This document shows positions 1 through 60,106 of a stretch of DNA of 60,106 bases, one piece after another. The DNA lies in NCBI GenBank assembly GCA_017848855.1, contig JAFIHF010000017.1, forward strand, positions 1 to 60,106. The letters run 5' to 3'. The stretch's first letter is position 1; each line of letters starts with the position of its first letter. Position numbers and translations under genes: made by a program. The notes under the pieces are model-generated. The model was not told the DNA's origin, did no database searches, and saw only the letters and a program-made list of their open reading frames with translations. This DNA is from Rhodanobacter denitrificans. Its GTDB lineage: Bacteria > Pseudomonadota > Gammaproteobacteria > Xanthomonadales > Rhodanobacteraceae.

Positions 1-1
1 G

Positions 2-745
2 GAACTCACCGCCGAGCGCTTCGTCGCCGATCCATTCTCCGCTGAACCCGGCGCACGGCTCTACCGCACCGGCGACCGCGGCCGCTGGCGCGCCGACGGC
101 TCCCTCGAACACCTCGGCCGCGCCGACTTCCAGATCAAGCTGCGCGGCTTCCGCATCGAACCCGGCGAGATCGAGGCGATCGCCCGCGAGGACGCCACGG
201 TGGCCGACGCCGCGGTCGTGCTGTGCGAGTTCTCCGCCAGCGACCAGCGCCTGGTGCTCTACGTGGCCGCCGCCGAGGCGGAAGCCACGCTGCTGCCGCG
301 CCTGCGCGGCGCGCTGGAAGCGCAACTGCCCGGCTACATGCGGCCGCAGCACATCGTGCGGCTGGAAGCGTTCCCGCAGACGCCGAACGGCAAGCTCGAC
401 CGCAAGGCGCTGCCGCCGCCGGTGGCGACGACGGAACGCGAGCCGGCGCCGCACGACGCGGACAGCGACCCGCGCCGCCGCTACTTGGGCGCGGTGTGGT
501 GCGAGCTGATCGGGGTGAGCGCGGTGGCGCCGCAGGACAACTTCTTCGACGTCGGCGGGCATTCGCTGCTGGCGGTGGAACTGGCCGCGCGCGTGCAGCG
601 CGAGACCGGCGTGCGGCTGAACCTGCTGGACATCGCCAGCGGCACCCTCGCCACGCTGGCCGGGCAGTTGCCCGAGTCCGCCGCGGCCGGGCCTCAGGCA
701 GCACCGCTCGGCCATCGCCTGCGGCGACTGCTGGGGCTGCGCTGA
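2..745 (+). CDS. NRPS-like adenylation-PCP protein, 3' part only
   Basis: The reading frame is open from the first bases of the window, so the start lies upstream. What remains is the end of an AMP-forming adenylation domain followed by a carrier domain. Adenylation motif A7 (YRTGDRG), A8 (GRADFQIKLRGFRIEPGEIE) and A10 (NGKLDRKALP) are intact, including the A10 lysine. The peptidyl carrier domain has [12 protein letters not shown], with the phosphopantetheine-accepting serine near codon 188 of the visible part. No thioesterase or reductase follows; the protein ends about 50 residues after the carrier motif. Its carrier domain is very similar to that of the next gene, suggesting duplication. 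It probably activates and tethers an amino acid or other carboxylic acid for the exopolysaccharide locus (inference). Substrate cannot be read because the A3-A6 region is outside the window. Confidence 0.9.
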   Translation, partial: ELTAERFVADPFSAEPGARLYRTGDRGRWRADGSLEHLGRADFQIKLRGFRIEPGEIEAIAREDATVADAAVVLCEFSASDQRLVLYVAAAEAEATLLPRLRGALEAQLPGYMRPQHIVRLEAFPQTPNGKLDRKALPPPVATTEREPAPHDADSDPRRRYLGAVWCELIGVSAVAPQDNFFDVGGHSLLAVELAARVQRETGVRLNLLDIASGTLATLAGQLPESAAAGPQAAPLGHRLRRLLGLR

Positions 746-838
746 TGCGTGCCGTGCGCACCTGGCCATACGTATTCGTCCATCGCCATAGCGGGATGCC
801 ATGGCTACGATGACGACATGGTTTCGATCGATGCATGT

Positions 839-856
839 CGGACAGGGGACTGTCCG
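839..856 (+). promoter_or_regulatory. Hairpin before the NRPS ribosome binding site
   Basis: A 7-bp perfect stem (CGGACAG / CTGTCCG) with loop GGGA lies just upstream of the second NRPS gene. The heptamer AGGGGAC occurs twice here, once inside the hairpin and once as the putative Shine-Dalgarno 6 nt before the ATG at 871. It may affect translation of that gene; this is inference only. Confidence 0.35.
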
Positions 857-870
857 GAACAGGGGACGAC

Positions 871-3800
871 ATGAACTACAACCTTGATGGCCGACGCACG
901 GAGCCGGTGATCGGCTCCGCCTTTCCGCTGAGCGCAATCCGCAAGGAGAAGTGGCTGGCCAGCCAGTACGGCGACGGTGCCGCGCTGGCGCTCGCCCACC
1001 TCACCGTGGTGCGGCTGGACGGCCCGCTGCACGCCGCCACGCTGGAGCAGGCCGCCGCCCATCTGTGGCGGCGGCAGCATCGCCTGCGCATCCAGCCCTC
1101 GGCCGACGGCCACACGCAGCATGTGCACGACGGCTTGCCGCTGCCGTGGGCACGGCACGATTTCTCCTCCGCCGGCGCGGCCGCGGAGGCGCGCCTGGCC
1201 GCGCACGTGCAGGCGCGCCTGCGCACGCCGTTCGATCCGGCCGTGCCGCCGCTGTTGCAGCTGGAACTGCTGCAGCTGGGCGCGGACCGGCATGCCCTGC
1301 TGCTGCACGCCCACGAACTGGTGCTCGATCGCCGCGCCAGCGCCCGCCTGCTGGCAGAACTGGCGCAGTACTACGGCGAGCTGCGCGCGGGGCAGGAACC
1401 GGCGTCCGCACCGGCGCCGCTGCCGGCCGCCGGGGATGATGCATCGCCCGCCGCATCGCTCGCCTGGTGGCGTGCGCGCCTGGCCAGCCGGCCCGATCCG
1501 CTGGCCCTGCCCGCCGACCGCCCGGCACCGCTGCGGCCGCGGTTCGACGCCGTGGGCGCGCGGCGCGTGCTGCCGGCGGCCACGCTCGCCGGCCTGCGCC
1601 GGCTGGCGCAAGCCTGCGGCCGCTCGCTGCACGAGGTGCTGCTCGGCGGCTACGCGGCCTTCCTCATGCGCATGAGCGGGCAGCACGATTTCGCGCTCGG
1701 CGTGCCGGTCGGCACGCACGGCGAGCCGCTGCACTTCCTGCCGCTGCGCCTGGGCATCGAGCCCGAGATCTCCGTCGCGGAATTGTTTGCGCGCACCGCG
1801 GGCGCGCTGCACGAGGTCCAGGCGCACGGCGAGGTCACGCTGATGGGCCTGCTGCGCGCACTCGACCTGCACCGTGGCGGCGCGGAGGCCGCCCTGGCCG
1901 GCGTCTCGTTCGAGTTCGATCCGGGCCTGCCCGGGTTTGCCTTCGCCGATCTGCGCCACCACATGCACGACGGCGGCCGCGTGGCGCTACTGGGCGAGCT
2001 GCACGCACGCGCGGCGCTGGAGGGCGATGCGCTCGCGCTCGACCTGCACGGCACCGCCGCGCGCTACGACGCGGCCACGCTGCAGCGCTGGCTGGGCCAT
2101 TACGCCACCCTGCTCGAAGCCTTCGCCGGTACCGCCGAGCCGGCGGCGCTGACGGTCGCCGAGCTGCCCCTGCTCGATGCCGCCGGGCGCGCCCAGGTGC
2201 TGCAGGCGTGGAACGACACCGCGCGCGACTACGACCTCAGCCTGGGCCTGCCGGCGCGGATCGCGGCGCAGGCGCAACGCACGCCGGGAAGCATCGCCGC
2301 CGAGTGCGCCGGCGAAGCGCTGGACTACGCCGCGCTGGAACGGCGCACCGGTGCCCTGGCGCAGGCGCTGGCACGCCGCGGCATCGGCCGCGGCGATCTG
2401 GTCGGCGTGTACGTGCCGCGCAGCCTGGACATGCTGGTCGCGGTGCTCGGCATCCTGAAGTGCGGCGCCGCCTACGTGCCGCTGGATCCGGAATTCCCGC
2501 AGCAGCGGCTCGCCTACATGGCCGCGCACGCCGGCCTGCGCCACCTGCTGGTCACCCCCGCGTTGCAGCCGCCATCCGAACTGGCCGCGGGGCGCGCATG
2601 CCTCGCGATCGGCGAGCTGGCCGCCGAGACGGGCGGCGATACGCCGCTGCCGACCGTGCATGGCGACGACCTCGCCTACGTGCTGTTCACCTCCGGCTCC
2701 ACCGGCCAGCCCAAGGGCGTGCGCATCCTGCACCGCAACCTGGTCAACTTTCTCGAAAGCATGCGCGAACGGCCGGGCTACGGCGCCGGCGACACGCTGT
2801 GCGTGGTCACCACGCTGTCGTTCGACATCGCCGGCCTGGAGCTGTACCTGCCGCTGCTCAGCGGCGGGCGCATGGTGATCGCCACCGCCGCCGAGCACGG
2901 CGATCCGTCGGCGCTGTACGCGCTGATGGCGAACAGCGGCTGCACGGTGCTCCAGACCACGCCATCGCTGCTGCGCCTGCTGCAGGGCCTCGGCCGCGAG
3001 GACGTGGTGCGCGGGCTGCGCCTGTTCGTGGGCGGCGAGGCGATGCCGCTGGCGCTGGCGCGCTCGCTGGCCGGCAACTGCCGCGAGCTGTGGAACCTGT
3101 ACGGCCCCACCGAGACCACGATCTGGTCCTCGGCGGCGCGCATCGAGCCGGGCATGGAACCGATCCCGCTGGGCACGCCGATCGCCAACACGCGCATCTA
3201 CGTGCTGGACGCGCGCGGCCAGCCGGTGCCGCCGGGCGTGGTCGGCGAGATCTGGATCGCCGGCGACGGCGTGGCCGACGGCTACCTCAACCGCCCCGAC
3301 CTCACCGCCGAGTGCTTCGTGGACGATCCCTTCGCCGGCGGGCGCATGTACCGTACCGGCGACCGCGGCTGCTGGCGCGACGGCCAGCTGTATTTCAACG
3401 GCCGCGCGGACGACCAGATCAAGATCCGCGGCTACCGCATCGAGCCGGGCGACATCGAGGCGGTGGCCGCCGCCGAGCCGGGCGTGCGCGAGTGCGTCGC
3501 CGTGGCGCAGGCCTTCGGCGACAACGACGTGCGCCTGGTGCTGTACGTGGCCGCCGCGGCGGACGACGGCTTGGCCGAACGGCTGCGCGCGCGCCTGCAC
3601 CGGCAATTGCCGACCTACATGCAGCCGCAGCACATCGAGCGGCTGGACGCACTGCCCAAGACGCCGAACGGCAAGATCGACCGCAAGGCCCTGCCACAGC
3701 CGTCCGCGGCCGCGCTGCGCGGCGTGCGGGCGCCGGCGGACGCGCTGGCCGATCCGCGCCAGTCCTACCTCGCCGCGATCTGGCGCGAGCTGATCGGCGC

Positions 3801-4029
3801 GGAACGGGTGGGCGCCAACGACAACTTCTTCGACGTGGGCGGCCACTCGCTGCTGGCGGTGGAAATGGTGGCGCGCGTGCAGCGGGAAACCTCGGTGCGG
3901 CTGCACCTGCTCGACGTGGCCTCCGGCACGCTGGCGACGCTGGCCAGCGAGCTGCCCGTGCAAGCGCAGGATGCCCCGCGGTTGCCGCTGCTGCAGCGGC
4001 TGCGCCGGCACATGGGATGGAAACGATGA
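871..4029 (+). CDS. NRPS-like protein, condensation-adenylation-PCP
   Basis: About 1052 residues. I chose ATG 871 because AGGGGA lies 6 nt upstream; an in-frame ATG at 835 has no such site. Order: condensation-like domain (about 1-430), AMP-forming adenylation domain (about 450-900; A3 [12 protein letters not shown] near 605, A5 NLYGPTETT near 742, A7 YRTGDRG near 827, A10 NGKIDRKAL), then a carrier domain with [12 protein letters not shown] and the attachment serine near 993. The condensation domain is degenerate: the HHxxxDG motif reads HELVLDR (148-154), so the catalytic second histidine is glutamate and the glycine is arginine. It may bind a carrier or acceptor without forming a peptide bond (inference). 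No thioesterase is present. Embedded in a polysaccharide operon, it probably prepares an acyl or aminoacyl group for attachment to the glycan or its lipid carrier. Confidence 0.9.
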
Positions 4030-4060
4030 CGCGCACGGTCAACCACACGGGAGTGCGGCC

Positions 4061-5191
4061 ATGACGGACCTGGCGGTGCTGCTCTTCGTCTTGTCGGCGC
4101 TCGGCCTCGTGCACGTCTTCGTCGGCTACCCGCTGTGGGTGGTCGCGCTGGCGCGCTGGCGGCCGCGCCCGGTGCAGCGGTGCGCATGGACGCCGCGCGT
4201 CACCGCGGTGCTCGCCGTGCACGACGGCGCCGCGCACGTGCGCGCGAAGCTGGAAGGCCTGCTCGCGCTGGACTACCCGCCGGAGCTGCTCGACATCGTG
4301 GTGGCCTGCGACGGCTGCCGCGACGACAGCGCGGCGCTTTGCCGGCAGCTGGGCGACGCGCGCATCCGCGTGCTGGAGTTCGCCGAGCGGCGCGGCAAGG
4401 CCGCCTGCATCAACGACGCGGTGGCCGCGGCGCGCGGCGAAGTGCTGCTGCTGACCGACGTGCGCCAGCGGCTGGAGCCGGACGCGCTGCGCCAGCTGGT
4501 CGCGAACCTCGGCGACCCGCGCGTGGGCGCGGTCGGCGGGCAACTGCGCCTGTTCGACGCGCAGACCGGCTTCGCCCGCGGCATCGATGCGTACTGGCGC
4601 TACGAGACGCTGATCCGCGCCAGCGAGAGCCGCTCGGGTTCGGTCATCGGCGTCAGCGGCGCGCTGTACGCGATGCGGCGCGAGCTGTTCCGGCCGCTGC
4701 CGCCGGGCACCGTGCTGGACGACGTGCTGGTGCCGATGCAGGTGGCCGCGGCCGGCTGGCGCGTGGTGTACGAGCCGGCGGCGGTGGCCTGGGACGGCAG
4801 TACGCAGCAGCCGCACGAGGAGCAGCGGCGCAAGATCCGCACGCTGGCCGGCAACTACCAGCTGGTGCAGCTGGCGCCGTGGCTGCTGCTGCCCTGGCGC
4901 AATCCGCTGTGGTTCCGCTTCGTCAGCCACAAGCTGCTGCGCCTGCTGGCGCCGTGGCTGCTGCTGGCGCTGGCGCTCTCGGCGGCGCTGCTGGCGACGC
5001 GGCATGCGCTGTTCGCGGCGACCGCGCTGGCGCTGCTCGCGGCGCTCGCCGCGGTGGTGGCCGGGCGCCTGCTGCCGGCGCTGGGCCGGCACCTGCCGGT
5101 GCGGCTGCTGACCGCGTTCTGCTATCTCAACCTGTTCGCCGCGCAGGCGCTGCTGGCGTTCGCGCGCAACCGGAGGCTGCATCTGTGGTGA
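4061..5191 (+). CDS. GT2 family membrane glycosyltransferase
   Basis: 376 residues, starting at ATG 4061 behind GGAG. It has an N-terminal membrane helix (about 5-25), a GT-A fold catalytic region with the nucleotide-binding start VTAVLAVHDGA, an acidic LLTDVRQRL segment, a DDVLVPMQ segment and a QRRKIRTLAGN stretch resembling the QxxRW-type acceptor motif, then three hydrophobic segments at the C-terminus (about 280-370). This layout fits processive or lipid-linked GT2 enzymes acting at the inner membrane face. It would add a sugar to the undecaprenyl-linked repeat unit of the exopolysaccharide. The donor sugar cannot be predicted. It follows the NRPS gene by 31 bp and is probably co-transcribed. 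Confidence 0.88.
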   Translation: MTDLAVLLFVLSALGLVHVFVGYPLWVVALARWRPRPVQRCAWTPRVTAVLAVHDGAAHVRAKLEGLLALDYPPELLDIVVACDGCRDDSAALCRQLGDARIRVLEFAERRGKAACINDAVAAARGEVLLLTDVRQRLEPDALRQLVANLGDPRVGAVGGQLRLFDAQTGFARGIDAYWRYETLIRASESRSGSVIGVSGALYAMRRELFRPLPPGTVLDDVLVPMQVAAAGWRVVYEPAAVAWDGSTQQPHEEQRRKIRTLAGNYQLVQLAPWLLLPWRNPLWFRFVSHKLLRLLAPWLLLALALSAALLATRHALFAATALALLAALAAVVAGRLLPALGRHLPVRLLTAFCYLNLFAAQALLAFARNRRLHLW

Positions 5192-5267
5192 TCCACTGGC
5201 ATGATCGGCGCGTTCCTTCGGCAGCATGCGGCGGTGCGCCTGCGGGCGCAGGCGGAGAGTGGTGCCC

Positions 5268-6701
5268 ATGTTCCTGCTGATCCTCGTCTACCTCGGTTTC
5301 GCGATCGTCCGCCCGCAGGACTACCTGCCGGGCATGGCGGGCCTGCCGGTGATGTCGGCGACCCTGCTGCTGGCCTTCGCCGGCTGGCTGCTGCGTGGCG
5401 CGCGCACGCCCGGCGCGCCGCAGTTCCTGCTGCTACCACTGTTCGTGCTGATCGCGATGGCCTCGCTGGTGGTCAACGGCTGGAGCGGCGGCGTGGTCTA
5501 CGCGCTCGAACAGCTGGGGCCCTCGCTGATCGTGTTCTTCGTGCTGGCGAGCGCGATCGACGACCCGCGCCGCACCGCCGCCACCTTCACGGTGATCGGC
5601 CTGTGCGCGATGGTGCTGGCCCTGCACAGCGTGCAGCAGGCCGAACACGGCGTGGGCTGGACCGGCATGACCCTGGGCGAGGACGGGCGCATTCGCTACG
5701 TGGGCATCTTCAACGACCCCAACGACCTCGGCCTGCTGTTCGTGATGGCGCTGCCGATGCTGTTCTGCCTGTCCACGCGCGCCGGCTTCCTCGGCCGCTG
5801 GTTCTGGCGCGCCGGCATCGTGCTGCTGCTGGCCGGCGTGTACCTGACCAAGTCGCGCGGCACCCAGCTGGCGGTGCTGATGATGGGCGCGATCTGGTTG
5901 TGGCAGAAGCGCGGCCTGCTCACCGCCGGCACGCTGAGCTTCGCCGGCCTGGTCGGCCTGATGCTGCTGCCGTCCACCCGCATGAACGACCTCGATCCGG
6001 ACGAGGAGTCCGCCTTCGGCCGCGTGGACGCGTGGTACGAGGGCTTCGACATGTTCAAGACGCATCCGTTGTTCGGCGTGGGCTTCGGCAATTTCACCGA
6101 CTACAACACGCTGACCGCGCACAACTCGTTCGTGCTGGTGCTGGCCGAGACCGGCTTCCTGGGCTTCGTGACCTGGCTGGCCTTCATCGGCTACGGCTTC
6201 TGGATGATGTGGCGGCTGCTGCAGCTGCAGGCCGGGCTGACGCAGGCGGTGCAGGCCACCGTGCGCGCCGTGGCCACGGTGCGCCCGCCGGCGCGTCTGG
6301 CACTGGCGCAGGCGCTGCCCGCCGGCACCGGCGCGCCGCAGCGGCAGCAGGCGCTGGCGCGCGGGACGGTCGCCGCGGCGCCTGCCTCGGGAACCGTGGC
6401 GGACCACGCCGACGCCGCGGCGGCAGAGCAGCAGGCCCGCGCCGAACAGACGCTGTCGCTGACCCTGTTCTGCGCGTTGTGCGGCTTCTTCACCGCCGCG
6501 TTCTTCCTCAGCCGCAGCTACAACATGATGCTCTACACGCTGGCCGCGATCGTCGTGGGCCACTACGCCAGCATGCGTAGCCGCCACGATGCGCTGCCGC
6601 GTTTCACCCTCTCGGCCAGCGGCTGGCGCTGGCTGCCGATCTCGCTGGTGGTCATCGCGGCGCTCTACGTGCTGGTGGCCGTGCTGTTGCGGATGTCATG
6701 A
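5268..6701 (+). CDS. O-antigen ligase-like polymerase, exosortase A-associated type
   Basis: 477 residues, starting at ATG 5268 (MFLLILVYLGFAIVRPQDY). It is a polytopic membrane protein with around ten hydrophobic segments. The N-terminal IVRPQDYLPG, the central FNDPNDLGLLFVMALP and the later HNSFVLVLAETGFLGF segments are typical of the Wzy/WaaL-like family called putative O-glycosylation ligase, exosortase A-associated. It likely polymerises or transfers the lipid-linked glycan on the periplasmic side. Unusual: an Ala/Arg/Gln-rich low-complexity stretch of about 75 residues (roughly 330-405) is inserted between the last membrane segments, making the protein longer than I expect for the family. 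Its stop overlaps the flippase start in an ATGA. Confidence 0.85.
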   Translation: MFLLILVYLGFAIVRPQDYLPGMAGLPVMSATLLLAFAGWLLRGARTPGAPQFLLLPLFVLIAMASLVVNGWSGGVVYALEQLGPSLIVFFVLASAIDDPRRTAATFTVIGLCAMVLALHSVQQAEHGVGWTGMTLGEDGRIRYVGIFNDPNDLGLLFVMALPMLFCLSTRAGFLGRWFWRAGIVLLLAGVYLTKSRGTQLAVLMMGAIWLWQKRGLLTAGTLSFAGLVGLMLLPSTRMNDLDPDEESAFGRVDAWYEGFDMFKTHPLFGVGFGNFTDYNTLTAHNSFVLVLAETGFLGFVTWLAFIGYGFWMMWRLLQLQAGLTQAVQATVRAVATVRPPARLALAQALPAGTGAPQRQQALARGTVAAAPASGTVADHADAAAAEQQARAEQTLSLTLFCALCGFFTAAFFLSRSYNMMLYTLAAIVVGHYASMRSRHDALPRFTLSASGWRWLPISLVVIAALYVLVAVLLRMS

Positions 6702-8248
6702 CCTCACGCTCGCTCACCTTGCGCAACACGCTGTTCTCCTCGCTGGGGATCTACGTCGAGTACTTCCTCGGCATGGTCTGCGCGGTGCTGATCGCGCGCC
6801 ACCTGGGGCCGCACCACTACGGCATCTACGGCCTGTTCATCTGGTTCGCCGCGATCGGCATCGTGGTGACGAACTCGGGCATCACCACCGGCGTGATCAA
6901 GTTCGTGGCGGAGCTGCGCGGCAGCCGGCAACCCGAGCTGATCCGACCGCTGCTCGGCTACATGCGCAAGGTGCAGCGCTGGCATCTTCTGGTGGTGCTG
7001 GGCATCGGCCTGGGCCTGTACCTGCTGCTCGGGCAGCGTTACGCCGCCGAGCTGGACCCGCTGGAATTCGCGCTGCTCGCAGCCGCGGTGGGCATGCGCG
7101 CGCCGTACATGTTCAACGTGGCAGTCGCGAAGGGTTTCGAGGCGTTCGACGCGACCGCGCGGATTACCCTGGTGGCCGCGCCGACCAATCTGGCGCTGGT
7201 GGTCGCCGCGATGCTGCTGCACGGCGACATCCTGTGGTTCGTGGTGATGTATGCGCTCTCCAGCGCGGTGTTCCTGCTCGCCTCGCAGTACCAGGTGCAC
7301 CGGCTGCTGGCGCCGCTGCCGCGCCGCGGCAGCCTGCCGGGCGAGCTGCTGCAGCGCGTGCGCCGGCACCTGAAGATCGTCTCGCTGACGATCATCGTGA
7401 GCTTCCTGATCGCCAGCGACGTGGAGATCCTGTTCCTCAACATGTTCGCCAGCGCGACCGCGGCGGGCTACTTCAAGGTGGCCTACCAGCTGGCCAGCGG
7501 CATCATGCTGCTGGTGCCCGGCGTGTTCGGCGCGGTGCTGCTGCCGATGATGGCGAAGGCGCTGAGCGAGGGCCGCGCCGTGGGCGGCCGCCGCTTCGTG
7601 GCGGTGACCTCCTACCTGGTCCTGCTCGGCGCGCCGGTGGTGGCGTTCGGCGCCTGCTTTGCCGCTGCGGTGATCGGCCTGCTGTACGGCAGCGCCTACG
7701 CCGCCGCCGCGCCGGTGTTCGCGCTGTGCATGCTGGCCAGCGCGCTCAACACCTCGACCCAGGGCGCGACCAGCCTGCTGGTGAGCGCCGACCGCCAGCA
7801 CGTGATCCTCACGCTGACCCTGCTGTTCGGCGTGTTCAAGATCGCGATGGACGTGACCCTGATCCGCCACTTCGGGCTGCACGGCGCGATGGCGGCGATC
7901 CTGATCGCCGCCGCGGTCAGCTCCTCGGCCTACCTGCTGCTGGGCATGCACGTGGGCGGCGTGCCGCTGGAGTGGCGCCGGCTCGCACGCATCGTGCTGG
8001 CCGCGCTCCTGGCCGGCGCGGCCGCCGCGCTGGTGCTGCCGCTGCACCTGCCGCCGCTGGCCACGCTGCTGCTGGGCGGTCCGCTGCTGGTCGCGGCCTA
8101 CGCGCTGTTCACCCTGTGGCTGCGCTGCTGGACCCCGGCGGACATCGCGCAGCTGAAAGAGCTGCACCTGCGCTTCGCGGCGGGGCGCCCGCTGCTGCTG
8201 GGGCGCTTGCTGGATTGGTCGGGCACACGCGCGGAGCAGCGCTCATGA
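6698..8248 (+). CDS. Polysaccharide flippase (Wzx-like, MOP superfamily)
   Basis: 516 residues with about 12-14 predicted membrane helices, beginning LRNTLFSSLGIYVEYFLGMV, the usual start of polysaccharide-biosynthesis (Polysacc_synt) flippases. It would move undecaprenyl-linked repeat units across the inner membrane to the polymerase encoded just before it. Translation is coupled to neighbours on both sides by ATGA overlaps (6698-6701 and 8245-8248). No catalytic motif is expected in this family; the assignment rests on topology, size and context. Confidence 0.87.
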   Translation: MTSRSLTLRNTLFSSLGIYVEYFLGMVCAVLIARHLGPHHYGIYGLFIWFAAIGIVVTNSGITTGVIKFVAELRGSRQPELIRPLLGYMRKVQRWHLLVVLGIGLGLYLLLGQRYAAELDPLEFALLAAAVGMRAPYMFNVAVAKGFEAFDATARITLVAAPTNLALVVAAMLLHGDILWFVVMYALSSAVFLLASQYQVHRLLAPLPRRGSLPGELLQRVRRHLKIVSLTIIVSFLIASDVEILFLNMFASATAAGYFKVAYQLASGIMLLVPGVFGAVLLPMMAKALSEGRAVGGRRFVAVTSYLVLLGAPVVAFGACFAAAVIGLLYGSAYAAAAPVFALCMLASALNTSTQGATSLLVSADRQHVILTLTLLFGVFKIAMDVTLIRHFGLHGAMAAILIAAAVSSSAYLLLGMHVGGVPLEWRRLARIVLAALLAGAAAALVLPLHLPPLATLLLGGPLLVAAYALFTLWLRCWTPADIAQLKELHLRFAAGRPLLLGRLLDWSGTRAEQRS

Positions 8249-9603
8249 GCATCTACGAACACCTGTTTCGCCACGTGCTGTATCCGGCCTACGAGACCGG
8301 CCTGCGCCGGCGCCGCACGCTGGCCTGGCAGGCCGACTACGAGCGCGACCAGTGGCTGGCGCCGGAGCAGATCCGCGCCCTGCAATGGCAGCGCCTGCAG
8401 GCGCTGCTGCAACATTGCGAACGCCACGTGCCGTACTACCGCCGGCGCTGGCGCGAACTGGGCATCGCGGCGGCGGACATCCGCAGCCTGGACGACTACG
8501 CGCGCCTGCCGGTGCTCGGCAAGGACGAGATCCGCGCGCACTTCGACGAGTTCAAGGCCGACGGCTGGCACGAGCGCCTGCTGTACAAGACCACCGGCGG
8601 CTCCACCGGCCAGCCGATGCGCTTCGGCTACACCCGCGAGAGCAACGAGCGGCGCACCGCGGTGATGTGGCGCGGCTACGGCTGGGCCGGCGCGCGCATG
8701 GGCCGACGCACGCTGTACGTGTGGGGCGGCGCGGTGGGCGAACCGCAGCGCCTGCACCAGTTCAAGGAGCGGCTGTACCACGCGGCGTTCGCGCGGCGCA
8801 TGCTCAACAGCTTCCACATGACCGACGCGAACATCGGCGAGTACGCCGACGCCATCGACGCCTACCGGCCCGAGGTGATCGTGGGCTACGTCGGCCCGCT
8901 GGTGCGCCTGGCGCAGTGGCTGCTCGACCGGCGCCGCACGCTGGCGCGGCCGCCGGCCGCGGTGCTCGGCGCGGCCGAGGCGCTGCACGGTTTCCAGCGC
9001 GAGCTGATCGAGCGCGCGTTCGGCTGCCCCGCGTACAACACCTACGGCTGCCGCGAGGTGATGCTGATCGCCTCCGAGTGCGAGCAGCGCCACGGCCTGC
9101 ACGTCAACGCCGACCATCTGGTGGTGGAACTGCACGGCGCCGCGCGCACGGGCGCGAGCGGCGAAGTGCTGCTCACCGACCTCTCCAACTACGGCATGCC
9201 GCTGCTGCGCTACGCCAACGGCGACCTCGCCACCGCCAGCACCGTGACCTGCCCATGCGGGCGCGGCCTGCCGCTGCTGGCGCACGTGGACGGCCGCAAG
9301 CTGGACGCGATCCGCACGCCGGACGGCCACCTGCTGCCGGGCGAATTCTTCCCGCACATGCTCAAGGACGTGCCGGGCCTGCGCCGCTTCCAACTGGTGC
9401 AGCGCCGGCTCGACCGGCTCGAACTGGCGCTGGTCTGCGACGAGCGCTTCGACGACGACGGCATGGCCTGGATCCGCCGCGAACTGGCGAAGGTGGTCGG
9501 CGACAGCGTCGCGCTCGACTGCCGCATCGTCGACGACCTCCCGCTGACGCCCAGCGGCAAGCTGCGCGTCACCGTCTCCGCCCTCACTTCTTCTCCCCCT
9601 TGA
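8245..9603 (+). CDS. PaaK/CapK-like adenylate-forming enzyme
   Basis: 452 residues. The sequence carries the P-loop-like YKTTGGSTGQPMRFGY, the YNTYGCREV block (the YGxxE position), GDLATAS and the C-terminal LTPSGKLRVT, all features of the phenylacetate-CoA ligase-like branch of AMP-forming enzymes (CapK/PaaK). CapK-like members sit in many capsule and EPS loci, where their exact substrate is mostly unknown. Together with the two NRPS-like proteins, this locus encodes three acid-activating enzymes, suggesting acyl or aminoacyl decoration of the polymer (inference). It has a CPCGRG segment near residue 335 and may bind metal. Start and end overlap or abut neighbours. Confidence 0.82.
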   Translation: MSIYEHLFRHVLYPAYETGLRRRRTLAWQADYERDQWLAPEQIRALQWQRLQALLQHCERHVPYYRRRWRELGIAAADIRSLDDYARLPVLGKDEIRAHFDEFKADGWHERLLYKTTGGSTGQPMRFGYTRESNERRTAVMWRGYGWAGARMGRRTLYVWGGAVGEPQRLHQFKERLYHAAFARRMLNSFHMTDANIGEYADAIDAYRPEVIVGYVGPLVRLAQWLLDRRRTLARPPAAVLGAAEALHGFQRELIERAFGCPAYNTYGCREVMLIASECEQRHGLHVNADHLVVELHGAARTGASGEVLLTDLSNYGMPLLRYANGDLATASTVTCPCGRGLPLLAHVDGRKLDAIRTPDGHLLPGEFFPHMLKDVPGLRRFQLVQRRLDRLELALVCDERFDDDGMAWIRRELAKVVGDSVALDCRIVDDLPLTPSGKLRVTVSALTSSPP

Positions 9604-9611
9604 ATGCATCG

Positions 9612-10727
9612 ATGAACATCACCCACGTCGTGGAAAACCTGAACCGCGGAGGGCTGGAACGCGTGGTCGTGGACCTGATCAAGCTGCAGCAGCAGCAAGG
9701 CCACCGCTGCCAGGTCGTGTGCCTGTTCGAGCGCGGCACGCTGGCGCACGAGCTGGATGCCGCGGGCATTCCGGTGCACGCCTGCGGCAAGCGCAAGGGC
9801 CTCGACTTCGGGGCGCTGGCGCGCGCGCGCCGGCTGATCCGCGAGCACCGCACCGACGTGCTGCACAGCCACAACGCGGCGGCGCATTACCTCGCGGTGC
9901 TGGCCAGCCTCGGCCTGGGCGTGGGCAAGCTCGTCAACACTCGCCACGGCATGGGCGGCATGCAGCGCTGGAAACGCGCGGAAATGCTCTATCGCGCCAG
10001 CCTGGCGCGCACCGACGCGGTGGCGATGGTCTGCGAGGCGGCGTGCAACGGCGCGATCGAGCACCGCCTCGTGCCGCGCCGCAAGCTGCGCGTGGTGCCG
10101 AACGGCCTGCGTGTGCAGGAGTTCGCCGTGGCCTCGCCGGCCGCTCGCGAACGCCTGCACCAGATGCTCGGGTTGCCGCCGCAGACGCGCCTGGTCGGCA
10201 CGGTGGGCCGGCTCAACTGGGCGAAGGACCAGGCCAGCCTGATCCGCGCCTTCCGCCGCGTGCGCGAACAGCTGCCGGACAGCGCGCTGCTGCTGATCGG
10301 CGACGGCGGCCTGCGCGCCGAGCTGGAAGCCTGCGCCCGCGCCGAGGGCCTCGCCGGGGCGGTGCATTTCCTCGGCGACCGCAGCGACGTGCGCGAGCTG
10401 CTGCAGGGGCTGGATGTGTTCGTGCTGTCCTCGGTGAGCGAGGGCTATTCGATGGCGCTGCTGGAGGCCTCCGCCACCGCGCTGCCGATCGTGGCCACCG
10501 ACGTGGGCGGCAACCGCGAGATCGTGCAGCACGGCGTCACCGGTGCGGTCGTGCCGGCGCGCGACGCCGAGGCGCTGGCGCAGGCGACCCTCGGCCTGCT
10601 GCGCAACCCGGAGCACGCGGCCCGCCTCGGTGCGGCCGCCCGCGCGATGATGGAAGCCAGCGGCTCGCTGGAGGCGATGGCGCTGCGTTACGCTGCGCTC
10701 TACGAGTCGCGGAGGCCGGCCGCATGA
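9612..10727 (+). CDS. GT4 family glycosyltransferase
   Basis: 371 residues starting MNITHVVENLNRGGLERVVV, the glycine-rich acceptor-side loop of GT-B enzymes (NxGGxE-like). The C-terminal half has VGTVGRLNWAKDQ, the donor-binding region, and a FVLSSVSEGYSMALLEASA segment with the E-x7-E-type glutamates. It resembles sugar transferases associated with exosortase/EpsH1 systems. It acts in the cytoplasm on the lipid-linked EPS unit; sugar specificity is unknown. A TTG 12 bp upstream (9600) is possible but less likely. The stop overlaps the next start in an ATGA at 10724. Confidence 0.88.
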   Translation: MNITHVVENLNRGGLERVVVDLIKLQQQQGHRCQVVCLFERGTLAHELDAAGIPVHACGKRKGLDFGALARARRLIREHRTDVLHSHNAAAHYLAVLASLGLGVGKLVNTRHGMGGMQRWKRAEMLYRASLARTDAVAMVCEAACNGAIEHRLVPRRKLRVVPNGLRVQEFAVASPAARERLHQMLGLPPQTRLVGTVGRLNWAKDQASLIRAFRRVREQLPDSALLLIGDGGLRAELEACARAEGLAGAVHFLGDRSDVRELLQGLDVFVLSSVSEGYSMALLEASATALPIVATDVGGNREIVQHGVTGAVVPARDAEALAQATLGLLRNPEHAARLGAAARAMMEASGSLEAMALRYAALYESRRPAA

Positions 10728-11896
10728 AGCTGCTGGTGCTGACCAACCTGTTCCCCACGCCCTGGGATCCGTTGCGCGGCGCGTTCAACCGCCAGCAGTT
10801 CGAGCGCCTGGGCCGACGCCACGAACTGCACGTGCTCACCGCGGTGGATTTCCGCGAACGCCTGCGCGGGCGGCGCGGCGACGTCGAAGTGCCGGGCCTG
10901 CGCACGGATCACTTCGTGTTCGTCTACCCGCCGCGTTTCGGCCGTGCGCTGCACGCGGCGTGCTGGCTGCTGTCGCTGCTGCTGCAGCGCGGACGGCGGC
11001 TGCGCGCGGCCGGCTACGACGGCATCCTGGCCAGCTGGGCCTATCCCGATGCGGTGGCCGCCGGCTGGCTGGCGCGCCTGCTCGGCATTCCGTACGTGGT
11101 GAAGGTGCACGGCAGCGACCTCAACGTGCAGGCCACCCACGCGCTGCGCCGGCCGCAGATCGCTGCCAGCCTGCGCGGCGCCGCCGCGGTGGTGGCGGTG
11201 AGCCGCGCGCTGGCCGGCAAGGCGGTGGCGCTGGGCGCGGACCCCGCGCGCGTGCACACGCTCTACAACGGCGTCGACGGCCACCGCTTCAGCCCGGGCG
11301 ACCGGGCCGCGGCGCGTGCGCGGCTCGGCCTGGCCGACATCGGCGGCCCGCTGCTGCTCTACGTCGGCAACCTCAAGGAAAGCAAGGGTTGCCTGGACCT
11401 GCTCGAAGCGTTCGCGGCGATGGCCGCGGCGCAACCGCAGGCGCAGCTGGTCTACGTGGGCGCAGGCACCTGCCGCGCCGCGCTGGTCGCGCGCGCGCAG
11501 GCGCTGGGGCTGGCGGCGCGTGTGCGCCTCGCGGGTGCGATGCCGCATGCGGCGCTGCCCGACTGGTTCCGCGCCGCCGACCTGCTGTGCCTGCCCAGCC
11601 ACAACGAGGGCGTGCCCAACGTGGTGCTGGAGGCGATGGCCTGCGGCACGCCGGTGGTGGCCACGCGGGTGGGCGGCATTCCCGAGGTGGTGCCCGCGCA
11701 CGCCGGCCGGCTGGTGCCGCTGGGCGACCGCGCCGCGCTCGCCGACGCGCTGGCCGGTGCCACGGCGCAAGCCTGGGACCACGCCGCCATCGCGGAACAT
11801 GCGCGCGGCTTCAGCTGGGAAACCAACATCGACCAACTGGACGCGATCCTGCAGCAGGCGGCCCGCAGCGAAGCCATGGCCGAGGTGCCGCGATGA
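10724..11896 (+). CDS. GT4 family glycosyltransferase
   Basis: 390 residues starting MKLLVLTNLFPTPWDPLRGA. GT-B fold: N-terminal acceptor domain with KVHGSDLNV, then the donor domain with LLLYVGNLKESKGCLDLLEAF and the LPSHNEGVPNVVLEAMACG block, whose two glutamates match the E-x7-E motif of GT4 enzymes. The FP-x-PxxPxxG beginning and the GSDLN motif are common in EPS-chain glycosyltransferases. It is translationally coupled on both sides by 4-bp overlaps. It probably adds one sugar to the repeat unit. Confidence 0.9.
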   Translation: MKLLVLTNLFPTPWDPLRGAFNRQQFERLGRRHELHVLTAVDFRERLRGRRGDVEVPGLRTDHFVFVYPPRFGRALHAACWLLSLLLQRGRRLRAAGYDGILASWAYPDAVAAGWLARLLGIPYVVKVHGSDLNVQATHALRRPQIAASLRGAAAVVAVSRALAGKAVALGADPARVHTLYNGVDGHRFSPGDRAAARARLGLADIGGPLLLYVGNLKESKGCLDLLEAFAAMAAAQPQAQLVYVGAGTCRAALVARAQALGLAARVRLAGAMPHAALPDWFRAADLLCLPSHNEGVPNVVLEAMACGTPVVATRVGGIPEVVPAHAGRLVPLGDRAALADALAGATAQAWDHAAIAEHARGFSWETNIDQLDAILQQAARSEAMAEVPR

Positions 11897-12543
11897 GGAT
11901 CAAACCCACGCGACAGCAACTGCTGGGCCTGCTGCCCGAACGCCTGGTGCTGGTACGCGGCCCGCGCGCGCCGGGCGCGCCGGGCGCGCTCTATCTCAGC
12001 TTCGACGACGGCCCGCACCCGGAGCACACGCCGCGGCTGCTGGATCTGTTGGCCCGGCACGGCGCGCGGGCGAGCTTCTTCCTGATCGGCCAGCGCATCG
12101 AGCAACATCCCGCGCTGGTCGAGCGCATCGTGGCGGAGGGCCACACCCTGGGCAATCACTCGTACAGCCATCCGTTGTTCCACCGGCTCAGCCTGCGCGA
12201 GCAGCTGGACGAGGTGGAACGCACCGACCGCCTGCTGGCGGGCTTCGACCGTTCCGGCCCGCACCGCTTCCGGCCGCCGCGCGGCGTGGTGTCGCTGCCG
12301 CTGCTGCTGGCCTTCGCGCGGCGCGGGCGCAACCTGGCCTACTGGTCCTACGACAGCCTGGACTACCAGCCGCACCCGCCCGCGGAACTGGCCGCGCGGC
12401 TGCAGCGTCGGCCGCCGGCCGACGGCGACGTGCTGCTGATGCACGACGACAGCGACTGCGCGGCCCAGGTGCTGACCCGGTTGCTGCCGGCCTGGTGCGC
12501 CGACGGCCGCAGCCTGCGCGCATTGCCGGCGGTGGTCGCATGA
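11893..12543 (+). CDS. Polysaccharide deacetylase (NodB/CE4 family)
   Basis: 216 residues forming a single NodB-homology domain. Motif 1 is LSFDDGPHPEHTP (catalytic and metal-binding aspartates), motif 2 is NHSYSHP (two metal-binding histidines), motif 3 is RFRPPRG. The residues needed for a metal-dependent N- or O-deacetylase are present. No signal peptide or membrane segment is evident, so it may act on a cytoplasmic lipid-linked sugar rather than on the exported polymer (inference). It is coupled by ATGA overlaps to the two surrounding GT4 genes. Confidence 0.9.
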   Translation: MRIKPTRQQLLGLLPERLVLVRGPRAPGAPGALYLSFDDGPHPEHTPRLLDLLARHGARASFFLIGQRIEQHPALVERIVAEGHTLGNHSYSHPLFHRLSLREQLDEVERTDRLLAGFDRSGPHRFRPPRGVVSLPLLLAFARRGRNLAYWSYDSLDYQPHPPAELAARLQRRPPADGDVLLMHDDSDCAAQVLTRLLPAWCADGRSLRALPAVVA

Positions 12544-13709
12544 GGATCCTCTACCACCACCGCACGCGCGGGCGCGACGTCGAGGGCGTGCACATCCGCG
12601 GCGTGGTCGGTGCGCTGCGCGCGCTGGGCCACGAGGTCAGCGTGCTGTCCTTCCCCGGTGCGGACCCGGAGCAGGAGCCGGCTGCCGGCGCCGCACAGGC
12701 GAAGCAGCGCGGCGGGCTCGGCGCCATCGTCTCGCGCATGCCGGGCGTGCTGTTCGAGCTGCTGGAGCTGGGCTACAACCTGGTCACCCTGCTGCGCATG
12801 CGCCGCGCGTTCGCGCGGCTCAAGCCGCAACTGGTCTACGAGCGTTATTCGCTGTTCCTGTGCGCCACCGTGTGGCTGGCGCGGCGGCGCGGCATCCCGG
12901 TGATCCTGGAGATCAACGACTCAGCGCTGGTCGAGCGGGTGCGGCCGCTGTGGTTGAAGTCGCTGGCGCGGCGCATCGAACGCTGGTGCCTGCAGCACGC
13001 CACCGGGCTGGTATTCATCTCCAGCTACTTCCAGCAGCAAGCTCGGGACGCCTATGGCGACATCGCGCCCTCGGTGGTTTCGCCGAACGCGGCCGACCTC
13101 GCCCGCTTCGACCCGGCGCGGCACGACCGCGAACGCCTGCGCGCCGAACGCGGCGTGACAGGACGCGTGGTGTGCGGCTACGTCGGCGCGTTCGTGCACT
13201 GGCACGGCGTCAACGGCTTCGTCGAGGCGGTCGCCGCGCGGCTGGCCGAGGCGCCGGAGCTGGTGCTGCTCCTGGTCGGCGACGGCCGCAGCCTGCCCGA
13301 GGTGCGCGAACTGGTGCAGGCGCACGGCTTGGCCGACCGCATCCTGCTGCCCGGCCGCGTGCCGCACGCCGAGATTCCCTCCTGGATCGCCTGCATGGAC
13401 TACGCGGTATTGCCCGACTCCAACCACTACGGCTCGCCGGTGAAGCTGTTCGAGTTCATGGCGATGGGCGTGGCGATGGTCGCGCCCGACTACGCGCCGG
13501 TGGCCGAGGTGGTCGAGGACAGTCGCACCGGCTGGCTGTTCCCGCGCAAGCAACCGGACGCCTGCGTGCAGCGCGTGCTGGAACTTGCCGCGCAGCCGGA
13601 GGAACGCCAACGCGTCGGCGCGGCCGCGCGCGAGTACATCGTGCGCGAGCGCCAGTGGCGCAACAACGCCGAGCAACTGCTCGGCCTGCTGCCGGAGGTG
13701 CAGCCATGA
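12540..13709 (+). CDS. GT4 family glycosyltransferase
   Basis: 389 residues starting MRILYHHRTRGRDVEGVHIR. GT-B architecture with a long N-terminal domain (YERYSLFLCATVWLARRRGIPVILEIN) and a donor domain with VCGYVGAFVHWHGVNGF, LLLVGDGRSLPEV and SPVKLFEFMAMGVAMVAPD, where the glutamate of KLFE is the usual nucleotide-contact residue. It is the third GT4 of the operon. Together with the GT2 this gives four glycosyltransferases in view, consistent with a repeat unit of at least four sugars if the priming enzyme is elsewhere. Confidence 0.88.
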   Translation: MRILYHHRTRGRDVEGVHIRGVVGALRALGHEVSVLSFPGADPEQEPAAGAAQAKQRGGLGAIVSRMPGVLFELLELGYNLVTLLRMRRAFARLKPQLVYERYSLFLCATVWLARRRGIPVILEINDSALVERVRPLWLKSLARRIERWCLQHATGLVFISSYFQQQARDAYGDIAPSVVSPNAADLARFDPARHDRERLRAERGVTGRVVCGYVGAFVHWHGVNGFVEAVAARLAEAPELVLLLVGDGRSLPEVRELVQAHGLADRILLPGRVPHAEIPSWIACMDYAVLPDSNHYGSPVKLFEFMAMGVAMVAPDYAPVAEVVEDSRTGWLFPRKQPDACVQRVLELAAQPEERQRVGAAAREYIVRERQWRNNAEQLLGLLPEVQP

Positions 13710-14908
13710 CCCTCATGCTCGTCATCCTTGCCGTACTGGCCCTGCTCGCCGTCGTGGTGCTGGCGCTGGCGATCCGCTCGCGCAACATGCAGATCTGGCT
13801 GGGCAGCTACCTGCGCCGGCGTCCGCCGCCGCGCCCGGCCAACGGACCGGTACACGTGATGTTCGCCTTCGTCGACCACTTCGAGCCGAACTGGGGCCGC
13901 GTCGACATGGCCACCCAGCGCGCGCGCGTCGACCGCTGGTGCCGCGACTACCGCGCGCTGGCCGGCCGCCACCGCGACGCCGACGGCCGCCATCCGCAGC
14001 ACAGCTTCTTCTATCCGGAAGAGGAATACGTCGAGGAACACCTGGACAAGCTCGCCGCGCTCTGCGCCGAGGGCTACGGCGAGATCGAGATCCACCTGCA
14101 CCACGACAACGACACGCCGGAAAACTTCACCGCCACCATCGACCGCTTCAACCGGCTGCTGCACGAGCGCCACGGCGCGCTGCCGAAGGATCCGGCCACC
14201 GGCCAGCTGCGCTTCGGCTTCATCCACGGCAACTGGTGCCTGGACAACTCGCGCGCCGACGGCCGCTGGTGCGGCATCAACAACGAGCTGATCCTGCTGC
14301 GCGAGCTGGGCTGCTACGCCGACTTCACCCTGCCCTCCGCGCCCAGCGACACCCAGACGCGCACGGTCAACAGCATCTACTACGCCACCGACGACCCCGC
14401 GCGCCCGAAGTCGCACGACACCGGCGTGCCGGTGCGCGTGGGTGGCGCGCCCTGCGGCGACCTGATGATCGTGCAGGGTCCATTGGGCCTGAACTGGCGC
14501 GATCGCCGCTTCGGCATCATCCCGCGCATCGAGAACGCCGACGTGCGCCGCGGCTGCCCGCCCACGCCGGCGCGCGTGGACCACTGGGTGCGCACCGGCA
14601 TCCACGTCGAAGGCCGACCCGACTGGATCTTCGTCAAGGTGCACACCCACGGCACCCAGGAACGCGACATGGACACCTTGCTGGGCGAGGCGGCCGAGCG
14701 CATGCATGCGCATCTGGAACGCGCCTACAACGACGGCACGAACCACGTGCTGCACTACGTCACCGCACGCGAGATGTACAACATCATCAAGGCCGCCGAA
14801 GCCGGCAAGGCCGGCAACCCGAACGACTGGCGCGACTACGCGCTGCCGCCACCGCCGCACCGGCGGCACAGCGGGTCGGCAACCGACGTTCGCGAAGCGG
14901 CGGTGTAA
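13706..14908 (+). CDS. Membrane-anchored deacetylase-like protein of EPS locus
   Basis: 400 residues. A strong N-terminal membrane helix (about 2-23) is followed by a soluble domain with conserved-looking acidic and histidine-rich blocks: FAFVDHFEPNWG (near 52), HSFFYPEEEY, IEIHLHHDNDT, and GFIHGNWCLDNS. The D-H-x-E and H-x-H-H blocks can be laid on motifs 1 and 2 of NodB-type (CE4) deacetylases, so I suspect a divergent polysaccharide deacetylase or a related TIM-barrel carbohydrate enzyme. I do not recognise a named family, and catalytic function is inferred. It is the last gene of the rightward EPS operon, and its TAA is 1 bp from the stop of the convergent operon. Confidence 0.75.
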   Translation: MTLMLVILAVLALLAVVVLALAIRSRNMQIWLGSYLRRRPPPRPANGPVHVMFAFVDHFEPNWGRVDMATQRARVDRWCRDYRALAGRHRDADGRHPQHSFFYPEEEYVEEHLDKLAALCAEGYGEIEIHLHHDNDTPENFTATIDRFNRLLHERHGALPKDPATGQLRFGFIHGNWCLDNSRADGRWCGINNELILLRELGCYADFTLPSAPSDTQTRTVNSIYYATDDPARPKSHDTGVPVRVGGAPCGDLMIVQGPLGLNWRDRRFGIIPRIENADVRRGCPPTPARVDHWVRTGIHVEGRPDWIFVKVHTHGTQERDMDTLLGEAAERMHAHLERAYNDGTNHVLHYVTAREMYNIIKAAEAGKAGNPNDWRDYALPPPPHRRHSGSATDVREAAV

Positions 14909-14909
14909 A

Positions 14910-15743
14910 TCAGCCTGCCGGCGCCGTCTTCGGCGCCGCCGGAAACTGCTCCTGCAGCCAGCTCTCGATGTGGCCGAACAGGCGCTCGCGGTCGCAGAGC
15001 AGGGTGTAGGTGTGGTCGGTGCCGTCGAGCAGGTCCATGCGCAGCGCCGGATGGTCGGCCACGCCGCGGCCGTAGCATTCGCGGAACTGGCGCGGATGGT
15101 TGAGCTGCTCGCCGATGCCGCCGCTGTAGACGAAGTAGAGCCTCAGGCCGCGCGCCAGCATGCCGGCGAGCTCGCCGCGCACCTGCGCCCGGGGCGGATA
15201 GACGCTGCCGAAGGAGACTTCCTCCTCCGGCGCCAGCGCCGCGCGCAGCTTGCGCGCGAGGAAGCCGCGCCAGCGCGCGGGGCTGAGCAGCCGCGGCAGG
15301 TAGTGGCGCAGCTTGAAGCCGAAAGTGCGGTAGATGTAGCCATCCAGGAAGATCGCGCCGGCCACGCCCGCCTCGCTGCAGGCGACGTGCGCGCTCTGCG
15401 CACCGCGGCACAGGCCGACCAGCACGAAACGCGTGCAGCCGGCCTGGCCCGCGAGCAGCGCGGCGGCATCGTGCACGTCGGCACGGATCTGCTCCTCGCG
15501 CGAACCGGCTTCCGCGCTGGCACCGCTGTCGCCCATGGTGGACAGGTCGAAGCGCAGGGTGGGATAGCCGAGCGCATTGAGCCGGCGGGTCAGGTCCACG
15601 TGCAGGCGGAACGGGCCGACGCGATGCATCAGGCCGGTGTTGAGCACGATCACGCCGACCGCGCCGGGCGCGGCAGGCGGCAGGCCGACCATGCCCACCA
15701 GGTGGCGGGCGCGGCCGAAGCGGAAGGCGCGCTCGGCCATCAT
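14910..15743 (-). CDS. Alpha/beta hydrolase, exosortase A-associated hydrolase 1 type
   Basis: 277 residues from ATG 15743, which overlaps the upstream gene's stop. Alpha/beta hydrolase fold with GLMHRVGPFRLHVDL, LRFDLSTMGDS and the nucleophile elbow VGLCRGAQ, placing cysteine 112 in the GxCxG position where serine is usual; this matches the family called hydrolase 1, exosortase A system-associated. A C-terminal GTDHTYT provides the likely catalytic histidine. It is encoded last in the Wza-EpsL operon, paired with hydrolase 2 as in exosortase A loci. Substrate unknown; a role in processing an acyl or aminoacyl substituent fits the nearby NRPS genes but is inference. Confidence 0.82.
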   Translation of the reverse strand: MMAERAFRFGRARHLVGMVGLPPAAPGAVGVIVLNTGLMHRVGPFRLHVDLTRRLNALGYPTLRFDLSTMGDSGASAEAGSREEQIRADVHDAAALLAGQAGCTRFVLVGLCRGAQSAHVACSEAGVAGAIFLDGYIYRTFGFKLRHYLPRLLSPARWRGFLARKLRAALAPEEEVSFGSVYPPRAQVRGELAGMLARGLRLYFVYSGGIGEQLNHPRQFRECYGRGVADHPALRMDLLDGTDHTYTLLCDRERLFGHIESWLQEQFPAAPKTAPAG

Positions 15744-16513
15744 GCGGCCCGCTCCAGCGCCTCGCCCACCACGCGCAGCAGGTCGGGAGCGAGGATGGCG
15801 TGCTCCAGCCGGTGCAGGTCGCCCCAGTGCGTGCTCGTCGACATCGCGCACACCTGCGCGCCGGCCTCCACCAGCGGCGACCAGCCGCCGGCCGCCGGCT
15901 CGGGGCGCGAGTCGAGGATCAGGGTCGGCACCCGCGCCGGTTCGGCACGCCAGCCGGCCAGCTGCGCGCGCCACTGCGCGCCGACCGGGAAACCCAGCCA
16001 CTGCCCGGCCGCCTCCTCCACCGTGCGGGGCTTGGCGTAGTGCAACGGATCGGTGCGCAGCGCTTCCTGCCAGGCGTCCAGCTCGGCCACGTGGCGGGCG
16101 CCGTCCAGCACCGGATCCCACAGGATCAGCCGCGCGAAGCCCGCCGCCGACGCCGCCGCCAGCGCCAGGCTGCCGCCCAGCTGCGCGCCGAAACCGACCA
16201 CCGTGGCGCAGCCGCTGCGCACGCGCAGTTCGGCCGCCGCGCTGCGGATGTCGGCGAGGCAGTGCTGCCAGTCCAGCGCGAGGCTGTCGCCGGCCGAGTC
16301 GCCGGTGCCGCGGTAGTCGAAGCGCAGCGCGCCGATGCCGCGCGTGGCCAGGCCATGGGCCAGCTGGCGGTACACGCGGTGGGTGCGCAGCAGCGCCTGG
16401 CCCAGCGGCGGGCACAGCAGCACACCCACCGGCGCATGGCCGGCCGTGCCGTGGTACATCCCGATCAGCGCTCCGTCGCGTCCGAACTGGCAAGGCTCCG
16501 ATGCCGGCGTCAT
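15740..16513 (-). CDS. Alpha/beta hydrolase-like, exosortase A-associated hydrolase 2 type
   Basis: 257 residues starting at ATG 16513, which overlaps the epsL-like stop. The LLCPPLGQALLRTHRVYRQL and LRFDYRGTGDSAGD blocks resemble hydrolase 2, exosortase A system-associated. The nucleophile elbow reads GAQLGG (109-114), with glutamine 111 where a catalytic serine would stand, so ordinary esterase chemistry is unlikely. As I recall, family members elsewhere also lack serine here. The tandem with hydrolase 1 and the ATGA coupling suggest the two proteins work together, perhaps as active plus non-catalytic subunits (inference). Confidence 0.8.
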   Translation of the reverse strand: MTPASEPCQFGRDGALIGMYHGTAGHAPVGVLLCPPLGQALLRTHRVYRQLAHGLATRGIGALRFDYRGTGDSAGDSLALDWQHCLADIRSAAAELRVRSGCATVVGFGAQLGGSLALAAASAAGFARLILWDPVLDGARHVAELDAWQEALRTDPLHYAKPRTVEEAAGQWLGFPVGAQWRAQLAGWRAEPARVPTLILDSRPEPAAGGWSPLVEAGAQVCAMSTSTHWGDLHRLEHAILAPDLLRVVGEALERAA

Positions 16514-17820
16514 CGCTGGTAGACAACCCCGAAGTAGATTTCCTTCGCGCGGTAGCCGCTGTCCGGCGCGCTGCTGGTGCGGTGGCGGTCGAGCAGCGAC
16601 GCGCGCCAGCTCCAGTGGCTGTTGAGCTGCTGGCGCAGCGCCACGCCGACGTTGGTCGTGGTATCGCGGCGCGCCAGCGTGGTGTAGTGCTCCCGCTCGT
16701 AGTTGGCGAAAGCCGAGAGCGTCAGCCGCGCGCTGAGGCGGTAACCCACGCCGGCATTGGCGCCGCGGCCGGTTTCGTCCGGCTGGGTGCCCTCCACGTA
16801 ATGCAGCTTGCGGTACCACGGCGACAGGCTGAAGCTGAAGCGCTCGCCGCTGTAATCGTAATGGGCGTCCAGGCGCCGTTCGAGGTAGATCCCGCTGCCG
16901 ATCACCGCGCCGCCGGTCTGGATGCTCAGCGGGGCGGAAACCCGCCCGCCGGTTTCCGCCGGCTCGACCAGGTTGATCAGGTCCTGCGCGGCATCCGAAT
17001 AGCCGCGCGCGTAGGAAATCCCGAACGTGTTGCGGGCGCTTGCATGCCAGCTGGCATTCGCGCGCACCAGCGGGTCGGAAGCCGAACCCTTGCCCCCGCT
17101 CAGGCGGATATGCGACCAGCCCGCAGCCAGGTCGAAGTCCAGGTGCGCGAGCCGGCGCACGAAACCGACGAACGCCTCGTCGCGGCGGTAATCCACCTCG
17201 CCGCGGTCATCGAAATTGACCTTTTGCGATTCCAGGTTGAGCGAAAGCTGGCTGGTGGGCGAGAGATCGCGCATCAGCCGCAGCGCCGCAGCGCCGCGCG
17301 AGGAATTGAACTGGGTGGTGCGCGAGGCGCGGCTGTTGATGTAGCGCAGCTCCGCCTGGCCGCGCATGGCGGTGCCCAGGTTGAAATGCAGGGTCGGCCC
17401 CACCGTGAGCACGTTGGTCTGCTGCTGGTTGCCCGGCGCGTCGCTGGACAGCGTGGAGATCGGCTGCACGCTGGCGTAGTCCTGCGCCGTGAAATCCAGC
17501 CGCCCGGGCAGCACGATCCAGTTCGCCAGCCCGGCCAGTTCGCCGAGCTTCTGGTTCGCATAGCGGCCGCCCAGGTAGTCGCGGTATTCCGCCGCGCCGG
17601 TCACGTGGGCCTGCAGCGTGGCGCCCTGCTGCACGTAGTCGAAGCCGAAGCCGGGAATCAGCACCCACTGGCTCTCCGGCGCCGTGGGGCTGAGGTTGAT
17701 GTTGTCGCTGTACTCGACGCCGCCGTAGAACGAGTAGTTGAACTGGCCGGCGAACGCCGGCGCGGCGACGAGCGCGAGCGCCAACGAAATGGCGCGGGCT
17801 AAGCGGGTGGATGAGGACAT
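16510..17820 (-). CDS. EpsL-like outer-membrane beta-barrel of EPS export
   Basis: 436 residues. A clear signal peptide (about 1-24, cleavage after APAFA) precedes a body of alternating polar/hydrophobic strands rich in aromatic residues, for example GQFNYSFYGGVEYSDNINL and a C-terminus ending in YFGVVYQR. This is the pattern of an outer-membrane beta-barrel and fits the EpsL-type protein of exopolysaccharide operons. It probably forms or supports the outer-membrane exit of the polymer, alongside the Wza-like protein. It overlaps the downstream hydrolase gene by 4 bp and follows the kinase-like gene by 74 bp. Confidence 0.8.
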   Translation of the reverse strand: MSSSTRLARAISLALALVAAPAFAGQFNYSFYGGVEYSDNINLSPTAPESQWVLIPGFGFDYVQQGATLQAHVTGAAEYRDYLGGRYANQKLGELAGLANWIVLPGRLDFTAQDYASVQPISTLSSDAPGNQQQTNVLTVGPTLHFNLGTAMRGQAELRYINSRASRTTQFNSSRGAAALRLMRDLSPTSQLSLNLESQKVNFDDRGEVDYRRDEAFVGFVRRLAHLDFDLAAGWSHIRLSGGKGSASDPLVRANASWHASARNTFGISYARGYSDAAQDLINLVEPAETGGRVSAPLSIQTGGAVIGSGIYLERRLDAHYDYSGERFSFSLSPWYRKLHYVEGTQPDETGRGANAGVGYRLSARLTLSAFANYEREHYTTLARRDTTTNVGVALRQQLNSHWSWRASLLDRHRTSSAPDSGYRAKEIYFGVVYQR

Positions 17821-17894
17821 GCTGCCTCCTGCGTTGGACGACGTGGCGACGACGCCCGCCCGCGCCCTGCCCGGGCGGCGGTTCGCCGCCGGCC

Positions 17895-18662
17895 TCAGGG
17901 CGCCTGGTTGAACACCACGCCGGCCAGCTTCTCCGGCTCGAAATGGGCCACCGCCTGGCTGATCGCGGCGGGCGTGTCGCGACCGTAGCCGGCCACCACC
18001 ACCACGAAATCGGCGAGGTCGGAAAGGATGCGCGCGTCCGGCGAGCCCTTGATCGTGGGACCGTCCAAGAACAGGTAGCGGTCCGCGTAGCGGTGGCGCA
18101 TCGAATCGAGCAGCGCGTGCATGCGGAACGAGGAGAAATACTCGCCGCTGTCCTCGCGCACCTCGCCCGCCGGGATCAGCCGCAGGCGCGGCACACCGGT
18201 GGCGTAGATCCGCGACGCGATGCCCTGCGCGGGGTGATCCAGGAAATCGATCAGGCCGCCGTTGGCCGGATCGACGCCGAGCGCGCGGTGCTGCTCCGGG
18301 TAGCGCAGGTTGCAGTCGATCAGCAGGCTGGTGCGGGCCTCGTCGAAGGCGAACGCGGCGGCCAGGTTGCGCGCCACGAAGCTGGCCCCCGAGCCGGGGC
18401 TGACCGCGACCACCAGGGTGACGAAATTGCTGTCGCCGCCCATGCCGAGCAGGCGCGTGCGCAGCTCGCGGAAGACATCCGACTGCGCCCGCGACGAGGC
18501 ATCGCGGTGGATCAGCCGGCGCTCCTCCAGCTGCCGCGGGGCCAGCGCGCGCGGCTCGGCCATCAGCGCGATGGTATGCGCGGAGGCCTGCTGCGGCAGG
18601 TGGTCGGCGCCCTCCGCCTCGGCCCGCAGCACCGCGTCGGAAATCGATTTGTCGGGCTTCAT
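17895..18662 (-). CDS. Tyrosine autokinase (BY-kinase)-like protein with degenerate P-loop
   Basis: 255 residues starting ATG 18662, overlapping the chain-length gene's stop. The fold and position are those of CpsD/EpsG-type BY-kinases: an ExxRxxR helix (FRELRTRLL), a P-loop region, LLIDCNLRYP and a Walker B-like YLFLDGP. However, the Walker A motif reads PGSGAS (89-94) with alanine 93 replacing the ATP-binding lysine, Walker A' reads DCNLR instead of DxDxR, and there is no C-terminal tyrosine cluster. Kinase activity is therefore doubtful. It may instead be a structural partner that regulates chain length (inference). It could also retain weak ATP binding. Confidence 0.85.
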   Translation of the reverse strand: MKPDKSISDAVLRAEAEGADHLPQQASAHTIALMAEPRALAPRQLEERRLIHRDASSRAQSDVFRELRTRLLGMGGDSNFVTLVVAVSPGSGASFVARNLAAAFAFDEARTSLLIDCNLRYPEQHRALGVDPANGGLIDFLDHPAQGIASRIYATGVPRLRLIPAGEVREDSGEYFSSFRMHALLDSMRHRYADRYLFLDGPTIKGSPDARILSDLADFVVVVAGYGRDTPAAISQAVAHFEPEKLAGVVFNQAP

Positions 18663-20206
18663 GCCGCCCCCTTGAGCTTGAACACGAACAGCGTGAGGTA
18701 GGACAGCGCCACCACCGCCAGGATCAGCGCCAGCGCCAGGTTGCGCAGCCGTGCACGGCGCAGGTCCTCCGGCGTGGCGTAGTAGGGCACGGTGACCAGC
18801 ACGGGCAGGCCGGTCAGTCGCTCGAGCTGCTCGGCCGAGCGCACGCGCGGATCGAAGCGGGCGATGCCGAACAGCAGGCCCAGCGGCAGCGCCAGGCCGA
18901 GCAGGGTGCCGGCCACGGCGAAGTGCATGAAGCGCAGCCCGGTGGGGACCAGCGGCATCATCGCGGGGTTCTGCACGGCGAAGGTCAGGCCCTGCTGGGT
19001 GGCGTCCAGGTCCATCGACACGCGCGCGTTCTCGCGGCGCTTGAGCAGGTCCTGGTAGACGTCGCGGTTGACGTCGTAGTCGCGGGTCAGGTCGGCGGTG
19101 GCGTTCTCGGAACCGGCGATGCGGCGGCTGCGCTCGAGCTCGGACTGCAGCATCGCCTGGCTGGCGTTCATCCGCGCGGTGGTCGCGGCGATCTGGGCGC
19201 GCAGGTCGGTGAGCTGGCTCTTGATCTGCTGATACAGCGGGTTGAACTGCGCGCCGCCGTCGAGCGCGGTCGGCTTGCCGCCGGCCGCGTTGCGCCGTTG
19301 CTGCTCGGCTCGCGCCAGCTGCTGCTGCAGGTCCTGCATCTGGTGGCGCACGCGCACCACGTCGGGGTAGTCGTCGGTATAGGTGAGCAGCAGCTTGTTC
19401 AGTTGCGCCTGCAGCTCGGCCAACTGAGCCTGGTACAGGCCGGCCGCGGTCTGCACCGTGGAGACTTCCGACTCGCCGGACAGCTGCGCCGCCAGCGAGG
19501 CTTCCTGCGAGCGCTTCTCCATCAGGTCCATGCGCGCGTTTTCCACCTGCGTCCGCAACTCGTTGATGCGCGCGGCGGTGGCGGCCTCGCTGCCCGGACG
19601 CGCGTCGGCATTGCTCTCGCGGTAGGTCTTGAGCTTGTCCTCGGCGCTGGTGAGCTTGCGCTTGTAGGCCTCGACCTGGCCGTTGATGAAGTCGAACGCG
19701 TCGCGGCTCTCGCGCTGCTTGGAGGCCAGGCTCTCGCTGATGAACAGCTGGCCGAACAGGCGGGTGACCTTGTAGGTGCGCGCGGGATCGGAATCGAAGT
19801 AGCTGATGGTCAGCAGGTTGTCGCGCGAGAACTTCACCGTGGTGCGCGACTTGATGCCGTTGGCGATGCGGTCGAGCTCCACCGGGCTGGGATGGCTGTC
19901 CAGCCAGCCGCCTTGGGCGAGCACCTGGTCCAGCACCTTGTGGCTCAGGATCACCGCGCGCGCGATGTCGGCGCGGTTCGCGTTGCCGGTGGGCGTGGCG
20001 GCGCCCTTCATCAGCGGCGCGATGATGCTGCTCTCCTGCACCAGGATGGTGGTGGAGGCCTCGTACTTCTTCGGCCACAGCAGGCCCACGACCAGTGCGG
20101 CCAGCGTGATCGCGGCGAACACCAGCCCCAGCGCGACACGGCGGCGGCGGCCCTCCTCCAGCAGCACGGGCAGCAGGGCCTGCAGTGAAATCGCTTGTTC
20201 GTTCAT
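18659..20206 (-). CDS. Polysaccharide chain-length determinant (Wzz/GumC family)
   Basis: 515 residues. A short cytoplasmic start is followed by a membrane helix (about 24-44) and WPKKYEASTTILVQ, the Wzz-type periplasmic beginning. A long central region (about 150-400), rich in Gln, Ala, Glu and Arg, should form coiled coils. Membrane helices near 428-448 and 490-510 close the protein. The size and the LPVLVTVPYY segment between the last two helices resemble the exosortase-linked chain-length determinant. It acts in the inner membrane as the polysaccharide copolymerase, with the kinase-like protein as its cytoplasmic partner. The stop overlaps that gene's start. Confidence 0.88.
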   Translation of the reverse strand: MNEQAISLQALLPVLLEEGRRRRVALGLVFAAITLAALVVGLLWPKKYEASTTILVQESSIIAPLMKGAATPTGNANRADIARAVILSHKVLDQVLAQGGWLDSHPSPVELDRIANGIKSRTTVKFSRDNLLTISYFDSDPARTYKVTRLFGQLFISESLASKQRESRDAFDFINGQVEAYKRKLTSAEDKLKTYRESNADARPGSEAATAARINELRTQVENARMDLMEKRSQEASLAAQLSGESEVSTVQTAAGLYQAQLAELQAQLNKLLLTYTDDYPDVVRVRHQMQDLQQQLARAEQQRRNAAGGKPTALDGGAQFNPLYQQIKSQLTDLRAQIAATTARMNASQAMLQSELERSRRIAGSENATADLTRDYDVNRDVYQDLLKRRENARVSMDLDATQQGLTFAVQNPAMMPLVPTGLRFMHFAVAGTLLGLALPLGLLFGIARFDPRVRSAEQLERLTGLPVLVTVPYYATPEDLRRARLRNLALALILAVVALSYLTLFVFKLKGAA

Positions 20207-20248
20207 GGCGCTCGCCTCTTCTCCTTGAGGCCCCCTCGGGCGTCTGTT

Positions 20249-20878
20249 TTAGAAACTGCGCTGCGGCACCGTGATCACGTCACCGGGCTGCAGCGGATAG
20301 TTGGTGGCCAGGTCGCCGTCGTTGAGGATCTTGCCCAGGCGCACGGCATAGGCCTGGTTTTCCCCCTGGCCGGCGTGGCGGTAGAGCTCGGTGCGGTCCG
20401 GCGAGGCGAATTCGGTGACGCCGCCGGCAGCGAGCACCACGTCGAGCACGGTCATGCCCTGGCGATAGGGCAGTGAGACGGGCGTGCGCACGGCGCCGGT
20501 GACGCGCACGCGGGCCAGGTATTCGTGGCTGCGCAGCTGGGTCAGGATCACCGCCACCTGCGGGTCGCGCACGTAGGCCGTCAGCTTGTCGCGGATCACC
20601 GCGGCCACTTCCTCCGGCGTCTGCCCGCCGGCCTGCACGTCACCGATCAGCGGCACGGTGATCTTGCCGTCCGGACGCACCGGCACCGACACGCTGAGGT
20701 CGGGGTTGTGCCACACGGAGACCTGCAACTGATCGTCCACGCCGATGCGGTAATTGCTGACCGCCATGGCGTCGGTGCTGGCTTTCGGCGGCTGGGTCGA
20801 TGGCGTCACTGAAGCGCAGCCACCTACTACAAACGCCAGCAGCAGTACAACGAGCACGATCAATCGCTTCATGGTCAT
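20249..20878 (-). CDS. Polysaccharide export lipoprotein (Wza/EpsE-like)
   Basis: 209 residues. The N-terminus MTMKRLIVLVVLLLAFVVGG precedes a lipobox cysteine (VVGGCAS), so it is lipidated. YRIGVDDQLQVSVWHNPDLS and VRPDGKITVPLIGDVQAGGQT are the polysaccharide export (Poly_export) signature, followed by an SLBB-type domain (RVTGAVRTPVSLPYRQGMTV) and an ending PGDVITVPQRSF. It lacks the C-terminal amphipathic helix of E. coli Wza, so it probably needs the EpsL-like barrel to cross the outer membrane (inference). First gene of the leftward EPS operon. ATG 20872 is an alternative start. Confidence 0.9.
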   Translation of the reverse strand: MTMKRLIVLVVLLLAFVVGGCASVTPSTQPPKASTDAMAVSNYRIGVDDQLQVSVWHNPDLSVSVPVRPDGKITVPLIGDVQAGGQTPEEVAAVIRDKLTAYVRDPQVAVILTQLRSHEYLARVRVTGAVRTPVSLPYRQGMTVLDVVLAAGGVTEFASPDRTELYRHAGQGENQAYAVRLGKILNDGDLATNYPLQPGDVITVPQRSF

Positions 20879-20904
20879 TCCCCTGAATTCGTGACCTCAA
20901 CGTT

Positions 20905-20932
20905 AGCATATCGTAAATGGACAAGCCGTAAA
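20905..20932 (-). promoter_or_regulatory. Candidate promoter of the leftward EPS operon
   Basis: On the minus strand, TTTACG (20932-20927) and TATGCT (20910-20905) are 16 bp apart, inside the only AT-rich patch between the RND operon and the Wza-like gene. The -35 match is moderate. The rest of 20879-21211 (333 bp) shows no gene; a weak CGCCCT/AGGGCG stem near 21167-21190 may end the RND transcript, but it has no T-tract. Confidence 0.4.
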
Positions 20933-21211
20933 TCGGTGTGAAGTCGCCTTGCGCCGACAATCGCCATCGGCGCAGGCCGACAGGGCGCATCGTTCCGGGA
21001 TGGCTTGCGCAGCGGAAAAGCCGGTGTGCCGCACGGGCAAGCGATGTCGCGCAGGCCCACGCATCCGATGTGTTCGGCAAGGCCATGCGCGGGAACGGGC
21101 CGAGGCAGGCAAACGGCTTCACCTGCCGATGGCAATGGACCTGGGCGCCGCGCGCCGAAACGCGTGCAACGCCCTCGCCTCTCGACAAGGGCGGGCACGA
21201 ACCCGGGCGGA

Positions 21212-24200
21212 TCAGCCCGGCAGCCGCACCGGCGGCGCGCGTCGGGCGCGCCGCTGTTCGGCGCGGCGGGCGCGCCAGGCCTTCCAGCGCGCGCCGAGGC
21301 AGGAGAACACCACGTACAGCGCCGGGGTCGAGAGCAGGGTCAGGCTTTGCGAGATCAGCAGGCCGCCGATCAGCGCGATGCCGAGCGGACGGCGCAGCTC
21401 GCTGCCCTCGCCCAAGCCGATCGCGATCGGCAGCGCGGCGAGGATCGCCACCATGGTGGTCATCATGATCGGGCGGAAGCGCACCAGGCAGGCCTCGTGC
21501 GCGGCGTCGAGCGGGCTCTTGCCGTGCTCGCGCTCGGCCACCAGGGCGAAGTCGATCATCATGATCGCGTTCTTCTTCACGATGCCGATCAAGAGCACCA
21601 GCGCGATCTGCGCGATCACCGAGAGTTCGGTGTTGGTGAGCCACAGCGCCAGCAGCGCGCCCGCGCCGGCGGCGGGCAGGGTGGAGAGGATGGTCACCGG
21701 GTGGATCAGGTTCTCGTACAGCATGCCCAGCACGATGTAGACGGTGAGCACGGCGGCCAGGATCAGCCAGCCCATGCCGCCCTGCATCTCGCGGTAGCGG
21801 CGGAAGTCGCCGCCGACGTTGAGCTTGATGTCGCCCGGCATGCGCATGTTGCTCACCGTGGCCTGCACGATGCCCATCGCCTCGCCCATGCTCACGCCCG
21901 GCGCGAGGTTGAAGCTGAGGTTCATCGTGGTGTACTGGTTCTGGTGGGTGATCGAGCTGGGCGCCAGCCCCGGCACCTGCTTCGCGATCGCGGTGAGCGG
22001 CACCATCTTGCCCGTGCTGGAGCGCACGTAGACCTGGTTCAGCGCTTCCGGCGTGGCGGTCTGGTTCGGCAGCGCGTTCACCACCACCTTGTACTGGTTG
22101 ATGTCGGAGTAGATGGTGGACACCTGGCGCTGGCCGAAGGCGTCGTACAGCGCGCCGTCGATCGCGCCGATCGACACGCCGAGGCGCGCCGCGGTGGCGC
22201 GGTCGATCACGATGTTCTGGCGCAGGCCGCCCTCGTCCACGTCGCTGCCCACGTCCTGCAGCTTGGGATTCTTCTTCAGCTCGTTGACCAGCCTCGGCAG
22301 CCACAGCTCCAGCTCGGCGAGGTCGTTGCCCTGCAGGCCGATCTGGTATTGCGCGCCCTGACTGCTGCCGCCGCCGCTGGCGCTGGGCAGGTCCTGCAGC
22401 GGGCGCAGGCGCAGGTTGAGGTCGGGGTACTTCGCCGCCTTGGCGCTGAGCCGCGCCAGCACCGCGAAGGTGTCGTCCTGGCGGCCCTCGGCGCGGGTCT
22501 TCAGGTCGATGCTGAACGCGCCGCTGGTGCCCTGCCGGCTGCTGCCCAGGCGGGTGCCCACGGTGGCCACGTCGGGATCGGCCAGCAGCATGTCGGTGAG
22601 CCGCTGCAGGCGCTGCTCGCTCTGCGCGAAGGAGACGGTGGCGCTGGAGCTGGCGCGGCCCCAGATCAGGCCGGTGTCCTGCGGCGGGAACAGGCCGCTC
22701 TTGACCACGCCGAACAGGAAGAACGTGGCCACGATCAGCGCCAGCGGGGTCAGCGCGAACGCCAGCGCGTGGCGCAGCGAGAAGTTCAGCGCGCGGCTGT
22801 AGATCGCCAGCATGCCGGCGTGGAAGCGGTCGAGCAGGCGACCCAGCCGCGACGGCGCGGGCTGCGCCTGCCCGGCATGCCCGCGCAGGAAGCGCCCGCA
22901 CAGCGCCGGGGTGAGCGTGAGCGAAACCAGCGCCGACATCACGATCGCCGCCACCAGGGTCACCGCGAAGTCGTGCATGAACATGCCGGTGTAGCCGCCG
23001 GCGAACAGCAGCGGGATGAACACGGCGATCAGCGAGGCGGTGATCGAGACGATGGTGAAGCCGATCTCCTTCGCGCCGGCGAGCGTCGCCTCCATCCGCG
23101 TCATGCCGGCGTCGATGTGGCGGATGATGTTCTCGATCACCACGATCGCATCGTCCACCACGAAGCCGATCGCGATCACCAGCGCGAGCAGGGTGAGGTT
23201 GTTCAGCGTGTAGCCGAGGATGTACATCGCCACGAAGCCGCCGGCCAGCGACAGCGGCACCGCCACCGCGGCGATCAGCGTCGGCGCCAGCCGGCGCAGG
23301 AACAGCGCCATCGTCAGCACCACCATCGCCAGCGAGATCAGCAGCGTGGCCTGCACCTCGCGCAGCGAGGCGCGGATCGTCGGCGTGTCGTCGAAGAACG
23401 GCGTCATCACCGTGCCCGGCTGCAGGTAGTTGCGCAGCAGCGGCAGCTGGGCGCGCACCTCGTCCACCGTGGCGATCACGTTCGCATCGGCCTTCTTGAA
23501 CACGTACAGCAGGATCGCCGGCTTGCCCTGGAACCAGGCCGCCTGGTAGGCGTCCTGGGTGCCCGCGTACACGTGCGCCACGTCGGACAGCCGCACCGGC
23601 GTGCCGCCCTTCATCGCGATCACCAGCTTGGCGAAGTCGTCGGCGCTGTGCAGCTGGGCGGTGGCGCTGATCGCCATGGTGGTCTTGCCGTTGGACAGGA
23701 AGCCCTCCGGCGAGGTGACGTTGGCGGCCACCAGCGCATTGCGCAGTTCGTCCGGCGAGATGCCCATCGCGTTCAGCGCGCGCAGGTTCACGTCGACGCG
23801 GATCGCCGGCGTGGCGGCGCCGGCGATGTCCACCGAGGAGACGCCCTTCAGCTGGCGCAGCCGCTGCGCCAGCAGGGTGTCGGCCACGTTGTACAGCTGC
23901 GCCGCCGACTGCGTCTCCGAGGTCAGCGCGATCGCGATGATCGGGTCGTCGTTCGGGTTCGCCTTCTGGTAGCTCGGCGCGCCGTTCAGCCCGCTCGGCA
24001 GGTCGGGCAGCGCGGCGTTGATCGCGGCCTGCACGTCGCGCGCGGCGGAGTCCAGGTTCACGCCGTTGTTGAACATCATGAAGACGAAGGTGCCGCCTTC
24101 GGAACTGTGCGAGTTCATCATCTGGATGCCCGGCACCTGGCCCAGGTGCCGCTCCAGCGGCGCGGCCACGGTGGAGGCCATGGTCGAGGCGTCCGCGCCG

Positions 24201-24355
24201 GCCTGGCTGGCCTGCACGAAGATCGCGGGGAACTGCATGTTCGGCAGCGCCGACACGCCCAGCAGCAGGTAGCAGATCATGCCGGCCACGAACACGCCCA
24301 TCGCCAGCAGCGAGGTGCCGATCGGGCGGCGGATGAAGGCGCCGGAGATGTTCAT
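21212..24355 (-). CDS. mdtC: RND efflux permease, MdtC-like
   Basis: 1047 residues from ATG 24355 (MNISGAFIRRPIGTSLL); a GTG 9 bp upstream is in frame but less likely. Inner-membrane proton-driven RND transporter with 12 helices and two large periplasmic loops. The proton-relay aspartates of TM4 (IGFVVDDAIVVIENI) and the conserved second-half GIVKKNAIMMIDFA block are present. It is the second of two different permease genes, the arrangement of MdtBC, where two paralogues form a mixed trimer. Substrate range (drugs, bile salts, metals) cannot be read from sequence. It is separated from the upstream permease by 146 bp containing a strong hairpin, which may set their ratio. Confidence 0.9.
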   Translation of the reverse strand: MNISGAFIRRPIGTSLLAMGVFVAGMICYLLLGVSALPNMQFPAIFVQASQAGADASTMASTVAAPLERHLGQVPGIQMMNSHSSEGGTFVFMMFNNGVNLDSAARDVQAAINAALPDLPSGLNGAPSYQKANPNDDPIIAIALTSETQSAAQLYNVADTLLAQRLRQLKGVSSVDIAGAATPAIRVDVNLRALNAMGISPDELRNALVAANVTSPEGFLSNGKTTMAISATAQLHSADDFAKLVIAMKGGTPVRLSDVAHVYAGTQDAYQAAWFQGKPAILLYVFKKADANVIATVDEVRAQLPLLRNYLQPGTVMTPFFDDTPTIRASLREVQATLLISLAMVVLTMALFLRRLAPTLIAAVAVPLSLAGGFVAMYILGYTLNNLTLLALVIAIGFVVDDAIVVIENIIRHIDAGMTRMEATLAGAKEIGFTIVSITASLIAVFIPLLFAGGYTGMFMHDFAVTLVAAIVMSALVSLTLTPALCGRFLRGHAGQAQPAPSRLGRLLDRFHAGMLAIYSRALNFSLRHALAFALTPLALIVATFFLFGVVKSGLFPPQDTGLIWGRASSSATVSFAQSEQRLQRLTDMLLADPDVATVGTRLGSSRQGTSGAFSIDLKTRAEGRQDDTFAVLARLSAKAAKYPDLNLRLRPLQDLPSASGGGSSQGAQYQIGLQGNDLAELELWLPRLVNELKKNPKLQDVGSDVDEGGLRQNIVIDRATAARLGVSIGAIDGALYDAFGQRQVSTIYSDINQYKVVVNALPNQTATPEALNQVYVRSSTGKMVPLTAIAKQVPGLAPSSITHQNQYTTMNLSFNLAPGVSMGEAMGIVQATVSNMRMPGDIKLNVGGDFRRYREMQGGMGWLILAAVLTVYIVLGMLYENLIHPVTILSTLPAAGAGALLALWLTNTELSVIAQIALVLLIGIVKKNAIMMIDFALVAEREHGKSPLDAAHEACLVRFRPIMMTTMVAILAALPIAIGLGEGSELRRPLGIALIGGLLISQSLTLLSTPALYVVFSCLGARWKAWRARRAEQRRARRAPPVRLPG

Positions 24356-24428
24356 GCCCCGCACCCGTGGCGATGCGGCGCGGAAAGGCGGGTGGAAAGG
24401 CTGCGATTCATGTCCTGCTCAACGTGCA

Positions 24429-24458
24429 CGCGGCGAAACGGTTGATCGTTTCGCCGCG
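24429..24458 (-). other. 12-bp perfect hairpin between the two RND permease genes
   Basis: CGCGGCGAAACG pairs with CGTTTCGCCGCG around a 6-nt loop. There is no T-tract after it on the minus strand, so it is not a standard terminator. It could stabilise the upstream mRNA end or reduce read-through into the second permease (inference). The sequence between the genes is otherwise featureless. Confidence 0.6.
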
Positions 24459-24501
24459 CTGGATGCGCACCGTCGCGCGGTGCCGGGTAGCGTAGTACGC
24501 C

Positions 24502-27500
24502 TCAAGGCGCCGTGCCGTCGGCCTGCATGCGGGCCTGCGCGCGCCGCTCGCGGCGCGCGCGCAACCAGTCCTGGAAACGCTCCATGTACAGGTAGATCAC
24601 CGGCGTGGTGTACAGCGTCACCAGCTGCGACAGCAGCAGGCCGCCCACGATGGAGACGCCCAGCGGCCGGCGCAGCTCGGCGCCGATGCCGTTGCCCAGC
24701 GCCAGCGGCAGCGCGCCCAGCATCGCCGCGGCGGTGGTCATCATGATCGGGCGGAAGCGCAGCAGGCAGGCGCGGTGGATCGCGTCGCGCGCGCTCATGC
24801 CCTTGCGCTGCGCCTCGATCGCGAAGTCGATCATCATGATCGCGTTCTTCTTCACGATGCCGATCAGGAGCACGATGCCGACGATGCCGTCCACCGACAG
24901 GTCCATGCCGAACAGGATCAGCGCGAGCAGCGCGCCCACGCCGGCCGGCGGCAGCGTGGAGATGATCGTCAGCGGGTGAATGTAGCTCTCGTACAGCACG
25001 CCCAGCACGATGTAGATCACCACGATCGCGGCGAGCAGCAGCAGCACCTCGTCGCCGAGGCTGCTGGAGAACTCCGCCGCCTTGCCGATGAACTCGCCGC
25101 GCACCTGCGGCGGGAAGTTCAGCTGCGCCTCGACCTGGTGGATCGCCGTCACCGCGTCGGACAGCGAATAGCCCGGCGCCACGTTGAACGACAGCGTCAC
25201 CGCCGGCAGCTGCTGCTGGTGGCTGATCACCAGCGGCGCGCTGGTGACCTGCGCGCTGACCAGCGAGGACAGCGGGATGGTGCCGCCGGCGCCGATCTGG
25301 AAGCCCACGTTGCCGGTGTTGCCGATGCCCGACGGCGTGGCCGAGTTGCTGGACTTCAGCTGGCCGAAGCTGGTGGCGGTCGAGCCGGTGAGCGCGCCGT
25401 TGCCGTTGCCGCGCACGGTGAGCTGGTCGAGCAATCCGGTGGTGGTGCGGAACTGCGGCGCCACCTCCATCACCACGCGGTACTGGTTCAACTGGGTGAA
25501 GATGGTGGAGATCTGGCGCTGGCCGAACGCGTCGTACAGCGTGTCGTCGATGGTCTGCACCGGCACGCCGAGGCGCGAGGCCTTCTCGCGGTCGATGGTG
25601 AGCTTGAGCGCGTTGCCCTGGTCGGCGAGGTTGTTGTCCACGTCGGCCAGCTCGGCGCGCTGGCGCAGCGCCTGGGTCATTTCGGTGGCGTACTTCGCCA
25701 GCTCGGCGGTGTTGGTGTCCGACAGCGCGTACTGGTACTCGGTGGCGGAGACGCGGCTGTCCAGGGTCACGTCCTGCACCGGCTTGAGGTACAGCGCCAC
25801 GCCGGGGATGCCGGCCACCGCGTGCTGCAGGCGCGGCAGGATCTTGTCCAGGCCGTCGCGCTTGCCGCGGTCCTTCAGCACGATCGAGAGCTGGCCCTGG
25901 TTCAGCGTGGGGTTGATCGTGCCGGCACCGATGAACGCGGCCACGCCGGCCACCGCCGGATCCTTGCGCAGCGCCTCGGCGACCGCGCGGGTGCGCTGCT
26001 CCATCGCCGGAAACGCCACGTTCTGGTCGGCCTGCACCACGCCGGTGATCATGCCGGTGTCCTGCTCGGGCAGCAGGCCCTTGGGGATCGCGATGTACAG
26101 GAACACGGTGAACGCCACCGCGGCGGCGGCCACCAGGATCATCAGCTTCTGGTGGTCGAGCACCCAGTCCAGCGTGCGCTCGTACAGGCCCACGGTGCGC
26201 GCCCACACGGTGCGCTTGCCGGCGGCGAGGTGGCGCTCGTGCGCGTCCTCGCCCTCGGGCAGCTGGTCGGGCTTGAGCAGGTAGGCGCACATCATCGGCG
26301 TCAGCGTCAGCGACACCAGCATCGAGATCGCCACCGCGATGGTCAGCACCCAGGCGAACTCGTGGAACAGGCGGCCGGTGACGCCGGGCATCAGCAGCAG
26401 CGGCAGGAACACCGCGATCAGCGACACGGTCAGCGACAGCACGGTGAAGCCGATCTCCTTCGCGCCCAGCTCGGCCGCCTCCTTGCCGTCCTTGCCCTGC
26501 TCGATGTAGCGCACGATGTTCTCGATCATCACGATCGCATCGTCCACCACGAAGCCGGTGGCCACGGTGAGCGCCATCAGCGAGAGGTTGTCCAGCGACA
26601 TGCTGGTGAAGCTCATCACGCCGAACGTGCCGAGCAGCGACAGCGGCACCGCCACCGACGGGATCACCGTGGCCCACAGCCGGCGCAGGAACACGAAGAT
26701 CACCGCCACCACCAGGAAGATGGTCAGCAGCAGGGTGAACTGCACGTCCTCGACCGAGGCACGGATGGTGATGGTGCGGTCGGCGAACACGTCGAGGTGC
26801 ACGTCGGCCGGCAGCGCGGCGCGCAGCTCGGGCAGGATCTGGCGGATCTGCTGTACCGTCTGCACGATGTTCGCGCCGGGCTGGCGACGGATGTCGAGCA
26901 GCACCGCGGGCTTGCCGTTCGCCCACGCGGCGAGCTGGTCGTTCTCCACCCCGTCGACCACCTTGGCCACGTCGGAGAGCATCACCGGCGCGCCGTTCTT
27001 GTAGCTGATGATGGTGTTCTGGTACTCGGCGGCGTCCTTCAGCTGGTCGTTGGTGCCGATCGAGTAGCTCTGCGTCTTGCCGTTCAGCGTGCCCTTGGGC
27101 GCGTTGACGTTGGCCTGGGTCAGCGCGCTGCGCACGTCCTCCATGGTCAGGCCGAGGTTGGACAGCTGCGCCGGGTTCACCTGCACGCGCACCGCGGGGC
27201 GCACGTTGCCGGCGATCGAGACCAGGCCCACGCCCGGCACCTGCGACAGCTTCTGCGCGAGGATCGAGTCGGCGTAGTCGTTGACGTCGCGCAGCGGGCG
27301 GCTGTCCGACTGCAGCGACAAGGTGAGGATCGGCGCGTCGGCCGGGTTCACCCGGTTGTACACCGGCGGGTACGGCAGGTTGTTCGGCAGCACGCCGCGC
27401 GCCTGGTTGATCGCCGCCTGCACGTCCTGCGCAGCCACGTCGATGTCGCGGTTCATCGAGAACTGCAGGATGATCGTGGACAGGCCCGCGGAGGAGTCCG

Positions 27501-27744
27501 AGCTCATCATGGTGAGCCCGGAGATCTGCCCCAGCTGGCGCTCCAGCGGCGTGGTGACCAGCACCGCCATGGTGCTGGCGCTGGCGCCCGGGTACTGGGT
27601 GGTCACCACCAGGCTGGGCGCCTCGATCTCCGGCAGCGCCGACACCGGCAGCTGGCGGTAGCCCAGGATGCCGAGCAGCAGGATCGCCACCATCAGCAGC
27701 GAGGTGGCGATCGGGCGGCGGATGAAGAGCGTCGAGAATCCCAT
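24502..27744 (-). CDS. mdtB: RND efflux permease, MdtB-like
   Basis: 1080 residues from ATG 27744 (MGFSTLFIRRPIATSLL); the frame is open 81 bp further upstream, but the family starts here. It shows the LPVSALPEIEAPSLVV first periplasmic entry, the TM4 proton-relay pair in TGFVVDDAIVMIENI, and the ALFGMDLSV...KKNAIMMIDFA second half. About 50 residues of Thr/Ser/Gly/Asn-rich sequence (TSFGQLKSSNSATPSGIGNT) sit in the second periplasmic loop and look like an expanded linker. It pairs with the downstream MdtC-like protein and the upstream MdtA-like adaptor. No outer-membrane factor is encoded in the window. Confidence 0.9.
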   Translation of the reverse strand: MGFSTLFIRRPIATSLLMVAILLLGILGYRQLPVSALPEIEAPSLVVTTQYPGASASTMAVLVTTPLERQLGQISGLTMMSSDSSAGLSTIILQFSMNRDIDVAAQDVQAAINQARGVLPNNLPYPPVYNRVNPADAPILTLSLQSDSRPLRDVNDYADSILAQKLSQVPGVGLVSIAGNVRPAVRVQVNPAQLSNLGLTMEDVRSALTQANVNAPKGTLNGKTQSYSIGTNDQLKDAAEYQNTIISYKNGAPVMLSDVAKVVDGVENDQLAAWANGKPAVLLDIRRQPGANIVQTVQQIRQILPELRAALPADVHLDVFADRTITIRASVEDVQFTLLLTIFLVVAVIFVFLRRLWATVIPSVAVPLSLLGTFGVMSFTSMSLDNLSLMALTVATGFVVDDAIVMIENIVRYIEQGKDGKEAAELGAKEIGFTVLSLTVSLIAVFLPLLLMPGVTGRLFHEFAWVLTIAVAISMLVSLTLTPMMCAYLLKPDQLPEGEDAHERHLAAGKRTVWARTVGLYERTLDWVLDHQKLMILVAAAAVAFTVFLYIAIPKGLLPEQDTGMITGVVQADQNVAFPAMEQRTRAVAEALRKDPAVAGVAAFIGAGTINPTLNQGQLSIVLKDRGKRDGLDKILPRLQHAVAGIPGVALYLKPVQDVTLDSRVSATEYQYALSDTNTAELAKYATEMTQALRQRAELADVDNNLADQGNALKLTIDREKASRLGVPVQTIDDTLYDAFGQRQISTIFTQLNQYRVVMEVAPQFRTTTGLLDQLTVRGNGNGALTGSTATSFGQLKSSNSATPSGIGNTGNVGFQIGAGGTIPLSSLVSAQVTSAPLVISHQQQLPAVTLSFNVAPGYSLSDAVTAIHQVEAQLNFPPQVRGEFIGKAAEFSSSLGDEVLLLLAAIVVIYIVLGVLYESYIHPLTIISTLPPAGVGALLALILFGMDLSVDGIVGIVLLIGIVKKNAIMMIDFAIEAQRKGMSARDAIHRACLLRFRPIMMTTAAAMLGALPLALGNGIGAELRRPLGVSIVGGLLLSQLVTLYTTPVIYLYMERFQDWLRARRERRAQARMQADGTAP

Positions 27745-27846
27745 GGGTGTCCGTGCTGCTGTCTGGATGGCGTCCTGCTCGCCGGGGCCGGGGCCGCCGG
27801 GAGGCGATGCGTGGCCCGCCGCCATCGTGGCGACGGGGGTCTGGCG

Positions 27847-29061
27847 TCAGTGGCCGCGGCGACCGCCGCCCTTGCCCTGCTGCTTGGCCTTCTGCATTTC
27901 CGCCGCGCTGGGCGCCGGCGGCACCTCGCCGGGCTTGAGCGGGTTGACCTTGCTGCCGGGCTTCAAACGGAACTGGCCTTCGGTGACCACCTGCTCGCCC
28001 GCCTTGAGGCCGCTGCCGATCATCACGTGGCTGTCGCCCACCTCGCCGGCCACCACCACCGGCTGCATCTTCACCGTGTTGTCGGCCTGCACCTGGTAGA
28101 CGTAGTCGCCGTCGGGGCCGCGCTGCAGCGCCTCGGCGGGGATCACCAGCGCGCCGTCGGCCACGCGCACCTGCAGGCGCACGTTGACGAACTGGCCCGG
28201 CCACAGCTCGTTCTTCTCGTTCGGGAACTCCGACTTCAGGCGGAACGTGCCGGTGGCGGTGTCGATCTGGTTGTCGACCACCTTGAGCGTGCCGCCGCTG
28301 GCGACCGGATGCGCGTCCACGCGGTCGAGCGCGGTGACCTGCAGCGGCGCGGCCTGCTGCGCCGTGCGCACCATGTCCAGGTTCTGCTCGGGCAGGGTGA
28401 ACATCACGTTGATCGGGTGCAGCTGGGTCAGCGTGACGATGGTGCTGCTGGTGGTCACCACGTTGCCCGGGTCCACGCTGCGGATGCCGGCGAGGCCGTC
28501 GATCGGCGAGCGGATCTGGGTGTAGTCGAGCTGGGTCTTCGCGCTCTGGATCGCCGCGTCGTCCGCCGCCACCGCCGCCTGGTACTGCGCCACGGTGTTG
28601 CGCTGGGTGACCAGGTCGGCCTGCGCCACGTACTGCTTGTACTGCGGGCTCTGCGAGCGCTCGTAGTTGCTGCGCGCGGTAGCCAGCAGCGCCTGGTCCT
28701 GGCTGCGCTTGCTCACCGCCTGGTCGTAGCTGGCCTGGTAGGTGCGCGGGTCGATCCGCGCCAGCACCTGGCCCTTCTTCACCGGCTGGCCCTCGGTGAA
28801 GTCGAGGCTGAGCAGCTGGCCGCCCACCTGCGGGTTCACCGTGATGGTGTTCAGCGCCTGCACCGTGCCCAGCGCGGTGAGGTAGACCGGCACGTTCTCC
28901 CGGACCACCGGCACCACGGTGACCGGCACCGGCGCATCGTCCTTGCCGCCCATGCCACCGGGCCGCCCCGCGCCACCGGGCTTGTGCAGCAGGCGCACGG
29001 CGACGATGACCAGCACCACCACCGCGACGACGATCAGCGCGATCTTCCAAAAACGCGACAT
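27847..29061 (-). CDS. mdtA: RND efflux periplasmic adaptor, MdtA-like
   Basis: 404 residues from ATG 29061, with GGGAG about 9 nt upstream. An N-terminal membrane anchor (about 5-24) is followed by a Gly-rich linker and the membrane-fusion-protein core: PVYLTALGTVQALNTITV and VGGQLLSLDFTEGQPVKKGQ (biotinyl-lipoyl half), a coiled-coil hairpin (about 110-170), RSPIDGLAGIRSVDPGN, beta-barrel and membrane-proximal domains. The tail is Lys/Gly/Arg-rich (GKGGGRRGH). It links the MdtBC-like pump to an outer-membrane channel. First gene of the leftward three-gene operon. Confidence 0.9.
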   Translation of the reverse strand: MSRFWKIALIVVAVVVLVIVAVRLLHKPGGAGRPGGMGGKDDAPVPVTVVPVVRENVPVYLTALGTVQALNTITVNPQVGGQLLSLDFTEGQPVKKGQVLARIDPRTYQASYDQAVSKRSQDQALLATARSNYERSQSPQYKQYVAQADLVTQRNTVAQYQAAVAADDAAIQSAKTQLDYTQIRSPIDGLAGIRSVDPGNVVTTSSTIVTLTQLHPINVMFTLPEQNLDMVRTAQQAAPLQVTALDRVDAHPVASGGTLKVVDNQIDTATGTFRLKSEFPNEKNELWPGQFVNVRLQVRVADGALVIPAEALQRGPDGDYVYQVQADNTVKMQPVVVAGEVGDSHVMIGSGLKAGEQVVTEGQFRLKPGSKVNPLKPGEVPPAPSAAEMQKAKQQGKGGGRRGH

Positions 29062-29448
29062 TGCGGAAAACTCCCGAGATGAAAACTGTGCCAGCGCGGC
29101 CCCGTGCCGACATCGGCCGACGGCCGGCGAATGGACCCCAGCATAGGTGCAGTGCAACGGAAAGGAACAATGCCAGTTGACAGGGGTGGGGCATGACCGA
29201 TGGCAGGGATGCGCTCCCGCCGCACCGGGGTCGTTGGACCGATGCCGGCCACCGCGGCTCCACGCGCGACAGAGCGTCGCTGCCGCCGACCGAAAACTTG
29301 CCGGCGGCTTCGTCTATACTCCGCACCTTGCGCCTGCCCGACTCGCCGCACCCGTCGCGGCCGCGGCAGGCGCAGGCACGCGGCAGCCCATCGGCCGACC
29401 GGATGCCGCAGGGGCCTTCCGGACGATCCACCGACCTGGAGTACATAC
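29062..29448. promoter_or_regulatory. Divergent promoter region between mdtA-like and cytochrome genes
   Basis: 387 bp without a gene. On the minus strand, TATGCT (29145-29140) is a candidate -10 for the RND operon. On the plus strand, TATACT at 29315-29320 is a candidate -10 for the cytochrome gene, leaving a leader of about 120 nt. Neither has a good -35. No regulator gene or clear operator palindrome is seen. Confidence 0.35.
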
Positions 29449-29982
29449 GTGAGCGGTTCCATGAACGATTCCGACCGGGTTTTCGTGCACCAGTTCGCCA
29501 AGCTGATCGGCGGGCTGGGCGTGCTGACCGTGGTGCTGATCCTGGTTGCCTTGACGATCTATCGCGGCGAGCCCAAGGAAACCGACCCGAACGTGCAGGC
29601 CCGGGTCGCCGAGCGGCTCGCGCCCGCCGGCGCGGTGTACGCCGGCAACACCGGCCGTGCCGCGATGCAGGCCGCCGCCGACGCCGCCGCCAAGAGCGCC
29701 GCCTCGGAAGTCGCCTACGGCGGCACCACCGACGGCAAGACGATCTTCGACAACCTCTGTACCAGCTGCCACACCGCCGGCGTCGCCGGCGCGCCCAAGC
29801 TGGGCGACAAGGCCGCCTGGGCGCCGCGCATCGCGCAGGGCCTGGACACCCTGATCAAGCACGCCACCGACGGCTACCACGGCCCCGACGGCTTCTTCAT
29901 GCCGCCCAAGGGCGGCAACCCCGCGCTCAACGAGGAGCAGGTGAAGGCCGCGGTGACCTGGATCGTGGGCCAGGCCAAGTAA
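29449..29982 (+). CDS. Membrane-anchored c-type cytochrome, cytochrome c5 family
   Basis: 177 residues from GTG 29449, chosen because GGAG lies 7 nt upstream; ATG 29461 in the same frame is 19 nt from that site. The protein has an N-terminal membrane helix (about 20-40, GGLGVLTVVLILVALTIY), an Ala-rich linker, and a C-terminal heme domain with CTSCH and the axial-methionine segment GFFMPPKGG. It is a small periplasmic electron carrier tethered to the inner membrane, of the cytochrome c5 type found in gammaproteobacteria. It is probably monocistronic: it has its own promoter region and a strong terminator. Confidence 0.88.
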   Translation: MSGSMNDSDRVFVHQFAKLIGGLGVLTVVLILVALTIYRGEPKETDPNVQARVAERLAPAGAVYAGNTGRAAMQAAADAAAKSAASEVAYGGTTDGKTIFDNLCTSCHTAGVAGAPKLGDKAAWAPRIAQGLDTLIKHATDGYHGPDGFFMPPKGGNPALNEEQVKAAVTWIVGQAK

Positions 29983-30007
29983 GCGCCAGCTTCAATGAAG
30001 TAACAGC

Positions 30008-30038
30008 AAGCGCCGCCCAAGGGCGGCGCTTTCGTTTG
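30008..30038 (+). terminator. Rho-independent terminator of the cytochrome gene
   Basis: AAGCGCCGCCC pairs with GGGCGGCGCTT around a 2-base AA centre, directly followed by TTCGTTT. An 11-bp GC-rich stem with a T-rich tail, 26 bp after the stop codon. Confidence 0.85.
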
Positions 30039-30040
30039 CC

Positions 30041-30065
30041 CCTCCCCCTGCGCAGCAGGGGGAGG
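30041..30065. repeat. REP-like palindrome with GGTTGGGAGGGG tail
   Basis: An 11-bp perfect stem (CCTCCCCCTGC / GCAGGGGGAGG, loop GCA) is followed by TTGGGAGGGGT. Two similar elements occur near 59430 and 59793 (the last inverted relative to this one), so this is a dispersed intergenic repeat family. Confidence 0.7.
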
Positions 30066-30080
30066 TTGGGAGGGGTAAAA

Positions 30081-30113
30081 CCCCTCAGGTCGGGCTTCAG
30101 CCCGACCCAGGGG
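30081..30113. repeat. REP-like palindrome GGTCGGGCT-TC-AGCCCGACC
   Basis: A 9-bp perfect stem at 30088-30107 is enclosed by an outer CCCCT/AGGGG pair, separated by a small bulge. It lies between the cytochrome terminator and the next gene. Similar GTCGGGxT...AxCCCGAC palindromes are common intergenic repeats in Xanthomonadales (from memory). Confidence 0.65.
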
Positions 30114-30135
30114 CTCCAGGCGATACGCCAGCTTC

Positions 30136-30153
30136 GTCGGGATGAATCCCGAC
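30136..30153. repeat. REP-like palindrome GTCGGGAT-GA-ATCCCGAC
   Basis: An 8-bp perfect stem with a 2-nt centre, clearly related in sequence to the palindrome 40 bp upstream (same GTCGGG/CCCGAC ends). The pair looks like a small repeat cluster before the hydrolase promoter. Confidence 0.65.
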
Positions 30154-30201
30154 CCACGAGTGGACGCCAGGCTGGCATCGGGGCCGCGGGAATGCCTCCG
30201 C

Positions 30202-30207
30202 TACAAT
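30202..30207 (+). promoter_or_regulatory. -10 box TACAAT of a probably leaderless gene
   Basis: TACAAT ends 7 bp before ATG 30215, so transcription would begin at or next to the start codon. No Shine-Dalgarno is visible, consistent with a leaderless mRNA. No clear -35. Confidence 0.5.
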
Positions 30208-30214
30208 GCCGCCC

Positions 30215-30898
30215 ATGAACCTCCCCGAACTCCCGCCCAACCCCGCCAGCTTCCCCGCCGAGGCCGCCGCCTTCAGCCTCACCGGTCCGGCCGGCGCGCT
30301 GGAGTGCATCGGCGACGTCGCCGAGCGCGGCGTGGCGCGGCGCGGCGTGGCGGTGGTCTGCCACCCCAACCCCGTGCAGGGCGGCACCATGCACAACAAG
30401 GTGGTGACGATGCTGGAGCGCGCGCTGCGCGAATCGGGGCTGGACACGCTGCGCTTCAACTTCCGCGGCACCGGGGCGTCGGAAGGCACGTACGACGACG
30501 GCAACGGCGAGAGCGAGGACCTTGCCGCGGTGGTGGCCTGGCTGCGCCGCGTGCGGCCCGACGACGCGCTGTGGCTGGCGGGTTTCTCCTTCGGCAGCTA
30601 CGTGACGATCCGCAACGCGGTGCGGCTCAAGGCCGACGCGTTGATCAGCATCGCGCCGCCGGTGGGGCGCTGGACGATGGCCGACACGCTGCCCGGCTGC
30701 CCGTGGCTGGTGGTGATGGGCGAGGCCGACGAGGTGGTGGAGCCGCAGGCGGTGTTCGACTGGGTCGCCTCGATCGAGCACCCGCCCGAACTGGTGCGCA
30801 TGCCCGAGACCGGCCACTTCTTCCACCGCCGGCTGATGGACCTGCGCGGCGCGGTGAAGCACGCGATCGCCGACTGGCTGCCGCCGCCGCGCGGCTGA
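30215..30898 (+). CDS. Alpha/beta hydrolase (dienelactone hydrolase-like)
   Basis: 227 residues from ATG 30215; an ATG at 30206 in frame falls inside the -10 box and is unlikely. The fold is complete: HPNPVQGGTMHNKVV and FNFRGTGASEG (oxyanion region), nucleophile elbow GFSFGS, acid in GEADEVVEP and histidine in ETGHFFHRR. No signal peptide, so cytoplasmic. Related proteins are annotated as uncharacterised alpha/beta hydrolases with possible esterase activity; substrate unknown. The following gene has its own -10, so this one may stand alone. Confidence 0.85.
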   Translation: MNLPELPPNPASFPAEAAAFSLTGPAGALECIGDVAERGVARRGVAVVCHPNPVQGGTMHNKVVTMLERALRESGLDTLRFNFRGTGASEGTYDDGNGESEDLAAVVAWLRRVRPDDALWLAGFSFGSYVTIRNAVRLKADALISIAPPVGRWTMADTLPGCPWLVVMGEADEVVEPQAVFDWVASIEHPPELVRMPETGHFFHRRLMDLRGAVKHAIADWLPPPRG

Positions 30899-30915
30899 GC
30901 GCGCGGGCGGCCCCG

Positions 30916-30921
30916 TATAAT
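30916..30921 (+). promoter_or_regulatory. -10 box TATAAT before the DUF2845-like gene
   Basis: Consensus TATAAT 30 bp before ATG 30952, starting 17 bp after the preceding stop codon. The -35 region is GC-rich and does not match TTGACA. Confidence 0.5.
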
Positions 30922-30951
30922 CCGGCCACCTCCCTCGCTGCGGGTGATGTC

Positions 30952-31221
30952 ATGAAACGATGGATCGTGCTGGCCGCCGGCCTGCTGCTCGCCTTCCAGG
31001 CGCTGGCCGCCGACACCGTGCGCTTCGGTTCCAAGGTGATCGCCACCGGCGACTCGGAGGAAAAGGTGGTGCAGATCGCCGGCGAGCCGGTGCGCAAGGA
31101 AGAGGTGCAGAACGTCTACGGCGCGCTGCGCGGCTACCGGCTCGACTACGTGCAGGGCCGCAAGACCGTGCAGATCTACGTCGCCCACGGCCAGGTGGTC
31201 GGCATCAAGGAAATCTTCTGA
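30952..31221 (+). CDS. Small secreted protein, DUF2845-like
   Basis: 89 residues. A signal peptide (MKRWIVLAAGLLLAFQALA, cleavage after ALA) is followed by about 70 residues with DTVRFGSKVIATGDSEEKVVQIAGEPVR and YVQGRKTVQIYVAHGQV. The FGxxVIxxGDSxxKVxxxxGxP pattern is that of DUF2845, small periplasmic proteins with an SmpA/OmlA-like alpha-beta fold and unknown function. No cysteine is present in the mature part, so it is not a lipoprotein. Confidence 0.8.
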   Translation: MKRWIVLAAGLLLAFQALAADTVRFGSKVIATGDSEEKVVQIAGEPVRKEEVQNVYGALRGYRLDYVQGRKTVQIYVAHGQVVGIKEIF

Positions 31222-31263
31222 ACGCGTCGCGGCGGCACGGCCGTCGATGCCGGTAACCGTCGC

Positions 31264-32385
31264 ATGAGTGAACCCCTCTCGCCCGCACCCGGCGTGCGCT
31301 ACCACGAAGGCGTGGTCGCGCACCGCTGGGAATCCGACCCCGCCCAGCTCGCGGTGCTGCCCGAGTTCGACCGCCTGCACGCCGCGCTGTGCGCCGCGCC
31401 GAACGGCAACGGCAACGGCCTGTTCGGACGGCTGAAATCGCTGCTCGCCAGCGAACCCGCACCCGCGCCGCAGGGCCTGTACCTGTGGGGCACGGTGGGC
31501 CGCGGCAAAACCTTCCTGATGGACCTGTTCGCGGCGAGCCTGCCGCACGGCGTGGCGCTGCGCCGGCACTTTCATCGCTTCATGGGCGAGGTGCACGAGC
31601 AATTGCGTGCGCTGGGCGAGCGGCAGGACCCGCTGGACCTGGTGGCCGCCGGGCTCGCCGCGCGCTGCCGCGTGCTGTGCCTGGACGAGTTCCTGGTGAA
31701 CGATATCGGCGACGCGATGATCCTCGCGCGCCTGCTCGAAGGCCTGTTCGCGCGCGGCGTGGCGCTGGTCACCACCTCCAACACCGCGCCTGCCAATCTC
31801 TACAAGGACGGCCTGCAGCGCGCGCGCTTCCTGCCCGCGATCGCGCTGCTGGAGCGGCACTGCCGCGTGGTGGAGATGGCCTCCGCGCACGACTGGCGCC
31901 TGCGCGCGCTCTCCCAGGCCGCGGTGTACTACACGCCGCCCGGCGCGGAGGCGCAGCGCGCGCTGGAACGCATCTTCCACGACCACGCGCGCGGCGACAT
32001 CGGCGAGGGCGGCGTGCTGCACGTCAACGGCCGCGACATCCCGCTGCGCAAGCGCGCCGACAACATCCTGTGGTTCGACTTCGCCGCGCTGTGCGAAGGC
32101 CCGCGCGCGGTGGCCGACTACATCGCGCTGGCCAAGGCCGGCCCCGCGATCATCGTTTCCGGCGTGCCGCAGTTCACCGTGTACAGCGAGGACGCCGCGC
32201 GCCGCTTCGTGCAATTGGTGGACGAGTTCTACGACCGCCACGTGAAGCTGGTGCTCTCCGCCGCCGCGCCGATCACCGAGCTGTACGACGGCGAGCGCCA
32301 CCGCGCCGAATTCGGCCGCACCGAATCGCGGCTGATCGAGATGCAGAGCGAGGACTACCTGGCGCTGCCGCACCGGGCGGAGTGA
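31264..32385 (+). CDS. zapE: Cell division protein ZapE (AFG1-family ATPase)
   Basis: 373 residues, close to the E. coli length of 375. P-loop LWGTVGRGKTFLMD, Walker B VLCLDEFLV, sensor-like TTSNTAPANLYKDGLQR and the family block HFHRFMGEVHEQL are all present. ZapE is a cytoplasmic ATPase that interacts with the FtsZ ring in E. coli; the family is related to mitochondrial AFG1/LACE1. No clear Shine-Dalgarno precedes ATG 31264. The TGA overlaps the first copy of a 23-bp direct repeat. Confidence 0.92.
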   Translation: MSEPLSPAPGVRYHEGVVAHRWESDPAQLAVLPEFDRLHAALCAAPNGNGNGLFGRLKSLLASEPAPAPQGLYLWGTVGRGKTFLMDLFAASLPHGVALRRHFHRFMGEVHEQLRALGERQDPLDLVAAGLAARCRVLCLDEFLVNDIGDAMILARLLEGLFARGVALVTTSNTAPANLYKDGLQRARFLPAIALLERHCRVVEMASAHDWRLRALSQAAVYYTPPGAEAQRALERIFHDHARGDIGEGGVLHVNGRDIPLRKRADNILWFDFAALCEGPRAVADYIALAKAGPAIIVSGVPQFTVYSEDAARRFVQLVDEFYDRHVKLVLSAAAPITELYDGERHRAEFGRTESRLIEMQSEDYLALPHRAE

Positions 32386-32436
32386 GCTGCCAAGGTTGCG
32401 TCATCCCGCCGGCCGGAGCGAGCTGCTAAGGTTGCG
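32378..32436 (+). repeat. 23-bp direct repeat, two copies 36 bp apart
   Basis: Copies at 32378-32400 and 32414-32436 differ at two positions (shared core GAGCTGC-AAGGTTGCG). The first covers the zapE stop codon and the second lies 26 bp before the next gene. It looks like a local tandem duplication of a 36-bp unit; any regulatory role is unknown. Confidence 0.6.
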
Positions 32437-32461
32437 CCGATCTTCTCTGCCGGAGCCAGGC

Positions 32462-32848
32462 ATGTTCACCGCACTCGCCCTTGCCGGCCTGCTGGGCGCC
32501 GCGCCTGCGGCCGCCGGCGACGATTTCGCCAGCCGCGTGCAGCAGGCCAAGCTGGCCGAAGCCGCCGCCACCGGCCCGGCCTACCAGAAGGCGCTGTGGG
32601 ACCGGATCGGCAAGGCCACCACCGAGGCCTACAAGGCCTGCATCGACAGCGACAAGGCCACCGGCAAGTCGCCGTTCACCGTGGTGCTGGACGTGGATGC
32701 ACAGGGCCGGCCGCAGCGCCTCGCGGCGGAGCCGGCCACCCCGGTGGCCAACTGCATGGCGGCACGCTTCGCGAAGTGGACGCTGCCCGCGCCGCCGGCT
32801 GCGCCCGCGCCCTATCCGCTGGAAGTGGATTTCAGCATCAAGCCTTGA
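32462..32848 (+). CDS. Hypothetical secreted protein
   Basis: 128 residues from ATG 32462, with GGAG 7 nt upstream. A signal peptide (MFTALALAGLLGAAPAAAG) precedes a small mature domain with two cysteines (YKACIDSDKATG and VANCMAARF) that could form a disulfide. The segment FTVVLDVDAQGRPQRLAAEPATPVANC...FAKWTLPAPP resembles the strand-helix-strand pattern of TonB C-terminal-like domains. I do not recognise a named family, and function is unknown. Confidence 0.75.
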   Translation: MFTALALAGLLGAAPAAAGDDFASRVQQAKLAEAAATGPAYQKALWDRIGKATTEAYKACIDSDKATGKSPFTVVLDVDAQGRPQRLAAEPATPVANCMAARFAKWTLPAPPAAPAPYPLEVDFSIKP

Positions 32849-32893
32849 GCGCCGGGATTCGGCCCGGGCAGGTGGCAGATCGCGACCAGGCGC

Positions 32894-33637
32894 CTACTTC
32901 GCCTTGCCCTGGTTCGCCACCGCGGCCATCTTCGCCTCGATCGCGGCGGCGTCGCCGAGGTAGTAGCGCTTGAGCGGCTTCAGCGCGTCGTCGAACTCGT
33001 ACACCAGCGGCACGCCGTTCGGGATGTTGAGCTCCACGATCTCGGCGTCGGAGATGCCGTCCAGGTACTTCACCAGCGCGCGCAGCGAGTTGCCGTGCGC
33101 GGCCACCACCACGCGCCGGCCGGCCTTGATCGCCGGCGCCAGCACTTCGTGCCAGTACGGCAGCACGCGCGCCACGGTGTCCTTCAGGCATTCGGTGTCG
33201 GGGATCTGCTCGGGCTTGAGCGCGGCATAGCGCGGGTCGTGCACCGATTCGTTCTGGTCGCGCTCCAGCGGCGGCGGCGGGATGTCGTAGCTGCGGCGCC
33301 AGATCTTCACCTGGGCCTCGCCGTACTTCGCCGCGGTCTCGGCCTTGTTGAGGCCGGTGAGGCCGCCGTAGTGGCGCTCGTTCAAGCGCCAATCGGTGTA
33401 CACCGGCAGCCACATCAGGTCCATCGCGTCGAGCACGCCCCACAGCGTGCGCACCGCGCGCTTGAGCACCGAGGTGTGCGCCACGTCGAAGGCGTAGCCC
33501 TCGCGCTTCAGGATCTCGCCCGCCTCGCGCGCCTCGGCCATGCCTTGCGCGGTGAGGTCCACGTCGGCCCAGCCGCTGAAACGGTTGTCGAGGTTCCACT
33601 GCGACTGGCCGTGGCGGATCAGGACGAGCTTGTGCAT
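32894..33637 (-). CDS. gpmA: 2,3-bisphosphoglycerate-dependent phosphoglycerate mutase
   Basis: 247 residues (E. coli 250). It interconverts 2- and 3-phosphoglycerate in glycolysis/gluconeogenesis. The phosphohistidine motif [10 protein letters not shown] is at the start, with [25 protein letters not shown] and the second catalytic histidine in [15 protein letters not shown]. The ATG at 33637 is the family start; the frame is open further upstream but without similarity. Cytoplasmic and apparently monocistronic. Confidence 0.95.
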
Positions 33638-33764
33638 GGCAGGGATTCTCGGCGGGAAAGTGCGAAATGGTAGCGGCAGCCGCCGCCCCTGCCAAAGGTC
33701 ACGCCAACCAAACCGCGCCAGCACGCATCCCAGAGTCACGTCACCCACCGAACGGAGTCACGCC

Positions 33765-34415
33765 ATGCGCCGCATCCTGCTTTCCCTCGCCCTCCTCCTG
33801 CCGCTGGCGGCCGTCGCCGCGGACAACGACATCGACAAGGTCAACGGCAGCGTGCGCGTGGACGCCGGCCAGCATGCCGGCGACGTCAGCTCGGTGAACG
33901 GCAGCGTGCACGTCGGCGACCGCGCCGTGGTGCAGAAGGCCAGCACCGTCAACGGCTCGGTGAACCTCGGCGCGCAGGCCCGCGCCGGCGAGCTGGGCAC
34001 CGTCAACGGCGCGATCCGGCTCGCCAGCGGCAGCCAGGTCGACGGCAAGGTCGAGGCCGTCAACGGCGCCATCACCCTGGCGCAGGGCGCGCAGGTGAAC
34101 GGCCACCTCTCCAACGTCAACGGCGCCATCACCCTCGACGACGCCCACGTCGCCGGCGGCCTGGAAACCGTGGCCGGCGACGTCACCGTGGGCGCCGGCT
34201 CGCACGTCGAAGGCGGCATCCTGGTCGACAAGCCGAACAACGGCTGGTTCCACTGGGGCAGCGAGCGCAAGCCGGTGATCGTGATCGGCCCGCACGCGGT
34301 GGTGCAGGGCACGCTGGAGTTCCGCCGCGAGGTGGTGCTCAAGGTCAGCGACAGCGCGCAGATCGGCACGGTGAAGGGGGCGACCGTGGAGCGCTTCCAC
34401 GGGGATGCGCCGTAA
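33765..34415 (+). CDS. Secreted repeat protein, predicted beta-solenoid
   Basis: 216 residues from ATG 33765 behind GGAG. After a signal peptide (LLSLALLLPLAAVAA) come at least six consecutive 18-19-residue repeats, each starting VNG(S/A)(V/I), roughly residues 25-140 (KVNGSVRV, SVNGSVHV, TVNGSVNL, TVNGAIRL, AVNGAITL, NVNGAITL), then a weaker VAGDVTV copy. Such regular short repeats suggest a left- or right-handed beta-helix, as in bactofilin-like or polymer-forming (DUF583-like) proteins. The ending (FRREVVLKVSDSAQIGTVKGATVERF) continues the pattern. Likely periplasmic; function unknown. Confidence 0.82.
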   Translation: MRRILLSLALLLPLAAVAADNDIDKVNGSVRVDAGQHAGDVSSVNGSVHVGDRAVVQKASTVNGSVNLGAQARAGELGTVNGAIRLASGSQVDGKVEAVNGAITLAQGAQVNGHLSNVNGAITLDDAHVAGGLETVAGDVTVGAGSHVEGGILVDKPNNGWFHWGSERKPVIVIGPHAVVQGTLEFRREVVLKVSDSAQIGTVKGATVERFHGDAP

Positions 34416-34500
34416 GCCGCGACCCAGTATTCGCCCCCACAACGGAACACCCGAGCCATTGCAGCGAGCCACCGTCCAGGCGGCTCGCCAGGAGATTGCC

Positions 34501-34719
34501 ATGAACACCAAATTCGTCGCTGCGGTCGTCGCCGCTGCGCTGGCCGGCTGCGCCAGCACCCCCATGAATCGCGACGCGCTGCGTCAGCGCGCCGAGCGCA
34601 ACTGTCGCGTCCAGTCCACCGTGTCCAAGGCTTACGCGATTGAGAGCACCGGCACGAGCATGCGCAGCGTCGCCCTTGCTCGCTGCCTGCGCGCGGCAGG
34701 CCTCGAGGATGAAGTGTGA
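34501..34719 (+). CDS. Small lipoprotein
   Basis: 72 residues from ATG 34501 with AGGAG 6-7 nt upstream. A short signal (MNTKFVAAVVAAALAGC) ends in a lipobox cysteine, giving a mature peptide of about 56 residues with two more cysteines (RNCRVQST and LARCLRAAG). No family recognised. It ends 12 bp from the convergent hemF stop with no terminator between them. Confidence 0.75.
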   Translation: MNTKFVAAVVAAALAGCASTPMNRDALRQRAERNCRVQSTVSKAYAIESTGTSMRSVALARCLRAAGLEDEV

Positions 34720-34731
34720 GACAGGCGGGCG

Positions 34732-35664
<933 letters not shown>

Positions 35665-35726
35665 TTAGCAAGCGCGGCGCCGCGCACACCTGAACTGGAT
35701 CAGTACCCGGCCTGCACGCACGCGCC

Positions 35727-35890
35727 AGGAGCCTGTCGGGCTTTGACGGTCGAGGCGAGAATTCGGCTGTGTGAGGGCAGGTTTTCGACGACTCGCCGCC
35801 CCATGGTGGTTCCATGGGGCAAGAGGCGGCGGAAAGATGCACCACACAGACGGATTCGCAGGCCGGCCGGTCAAAGTCCGACAGGCTCCT
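35727..35890. repeat. 164-bp foldback (MITE-like) element
   Basis: Terminal inverted repeats of 21 bp (35727-35747 and 35870-35890) match at 20 of 21 positions. Inside are further nested arms: CTGTGTG/CACACAG, and a centre CCCCATGG / CCATGGGG. The whole element could fold as one long imperfect hairpin. It encodes nothing and sits between hemF and the pigment ketosynthase gene. It could be a non-autonomous mobile element or a large REP-like structure. No target-site duplication is obvious. Confidence 0.7.
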
Positions 35891-35924
35891 AGGCACGCCG
35901 ATGCGCAATCGCTACGCTGGCGCG

Positions 35925-37121
35925 ATGACGACACCGATGACGCCCCTTGCCGTCAGCGCCTGCACGGTGACATCCGCGCTGGGCGATGGCCTTGAAGCAC
36001 AGCACGAGGCCTTGCGCAGCGGCCGCGGCGGCCTGCGCCCCAACGATTTCGGCAGCGCGCCGCGGCTGGGCTGGGTCGGCCGCGTCGCCGGCGTGGAAGC
36101 CGCGGCACTGCCCGCCGCGCTTGCCGACTGGGATTGCCGCAACCACCGCCTCGCCTGGCTCGGGCTGCAGCAGGACGGTTTCCTCGACCGCGTACACGCC
36201 GCGCGCGCGCGCTACGGCGCGCGCCGCGTGGCGCTGCTGCTGGGCACCTCCACCGCCAGCATCGGCGCCACCGAGGAGGCGTATCGCCGGCTCGATGCCG
36301 ACGGCCGTTTCCCCGCCGACCTGCGCCGCCCCGCGCTGCACGCGCCCGATTCGCTGAGCGCGTTCGCCGCCGCGGCGCTGGGGCTGGAAGGGCCGTGCCT
36401 CACGATCTCCACCGCCTGCTCGTCCAGCGCCAAGGTGTTCGCCAGCGCGGCGCGGCTGATCGAACTCGATCTCGCCGACGCGGCGGTGGTGGGCGGCGTG
36501 GATAGTCTCTGCGACAACGTGCTGTTCGGCTTCAACGCGCTGGAGCTGATCTCGCCCGTTGCCTGCCGGCCGTTCGACGCGGCGCGCGACGGCATCTCGA
36601 TCGGCGAGGCCGCCGGCTTCGCGCTGCTGGAGCGCACCGACGCCGCGCCGCGGGCGCCGCGCCTGCTCGGCTACGGCGAAGCCAGCGACGCCTGGCACAT
36701 GTCCTCGCCGCACCCCGAGGGCCACGGCGCGGAGCTGGCGCTGGACGCGGCGCTGGCGCGCGCGGGCATCGACGCCGCACAAGTCGACTACGTGAACCTG
36801 CACGGCACCGCCAGCCGCGCGAACGACGCGATGGAAGCGGCGCTGCTGGCGCGCCGCTTTCCGGCCACGACGCGCGCGAGTTCCACCAAGGGTTTCACCG
36901 GCCACACGCTGGGCGCGGCGGGCATCGTGGAGGCGACGATCGCGCTGCAGGCGATCGAGCACGGCTTCGTGCCCGGCAACCTCGGCGCCGCCACGCCCGA
37001 TCCCGCCTGCGGGCCGCAGTTCGCGTGGCGCAACGAGGCCCGGCGCGTGGACGTGGCGCTGAGCAATTCCTTCGGCTTCGGCGGCAACAACGCCTGCCTC
37101 GTGTTCGGACGCGCGCCATGA
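35925..37121 (+). CDS. Beta-ketoacyl-ACP synthase of aryl-polyene/xanthomonadin type
   Basis: 398 residues from ATG 35925. A TACGCT -10-like box just before it suggests leaderless transcription; ATG 35937 is an alternative. KS-fold condensing enzyme with an intact Cys-His-His triad: STACSSS (Cys 165), NLHGTAS (His 293), TGHTLGAAG (His 327), and a C-terminal NSFGFGGNN. Partnered with a chain-length factor in an ATGA-coupled pair, it should extend an aryl starter by malonyl-ACP units to make a polyene pigment. The reductase and dehydratase needed for the polyene are not in the window. Confidence 0.88.
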   Translation: MTTPMTPLAVSACTVTSALGDGLEAQHEALRSGRGGLRPNDFGSAPRLGWVGRVAGVEAAALPAALADWDCRNHRLAWLGLQQDGFLDRVHAARARYGARRVALLLGTSTASIGATEEAYRRLDADGRFPADLRRPALHAPDSLSAFAAAALGLEGPCLTISTACSSSAKVFASAARLIELDLADAAVVGGVDSLCDNVLFGFNALELISPVACRPFDAARDGISIGEAAGFALLERTDAAPRAPRLLGYGEASDAWHMSSPHPEGHGAELALDAALARAGIDAAQVDYVNLHGTASRANDAMEAALLARRFPATTRASSTKGFTGHTLGAAGIVEATIALQAIEHGFVPGNLGAATPDPACGPQFAWRNEARRVDVALSNSFGFGGNNACLVFGRAP

Positions 37122-37909
37122 CGCCGCTTGAATTGTTCGTCGAAGGCATCGGCCTGTGGTCGCCGCGGCTGGGCGACTTCGCCGCCTTGCGCGCCCTGCT
37201 CGCGGGCGCGGTGCTGGATGCGGCCGCCGCGCCGGCCGCCGCGCTGCTGCCGGCGAACGAGCGCCGCCGCGCGCCGGAGAGCGTGCGGTTGGCGGTGGAG
37301 GTGGCCGGTCAGGCGCTGGCAATGAGCGGGCGTGACCCGGGCACGCTGGCCTGCGTGTTCGCCTCGGCGCACGGCGACCAGGCGATCACCGACGCGATCT
37401 GCACCACGCTGGCGCGCGCGCCGGCCGAGCTGTCGCCCACCCGCTTCCACCATTCCGTGCACAACGCGCCGGCCGGCTACTGGACCATCGCCACCGGCTG
37501 CCGCGCGCCGTCCAGCGCGGTCTGCGCGGGCGCGCACACGTTCGGCGCCGCGCTGCTGGAAGCGGCGAGCCAGGTGCTGGCCGAACAGCGTCCCGTGCTG
37601 CTGGCGTGCAGCGACATCGCCGGGCGCGGCCCGCTGCTGGAGATGACCGGCTGCGACCACGCCTTCGGCAGCGCGCTGCTGCTGGCGCCCGCCGCCGGCG
37701 CGAACACGCTGGCGCGGTTGCGGCTGACGCTGCCGACGGATCACGCCGCATCCACGCCGCCGCCCGCTACGCTGGCCGCTGCGGCGGCGGGCAACCCCGC
37801 CGCTGCGGCGCTGCCGTTGCTCGCCCTGCTGGCCGGTCGCGGCGGCCGCTGCCGGATCGGCCGCGCCGCCGCAGCGGAGTTGCTGATCGACGTGGAGCCC
37901 GTCGCATGA
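37118..37909 (+). CDS. Ketosynthase chain-length factor-like protein
   Basis: 263 residues, shorter than a full KS. It covers only the N-terminal KS-like half, as in beta-ketoacyl synthase-like proteins of aryl-polyene loci. It has LSPTRFHHSVHNAPAGYW and TGCRAPSSAVCAG where a KS would have the active-site cysteine block; no TACSSG motif and no C-terminal histidine pair, so it is non-catalytic. It should form a heterodimer with the KS encoded immediately upstream (4-bp overlap) and influence chain length. Confidence 0.82.
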   Translation: MTPLELFVEGIGLWSPRLGDFAALRALLAGAVLDAAAAPAAALLPANERRRAPESVRLAVEVAGQALAMSGRDPGTLACVFASAHGDQAITDAICTTLARAPAELSPTRFHHSVHNAPAGYWTIATGCRAPSSAVCAGAHTFGAALLEAASQVLAEQRPVLLACSDIAGRGPLLEMTGCDHAFGSALLLAPAAGANTLARLRLTLPTDHAASTPPPATLAAAAAGNPAAAALPLLALLAGRGGRCRIGRAAAAELLIDVEPVA

Positions 37910-38697
37910 ACCCTGCCCTGCCCCGCTGGTGCGTGCTGATCCCCTGCCTCAACGAGGAGGTGGCGATCCGCGGCGTGGTCGAGTCGGTGCTCGCCCTGGG
38001 CGCGCCGGTCATCGTGGTCGACGACGGCTCGGACGACCGCACGCCGGAGATCCTCGCCGCGCTGCCGGTCACCGTGCTGCGCCACGACCGCCGCCTCGGC
38101 AAGGGCCAGGCCCTGCGCGACGGCTTCCGCGAGGCGCTGCGCCAGGGCTACGAGGCGGTGCTGACGATGGACGGCGACGGCCAGCACCTGGCGGCCGACA
38201 TCCCGCGCATCGTGGCCGTTGCCGCCGCGTATCCCGGCCAGCTGGTGATCGGCGCGCGCCTGCTCGACAAGGCGCAGCAGCCGAAGGCGCGCCGCCGCGC
38301 GAACGCGTTCGCCGACTGGGGCATCTCCTGGGGCTGCGGCCAGAGCGTGGCGGACACCCAGAGCGGCCAGCGCTGGTACCCGCGCGCCGCGTTGGACCTG
38401 GTCGACCTGCCCGCGCAGAACTTCGTGTTCGAGGCGGCGATCCTGATCGCGGCCTCGCGCGAACTGGGCATGGGCATCGTCTCGGTGCCGATCGCCTCGC
38501 GCTACCCGCCGGGCGCGCGCCCCAGCCACCTGCGGCCGGTACGCGACACCGTGCGCATCACCGTCTACACGATAGCCCGCGTGCTGCACTACGGCCACGT
38601 GGTGGCCAGCTACCGCCGCTCGCACACCGCGCCGCGGGTGATCGACGGTGCGCCGGAGAACACCCGGCCGCTGTCGCCGCTACCCGGCACGCGTTGA
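37906..38697 (+). CDS. GT2 family glycosyltransferase of the pigment block
   Basis: 263 residues, soluble GT-A enzyme: CVLIPCLNEEVAIRGVVESV, VIVVDDGSDDRTPE and the DxD block TMDGDGQHLAADIP. It has no membrane helices. Related small GT2 proteins occur in aryl-polyene and xanthomonadin clusters, where they are thought to add a sugar between the polyene and its lipid anchor (family-level knowledge, not proven here). Coupled to the chain-length factor by an ATGA overlap. It ends 12 bp from the convergent acyltransferase stop. Confidence 0.85.
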   Translation: MNPALPRWCVLIPCLNEEVAIRGVVESVLALGAPVIVVDDGSDDRTPEILAALPVTVLRHDRRLGKGQALRDGFREALRQGYEAVLTMDGDGQHLAADIPRIVAVAAAYPGQLVIGARLLDKAQQPKARRRANAFADWGISWGCGQSVADTQSGQRWYPRAALDLVDLPAQNFVFEAAILIAASRELGMGIVSVPIASRYPPGARPSHLRPVRDTVRITVYTIARVLHYGHVVASYRRSHTAPRVIDGAPENTRPLSPLPGTR

Positions 38698-38709
38698 GGC
38701 ACGACGCCG

Positions 38710-39627
38710 CTACGGCGCCGCCGACGGCGGTCGCCAGAAGTCGTGGAAGTTGAACCAGTTGTACGGCGCCACCCGCACGTAATGCTCCAGCCGCGCCGCG
38801 TAGCGCGCGAGCAACGCATCCAGCACCGGGCCGCGCTGTTCGCGCGGAATCGCCACACGCTCGGCGAACGGCTCGAACACCAGCCGGTAGCGGTTGCCGC
38901 CCTCGTACAGGCCGAAGCACAGCAGCACCGGCACCTGCAGCGCGTTCGCCAGCAGCCACGGCCCCACCGGCAGCGGCGCGGGCGCGCCGAGGAAGTCCAC
39001 GGCGCGCTGCGCCTCGTGCTCGCCCGCGCGGTCGGCCAAGAGCGCCACCATCGCACCCTGCCGGCAGGCCTCGGCCGCGGCCATCACCACATGGGCGCCG
39101 CCCTGCGCGGCGTCGATCACCGCCGCGCCCACCGCGGGCGCCAGCGCCTCCAGCAGTTCGGTCATCGCCGGCGTCTTGCCCTTGTCCAGCACCACGCGCA
39201 GCGGCACCTCGGGGCGCCGCGCACTCAACACGCGCAAGGCCTCGAAGCTGCCCTGGTGCGAGCCCACCAGCAGCACGCCGCGGCCTTCGGCGATGCACCG
39301 TTCCAGCTCGGCCAACCCCTCGATCTCGATGTGGAAACCGCGCTCGCCGTGCGCCAGCAGGAAGATCCGGTCCAGCGTGGTGGCGGCATAGCCATGGAAC
39401 TGGCGCAGCATCTGCCACACGCGCGGCGGCCGCCCGAACGCGCGCGCGAGGTATTGCCGCGAGGCGCGCCGCTCGGCGCCGCGGCGCAGGAAGAAATACA
39501 GGGTCACCGGATACAGCAGCAGCCGGCCGAAACGGCGGCCGCCGTGCAGCGCCAGCGTGCGGATCAGCCACAGCGCGAAGCGGCCGCCGCCTTCGCGGTG
39601 CGCGCGCCAGTGCGTGGCTTCGCCCAT
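38710..39627 (-). CDS. LpxL/HtrB-like lysophospholipid acyltransferase of the pigment block
   Basis: 305 residues. N-terminal membrane-associated part (WLIRTLALHGGRRFGRLLLYPVTLYFFL), then the acyltransferase motif VGSHQGSFEALRVL, an HX4E version of HX4D that is accepted in the LpxL branch, and a later ALLADRAGEHEAQR block. It probably attaches the polyene acyl chain from its ACP to a lipid or sugar-lipid at the inner membrane. The gene follows the ACP gene by 12 bp on the minus strand. Confidence 0.85.
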   Translation of the reverse strand: MGEATHWRAHREGGGRFALWLIRTLALHGGRRFGRLLLYPVTLYFFLRRGAERRASRQYLARAFGRPPRVWQMLRQFHGYAATTLDRIFLLAHGERGFHIEIEGLAELERCIAEGRGVLLVGSHQGSFEALRVLSARRPEVPLRVVLDKGKTPAMTELLEALAPAVGAAVIDAAQGGAHVVMAAAEACRQGAMVALLADRAGEHEAQRAVDFLGAPAPLPVGPWLLANALQVPVLLCFGLYEGGNRYRLVFEPFAERVAIPREQRGPVLDALLARYAARLEHYVRVAPYNWFNFHDFWRPPSAAP

Positions 39628-39639
39628 GCCGCCGCGGCT

Positions 39640-39912
39640 TCAGCCGCGGGCGCGGTGCGCTTCGACGTGCGCCGACAGCTCGCGCAGGCTGGCGAAGATG
39701 CGCCGGTTGTCGGGATGGTCGGAGCGCAACTGGAAGCCGTAGCGCTTGGACACCGCCAGCGCGATCTCCAGCGCGTCGATCGAATCCAGCCCCAGCTCGC
39801 CGCCGAACAGCGGCGCGTCCGGATCGATCCGCGCGGGATCGACCGCGTCGAGGTTCAGGCTTTCCACGATCAGGGTGGCCAGCTCGTGCTGGGCAGCGGT
39901 CAATTCGGCCAT
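39640..39912 (-). CDS. Acyl carrier protein of the pigment block
   Basis: 90 residues. Four-helix acyl carrier protein with the phosphopantetheine serine in GLDSIDALEIALAVSKRYG and typical acidic first helix (ELATLIVESLNLD). It would carry the growing aryl-polyene chain for the KS/CLF pair and deliver it to the acyltransferase encoded downstream. The start at 39912 (MAELTAAQHE) gives the normal ACP length; the frame is open further up without similarity. Confidence 0.9.
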   Translation of the reverse strand: MAELTAAQHELATLIVESLNLDAVDPARIDPDAPLFGGELGLDSIDALEIALAVSKRYGFQLRSDHPDNRRIFASLRELSAHVEAHRARG

Positions 39913-40000
39913 GTGCGCGGAAGCTCGGTAAACGTCGTCGAAACATTGAAAAGCAGCGGCGAAGTGTAACATGGAGCCCTTGTCTTTCCCGGTTGAACGC
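39913..40000. promoter_or_regulatory. Divergent promoter region between ACP and chorismatase genes
   Basis: 88 bp between divergent genes. The plus strand has TTGAAA followed after 15 bp by TAACAT, a weak promoter candidate for the chorismatase gene. A leftward promoter for the ACP must also lie here, but no clear boxes are seen. Confidence 0.3.
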
Positions 40001-40993
40001 ATGACTGAGGTTTGTGAAAGCAGGTGGGCCAAGGCCGGCCCGGCACGCGCGCCGCGCATTTCCTATCGCATGAACGAGCCCGCCGCCCTGCTGGCCGAGC
40101 CCGGCACGCTGGCGGTGTTCGGCTTCGGCAGTCACGGCGCGGATATCGACGACCCGCGCTGGCTGCGCGTGCCGCTGGAAGCCCTCGACGCGCCCGCGCC
40201 GCTGGAAGCCTGGCAGGTCGACGGCCCGGTGCGGCACGGCCGCCACGGCGCGCTGCGCTGGTCCGCCGGCGGCGGCTGGCTGTACGCCGCGCTGGAACTG
40301 GACGAACGCGAACACGGCGGCCCGGCGGGCGCGGCCCGAGAAGCCTACGCGCAGCTGCGCGACTTCCTGCAGGGCCGCGACGAGCAACAGGTGCTGCGCC
40401 TCTGGAATTACCAGGGCGCGATCAACCACGGCGAGGGCGACGCCGAGCGCTACAAGCTGTTCTGCGACGGTCGCGCCGAGGGTTGCGGCGACTGGTTCGC
40501 CGCCGGCTACCCCGCCGCCACCGCGATCGGCCACCACGGCGCGCCGCACCTGCTGCAGGTCTACCTGCTCGCCAGCGCGCAGGCCGGCACCGCGGTGGAG
40601 AACCCGCGTCAGGTCAGCGCCTGGCGCTACCCGCGCCAGTACGGCCGCACCGCGCCCGGCTTCGCCCGTGCGATGATGCTGCCCGCGCAGGACGCGCTGG
40701 CGATCTCCGGCACCGCCGCCGTGGTCGGCCACGCTTCGGCCCACGCCGGCGACACCGCCGCGCAACTGGACGAGATCCTGCTCAACCTCGAAGCGCTGCT
40801 CGCCAGTGCCGGCATGCCCGCCGGCTTCGACACCCAGGCGCCGCTGAAAGCCTACGTGCGCCACCCCGCCGACGCGCCGCGCGTGCGCGAACGCCTGCAG
40901 CAGCGCCTGCCCGGCGTACCCGTGCTGCTGCTGCACGGCGACGTCTGCCGCAGCGAGCTGCTGGTGGAGCTGGATGGGTGGCGTTACGCCTGA
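40001..40993 (+). CDS. xanB2: XanB2-like chorismatase (3-hydroxybenzoate synthase)
   Basis: About 330 residues. Chorismatase family (FkbO/Hyg5/XanB2): LAVFGFGSHGADIDDPRW, RLWNYQGAINHGEGDAERYKLFCDGR and SAQAGTAVENPRQVSAWRYPRQYG are recognisable conserved blocks. XanB2-type enzymes cleave chorismate to 3- and/or 4-hydroxybenzoate; 3-hydroxybenzoate is the aryl starter for xanthomonadin-like pigments, matching the neighbouring KS, CLF, ACP and acyltransferase. The start is uncertain: ATG 39971, 40001 and 40070 are in frame, and 40070 would cut into the conserved start. Confidence 0.85.
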   Translation: MTEVCESRWAKAGPARAPRISYRMNEPAALLAEPGTLAVFGFGSHGADIDDPRWLRVPLEALDAPAPLEAWQVDGPVRHGRHGALRWSAGGGWLYAALELDEREHGGPAGAAREAYAQLRDFLQGRDEQQVLRLWNYQGAINHGEGDAERYKLFCDGRAEGCGDWFAAGYPAATAIGHHGAPHLLQVYLLASAQAGTAVENPRQVSAWRYPRQYGRTAPGFARAMMLPAQDALAISGTAAVVGHASAHAGDTAAQLDEILLNLEALLASAGMPAGFDTQAPLKAYVRHPADAPRVRERLQQRLPGVPVLLLHGDVCRSELLVELDGWRYA

Positions 40994-41006
40994 AGCCGCC
41001 TGCGCA

Positions 41007-42203
41007 TCAACTGAAACGCTGCAGCAGTTTGATATAGCGCTTGTAGCTGAACTGCTGGTTCCGTTTCTGGCCGGTGCTGCCGGCCAGGATATCGACGTCC
41101 TGCAGCACCTTGATGGCCGCGCTGGCGGTGGGAAAGCTCACATCCAGCTTTTCGGCCGCGAACTTGGTCGTGAAGCGCGGCATCGTCGGCAGCATTTCGA
41201 ACAGGCGAATGGCTTGCACCGTGCCGTCCTTCGCGGCCATGACCTTTCGGCGATCGGCGGCGATCAGCGACGCGATGTCGATGATGCTGCGCTGTGCGTT
41301 TTCGGCCGCCTCGATCGTGCATTCGAGGAAGAAGCGCACCCAGCTCTCCCAGTCGCCTTCCGTGCGGATGGCCGACAGGAGCCGGTAATACTCGGCCTGA
41401 TGTGCCTTGAGCTGGCCGGAAACGTAGAGCAAGGGCTGCGGCAGCAGCTTCCAGTCCTCCAGCAGCGCGGCGATCAGCAGGCGCCCGATGCGCCCGTTGC
41501 CATCGAGGAACGGATGGATCGTTTCGAACTGTGCGTGGACCAGCGCGACGCGAACCAGCGGCGGGAGTGCAGGCGCGGGATCGTGGATGTAGCGCTCCAT
41601 CTCGCCCAGCAAGCGGCCGACTTCGGCGGGCGGCGGCGGTACGTGGACGGCGTTGCCGGGGCGGGTGCCCCCTATCCAGTTCTGGGATCGGCGGATCTCG
41701 CCGGGCAGCTTCTGCTCGCCGCGCACGTTGTCCATGAGGATCGCATGCGCCTCGCACAGCAGGCGCGTCGAGATCGGCAGGCCGCCGTGTCCGGCGTTGA
41801 GCTTGCCTCGCACATGCTCGAACGCCTTCAGGTAGTTCGTCACGTCGCTGACGTCGGTGGTGCTCGCCACGTCCATGCCGGATTCTTCGTCCAGCAGATC
41901 CGTCAGCGTCGCCTGGGTGCCCTCCATCTGCGAGGTCAGCAAGGCTTCCTTGCGGATGGAGCTGTAGATCAGCCACTCGGCGGAAGCGACCAGGCCCGAC
42001 AACGCGGAGAGTCGCCCCAGCGCCTGCTCCGCCGCCGTGTTGCCCGCATAGCAGGCCGGATCGAGCGGCGGGGCGGCCGGCGGCAGCGGATGGGGCACGA
42101 AGGCCTTGACGGCCTCGCCGCCGATCGCCGTGGTCAGGTGGTGCCGGTGGCGCGAGGCATCGTCGTGCTCCAAGCAAGACCTTGAAGGGGTCGTTAAAGG
42201 CAT
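41007..42203 (-). CDS. Fic-domain protein with N-terminal inhibitory helix
   Basis: 398 residues. The Fic motif HPFLDGNGRIGR (catalytic His 230) is complete, with the flap upstream (NWIGGTRPGNAVHVPPP). The N-terminal segment SIRKEALLTSQMEGTQ carries the TxxxEG form of the (S/T)xxxE(G/N) inhibitory motif, so it is a class II self-inhibited AMP transferase. The C-terminal third looks like a winged helix (FTTKFAAEKLDVSFPTASAAIKVL), suggesting DNA binding or autoregulation. Target unknown. The upstream region is AT-rich, unlike its surroundings, and an antitoxin gene is not visible. The gene may have been acquired horizontally. Confidence 0.9.
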   Translation of the reverse strand: MPLTTPSRSCLEHDDASRHRHHLTTAIGGEAVKAFVPHPLPPAAPPLDPACYAGNTAAEQALGRLSALSGLVASAEWLIYSSIRKEALLTSQMEGTQATLTDLLDEESGMDVASTTDVSDVTNYLKAFEHVRGKLNAGHGGLPISTRLLCEAHAILMDNVRGEQKLPGEIRRSQNWIGGTRPGNAVHVPPPPAEVGRLLGEMERYIHDPAPALPPLVRVALVHAQFETIHPFLDGNGRIGRLLIAALLEDWKLLPQPLLYVSGQLKAHQAEYYRLLSAIRTEGDWESWVRFFLECTIEAAENAQRSIIDIASLIAADRRKVMAAKDGTVQAIRLFEMLPTMPRFTTKFAAEKLDVSFPTASAAIKVLQDVDILAGSTGQKRNQQFSYKRYIKLLQRFS

Positions 42204-42214
42204 TTTTAAAATGC
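42200..42214. promoter_or_regulatory. Palindrome over the fic start codon
   Basis: GCATTTT-T-AAAATGC is a 7-bp perfect palindrome that includes the ATG of fic (42203-42201). A second small one, AAAG-GATG-CTTT, lies about 20 bp upstream of the gene in an AT-rich stretch with a TTTAAT -10-like box. It is a plausible operator, perhaps for the gene's own winged-helix tail (inference). Confidence 0.45.
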
Positions 42215-42320
42215 ACGACCGCTATTAAAGGATGCTTTAACACGACGTCGGGAGCAAGCATTCTGGCCGCCCCGCGGATCACCACGAATCCGCTTTCCGC
42301 CTTGCTCCCTGCCCTCCAAC

Positions 42321-43691
42321 TCACTTCTGCTTGGCCGGCCGCTGCCAGCCCGCCAGCGTGAGCTGGCGCCCGCGCGCGAGGGTGAGTTCGCCGGCCGGCG
42401 CATCCTTGGCGATCACCGAGCCGGCGCCGATGGTGGCGCCGGCGCCGATGGTGACCGGCGCCACCAGCGCGCTGTTGGAGCCGATGAAGGCGCCGTCCTC
42501 GATGCGGGTGACGAACTTGTTCACGCCGTCGTAGTTGCAGGTGATGGTGCCGGCGCCGACGTTGACGCCGCGGCCGATCACGCTGTCGCCGAGGTAGGTG
42601 AGGTGGTTGGCCTTGCTGCCTTCGCCGATGCGGGTCTTCTTGGTTTCGACGAAGTTGCCCACGTGCACGCCGGCGTCGAGCTCGGTGCCGGGGCGCAGGC
42701 GCGCGAACGGGCCGATGGTGCAGGGGCCGTGGGTGACCACGCCGTCGAGGTCGCAGTGCGCCTGCACCACGGTGCCGGCGGCGAGCTGCACGTCCTTCAG
42801 CCGGGTGAACGGGCCCACGCGCACCTCGTCGCCGAGGCTCACCGCGCCTTCGAGGATCACGTCGATGTCCAGCTCCACGTCGCGCCCGGCGCTCACTTCG
42901 CCGCGCACGTCGCAGCGCGCGGGATCGGCGAGGCGCACGCCCGCGCGCTGCAGCGCGCGGGTGGCGCGCTGGCGGAATTCGGCTTCGAGCGCCGAGAGCT
43001 GCAGCGCGTCGTTCGCGCCCGAGGCTTCCACCGGATCGGCGCAGGCCACGCTGAGCGCGGGACGTTTCTCCTCGTTCGCCATCGCGAAGATGTCGGTGAG
43101 GTAGAACTCGCCCTGCGCGTTGTTGCGGTCGAGCCGCGCGATCCAGCCGCGCAGCGCGGCAGCCGGCGCGACCAGGATGCCGGTGTTGACCACGTCGATC
43201 GCGCGCTGTTCCGCGTTCGCGTCCTTCTCCTCGATCACGCAGCGCACGTGGCCGTTGCCGTCGCGCAGCACGCGGCCGTAGCCGTGCGGGTCGGCCACGC
43301 GGATCGCCAGCAGGCCGAAGCCGCCCTCCACCTGCGCAAGCTGGCGCAGCGTCTCGGCGCGGGTCAGCGGCACGTCGCCGTACAGCACCAGCACGCGCGC
43401 GTCGTCGGGCACGCCGGGCAGCGCCTGCTCCACCGCGTGGCCGGTGCCCAGCCGCTCGGCCTGGAGCACCCAGCGCAGGTCGTGCTGGCCCGCGAACGCG
43501 GCCTGCACCGCATCGCCGCCGTGGCCGTAGACCACGTGGATCGCCGCCGGCTCGAGCGCGCGCGCGGTGGCCAGCACGTGCGCCAGCAGCGGCCGGCCGG
43601 CCAGCGGCATCAGCACCTTCGGGCGCGCGGACTTCATGCGCGTGCCGGCGCCGGCGGCGAGGACGATGACGTGGAGCGGTGCGGGGTTCAT
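42321..43691 (-). CDS. glmU: Bifunctional GlmU (UDP-GlcNAc pyrophosphorylase / GlcN-1-P acetyltransferase)
   Basis: 456 residues, the E. coli length. It acetylates glucosamine-1-phosphate and then uridylylates it to UDP-GlcNAc, precursor of peptidoglycan, LPS and probably the EPS. The N-terminal domain has [34 protein letters not shown] and [10 protein letters not shown]. The C-terminal left-handed beta-helix has hexapeptide repeats and [24 protein letters not shown], with the catalytic His in NHLTY. Its position downstream of the ATP synthase operon is common in gammaproteobacteria. Confidence 0.96.
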
Positions 43692-43751
43692 GCGTGTCGG
43701 CCCTGACAGAGAGAATCCGCGGAGTCTATCAGCCCCCTGCCGGCCCCCGGC

Positions 43752-44291
43752 TCAACCCTGCGCCGGCGCGGACGACACCGTCGCCTTGCCGGCGCGGCAC
43801 TCGAAGCGGAACGCATAGATCAGGCTGAACGGCTTGCTGCGACTGTCCACCTCGTGGCTGTTGCCGGCCGCGTCCGCGGCCCAGTGGCTGATGCGCAGCG
43901 GAGTGAACTGCCACTGCAGCACCGCCGCACGCACGGCGGCAAGGAACGACGGGCTGCGCGGCGCGGCCGGCGCCGCGTCCGCCGGCAACTCGCGCACGTC
44001 GCCGACCTTGCCGGCGTCGTCCACGATCACCTGCACCCGCACTTCCTGCACCGGCGGGCAGGCCGCGAGCTGATCCGGCGGATAGACCGGCAGCACGCGC
44101 CGGAACGGCGTGGCGCCGGTGGCGGTGTCGCCCAGCGCCAGCTGGTAATGCGCCATGTGGCCGTCGTCGAGCATCCGGTAACTGGCCGAGCCCTCGTTCG
44201 GCGCCTTGGCCGGCGGCGCGGCGACGCTGGCGCAACCGGCCAATCCCAATGCCAGCAATCCCGCTGGCAGCGATCCCATGCGTATCGGCAT
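43752..44291 (-). CDS. Lipoprotein with TonB C-terminal-like domain
   Basis: 179 residues from ATG 44291 with GGAG upstream; ATG 44279 is an alternative. A signal peptide ends in a lipobox (LALGLAGCAS). The C-terminal half (RVLPVYPPDQLAACPPVQEV, VQVIVDDAGKVGDVREL, FLAAVRAAVLQWQFTPLR) follows the TonB C-terminal pattern, but there is no N-terminal membrane anchor or Pro-rich span, so it is not a classical TonB. Such proteins are often annotated as energy transducer TonB and may bind cell wall. A strong TACA-N2-TGTA palindrome upstream suggests control by a BlaI/CopY-type repressor. Confidence 0.78.
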   Translation of the reverse strand: MPIRMGSLPAGLLALGLAGCASVAAPPAKAPNEGSASYRMLDDGHMAHYQLALGDTATGATPFRRVLPVYPPDQLAACPPVQEVRVQVIVDDAGKVGDVRELPADAAPAAPRSPSFLAAVRAAVLQWQFTPLRISHWAADAAGNSHEVDSRSKPFSLIYAFRFECRAGKATVSSAPAQG

Positions 44292-44331
44292 CACGCTCCG
44301 TCTCCCGCTGGCGAACGCTGCCGACGCTATC

Positions 44332-44349
44332 AAATTACATCTGTAATTT
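44332..44349 (-). promoter_or_regulatory. 18-bp operator-like palindrome AAATTACA-TC-TGTAATTT
   Basis: A perfect 8-bp inverted repeat with a 2-bp centre, in an AT-rich island 41 bp before the TonB-like lipoprotein gene. Its core TACA-N2-TGTA matches the operator consensus of the BlaI/MecI/CopY repressor family. No such repressor gene is in the window. Confidence 0.6.
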
Positions 44350-44377
44350 CCAATGACATGGATAGTGCCGCCGGACA

Positions 44378-44403
44378 CGAAAACGCCGGCGCAAGGCCGG
44401 CGT
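44378..44403 (-). terminator. Rho-independent terminator of the atp operon
   Basis: Read on the minus strand, ACGCCGGC pairs with GCCGGCGT around a 5-nt loop and is followed by TTTTCG. It lies about 135 bp after atpC and before the next leftward gene, separating the atp operon from the TonB-like gene. Confidence 0.72.
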
Positions 44404-44429
44404 CCAATTATCCGATCGTCAATCGAAAC

Positions 44430-44497
44430 GACCGCTTTTACCAAAAGCGCCCATCGAAGCGGTCGCTCTTGCCAAGAGTGCGGCCATGGAAGGCCGC
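44430..44497 (-). other. Row of hairpins in the atp 3' untranslated region
   Basis: Between atpC and the terminator lie GCGGCC/GGCCGC (44480-44497), CTCTT/AAGAG (44466-44478), CGCTTTT/AAAAGCG (44433-44449), the last overlapping an arm pair GACCGCTT/AAGCGGTC (44430-44464). All have short loops. They could protect the end of the atp mRNA or form a 3'-derived small RNA (inference). Confidence 0.5.
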
Positions 44498-44536
44498 TTC
44501 TTGATCTTGCTCTGCGCTCATGGACGAGCGCACAAG

Positions 44537-44959
44537 TCAATGCCTGATATTCCTGCGCAGCCGCTCCAGCGCCTGCAGCTGGGCCAGCGCCTGGGCCAGC
44601 TTGGCCTGCGCCTCGGCCACTTCGATGGCGTCGGTGCGGTTGGCCAGCGCGTCCTCGGCTTCCTTTTTCGCGCGCTGCGCGGAGGCTTCGTCGAGGTCGG
44701 CGGCGCGGATCGCGGTGTCGGCCAGCACGCTGACCACCTGCGGCTGCACTTCGAGGATGCCGCCGGAGATGTAGAACTGCAGGCGCTCGCCGCCGTCCTG
44801 CAGCACCTCGACGTGGCCGGGCTTGAGGCGGGTGATCAGCGGCGCATGGCGCGGCGTGATGCCCAGCTCGCCCAGCTCGCCGGTGGCGATCACCATCGTG
44901 GCTTCGCCGGAGTAGATCTCGGCCTCGGCACTGACGATGTCGACGCGGATGGTGGTCAT
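44537..44959 (-). CDS. atpC: ATP synthase F1 subunit epsilon
   Basis: 140 residues. N-terminal beta-sandwich ([41 protein letters not shown]) and C-terminal helical hairpin rich in Ala, Glu and Arg. Part of the central stalk; the C-terminal helices regulate ATPase activity in bacterial F1. Last gene of the atp operon, 161 bp after atpD; the gap is occupied by a heptamer inverted-array element. Confidence 0.95.
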
Positions 44960-44984
44960 GGTGTTCTCTCGCTACGCTCGTTGC

Positions 44985-45115
44985 GGGACTCGGGACTCGG
45001 GACTCGGGACTCGGGAGAGCCGACCAAGCCGAGGCGAGTGTCCAACCGTCCGAGTCCCGCGACCGGGCCTGCGGAACCCGCTTTTGCGAGTCCCGAGTCC
45101 CGAGTCCCGAGTCCC
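44985..45115. repeat. Heptamer inverted-array element in the atpD-atpC gap
   Basis: Four perfect tandem GGGACTC copies (44985-45012) face four perfect tandem GAGTCCC copies (45088-45115) across 75 bp. One more GAGTCCC is at 45052-45058. The arms form a 28-bp perfect stem. The element starts 5 bp after the atpD stop and would be transcribed within the operon. A second copy lies at 47565-47702, where only the arm next to the array is similar (GCGGAACCCGC versus GCGGGACGCGC). Confidence 0.85.
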
Positions 45116-45120
45116 GGCTA

Positions 45121-46635
<1,515 letters not shown>

Positions 46636-47553
46636 TTACACCGCTGCTGCTCCGCCGACGATCTCGGAAATTTCCTGCGTGATCGCCGCCTGGCGGGTCT
46701 TGTTGTAGACCAGCGTGAGCGTGTCGATCACCTTGTTCGCGTTGTCCGACGCGCTCTTCATCGCGACCATGCGCGCGGCGTGCTCGCTGGCGTGGTTCTC
46801 CAGCACGCCCTGGTACACCACCGACTCGATGTAGCGGCCCAGCACGTGTTCCAGCACGGTCTGCGCGTCGGGCTCGTAGATGTAGTCCCAGTCGTGCGCC
46901 TGTTCCAGCTTGATGCCGGCGTAGGCCGACTCGCCCGCCGCCTGGTGCGCTTCCATCTCCGCCGCCACCAGCGGCAGCGGCAGCAGCGCGTCGATGGTGG
47001 CCTTCTGCGTCATGGTGTTGACGAAGTCGTTGTAGGCGAGGAACACGCGGTCCAGGCCGTTCGCCTGGTAGGCGTCCAGCACCACCTTGATCACGCCGAT
47101 CAGCTGTTCCAGCTTCGGCCGCTCGCCCAGGTGGGTGACGCTGCCGACCAGGTTCACGCCCTTGATGCGGCGGAAGAACTGCAGCGCCTTCTGGCCGATC
47201 GCCACCACGTCGACGGCGACGCCCTTGGCCTGCCACTCCTGCACGGCCGGCAGCAGCCGGCGGAACAGGTTGGAGTTCAGGCCGCCGCACAGGCCGCGGT
47301 CGGTGGACACCACGATGTAGGCCACGCGGGCCACGTTCGCGCGCTCGACCAGGAACGGATGCTTGAAGTCGGTGCTGGCCTGCGCCACGTGCGCGATCAC
47401 CTTGCGCATCTGCTGCGCATAGGGGCGCGAGGCCTTCATCAGATCCTGCGCCTTGCGGATCTTCGAGGCCGAGACCATCTCGAGCGCGCGCGTCACCTTG
47501 CGCATGTTCTGCGTGCTCTTGATCTTGGTTTTGATTTCGCGTCCGCTTGCCAC
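46636..47553 (-). CDS. atpG: ATP synthase F1 subunit gamma
   Basis: 305 residues; rotor shaft. N-terminal [21 protein letters not shown] and C-terminal [16 protein letters not shown]...[15 protein letters not shown] helices are canonical. It is about 18 residues longer than E. coli AtpG (287) because of an insertion after LPLP ([18 protein letters not shown], near 205-225) just before WDYIYEP. This lies in the outer globular domain, where length varies among species. Separated from atpA by a heptamer element. Confidence 0.97.
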
Positions 47554-47564
47554 TTGTCTACCTC

Positions 47565-47702
47565 GGGACTCGGGACTCGGGACTCGGGACTCGGCAATGC
47601 GCCGCCATCCAGGTCACGAGAGGATTTCCTTCATCCGGGCCTCGCGATCCGGGGCATGCGGGACGCGCTTTCGCGAGTCCCGGGTCCCGAGTCCCGAGTC
47701 CC
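47565..47702. repeat. Heptamer inverted-array element in the atpA-atpG gap
   Basis: Four perfect GGGACTC copies (47565-47592) face four copies at 47675-47702 (GAGTCCC, with one GGGTCCC variant) across 82 bp. The element begins 7 bp after the atpA stop and ends 11 bp before the atpG start. It has the same architecture as the element between atpD and atpC, with a largely different middle. Confidence 0.85.
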
Positions 47703-47709
47703 GGCTCGC

Positions 47710-49260
<1,551 letters not shown>

Positions 49261-49336
49261 GTCGATATCCTGAAATTTGGAAACGCGATGTTGTCTTGGA
49301 GCGGCCGGCCCGACGCGAGCCGGGCTGCGCACGAAA

Positions 49337-49870
49337 CTACTGACTCAGGGCACTGCCGAGGCGCTCCAGGCGCCCGCGTGCGGAACCGTCGATCACTTCG
49401 CTGCCGGTGTCGATCACCACGCCGGCCAACAGCGAGGCGTCGACCCGGGCATCGAGTTCGATCTCGCGCTTGAAGCGACGCTTCAGCGAAGCCTTGAGTT
49501 GCTCGGCCTGCGCCGCGTCCAGCGCCATCGCGCTGGTCACCTTGACCAGCAGCTGCGACTCGGACTCGCGCCGGTACGCTTCGTACAGCGCGGCCACGTC
49601 CGGCAGCAGCGCCATGCGGCGGTTTTCGGCCAGCTCGCCCAGGAACTGCGCGAACGGCGCGTCGGCGGCCATGCCCTGCGGCAGGTGCAGCGCCACCAGC
49701 TGCGCCGGCTGCACGCGCGGATCGTTGCCGAGGCCGGCCACGCGCGCGTCGCTGGCCACCGCGGCGGCGAAGCCCAGCGCCTGCGACCACGCAGCCAGCG
49801 CGCCGCTGGCGTGCGCCAGCTCGAACGCGGCGCGGGCGTAGGGACGGGCGAGAGTGATCGACTGCGCCAT
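49337..49870 (-). CDS. atpH: ATP synthase F1 subunit delta
   Basis: 177 residues (E. coli 177). All-helical N-terminal domain ([21 protein letters not shown]) that binds the top of F1, and C-terminal [25 protein letters not shown], the classic OSCP/delta signature. Starts 3 bp after the atpF stop. Confidence 0.96.
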
Positions 49871-49873
49871 GGC

Positions 49874-50344
49874 TCAGATTTCCGCGGCGAGCTGGTCGAG
49901 CAGCGCCTTGTGCGTGGAGGCATCCACCTCGCGCTGCACGATCTTCGAGGCGCCCTGCACGGCCAGCGCGCCCACGCGCTCGCGCAGCTGCTCGCGCGCC
50001 TGCTGCGCCATCGCGGCGATGTCGTCCTGCGCCACGGCCTTCAGCCGGTTGATCTCGGCGATCGCGTCGGCGCGGGCCTTGTCGAGGATGCCGTTGGCCT
50101 GCTGCTGCGCCTTGTCGATGATCTCGGACGCCTGCTGGCGCGCCTTGCGCACCTCGTCCGCGACCTTGGTGTCGGCCGCCTTCAGCTCGGCGTGCGCACG
50201 CTCGGCGGCGCTGAGGCCCTCGGCGATCTTGATCTGCCGCTCCTCGATGGCCTTGTTGATGTGCGGCCAGATGAACTGGACGCAGAACCAGATGAGGATG
50301 GCGAAAGCGATCATTTCGCCAATCAGGGTCGCGTTGAAATCCAT
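49874..50344 (-). CDS. atpF: ATP synthase Fo subunit b
   Basis: 156 residues, the E. coli length, from ATG 50344 (MDFNATLIGEMIAFAILIWF). One N-terminal membrane helix is followed by a long charged helix that dimerises as the peripheral stalk (EERQIKIAEGLSAAERAHAE and onward). Canonical order after atpE. Confidence 0.97.
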   Translation of the reverse strand: MDFNATLIGEMIAFAILIWFCVQFIWPHINKAIEERQIKIAEGLSAAERAHAELKAADTKVADEVRKARQQASEIIDKAQQQANGILDKARADAIAEINRLKAVAQDDIAAMAQQAREQLRERVGALAVQGASKIVQREVDASTHKALLDQLAAEI

Positions 50345-50438
50345 CGCTGCCTTACCTGCAAATACGTCAATGGAACCGGCACGGGCCGTCACCGGGCCCG
50401 CGCCGAAAGGATGGCGGCGCCGAGCGCCGCCCGGGGCA

Positions 50439-51590
<1,152 letters not shown>

Positions 51591-51956
51591 TCAACCCTTG
51601 AATCTGAACGCCTGCAGATAAACCGCGTAGGCAGCCACCAGCCCCGTCACGGCAGCCAGCGGCGGCAACTTGTACTGGAACAGGATCAACCCCAACCCGC
51701 CGACGACCACGGCCCACTTCAGCAGCAGGCCGAGCAGCAGACGGGCGAAAGCCGCCGCACCGCCGACCAGCCGGCCGAAGACCTGCACGGACATCAGCGC
51801 GGTACCCAGCGCCACCGTGAGCCCTCCCGCCGCGGCCGAAGCCGCCTCCCGATGCCCCTTCAGCAGGAACGCCGCACCGACCGCCGCCGCCACCGCAACT
51901 TGCAGCAGCACCGTGCGCAGCGCGAGGCGCCGACCGGCGTCGAGACTGTTGAGCAC
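51591..51956 (-). CDS. atpI: ATP synthase subunit I (AtpI)
   Basis: About 121 residues from GTG 51956, chosen because GGAGAGG lies 5-6 nt upstream; the frame continues to an ATG-less region at 51992. Four hydrophobic helices with short loops, typical of AtpI, which helps assemble the c-ring and Mg2+ supply. First gene of the atp operon, 3 bp before atpB. Confidence 0.85.
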   Translation of the reverse strand: MLNSLDAGRRLALRTVLLQVAVAAAVGAAFLLKGHREAASAAAGGLTVALGTALMSVQVFGRLVGGAAAFARLLLGLLLKWAVVVGGLGLILFQYKLPPLAAVTGLVAAYAVYLQAFRFKG

Positions 51957-52026
51957 GTAACCTCTCCGTACCGGACCCGCAGCTGGCGGCACCGATACAG
52001 CCGTGAACCATGATCCAATCCGTAAA

Positions 52027-52056
52027 AGTATATCAGTGCCCCGCTTGCAGCGACAA
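52027..52056 (-). promoter_or_regulatory. Candidate promoter of the atp operon
   Basis: On the minus strand, TTGTCG (52056-52051) and TATACT (52032-52027) are separated by 18 bp, about 70 bp upstream of the atpI GTG. No other good promoter is seen between the phasin terminator and atpI. Confidence 0.6.
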
Positions 52057-52124
52057 GCCGCGAACGCTGCGGCAACTTGTCCTGCAGCCCGCCTGAAGCG
52101 TGGCCGTTGTCGCTTGATTCACCT

Positions 52125-52159
52125 AAAGAAAAGGGCCGGACTTGGGGAAAGTCCGGCCC
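52125..52159 (-). terminator. Rho-independent terminator of the phasin gene
   Basis: Read on the minus strand, GGGCCGGACTT pairs with AAGTCCGGCCC (loop 5 nt) and is followed by TTTTCTTT. The 11-bp stem with a T-tract is 63 bp after the phasin stop. Confidence 0.88.
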
Positions 52160-52221
52160 ATGCTGCCACGCGGGAGGGAGGGAGCCGCCGGCAGCGATGC
52201 CACTCGGGGTTGTCCGTTGCC

Positions 52222-52605
52222 TTACTTCGCCGCGGCCTTCTTCGGGGCCGGCGCAGCCACCGCCTCATTGGCGGCCTGACGCTGTTCCTGCACCAGCGCC
52301 TGCAGCGACTCCGCGGCCTTCTGCGTCACGGCGATGATTTCCTGCGAAACCGCCACCGCGCGCTCGGCCTGCTCACGGCCCAGGCTGGCGCCCTTTTCCC
52401 ACAGGCCGCGCAGCGCGTCGGCGTCGCGGGTTTCCAGCACCTCGGCCACGAACGCGGCCGAATCGCGCGCCTGCTGCTCCAGCGCCTTGAGCTGCAGCCC
52501 GGCGACCGTCTCCAGGCTCTTCAGGGCCAGCGACTGCGCCTTGAACGCGCCCTCGGTGACCTGCTTGGTGTAGTTGAAAAACTGGTGGTTGAACTGCTGA
52601 GTCAT
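52222..52605 (-). CDS. Phasin family protein
   Basis: 127 residues from ATG 52605 (MTQQFNHQFFNYTKQVTEGA) with GAGG 8 nt upstream. Entirely helical and amphipathic, with the phasin pattern (QSLALKSLETVAGLQLKALEQQ) and a Pro/Ala/Lys tail (APAPKKAAAK) like those that coat polyhydroxyalkanoate granules or bind DNA. No PHA synthase gene is in the window, so granule binding is inferred. It has its own promoter and terminator. Confidence 0.85.
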   Translation of the reverse strand: MTQQFNHQFFNYTKQVTEGAFKAQSLALKSLETVAGLQLKALEQQARDSAAFVAEVLETRDADALRGLWEKGASLGREQAERAVAVSQEIIAVTQKAAESLQALVQEQRQAANEAVAAPAPKKAAAK

Positions 52606-52643
52606 GAGCTTGCCCTCACTGGGGTTTGCGGGTAGTGGCAAGC

Positions 52644-52672
52644 ACTCTAGCAAGCTTTTTTGTGCAATGCAA
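52644..52672 (-). promoter_or_regulatory. Promoter of the phasin gene
   Basis: On the minus strand, TTGCAT (52672-52667) and TAGAGT (52649-52644) are 17 bp apart inside an AT-rich stretch (A/T runs 52655-52680), the most AT-rich in this part of the window. Confidence 0.6.
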
Positions 52673-52758
52673 TATATTTTTTGCCGGCCGACCAGACCAC
52701 TGTTCAAATGTTCATGGAACACGGCATCTTGCGTGTCTCGGCATTTCGTCGCGTTGCG

Positions 52759-53121
52759 TCAAAGGTCGGCCCGGCGGCAGCTCGCACCCGAAGTGCAGGT
52801 CTCGTGCACCACCACCTCGTCCAGACCCGGCAGGCGCGGCTGCAGGCGCCGGAAGATCCAGCGCGCCAGCACCTCGCTGGTGGGATTCTCCAGGCCCTCG
52901 ATCTCGTTGAGGTAGTGGTGGTCGAGCTGCTCGAACAGCGGCGCGAAGGCCGCCTTGACGTCGGCGAAATCCATCACCCAGCCGCTGTGCGGATCGGGCT
53001 CGCCCGCCACATGCACTTCCACGCGGAACGAATGCCCGTGCAGCCGCGCGCACTTGTGCCCGGCCGGCACGTTGGGCAGGCGGTGGGCCGCCTCGAGCTG
53101 GAAAACCTTGAAGATGCGCAT
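52759..53121 (-). CDS. queD: 6-carboxytetrahydropterin synthase QueD
   Basis: 120 residues (E. coli 121) from ATG 53121. Zinc-binding histidines in [11 protein letters not shown] and [11 protein letters not shown], catalytic cysteine in [10 protein letters not shown], and the later DHHYLNE and [10 protein letters not shown] blocks define the QueD/PTPS fold. It makes 6-carboxytetrahydropterin in queuosine tRNA modification. GGAG lies 7 nt before the ATG. Confidence 0.93.
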
Positions 53122-53177
53122 GCTGTGGCTCCGGCGATCCGTCGACCGCGAATCCCACGGGCGCGGGATGGAGCGCA

Positions 53178-53254
53178 TGGTGGCTATGGGTGGACTCGAA
53201 CCACCGACCCCAGCATTATGAGTGCTGTGCTCTAACCGGCTGAGCTACATAGCC
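53178..53254 (-). tRNA. tRNA-Met (CAT), elongator type
   Basis: Minus-strand 77-nt cloverleaf: acceptor GGCTATG/CATAGCC, D arm GCTCAGCCGGTTAGAGC, anticodon loop CTCATAA with anticodon CAT, T arm GGTGGTTCGAGTCCACC, and an encoded 3' CCA at 53180-53178. The 5' end and the D arm match elongator tRNA-Met rather than initiator or lysidine tRNA-Ile. Confidence 0.93.
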
Positions 53255-53430
53255 ATGGGGAATCCGCCGCGCCGGATCGGGACGATGCCGGAGGCGGGGC
53301 GCGGCAGTTTAATGGCGCGCGCGCCCCGGTTCAAGTTTTTCGGCTTGCCGCGCTTCGGCGTGCATGGTTGAATCGGATCATCGCCTTGCGCGCGCCGACC
53401 GGGGCGCGACCGGGCCCGAGGATTGATCCG

Positions 53431-53991
53431 ATGATCGACGTCGATGGCTACCGTCCGAATGTGGGGATCGTGCTGCTGAACGCAGACGGCCGCCTGTTCT
53501 GGGCGCGCCGCATCAATCGCGACGGCTGGCAGTTCCCGCAGGGCGGCATGCGCAGCGACGAGACACCGCTGGAGGCGATGTACCGCGAACTGGAAGAGGA
53601 AACCGGGCTGGCGCCCGAGCACGTCGAAGTGCTGGCAGCCACCCGCGGCTGGCTGCGCTACAAGCTGCCGCATCGCTACATCCGCCAGCACCAGCACCCC
53701 ACCTGCATCGGCCAGAAGCAGGTGTGGTTCCTGCTCAAGCTGGTCAGCGACGAGGCCGCGCTGCGGCTGGACGCGGGCGACAAGCCCGAATTCGACATCT
53801 GGCGCTGGGTGGATTTCTGGTACCCGGCCGCGCACGTGGTGAACTTCAAGCGGCAGGTGTACGAGCGCGCCCTGCGCCACTTCGCGCCGCTGGTGGAAGG
53901 CTTGTGCCGGGTGGAGCTGGGCAACGCCCCGCCGCACGAACCCGGCGACGCCGCGCCCGGCGGATCGCGGTCCGGCTGGCGCGCCGCCTGA
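53431..53991 (+). CDS. rppH: RNA pyrophosphohydrolase RppH
   Basis: 186 residues from ATG 53431 ([17 protein letters not shown]). The Nudix box [20 protein letters not shown] is intact, with WQFPQGG before it and [10 protein letters not shown] after, as in RppH (NudH). It removes pyrophosphate from mRNA 5' ends to start decay. The C-terminal 30 residues ([18 protein letters not shown]) are a low-complexity extension. It follows the tRNA gene on the opposite strand. Confidence 0.94.
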
Positions 53992-54020
53992 ACGGCGGCA
54001 CACGCCTCGCCGTTTATCAT

Positions 54021-54049
54021 TTGACAATCATTCGCATTTGCGTTCTGAT
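54021..54049 (+). promoter_or_regulatory. Promoter with Fur-box-like site for bfd
   Basis: TTGACA (54021-54026) and TCTGAT (54044-54049) are 17 bp apart. The 15-mer TGACAATCATTCGCA at 54022-54036 matches the 7-1-7 Fur consensus at 11 of 14 positions and overlaps the -35. Transcription would start close to ATG 54057, so the mRNA is probably leaderless. Confidence 0.6.
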
Positions 54050-54056
54050 GCGCGGC

Positions 54057-54266
54057 ATGTACATCTGCCTGTGCAACGCCGTCACCGACCACGACATCCG
54101 CCGCGAAGTCGCCGGCGGCGTGCGCACGTTCGCCGAACTGCAGGCGCGCACCGGCTGCTCGGACTGCTGCGGCTGCTGCGAACCCGAGGCCCGCGCCTGC
54201 CTGGCCCAGGCCATCGAGCAGGCCGACGCGCAGGCCGCGCTGCCCGCCTTCGTCGCCACGGCCTGA
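54057..54266 (+). CDS. bfd: Bacterioferritin-associated ferredoxin
   Basis: 69 residues from ATG 54057 (MYICLCNAVTD), the family start; ATG 54048 lies inside the -10 box. The [2Fe-2S] cysteines are at positions 4 and 6 and in CSDCCGCC. Bfd reduces ferric iron stored in bacterioferritin to release it when iron is short. The Fur-like site over its promoter fits that role, and the bacterioferritin gene follows directly. Confidence 0.93.
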   Translation: MYICLCNAVTDHDIRREVAGGVRTFAELQARTGCSDCCGCCEPEARACLAQAIEQADAQAALPAFVATA

Positions 54267-54341
54267 TGTGATCGTTCGCGTTACGCCCCGCCGCGCGCGT
54301 GGGCTCGTATAGTCGTGCCCATCCCCACGCAGGAGACGGCC

Positions 54342-54812
54342 ATGAAGGGCGACGCCAAGGTCATCGAGTTCCTCAACAAGGTGCTCTACAACGAGCTCAC
54401 CGCGATCAACCAGTATTTCCTGCACGCCCGCATGTTCGGCAACTGGGGCTACAAGGAGCTGGCGGAGCACGAGTACCACGAGTCGATCGACGAGATGAAG
54501 CATGCCGATCGCCTGATCGAGCGCATCCTGTTCCTCGACGGCCTGCCGAACCTGCAGCACTTGGGCAAGCTGCGCATCGGCGAGAACGTGCCCGAGTGCA
54601 TCCAGGGCGACCTCGACCTGGAACTGGCCGCGGCGAAGGACCTGCGCGCGGCGATCGCGCACAGCGAAGCCATCGCCGATTTCGTCAGCCGCGACCTGTT
54701 CAAGCAGATCCTGCACGACGAGGAAGAGCACATCGACTGGCTGGAAACCCAGCAGAGCCTGCTCCGCGACATCGGCGTGGAGCGCTACCTGCAGAGCAAG
54801 ATGCAGGGCTGA
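54342..54812 (+). CDS. bfr: Bacterioferritin
   Basis: 156 residues from ATG 54342 with AGGAG 6 nt upstream. All ferroxidase ligands are in standard positions: Glu 18, Glu 51, His 54, Glu 94, Glu 127 and His 130, and the heme-ligand Met 52. It assembles a 24-subunit iron store. TATAGT at 54308-54313 is a candidate -10 separate from the bfd promoter, so iron stores and release may be controlled independently. Confidence 0.96.
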
Positions 54813-54888
54813 TCGCGGCCGCGGTCATGCCAGCGCAAGGCGCGCGAAGTATGCTTGTACCATCCGCTTGCACCCCCATCTGAACGCC

Positions 54889-55266
54889 ATGGATACCGTC
54901 GTCCCGCTTCCCGCCGTTCCCGACTACCGCAGCAGCGGCGCGCCGCTCGCGTTCACCGCGGCTGCCGCGCGCAAGGTGCACGAGCTGATCGCGGAGGAAG
55001 GCAACCCCGCGCTGAAGCTGCGCGTGTACATCTCCGGCGGCGGCTGCTCGGGTTTCCAGTACGGCTTCACCTTCGACGAGGCGCAGGCCGAGGACGACTT
55101 CGCGCTGGAGCGCGAGGGCGTGACCCTGCTGTGCGACCCGCTGTCGCTGCAATACCTCACCGGCGCCGAGATCGACTACCGCGAGAATTTCGGCGGTTCG
55201 CAGTTCGTGATCCACAACCCGAACGCGAAGACCACCTGCGGCTGCGGCTCCTCGTTCTCCGCTTGA
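54889..55266 (+). CDS. erpA: Iron-sulfur cluster insertion protein ErpA
   Basis: 125 residues from ATG 54889 ([11 protein letters not shown]); a TTG at 54868 is possible. A-type carrier with the three conserved cysteines in [13 protein letters not shown] and CGCGSSFS, and [13 protein letters not shown]. It delivers [4Fe-4S] clusters to target enzymes. A TATGCT box at 54850-54855 is a candidate -10. The gene precedes nudC by 2 bp. Confidence 0.92.
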
Positions 55267-55268
55267 AC

Positions 55269-56240
55269 ATGGGCGCGCCGACGCCGGTCAACACCTTCGC
55301 CGGACTCAGCCTGATCCTCGACCGCATGGCCGAACGCCGCGACGACGCGGCATGGCTGGCCGCGCAGGCCGCCGCGCCCGACGCGCGCTTCCTGCTGCTG
55401 GACGCCGAGGGCCGCGCCTGCCTGCACAGGGATCGCGAGGCGCTGCGCTGGCTCGATGCCGGCGAACGCCGGAAGTGGTGCGCCGACACGCCCGCCTGGC
55501 TGCTCGGCATCGCCCACGGGCGCCCGCATTTCCTGCTGGCGCTGGCGGACGACGCCCGCGCCGGCCTGCTCGAAACCGAACTGGGCGCCCGCCGCGCCAG
55601 CCTGCGCGAAGCCGGCCTGCTGCTGAGCGCCGACGAGGCCGGGCTGTTCGCCTACGCCAAGGGCCTCGCGCACTGGCAACGCGAGACGCGGCACTGCACG
55701 CACTGCGGCGCGCCGCTCGCGATCGTTTCCGCCGGCCACCGCATGCACTGCACCAACGCCGCCTGCGGCCGCATGCATTTCCCGCGCACCGACGCCGCGA
55801 TCATCGTGATCGTGGAACACGAAGGCGCCTGCCTGCTCGGCCGCCAAGCCGGCTGGCCGCCCGGGCGCTACTCCACCCTGGCCGGCTTCGTCGAGCCGGG
55901 CGAGGCGCTGGAGGATGCGGTGCGCCGCGAGGTGATGGAGGAATCCGGCGTGCTGGTGGGCGCGGTGCATTACCACTCCTCGCAACCCTGGCCGATGCCG
56001 GCCTCGCTGATGGTGGGCTTCACCGCGGTCGCGCGCGACCCCACGATCCGCCTGCGCGACCGCGAACTGGAAGACGCGCGCTGGTTCACCCCGCAGCAGA
56101 TCGCCGAGGGCATCGCCGACGGCAGCTTCCTGCCCTCGACGCCGCTGTCGGTGTCGTACCGGCTGCTGCAACACTGGCTGCGCGAACGCGCGGGGATGGA
56201 GCTGGACGCGCTGCTCGCGGCACGCCCCGAACACGCCTGA
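55269..56240 (+). CDS. nudC: NADH pyrophosphatase / deNADding enzyme NudC
   Basis: 323 residues, longer than E. coli NudC (257) because of a larger N-terminal domain. The zinc ribbon is CTHCGAPL...CTNAACG, the Nudix box GFVEPGEALEDAVRREVMEE, and SQPWPMPASLMVGF is the NudC signature after it. The family hydrolyses NADH and removes NAD caps from RNA. It sits 2 bp after erpA and is likely co-transcribed. Confidence 0.93.
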   Translation: MGAPTPVNTFAGLSLILDRMAERRDDAAWLAAQAAAPDARFLLLDAEGRACLHRDREALRWLDAGERRKWCADTPAWLLGIAHGRPHFLLALADDARAGLLETELGARRASLREAGLLLSADEAGLFAYAKGLAHWQRETRHCTHCGAPLAIVSAGHRMHCTNAACGRMHFPRTDAAIIVIVEHEGACLLGRQAGWPPGRYSTLAGFVEPGEALEDAVRREVMEESGVLVGAVHYHSSQPWPMPASLMVGFTAVARDPTIRLRDRELEDARWFTPQQIAEGIADGSFLPSTPLSVSYRLLQHWLRERAGMELDALLAARPEHA

Positions 56241-56315
56241 GCCGCGCCACTGCGCGCCATGTGACTGCAGGGCGGCTCGCATACAATGCGAGACCGTTTC
56301 ACGGAGTCCCCGCGC

Positions 56316-57185
56316 ATGGCCATCCGTTTGCTCGTCGCCCTGATCGCCCTCGGCCTGCTGCACTGGCAGCCGCGCCTCGCGCACTGGCGCCACGACGCCG
56401 GCTTCCGCCGCTGGGTGGCGCAACTGGGCGACACCAGCGGCAGCGGCCGGGTGGTGCTGGCGCTGCTGCTGCCACTGCTGCTGTGCGCGCTGGCGCTGTG
56501 GCTGCTGGGGCTGCCGCCGCTGGCCGACCTGCTGCAGCTGCTGTTCGCGCTGGCGGTGCTGCTGTTCTGCTTCGGCCCGCACGCGTTCGAGGCCGACCTG
56601 GAGGCGATCCTGGCCGCACCGGACGGCGCCAGCCGTGAAGCCGCAGCGCAGGCGCTCGGCGAGGACGGCGAGCACGTGGCGTGGCGCGCGACGGAACTGG
56701 GCGAAGCCACCGCCTATGCCGCGCTGCGCCGGCGCTTCGGTGTGCTGTTCTGGTTCTTCCTGCTCGGTCCGCTCGGCGCGCTGCTGTACCGGCTGACGCG
56801 CGCGCTGGGCCACGACGACGCGCTGCGGCTGGACGCCGAGGCGCGCGGCACCGCACGCCGCTTCGCCAATGCGCTGGACTGGATTCCCGCCCAGCTGCTG
56901 GTGTTCACGCTGGCCCTGGTGGGCCACTGGGACGCAGTGATCGGCGCCTGGCGCCGCTGGCACCAGCAGGCCTTGCCGAACAGCTGGATCAACGAGGGCC
57001 CGGGCTTCCTCGGCGCCGCCGCGCGTGCCGACATCCAGGTCGACATCGAAGGCGGCGAAGGCTATGCCGAGGAACGCAGCGACCCGCTCGCGGAACTGCG
57101 CCGCCTGCGCAGCGCCCTGCTGCGTGCCCTGCTGGCCTGGCTCAGCGTGGTGGCGCTGATCGTGATCGGCGGCTGGCTGCGCTGA
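56316..57185 (+). CDS. ampE: AmpE-like inner-membrane protein
   Basis: 289 residues. Several membrane segments, with FFLLGPLGALLYRLTRALGH and ANALDWIPAQLLVFTLALVGH, the characteristic AmpE/CobD-like blocks. In enterobacteria AmpE lies next to AmpD and affects beta-lactamase regulation; no ampD is nearby here, so that link is unproven. TACAAT at 56282-56287 suggests its own promoter; GGAG is about 10 nt before the ATG. Confidence 0.85.
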   Translation: MAIRLLVALIALGLLHWQPRLAHWRHDAGFRRWVAQLGDTSGSGRVVLALLLPLLLCALALWLLGLPPLADLLQLLFALAVLLFCFGPHAFEADLEAILAAPDGASREAAAQALGEDGEHVAWRATELGEATAYAALRRRFGVLFWFFLLGPLGALLYRLTRALGHDDALRLDAEARGTARRFANALDWIPAQLLVFTLALVGHWDAVIGAWRRWHQQALPNSWINEGPGFLGAAARADIQVDIEGGEGYAEERSDPLAELRRLRSALLRALLAWLSVVALIVIGGWLR

Positions 57186-57219
57186 CGCCCGAACGCACCT
57201 TGGGCGCGATTGAGCGAGA

Positions 57220-57305
57220 AGTGAGTGAAGAGGAGTGAGCAGATAGAGAAAGCATGAGCGGCGGCGTGCTGCTCCTCTCTCACTTCTCACTCCTCTTCAC
57301 TCACT
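57220..57305. repeat. Inverted simple repeat between ampE and the convergent LplT-PlsC gene
   Basis: A 20-bp perfect inverted repeat, arms 57220-57239 and 57286-57305, built of degenerate GAG-rich units (AGTGAGTGAAGAGGAGTGAG in the left arm). Its architecture (unit-built arms around a 46-bp middle) resembles the atp heptamer elements, with a different unit. Confidence 0.75.
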
Positions 57306-57346
57306 CCTGCCCATTCGCGCACAGGGTGCGCTCCTACAGCAACGCG

Positions 57347-59224
57347 TCACGCCATCCCGCCGCGCAGCTCGCGCACGCGCGCTTCCAGCGACGCCGCATC
57401 GGCCCGCTCGGGCGACAACGGCGCATCCACCACCAGTTCCACGCGGGCGCGGAAACGGCGCGGCAGGCGCGCGCGGTGCAGCGCGGAGTCGCGCCGGCTC
57501 CACATACTGCCCCACAGCCCGCGCAGCGCCATCGGCACCACCGGCACCGGGCGGCGCGCGAGGATCTTCTCCACGCCGGGGCGGAACGGCGCGATCGCGC
57601 CGTCGCGGGTCAGCGCGCCCTCGGGGAAGATGCACACCAGCTCGCCGCCGGCCAGCGCCGCATCGATGGCGTCGTACGCCTGCTGCAGCACGGCGGGGTC
57701 TTCCTTGTGCCCGGCGATGGGAATGGCCTTGGCCGTGCGAAACAGGAAGCGCAGGAACGGGATGTTGAAGATCCTGTAATACATCACGAAGCGCACGGGC
57801 CGGCGCAGGCTCGCCATCAGCAGCAGCGGATCGACGTAGCTCACGTGGTTGCACACCAAGAGCGCCGGGCCTTCCTCGGGAATGTGCGCCGTGCCGTCCG
57901 CGCGCACGCGGTACAGCGTGCGGGTCAGCACCCAGGTGACGAAGCGCAGGATGAACTCGGGCACCAGGGTGAAGATGTAGACCGCCACCAGCACGTTGAG
58001 CAGCGCGGCGACGAGGAAGATCTGTATCGCCTCCAACCCGACGAGATTGCCCAGCAACAGGCTGAACCCCGCCGCCGCCACGATCAGCACCGCATTCATG
58101 ATGTTGTTGCCGGCGATGATGCGCGAGAGCTTGTCGCGCGGCGCGCGCGCCTGCACGAAGGCGAACAGCGGCACCACGTAGAGGCCGGCGAAGGCGCCGA
58201 TCAGGGTGAGGTCGAGCACGATGCGCCAGCTGCCCGCGCCGCGCAGGAAAGCCAGCCAACCCAACTCGCGCATTGGCGCAAGGCCATGCCGCGCGAAGTA
58301 CAGGTCCACGCCGAACGCGGTGAGCCCGAACGCGCCCAGCGGCACCAGGCCGATCTCCACCCGCTTGCCGGAGAGCTTCTCGCAGGCCAGCGCGCCCAGC
58401 CCGCTGCCGATCGAGAACAGCGTGAGCACCAGGGTGTAGACCGTGTTGTCGCCGCCCAGCGTCTCGCGCGTGTAGATCGGCAGCTGCGCGATCAGCACGG
58501 TGCCGAAGAACCAGAACCACGAGATACCCAGCACCGCGTTCCACACCGCGCGATCCGCGTGGGTGATGCCGACCACGCGTGCGGTCTCGCCGAACGGGTT
58601 CGGGTTGAACTTCAGCTCCGGCGCGGTGGCCGGCGCCGGCGGGATCGCGCGGCTGGCGAGGTAACCGACCACCGCCACGCCGATGGTGACGCCCGCCGCC
58701 AGCCAGCTGCCGACGCCGGCCACGCCCATCAGCGAGGTGCCCGCGACCATGCCGAGCAGGATCGCCAGCTGCGTGCCCATCTCCACCAGACCGTTGCCGC
58801 CGACCAGCTCGGCGGGTTTCAGCATCTGCGGCAGGATCGCGTACTTGATCGGCCCGAACACGGTGGAGTGCAGGCCCATCATGAACAGCACCACCAGCAA
58901 CAGCGTCACGTGATGCCCGATGAAGCCCGCCGCCGCGATCGCCATCGCGGCGATCTCGAACAGCTTCACGAAACGGATGATGCGCGTCTTCTCGAACTTC
59001 TCCGCCAGCTGCCCGGCGCTGGCCGAGAACAGGAAAAACGGCAGGATGAACAGCGCCGGCGCGAAGCTGGTGTAGATCGCGGCCGCGCGATCGTCCAGCC
59101 CCAGTTGGAACGCCACCAGCACCAGCAGCGCCTGGCGGAACGCATTGTCGTTGAACGCCGCCAGCGCCTGCGTCCAGAAAAACGGCGCGAAGCGGCGCTG
59201 GCCGAACAGGGCGAACTGGCTCAT
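57347..59224 (-). CDS. LplT-like MFS transporter fused to a PlsC acyltransferase domain
   Basis: 625 residues from ATG 59224. Residues 1-430 are an MFS transporter with about 11-12 helices and LplT-like blocks (FFWTQALAAFNDNAFRQALL, GPIKYAILPQML). Residues 435-625 are a PlsC-type acyltransferase with NHVSYVDP (HX4D), FPEGALTRDG and VPMALRGLWG. In E. coli, LplT imports lysophospholipids that Aas reacylates; here the transporter and acyltransferase are joined, while the ATP-dependent acyl-ACP synthetase part of Aas is missing. It probably remodels phospholipids at the inner membrane. Confidence 0.9.
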   Translation of the reverse strand: MSQFALFGQRRFAPFFWTQALAAFNDNAFRQALLVLVAFQLGLDDRAAAIYTSFAPALFILPFFLFSASAGQLAEKFEKTRIIRFVKLFEIAAMAIAAAGFIGHHVTLLLVVLFMMGLHSTVFGPIKYAILPQMLKPAELVGGNGLVEMGTQLAILLGMVAGTSLMGVAGVGSWLAAGVTIGVAVVGYLASRAIPPAPATAPELKFNPNPFGETARVVGITHADRAVWNAVLGISWFWFFGTVLIAQLPIYTRETLGGDNTVYTLVLTLFSIGSGLGALACEKLSGKRVEIGLVPLGAFGLTAFGVDLYFARHGLAPMRELGWLAFLRGAGSWRIVLDLTLIGAFAGLYVVPLFAFVQARAPRDKLSRIIAGNNIMNAVLIVAAAGFSLLLGNLVGLEAIQIFLVAALLNVLVAVYIFTLVPEFILRFVTWVLTRTLYRVRADGTAHIPEEGPALLVCNHVSYVDPLLLMASLRRPVRFVMYYRIFNIPFLRFLFRTAKAIPIAGHKEDPAVLQQAYDAIDAALAGGELVCIFPEGALTRDGAIAPFRPGVEKILARRPVPVVPMALRGLWGSMWSRRDSALHRARLPRRFRARVELVVDAPLSPERADAASLEARVRELRGGMA

Positions 59225-59429
59225 GCGGGTCCTTGCGGCGGAGTCGGCGGCCAGCTTAGCCGATGCACGACACCACGCCCGTCCCGCCACCCTCGACGTC
59301 ATGCCCGCGAACGCGCACGGCTGTCCGGAATATTCGATGTTCCAGTTTGCAGACTCCAAGCGCCGCAGGCTCTCGCCTTGAACAACGAAGCCGAGCGACT
59401 CGCATTCGGGAAGGTGCTGATTGGTGAAT

Positions 59430-59450
59430 CCCTCTCCCTCCGGGAGAGGG
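59430..59450. repeat. REP-like palindrome CCCTCTCCC-TCC-GGGAGAGGG
   Basis: A 9-bp perfect stem followed by TTGGGGTGGGGG. It belongs with the similar elements at 30041 and 59793, all having a C/T-rich arm, its complement and a TTGGGnnGGGG-type tail. Confidence 0.65.
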
Positions 59451-59520
59451 TTGGGGTGGGGGCTTGCTTCTGCGTTATCGCGAGCGACAAAGCGATTTCG
59501 GACGCCTGCCGGCGCCCGAG

Positions 59521-59554
59521 CTACTTTCTCTTTGCGTGCCCAAAGAGAAAGTAG
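59521..59554. repeat. 14-bp perfect palindrome inside the end mosaic
   Basis: CTACTTTCTCTTTG pairs with CAAAGAGAAAGTAG (loop CGTGCC). A shorter relative, CAAAGAGAAAGGGC, follows, and the inverted half-copy appears near 59972-59992 (TTTCTCTTGGTTACTTCTCTT). Confidence 0.65.
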
Positions 59555-59589
59555 CCAAAGAGAAAGGGCACCCCGCGGCGACGCTCTCC

Positions 59590-59679
59590 GGGCATCCTGC
59601 CCTCCGAGTCCGTGAGGCGTGGCCGGGCTTTTCGAGCGGGCTCCTGCCCGCACGAAAAGGTGAGCCCATCCTTGGGCTC
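59590..59679 (-). repeat. Three hairpins with (A)GGA loops
   Basis: Minus-strand stems: GGGCA/TGCCC with loop GGA (59602-59590); GCGGGC with loop AGGA, extended by CTTTTCG/CGAAAAG outer arms (59659-59628); and GAGCCCA/TGGGCTC with loop AGGA (59679-59662). Confidence 0.6.
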
Positions 59680-59792
59680 GCCCGCTGCGCGGCCTCCTCG
59701 TCCCCGCCTCACCGCCGCCGAGGGGCCCCGGGTAAAGCAGCGCGCTCCAAGCGCGCAGAAGCAACAGCAAGATCAAGAGCACCCCACCCCAA

Positions 59793-59816
59793 CCCTCCCC
59801 TGCACGCAGGGGAGGG
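59793..59816. repeat. REP-like palindrome CCCTCCCCTGC-AC-GCAGGGGAGGG
   Basis: An 11-bp perfect stem preceded by ACCCCACCCCAA, i.e. the complement of the TTGGGGTGGGGT tail. It is the reverse-oriented relative of the element at 30041. Confidence 0.7.
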
Positions 59817-59998
59817 AGATACAGCGCGAGGGGAGGCGAAGCGCTGCGAGGCTTTGTCCCTCAGTTTCCAGATACGTCGCGGAGTGGCCGCTGTAGGGCG
59901 ACGTGTCGACGAGCGTTGGTCCAACCCCCTCGACACGGCGGGCTTGTAGGGTCGGCGGATTGAACAGGCCATTTCTCTTGGTTACTTCTCTTGACTCC

Positions 59999-60059
59999 GG
60001 GCATCCTGCCCTCCGCCCTTCGGGCCAGCTTCGCTGTTCGCCACCGCTCCTGCGGTGGC
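59999..60059 (-). repeat. Two hairpins with (A)GGA loops, second cluster
   Basis: Minus-strand stems: GGGCA/TGCCC with loop GGA (60011-59999) and CGCCACCGC/GCGGTGGCG with loop AGGA (60060-60039), plus a GCCC-TTC-GGGC stem between them. The order parallels the cluster at 59590. Confidence 0.6.
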
Positions 60060-60106
60060 GTGGGCCAGCAAAGAGAAGTGACTCGGGCGCCGGCAGGCGA
60101 CCGAAA

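What the first reader, a model, noticed from the sequence alone, without database searches (positions are those of the whole stretch)
1..20878. EPS locus wired to NRPS-like and PaaK-like activating enzymes
Seen: two NRPS-type A-PCP proteins and a PaaK/CapK-like adenylate-forming enzyme lie in one largely ATGA-coupled operon with GT2/GT4 enzymes, flippase, polymerase and two deacetylase-like proteins, facing a Wza/Wzz/EpsL operon. Known: exosortase A-associated EPS loci carry the ligase, hydrolase 1 and 2, chain-length and EpsL families. Inference: three acid-activating enzymes without thioesterase suggest that carrier-bound amino or acyl groups are transferred to the glycan, giving an aminoacylated polymer. 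This is my best candidate for an undescribed system.
Basis: partly seen in the sequence, partly recalled or inferred. Interest (0 to 1): 0.75.

Follow-up and report, generated by a model that had tools for sequence, protein, structure and literature searches.

The report
Peptide assembly line inside slime locus
Many Rhodanobacter-like bacteria carry, inside the gene cluster for their outer slime sugar, a full assembly line of the kind that makes antibiotic-like peptides, and its usual release domain seems to be replaced by a separate enzyme pair known from other slime clusters, which suggests that the slime is decorated with a custom peptide.

Summary
The window starts at a contig end that cuts an NRPS gene. 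In relatives G011 and G007 the locus continues upstream with a hybrid NRPS-PKS (A-T-KS-AT-T-aminotransferase) and a priming transferase. The assembly line lies in the EPS locus in Rhodanobacter, Dyella, Luteibacter and Pinirhizobacter (41 of 80 named loci). The PaaK-like enzyme is not its partner: it stays in EPS loci without NRPS. What travels with the NRPS is the hydrolase 2/1 pair. Two lineages lost the NRPS independently, keep nearly all other EPS genes, and also lack the pair, although the two pieces sit at separate sites. Two genomes with an orthologous NRPS but no pair carry a built-in thioesterase; 0 of 40 EPS-linked chains have room for one. In four classical loci read, the pair follows a carrier protein. 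Hydrolase 1 has an invariant Cys nucleophile; hydrolase 2 shows none. Best reading: the pair replaces the thioesterase and moves the carrier-bound product, probably onto the polysaccharide. Covalent attachment is inferred, not shown; a free small molecule is the main rival. No matching report was found in the open-licence library searched.

The parts
2..745 (+). C-terminal A-T end of a dimodular NRPS (NRPS2), 5' part cut by the contig start
   Evidence: PF13193 and PF00550; 87% identical to the end of G011 NRPS2 module 2
835..4029 (+). NRPS3: C (no HHxxxDG found), A (code read by eye as D-I-L-Q-L-V-L-I-W, Gly-like by recall), T; no thioesterase
   Evidence: start may be 871
3971..5191 (+). GT2 glycosyltransferase (start possibly 4061)
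   Evidence: PF13641/PF00535
5226..6701 (+). Wzy_C-type polymerase/ligase
   Evidence: PF04932; TIGR03097 below cut-off
6698..8248 (+). Wzx-type flippase
   Evidence: PF01943
8245..9603 (+). PaaK-like adenylate-forming enzyme, EPS core, kept where the NRPS is absent
   Evidence: NCBIfam matches below cut-off
9612..10727 (+). GT4 glycosyltransferase
   Evidence: PF00534/PF13439
10724..11896 (+). GT4 glycosyltransferase
   Evidence: PF13692
11893..12543 (+). polysaccharide deacetylase
   Evidence: PF01522
12540..13709 (+). GT4 glycosyltransferase
   Evidence: PF13692
13706..14908 (+). conserved 400-aa EPS-core protein, N-terminal helix, many invariant His/Asp/Glu, function unknown
   Evidence: no Pfam family over cut-off; 62-89% identical to 17 relatives
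14910..15740 (-). hydrolase 1-like alpha/beta hydrolase with Cys111 at the nucleophile elbow; proposed release/transfer enzyme
   Evidence: TIGR03100 80.8 bits, cut-off 168.45; Cys in 14 of 14 aligned rows; alpha/beta-hydrolase fold
15740..16513 (-). hydrolase 2-like alpha/beta hydrolase without Ser/Cys at the elbow; proposed partner
   Evidence: TIGR03101 75.3 bits, cut-off 202.75; elbow read by eye
16510..17820 (-). EpsL-type outer-membrane beta-barrel
   Evidence: TIGR03016 70.8 bits, cut-off 90.85
17895..18662 (-). XrtA-type tyrosine autokinase
   Evidence: TIGR03018 164.8 bits, cut-off 230.65
18659..20206 (-). XrtA-type Wzz chain-length determinant
   Evidence: TIGR03007 376.6 bits, over cut-off 278.85
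20249..20878 (-). XrtA-type Wza export protein
   Evidence: TIGR03027 211.9 bits, over cut-off 180

Best explanation
The locus makes an exopolysaccharide by the Wzx/Wzy route and, in parallel, a carrier-bound peptide on a hybrid NRPS-PKS. NRPS1 loads an acid, extends it (KS-AT) and transaminates the keto group, giving a beta-amino unit; NRPS2, and in this genus NRPS3, add about two to three further residues, one predicted Gly-like. There is no thioesterase. Hydrolase 1 (Cys nucleophile), with the nucleophile-less hydrolase 2, takes the product off the last carrier and transfers it, most likely as an amide or ester on the EPS repeat, giving a peptidyl-polysaccharide. Shown by sequence: domain order, absence of thioesterase, joint presence and loss of NRPS and hydrolase pair, thioesterase in orthologues without the pair, carrier-hydr2-hydr1 order in the classical loci read. 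Inferred: that the pair acts on the carrier-bound product, that it transfers rather than hydrolyses, that the acceptor is the polysaccharide, and the nature of the residues. The PaaK-like enzyme serves another step of EPS synthesis.
For: NRPS runs into GT2, Wzy and PaaK in 9 of 14 relative regions mapped. NRPS upstream of Wzy in 41 of 80 named loci; none in 25, undetermined in 7, not an EPS locus in 7. Of 233 family genomes: aminotransferase domain in 104, hydrolase 1 in 95, both in 92. Among 94 genomes with the EPS-core marker: both 81, NRPS only 1 (G078, which has the pair right downstream by a finer search), pair only 3 (G117 has NRPS at a contig end), neither 9. Tree of 85 rows: three changes of state, which may be one gain and two losses; in the two losses, G206 and G219, the pair is gone as well at E<=1e-3 over 40 kb. 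The pair follows the last NRPS match by less than 0.2 kb, same strand, in 14 of 27 further genomes inspected. G075 and G065: no pair found, built-in thioesterase in NRPS2 (PF00975 in G075; 85% identical in G065). 0 of 40 chains in 39 named loci have more than 200 aa after the last carrier motif. Four classical loci read: carrier protein, hydrolase 2, hydrolase 1 adjacent, ligase beside them; 20 of 20 genomes with TIGR03100 over cut-off have TIGR03098 over cut-off. Cys and His invariant in 14 of 14 hydrolase 1 rows.
Against: No acceptor or product has been seen. The TE-bearing orthologues in G075/G065 show that this kind of line can release a product without the pair, possibly as a free molecule. 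The pair is not always beside the NRPS: of 92 genomes with both, hydrolase 1 is on the same contig in 74 and within 50 kb in 70; in G143, G151, G154 and G170 it lies 76-465 kb away on one contig. G098 has the NRPS beside Wza but hydrolase 1 on another contig; G371 shows no pair in the 20 kb fetched and G431 only a weak hydrolase 2-like match (26%). Hydrolase 1 and 2 of the window score below the curated cut-offs. In G206 the NRPS slot holds a deacetylase, a GNAT/FemAB-like and a DnaJ-domain protein and the hydrolase slot two Acyl_transf_3 proteins, but deacetylase and GNAT genes also occur in NRPS-bearing loci (G023, G017, G035), so this is no clean swap. The deacetylase that could free an acceptor amine is also present in NRPS-free loci.
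Confidence: 0.5

Rival explanations
1. The NRPS-PKS makes a free, secreted small peptide (signal, chelator, matrix-bound but unlinked molecule); the EPS locus is only its genetic home and the hydrolase pair is a stand-alone thioesterase that hydrolyses or cyclises it.
For: G075 and G065 carry orthologous NRPS with a built-in thioesterase; no window EPS export gene was matched in the fetched G075 (40 kb) and G065 (15 kb) stretches. NRPS is not needed for the EPS locus to persist. Luteibacter-type loci have an RND-permease-like ORF nearby.
Against: No dedicated exporter was recognised among the ORFs scanned in the window, C10 and relatives (not a full annotation); position inside the EPS operon is kept across genera; the same kind of pair follows carrier proteins in classical EPS loci.
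Confidence: 0.32
2. Hydrolase 1 and 2 act on the glycan (quality control, like AlgL or PslG), as suggested for Bcam1334 in another EPS cluster, and their link to the NRPS is indirect.
For: A paper on a Burkholderia EPS cluster proposes this for a TIGR03100 protein (PMC3584217, passages read).
Against: The pair is missing from EPS loci that lack the NRPS (six checked over 40 kb) and sits behind carrier proteins elsewhere; an alpha/beta-hydrolase fold with a Cys elbow is not a usual glycosidase (the last point recalled).
Confidence: 0.07
3. Neighbourhood only: the NRPS landed in a variable region of the EPS locus and stays there without any functional tie.
For: EPS loci are variable islands; many relatives lack the NRPS; in four genomes the pair lies far from the NRPS.
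Against: Few changes of state over several genera, ATGA-type junctions in the operon, and joint loss with a second piece at another site twice.
Confidence: 0.06
4. The product goes on a protein or on lipid-linked intermediates other than the EPS, for instance through the Wzy_C protein acting as an O-oligosaccharyltransferase.
For: Best NCBIfam match of the Wzy_C protein is TIGR03097, a putative O-glycosylation ligase, far below its cut-off (53.4 against 188.1 bits).
Against: Wza, Wzz, EpsL and kinase for EPS export are present in the window and in most relatives mapped; no exosortase found in the own genome.
Confidence: 0.05

Closest known systems
Exosortase A-associated (so named by NCBIfam) EPS loci with ligase TIGR03098, decarboxylase TIGR03099, carrier protein and hydrolases TIGR03100/TIGR03101
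   Same: XrtA-type Wza/Wzz over cut-off; EpsL, kinase and hydrolase 2/1 pair related; carrier followed by hydr2 and hydr1
   Different: Stand-alone ligase, carrier and decarboxylase replaced by a multi-enzyme NRPS-PKS; no exosortase found in the own genome; hydrolases below the curated cut-offs. Exosortases were not searched for in the classical genomes
Dlt (D-alanylation of teichoic acids) and Alm (glycylation of lipid A) systems
   Same: Adenylation, carrier protein, then transfer of an amino acid to a surface glycopolymer or LPS (one passage of PMC3783018 read)
   Different: Here a multi-module assembly line with PKS and aminotransferase, and an alpha/beta hydrolase pair instead of DltB or AlmG
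Hybrid NRPS-PKS natural product lines with an aminotransferase domain and a C-terminal thioesterase
   Same: Same domain types; orthologues in G075/G065 have the thioesterase
   Different: In EPS loci no thioesterase; embedded in EPS genes; last module without an A3 motif in 22 of 40 chains
PHA synthase and Cys-type thioesterases (recalled)
   Same: Cys in the nucleophile elbow of an alpha/beta hydrolase, thought to favour acyl transfer
   Different: No sequence or structure match to them among the hits shown; comparison from memory only

Membership tests
XrtA-type EPS locus | XrtA-type Wza and Wzz over curated cut-offs | tested here: met
   TIGR03027 211.9 bits (cut-off 180), TIGR03007 376.6 bits (cut-off 278.85)
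XrtA-type EPS locus | exosortase gene in the genome | tested here: not met
   PF09721: no match at E<=0.001 in the own genome, 92.7% complete; relatives not tested
TIGR03100 hydrolase 1 | score over curated cut-off | tested here: not met
   80.8 bits against 168.45
TIGR03100 hydrolase 1 | conserved Cys elbow and C-terminal His | tested here: met
   C111 and H243 invariant in 14 rows incl. two from classical loci
TIGR03101 hydrolase 2 | score over curated cut-off | tested here: not met
   75.3 bits against 202.75
NRPS assembly line | C, A and T domains with core motifs | tested here: met
   exception: no HHxxxDG found in the C domain of NRPS3
NRPS assembly line | terminal thioesterase or reductase | tested here: not met
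   no such Pfam family in the window chains, which end 62-66 aa after the last carrier motif; 0 of 40 related chains have more than 200 aa there
Dlt/Alm-like glycan aminoacylation | transfer of a carrier-bound group to a glycan | not testable with these tools
   needs EPS chemistry
Dlt/Alm-like glycan aminoacylation | DltB (MBOAT) or AlmG-type transferase | tested here: not met
   no such family among the window locus proteins scanned with Pfam

The most novel reading that the evidence does not exclude
A peptidyl-polysaccharide: each EPS repeat (or many) bears a short NRPS-PKS-made peptide with a beta-amino unit, attached by a two-protein transferase (Cys hydrolase 1 plus pseudo-hydrolase 2) that has replaced the thioesterase. 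The same pair would be the transferase for small acyl or amine groups in classical exosortase-type EPS loci, giving two protein families of unknown function a job.
Probability: 0.42. Interest if true: 0.87.

Novelty: new variant of a known kind. Interest (0 to 1): 0.72.

Why it matters
NRPS-PKS lines are read as makers of free small molecules, and genome mining would probably file these clusters as orphan natural products. If the product is fixed to the exopolysaccharide, a new way of building chemically rich biofilm matrices is open, and searches for free compounds would miss it. It also gives a direct, testable role to hydrolase 1 and hydrolase 2 of exosortase-type EPS loci, whose NCBIfam models are typed only 'hypoth_equivalog'. 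The natural experiments found here (two joint losses, a thioesterase in orthologues without the pair) make the hypothesis testable with few mutants.

Tried and rejected
Rejected: a joint role of PaaK and NRPS (PaaK is kept without NRPS); the RND pump genes at 21212-27825 as part of the system (no match to the first of them in the 60 kb of G007; though some Luteibacter-type loci have another RND-like ORF); a direct C10-C46 end join by sequence overlap (none; about 3.7 kb missing by comparison with G011). Led nowhere: structure of the 400-aa protein (pLDDT 65); firm substrate prediction (codes read by eye from motif spacing; the Gly code and other specificity codes are recalled, and no call tested them; one search lists only related solved A domains); families for the 968-aa and 373-aa upstream proteins. 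Literature searches without a matching system: (open-licence library only). The Fisher value printed is not corrected for kinship and is not used; the tree is, but it rests on one protein (PaaK), its labels come, and two of its 'no NRPS' rows (Luteimonas L117, L128) do have NRPS-like sequence on the other strand at the edge of the locus.

The hydrolase 1 count at E<=1e-25 misses divergent copies (G078, G086, G087, G097 found later), so 'both' is a lower bound. Of the nine EPS-core genomes with neither, six were checked over 40 kb (G018, G079, G083, G091, G206, G219); G082, G088, G101 only on contigs of 4-9 kb besides the genome-wide searches. The two 'pair only' genomes G104 and G180 remain undetermined (short contig; contig starting in Wzy). 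Of the 41 named NRPS loci, L075 and L095 gave no chain. Of five classical loci fetched four were read; L188 gave no usable gene calls.
Full report
What is there. The window is a whole contig (C46, 60106 bases) of a 3.49 Mb genome; its nearest named relative in the locus is Rhodanobacter sp. C06 (PaaK-like protein 93%). The + operon holds the end of one NRPS (2-745), a C-A-T NRPS (835-4029), GT2, Wzy_C, Wzx, a PaaK-like enzyme, GT4, GT4, polysaccharide deacetylase, GT4 and a 400-aa protein without a Pfam family; the - operon reads Wza, Wzz, tyrosine kinase, EpsL, hydrolase 2, hydrolase 1. The two operons converge at 14908/14910.

What lies to the left. The contig starts inside an NRPS gene. Contig C10 ends inside an NRPS gene in the same sense; upstream of it are a 2387-aa protein with A-T-KS-AT-T-aminotransferase class III, a priming sugar transferase and a UDP-sugar dehydrogenase. 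In G011 (two contigs, 4.1 Mb) and G007 these pieces are contiguous in the order expected, with a 968-aa and a 373-aa protein of no known family between priming transferase and NRPS1; the end of C10 maps to 16330 and the start of the window to 20033 of the G011 region, so about 3.7 kb is missing. The two A domains of G011 NRPS2 are identical over the stretch printed; such a repeat would explain the assembly break (inference).

How the NRPS is distributed. The PaaK alignment found 116 relatives in named genomes, of which the best 80 loci were kept: Rhodanobacter, Dyella, Luteibacter, Frateuria, Pinirhizobacter, Dokdonella, Pseudoxanthomonas, Luteimonas, Lysobacter and unnamed MAGs. NRPS lies upstream of Wzy in 41 of 80, is absent from the 5.7-7.2 kb seen upstream in 25, is undetermined at contig ends in 7, and 7 Dyella hits are PaaK homologues outside an EPS locus. 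A tree of 85 PaaK rows (53 with NRPS, 32 without) needs three changes of state, forced by well-supported branches; these may be one gain and two losses. Two of the 'without' rows (Luteimonas L117, L128) have NRPS-like sequence on the other strand at the locus edge. In 233 genomes of the family the aminotransferase domain is found in 104; the 400-aa EPS-core marker or the priming transferase lies within 50 kb on the same contig in 87 of these. Of the other 17, ten are split over contigs or cut by a contig end, G094 (and G098 of the ten) has Wza and Wzz right beside the NRPS, G065 and G075 bear the thioesterase, and G139, G144, G251 and G255 are distant homologues of 42-46% identity. In a class-wide sample the domain is found in 6 of 229 genomes, five besides the own one; three of these five (G300, G425, G444) have the hydrolase pair beside it.

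The partner is the hydrolase pair. Among the 233 genomes 92 have both the aminotransferase domain and hydrolase 1, 12 only the first, 3 only the second, 126 neither. Of the 92, hydrolase 1 is on the same contig in 74 and within 50 kb in 70; in G143, G151, G154 and G170 it is on the same contig but 76-465 kb away. The exceptions shrink on inspection: of the 12, G078, G086, G087 and G097 have hydrolase 2 and 1 directly downstream of the NRPS, G065 and G075 have a thioesterase instead, G064 and G246 are cut by contig ends, and G139, G144, G251 and G255 are the distant homologues. Of the 3, G117 has NRPS modules at a contig end; G104 and G180 are undetermined. Within the 94 EPS-core genomes nine have neither. 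Two of these, G206 (contig of the length of Rhodanobacter sp. C03) and G219 (that of a MAG), lie on two separate, well-supported branches among NRPS-bearing Rhodanobacter. Both keep priming transferase, 968-aa protein, GT2, Wzy, Wzx, PaaK, GT4s (G219 lacks the third), deacetylase, 400-aa protein, EpsL, kinase, Wzz and Wza, and lack both the NRPS and the pair at E<=1e-3 over 40 kb. The NRPS slot and the hydrolase slot are apart in the locus, so two joint losses argue for a joint function. In G206 the first slot holds a deacetylase, a GNAT/FemAB-like protein and a DnaJ-domain protein, the second two Acyl_transf_3 proteins, a 604-aa protein and an epimerase; but deacetylase, GNAT and epimerase genes also occur in NRPS-bearing loci, so I do not build on this.

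Other layouts. In 14 of 27 further genomes inspected (G250, G092, G081, G241, G095, G087, G078, G086, G097, G425, G444, G094, G256, G080) the hydrolase 2 match starts within 0.2 kb after the last NRPS match and hydrolase 1 follows, same strand; in G300 the pair precedes NRPS genes; in G131 it lies next to the EpsL end of the Wza operon as in the window; G065 and G075 have the thioesterase; the other nine (G139, G028, G064, G246, G371, G431, G144, G251, G098) show no full pair in the stretch fetched, four of them at contig ends. In G094 the order is NRPS, hydrolase 2, hydrolase 1, Wza, Wzz, kinase, EpsL on one strand.

Thioesterase instead of the pair. G075 NRPS2 ends C-T-TE (PF00975, 113.8 bits), and G065 has the same TE (85% identical); neither shows the pair in the stretch fetched or in the genome-wide search at 1e-25. 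Of 40 NRPS chains from 39 named EPS loci none has more than 200 aa after the last carrier motif. In 22 of these 40 the last module lacks the A3 motif; of three examined, two have a weak A domain (144 and 101 bits) and one none, while C and T domains remain.

Classical loci. In a class-wide sample TIGR03100 is over cut-off in 20 of 229 genomes and TIGR03098 in 30 of 229; all 20 are among the 30. Five such loci were fetched and four read (L187, L189, L190, L191). In each a carrier protein (PF00550) is followed directly by an ORF of hydrolase 2 size and the TIGR03100 gene (located), with the TIGR03098 ligase (located) within 2.5 kb of it. TIGR03101 was confirmed for L189 and L190, TIGR03099 decarboxylase for L189 and L190. 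So the pair sits behind a carrier in both settings.

Mechanism. Hydrolase 1 has G-L/I/V-C-x-G/A-A at the nucleophile elbow; Cys111 and His243 are invariant in 14 rows, two from classical loci; the model is an alpha/beta hydrolase (pLDDT 85.5). Hydrolase 2 shows no Ser or Cys at this place in the rows where the elbow was printed (read by eye). A Cys elbow is thought to favour acyl transfer over hydrolysis (recalled, PHA synthase and some NRPS thioesterases). I therefore propose that the pair takes the finished chain from the last carrier and passes it to the polysaccharide. What is attached, where and when (before or after Wzx) is unknown. NRPS1 should give a beta-amino unit; NRPS3 A has a code I read as D-I-L-Q-L-V-L-I-W, close to a Gly code that I recall; no call tested this. 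No HHxxxDG was found in the C domain of NRPS3, which may be inactive.

Known or new. The link of EPS, carrier protein and these hydrolases exists as NCBIfam models, and Dlt and Alm show that carrier-bound amino acids can go to surface polymers (PMC3783018, one passage). One paper lists a TIGR03100 protein in a Burkholderia EPS cluster and suggests a glycan-trimming role (PMC3584217, passages). I found no report of an NRPS-PKS as part of an EPS locus of this kind. Papers looked into: PMC1569441 (term search only, no occurrences), PMC3584217, PMC3102044, PMC9850573 and PMC3783018 (passages only); the rest only as listings.

Noticed in passing
L010:5811-8717 (contig C10) and relatives: 968-aa protein behind the priming transferase has no Pfam family but weak tblastn similarity (24-28%) to two G018 ORFs, one with a clear and one with a sub-cut-off Hepar_II_III_C match; perhaps a polysaccharide lyase-like protein.
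   Followed up: partly
window 13706-14908: The 400-aa protein of unknown family is well conserved (62-89%) and kept in NRPS-free loci of both families; many invariant His/Asp/Glu residues.
   Followed up: partly
L071, L113: Two PaaK-like genes in tandem in some EPS loci; seven Dyella loci (L068, L069, L073, L097, L099, L101, L104) have a PaaK homologue outside any recognised EPS locus.
   Followed up: no
L117, L128 (Luteimonas): NRPS-like sequence on the opposite strand at the left edge and a GT2 relative on the minus strand to the right: perhaps a rearranged version of the locus.
   Followed up: no
L142:3467-8822 (G075): Beside the TE-bearing NRPS, G075 has a GT2, a sulfotransferase and an A-T-TE gene: maybe a glycosylated or sulfated free product.
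   Followed up: no
G024, L086, L103: RND-permease-like ORF (24-25% to the window's 21212-24355 protein) downstream of the 400-aa gene in Luteibacter-type EPS loci.
   Followed up: no
window 21212-27825: Two RND permease genes (MdtB/MdtC type) downstream of Wza; no relative of the first was found in the 60 kb around the locus of G007.
   Followed up: partly
G143, G151, G154, G170: Hydrolase 1 relatives 76-465 kb away from the NRPS on the same contig: the pair can be unlinked and still be present.
   Followed up: no
window locus: XrtA-type EPS export genes without any exosortase found in the own genome (92.7% complete), so the polymer may have outlived the sorting system.
   Followed up: partly
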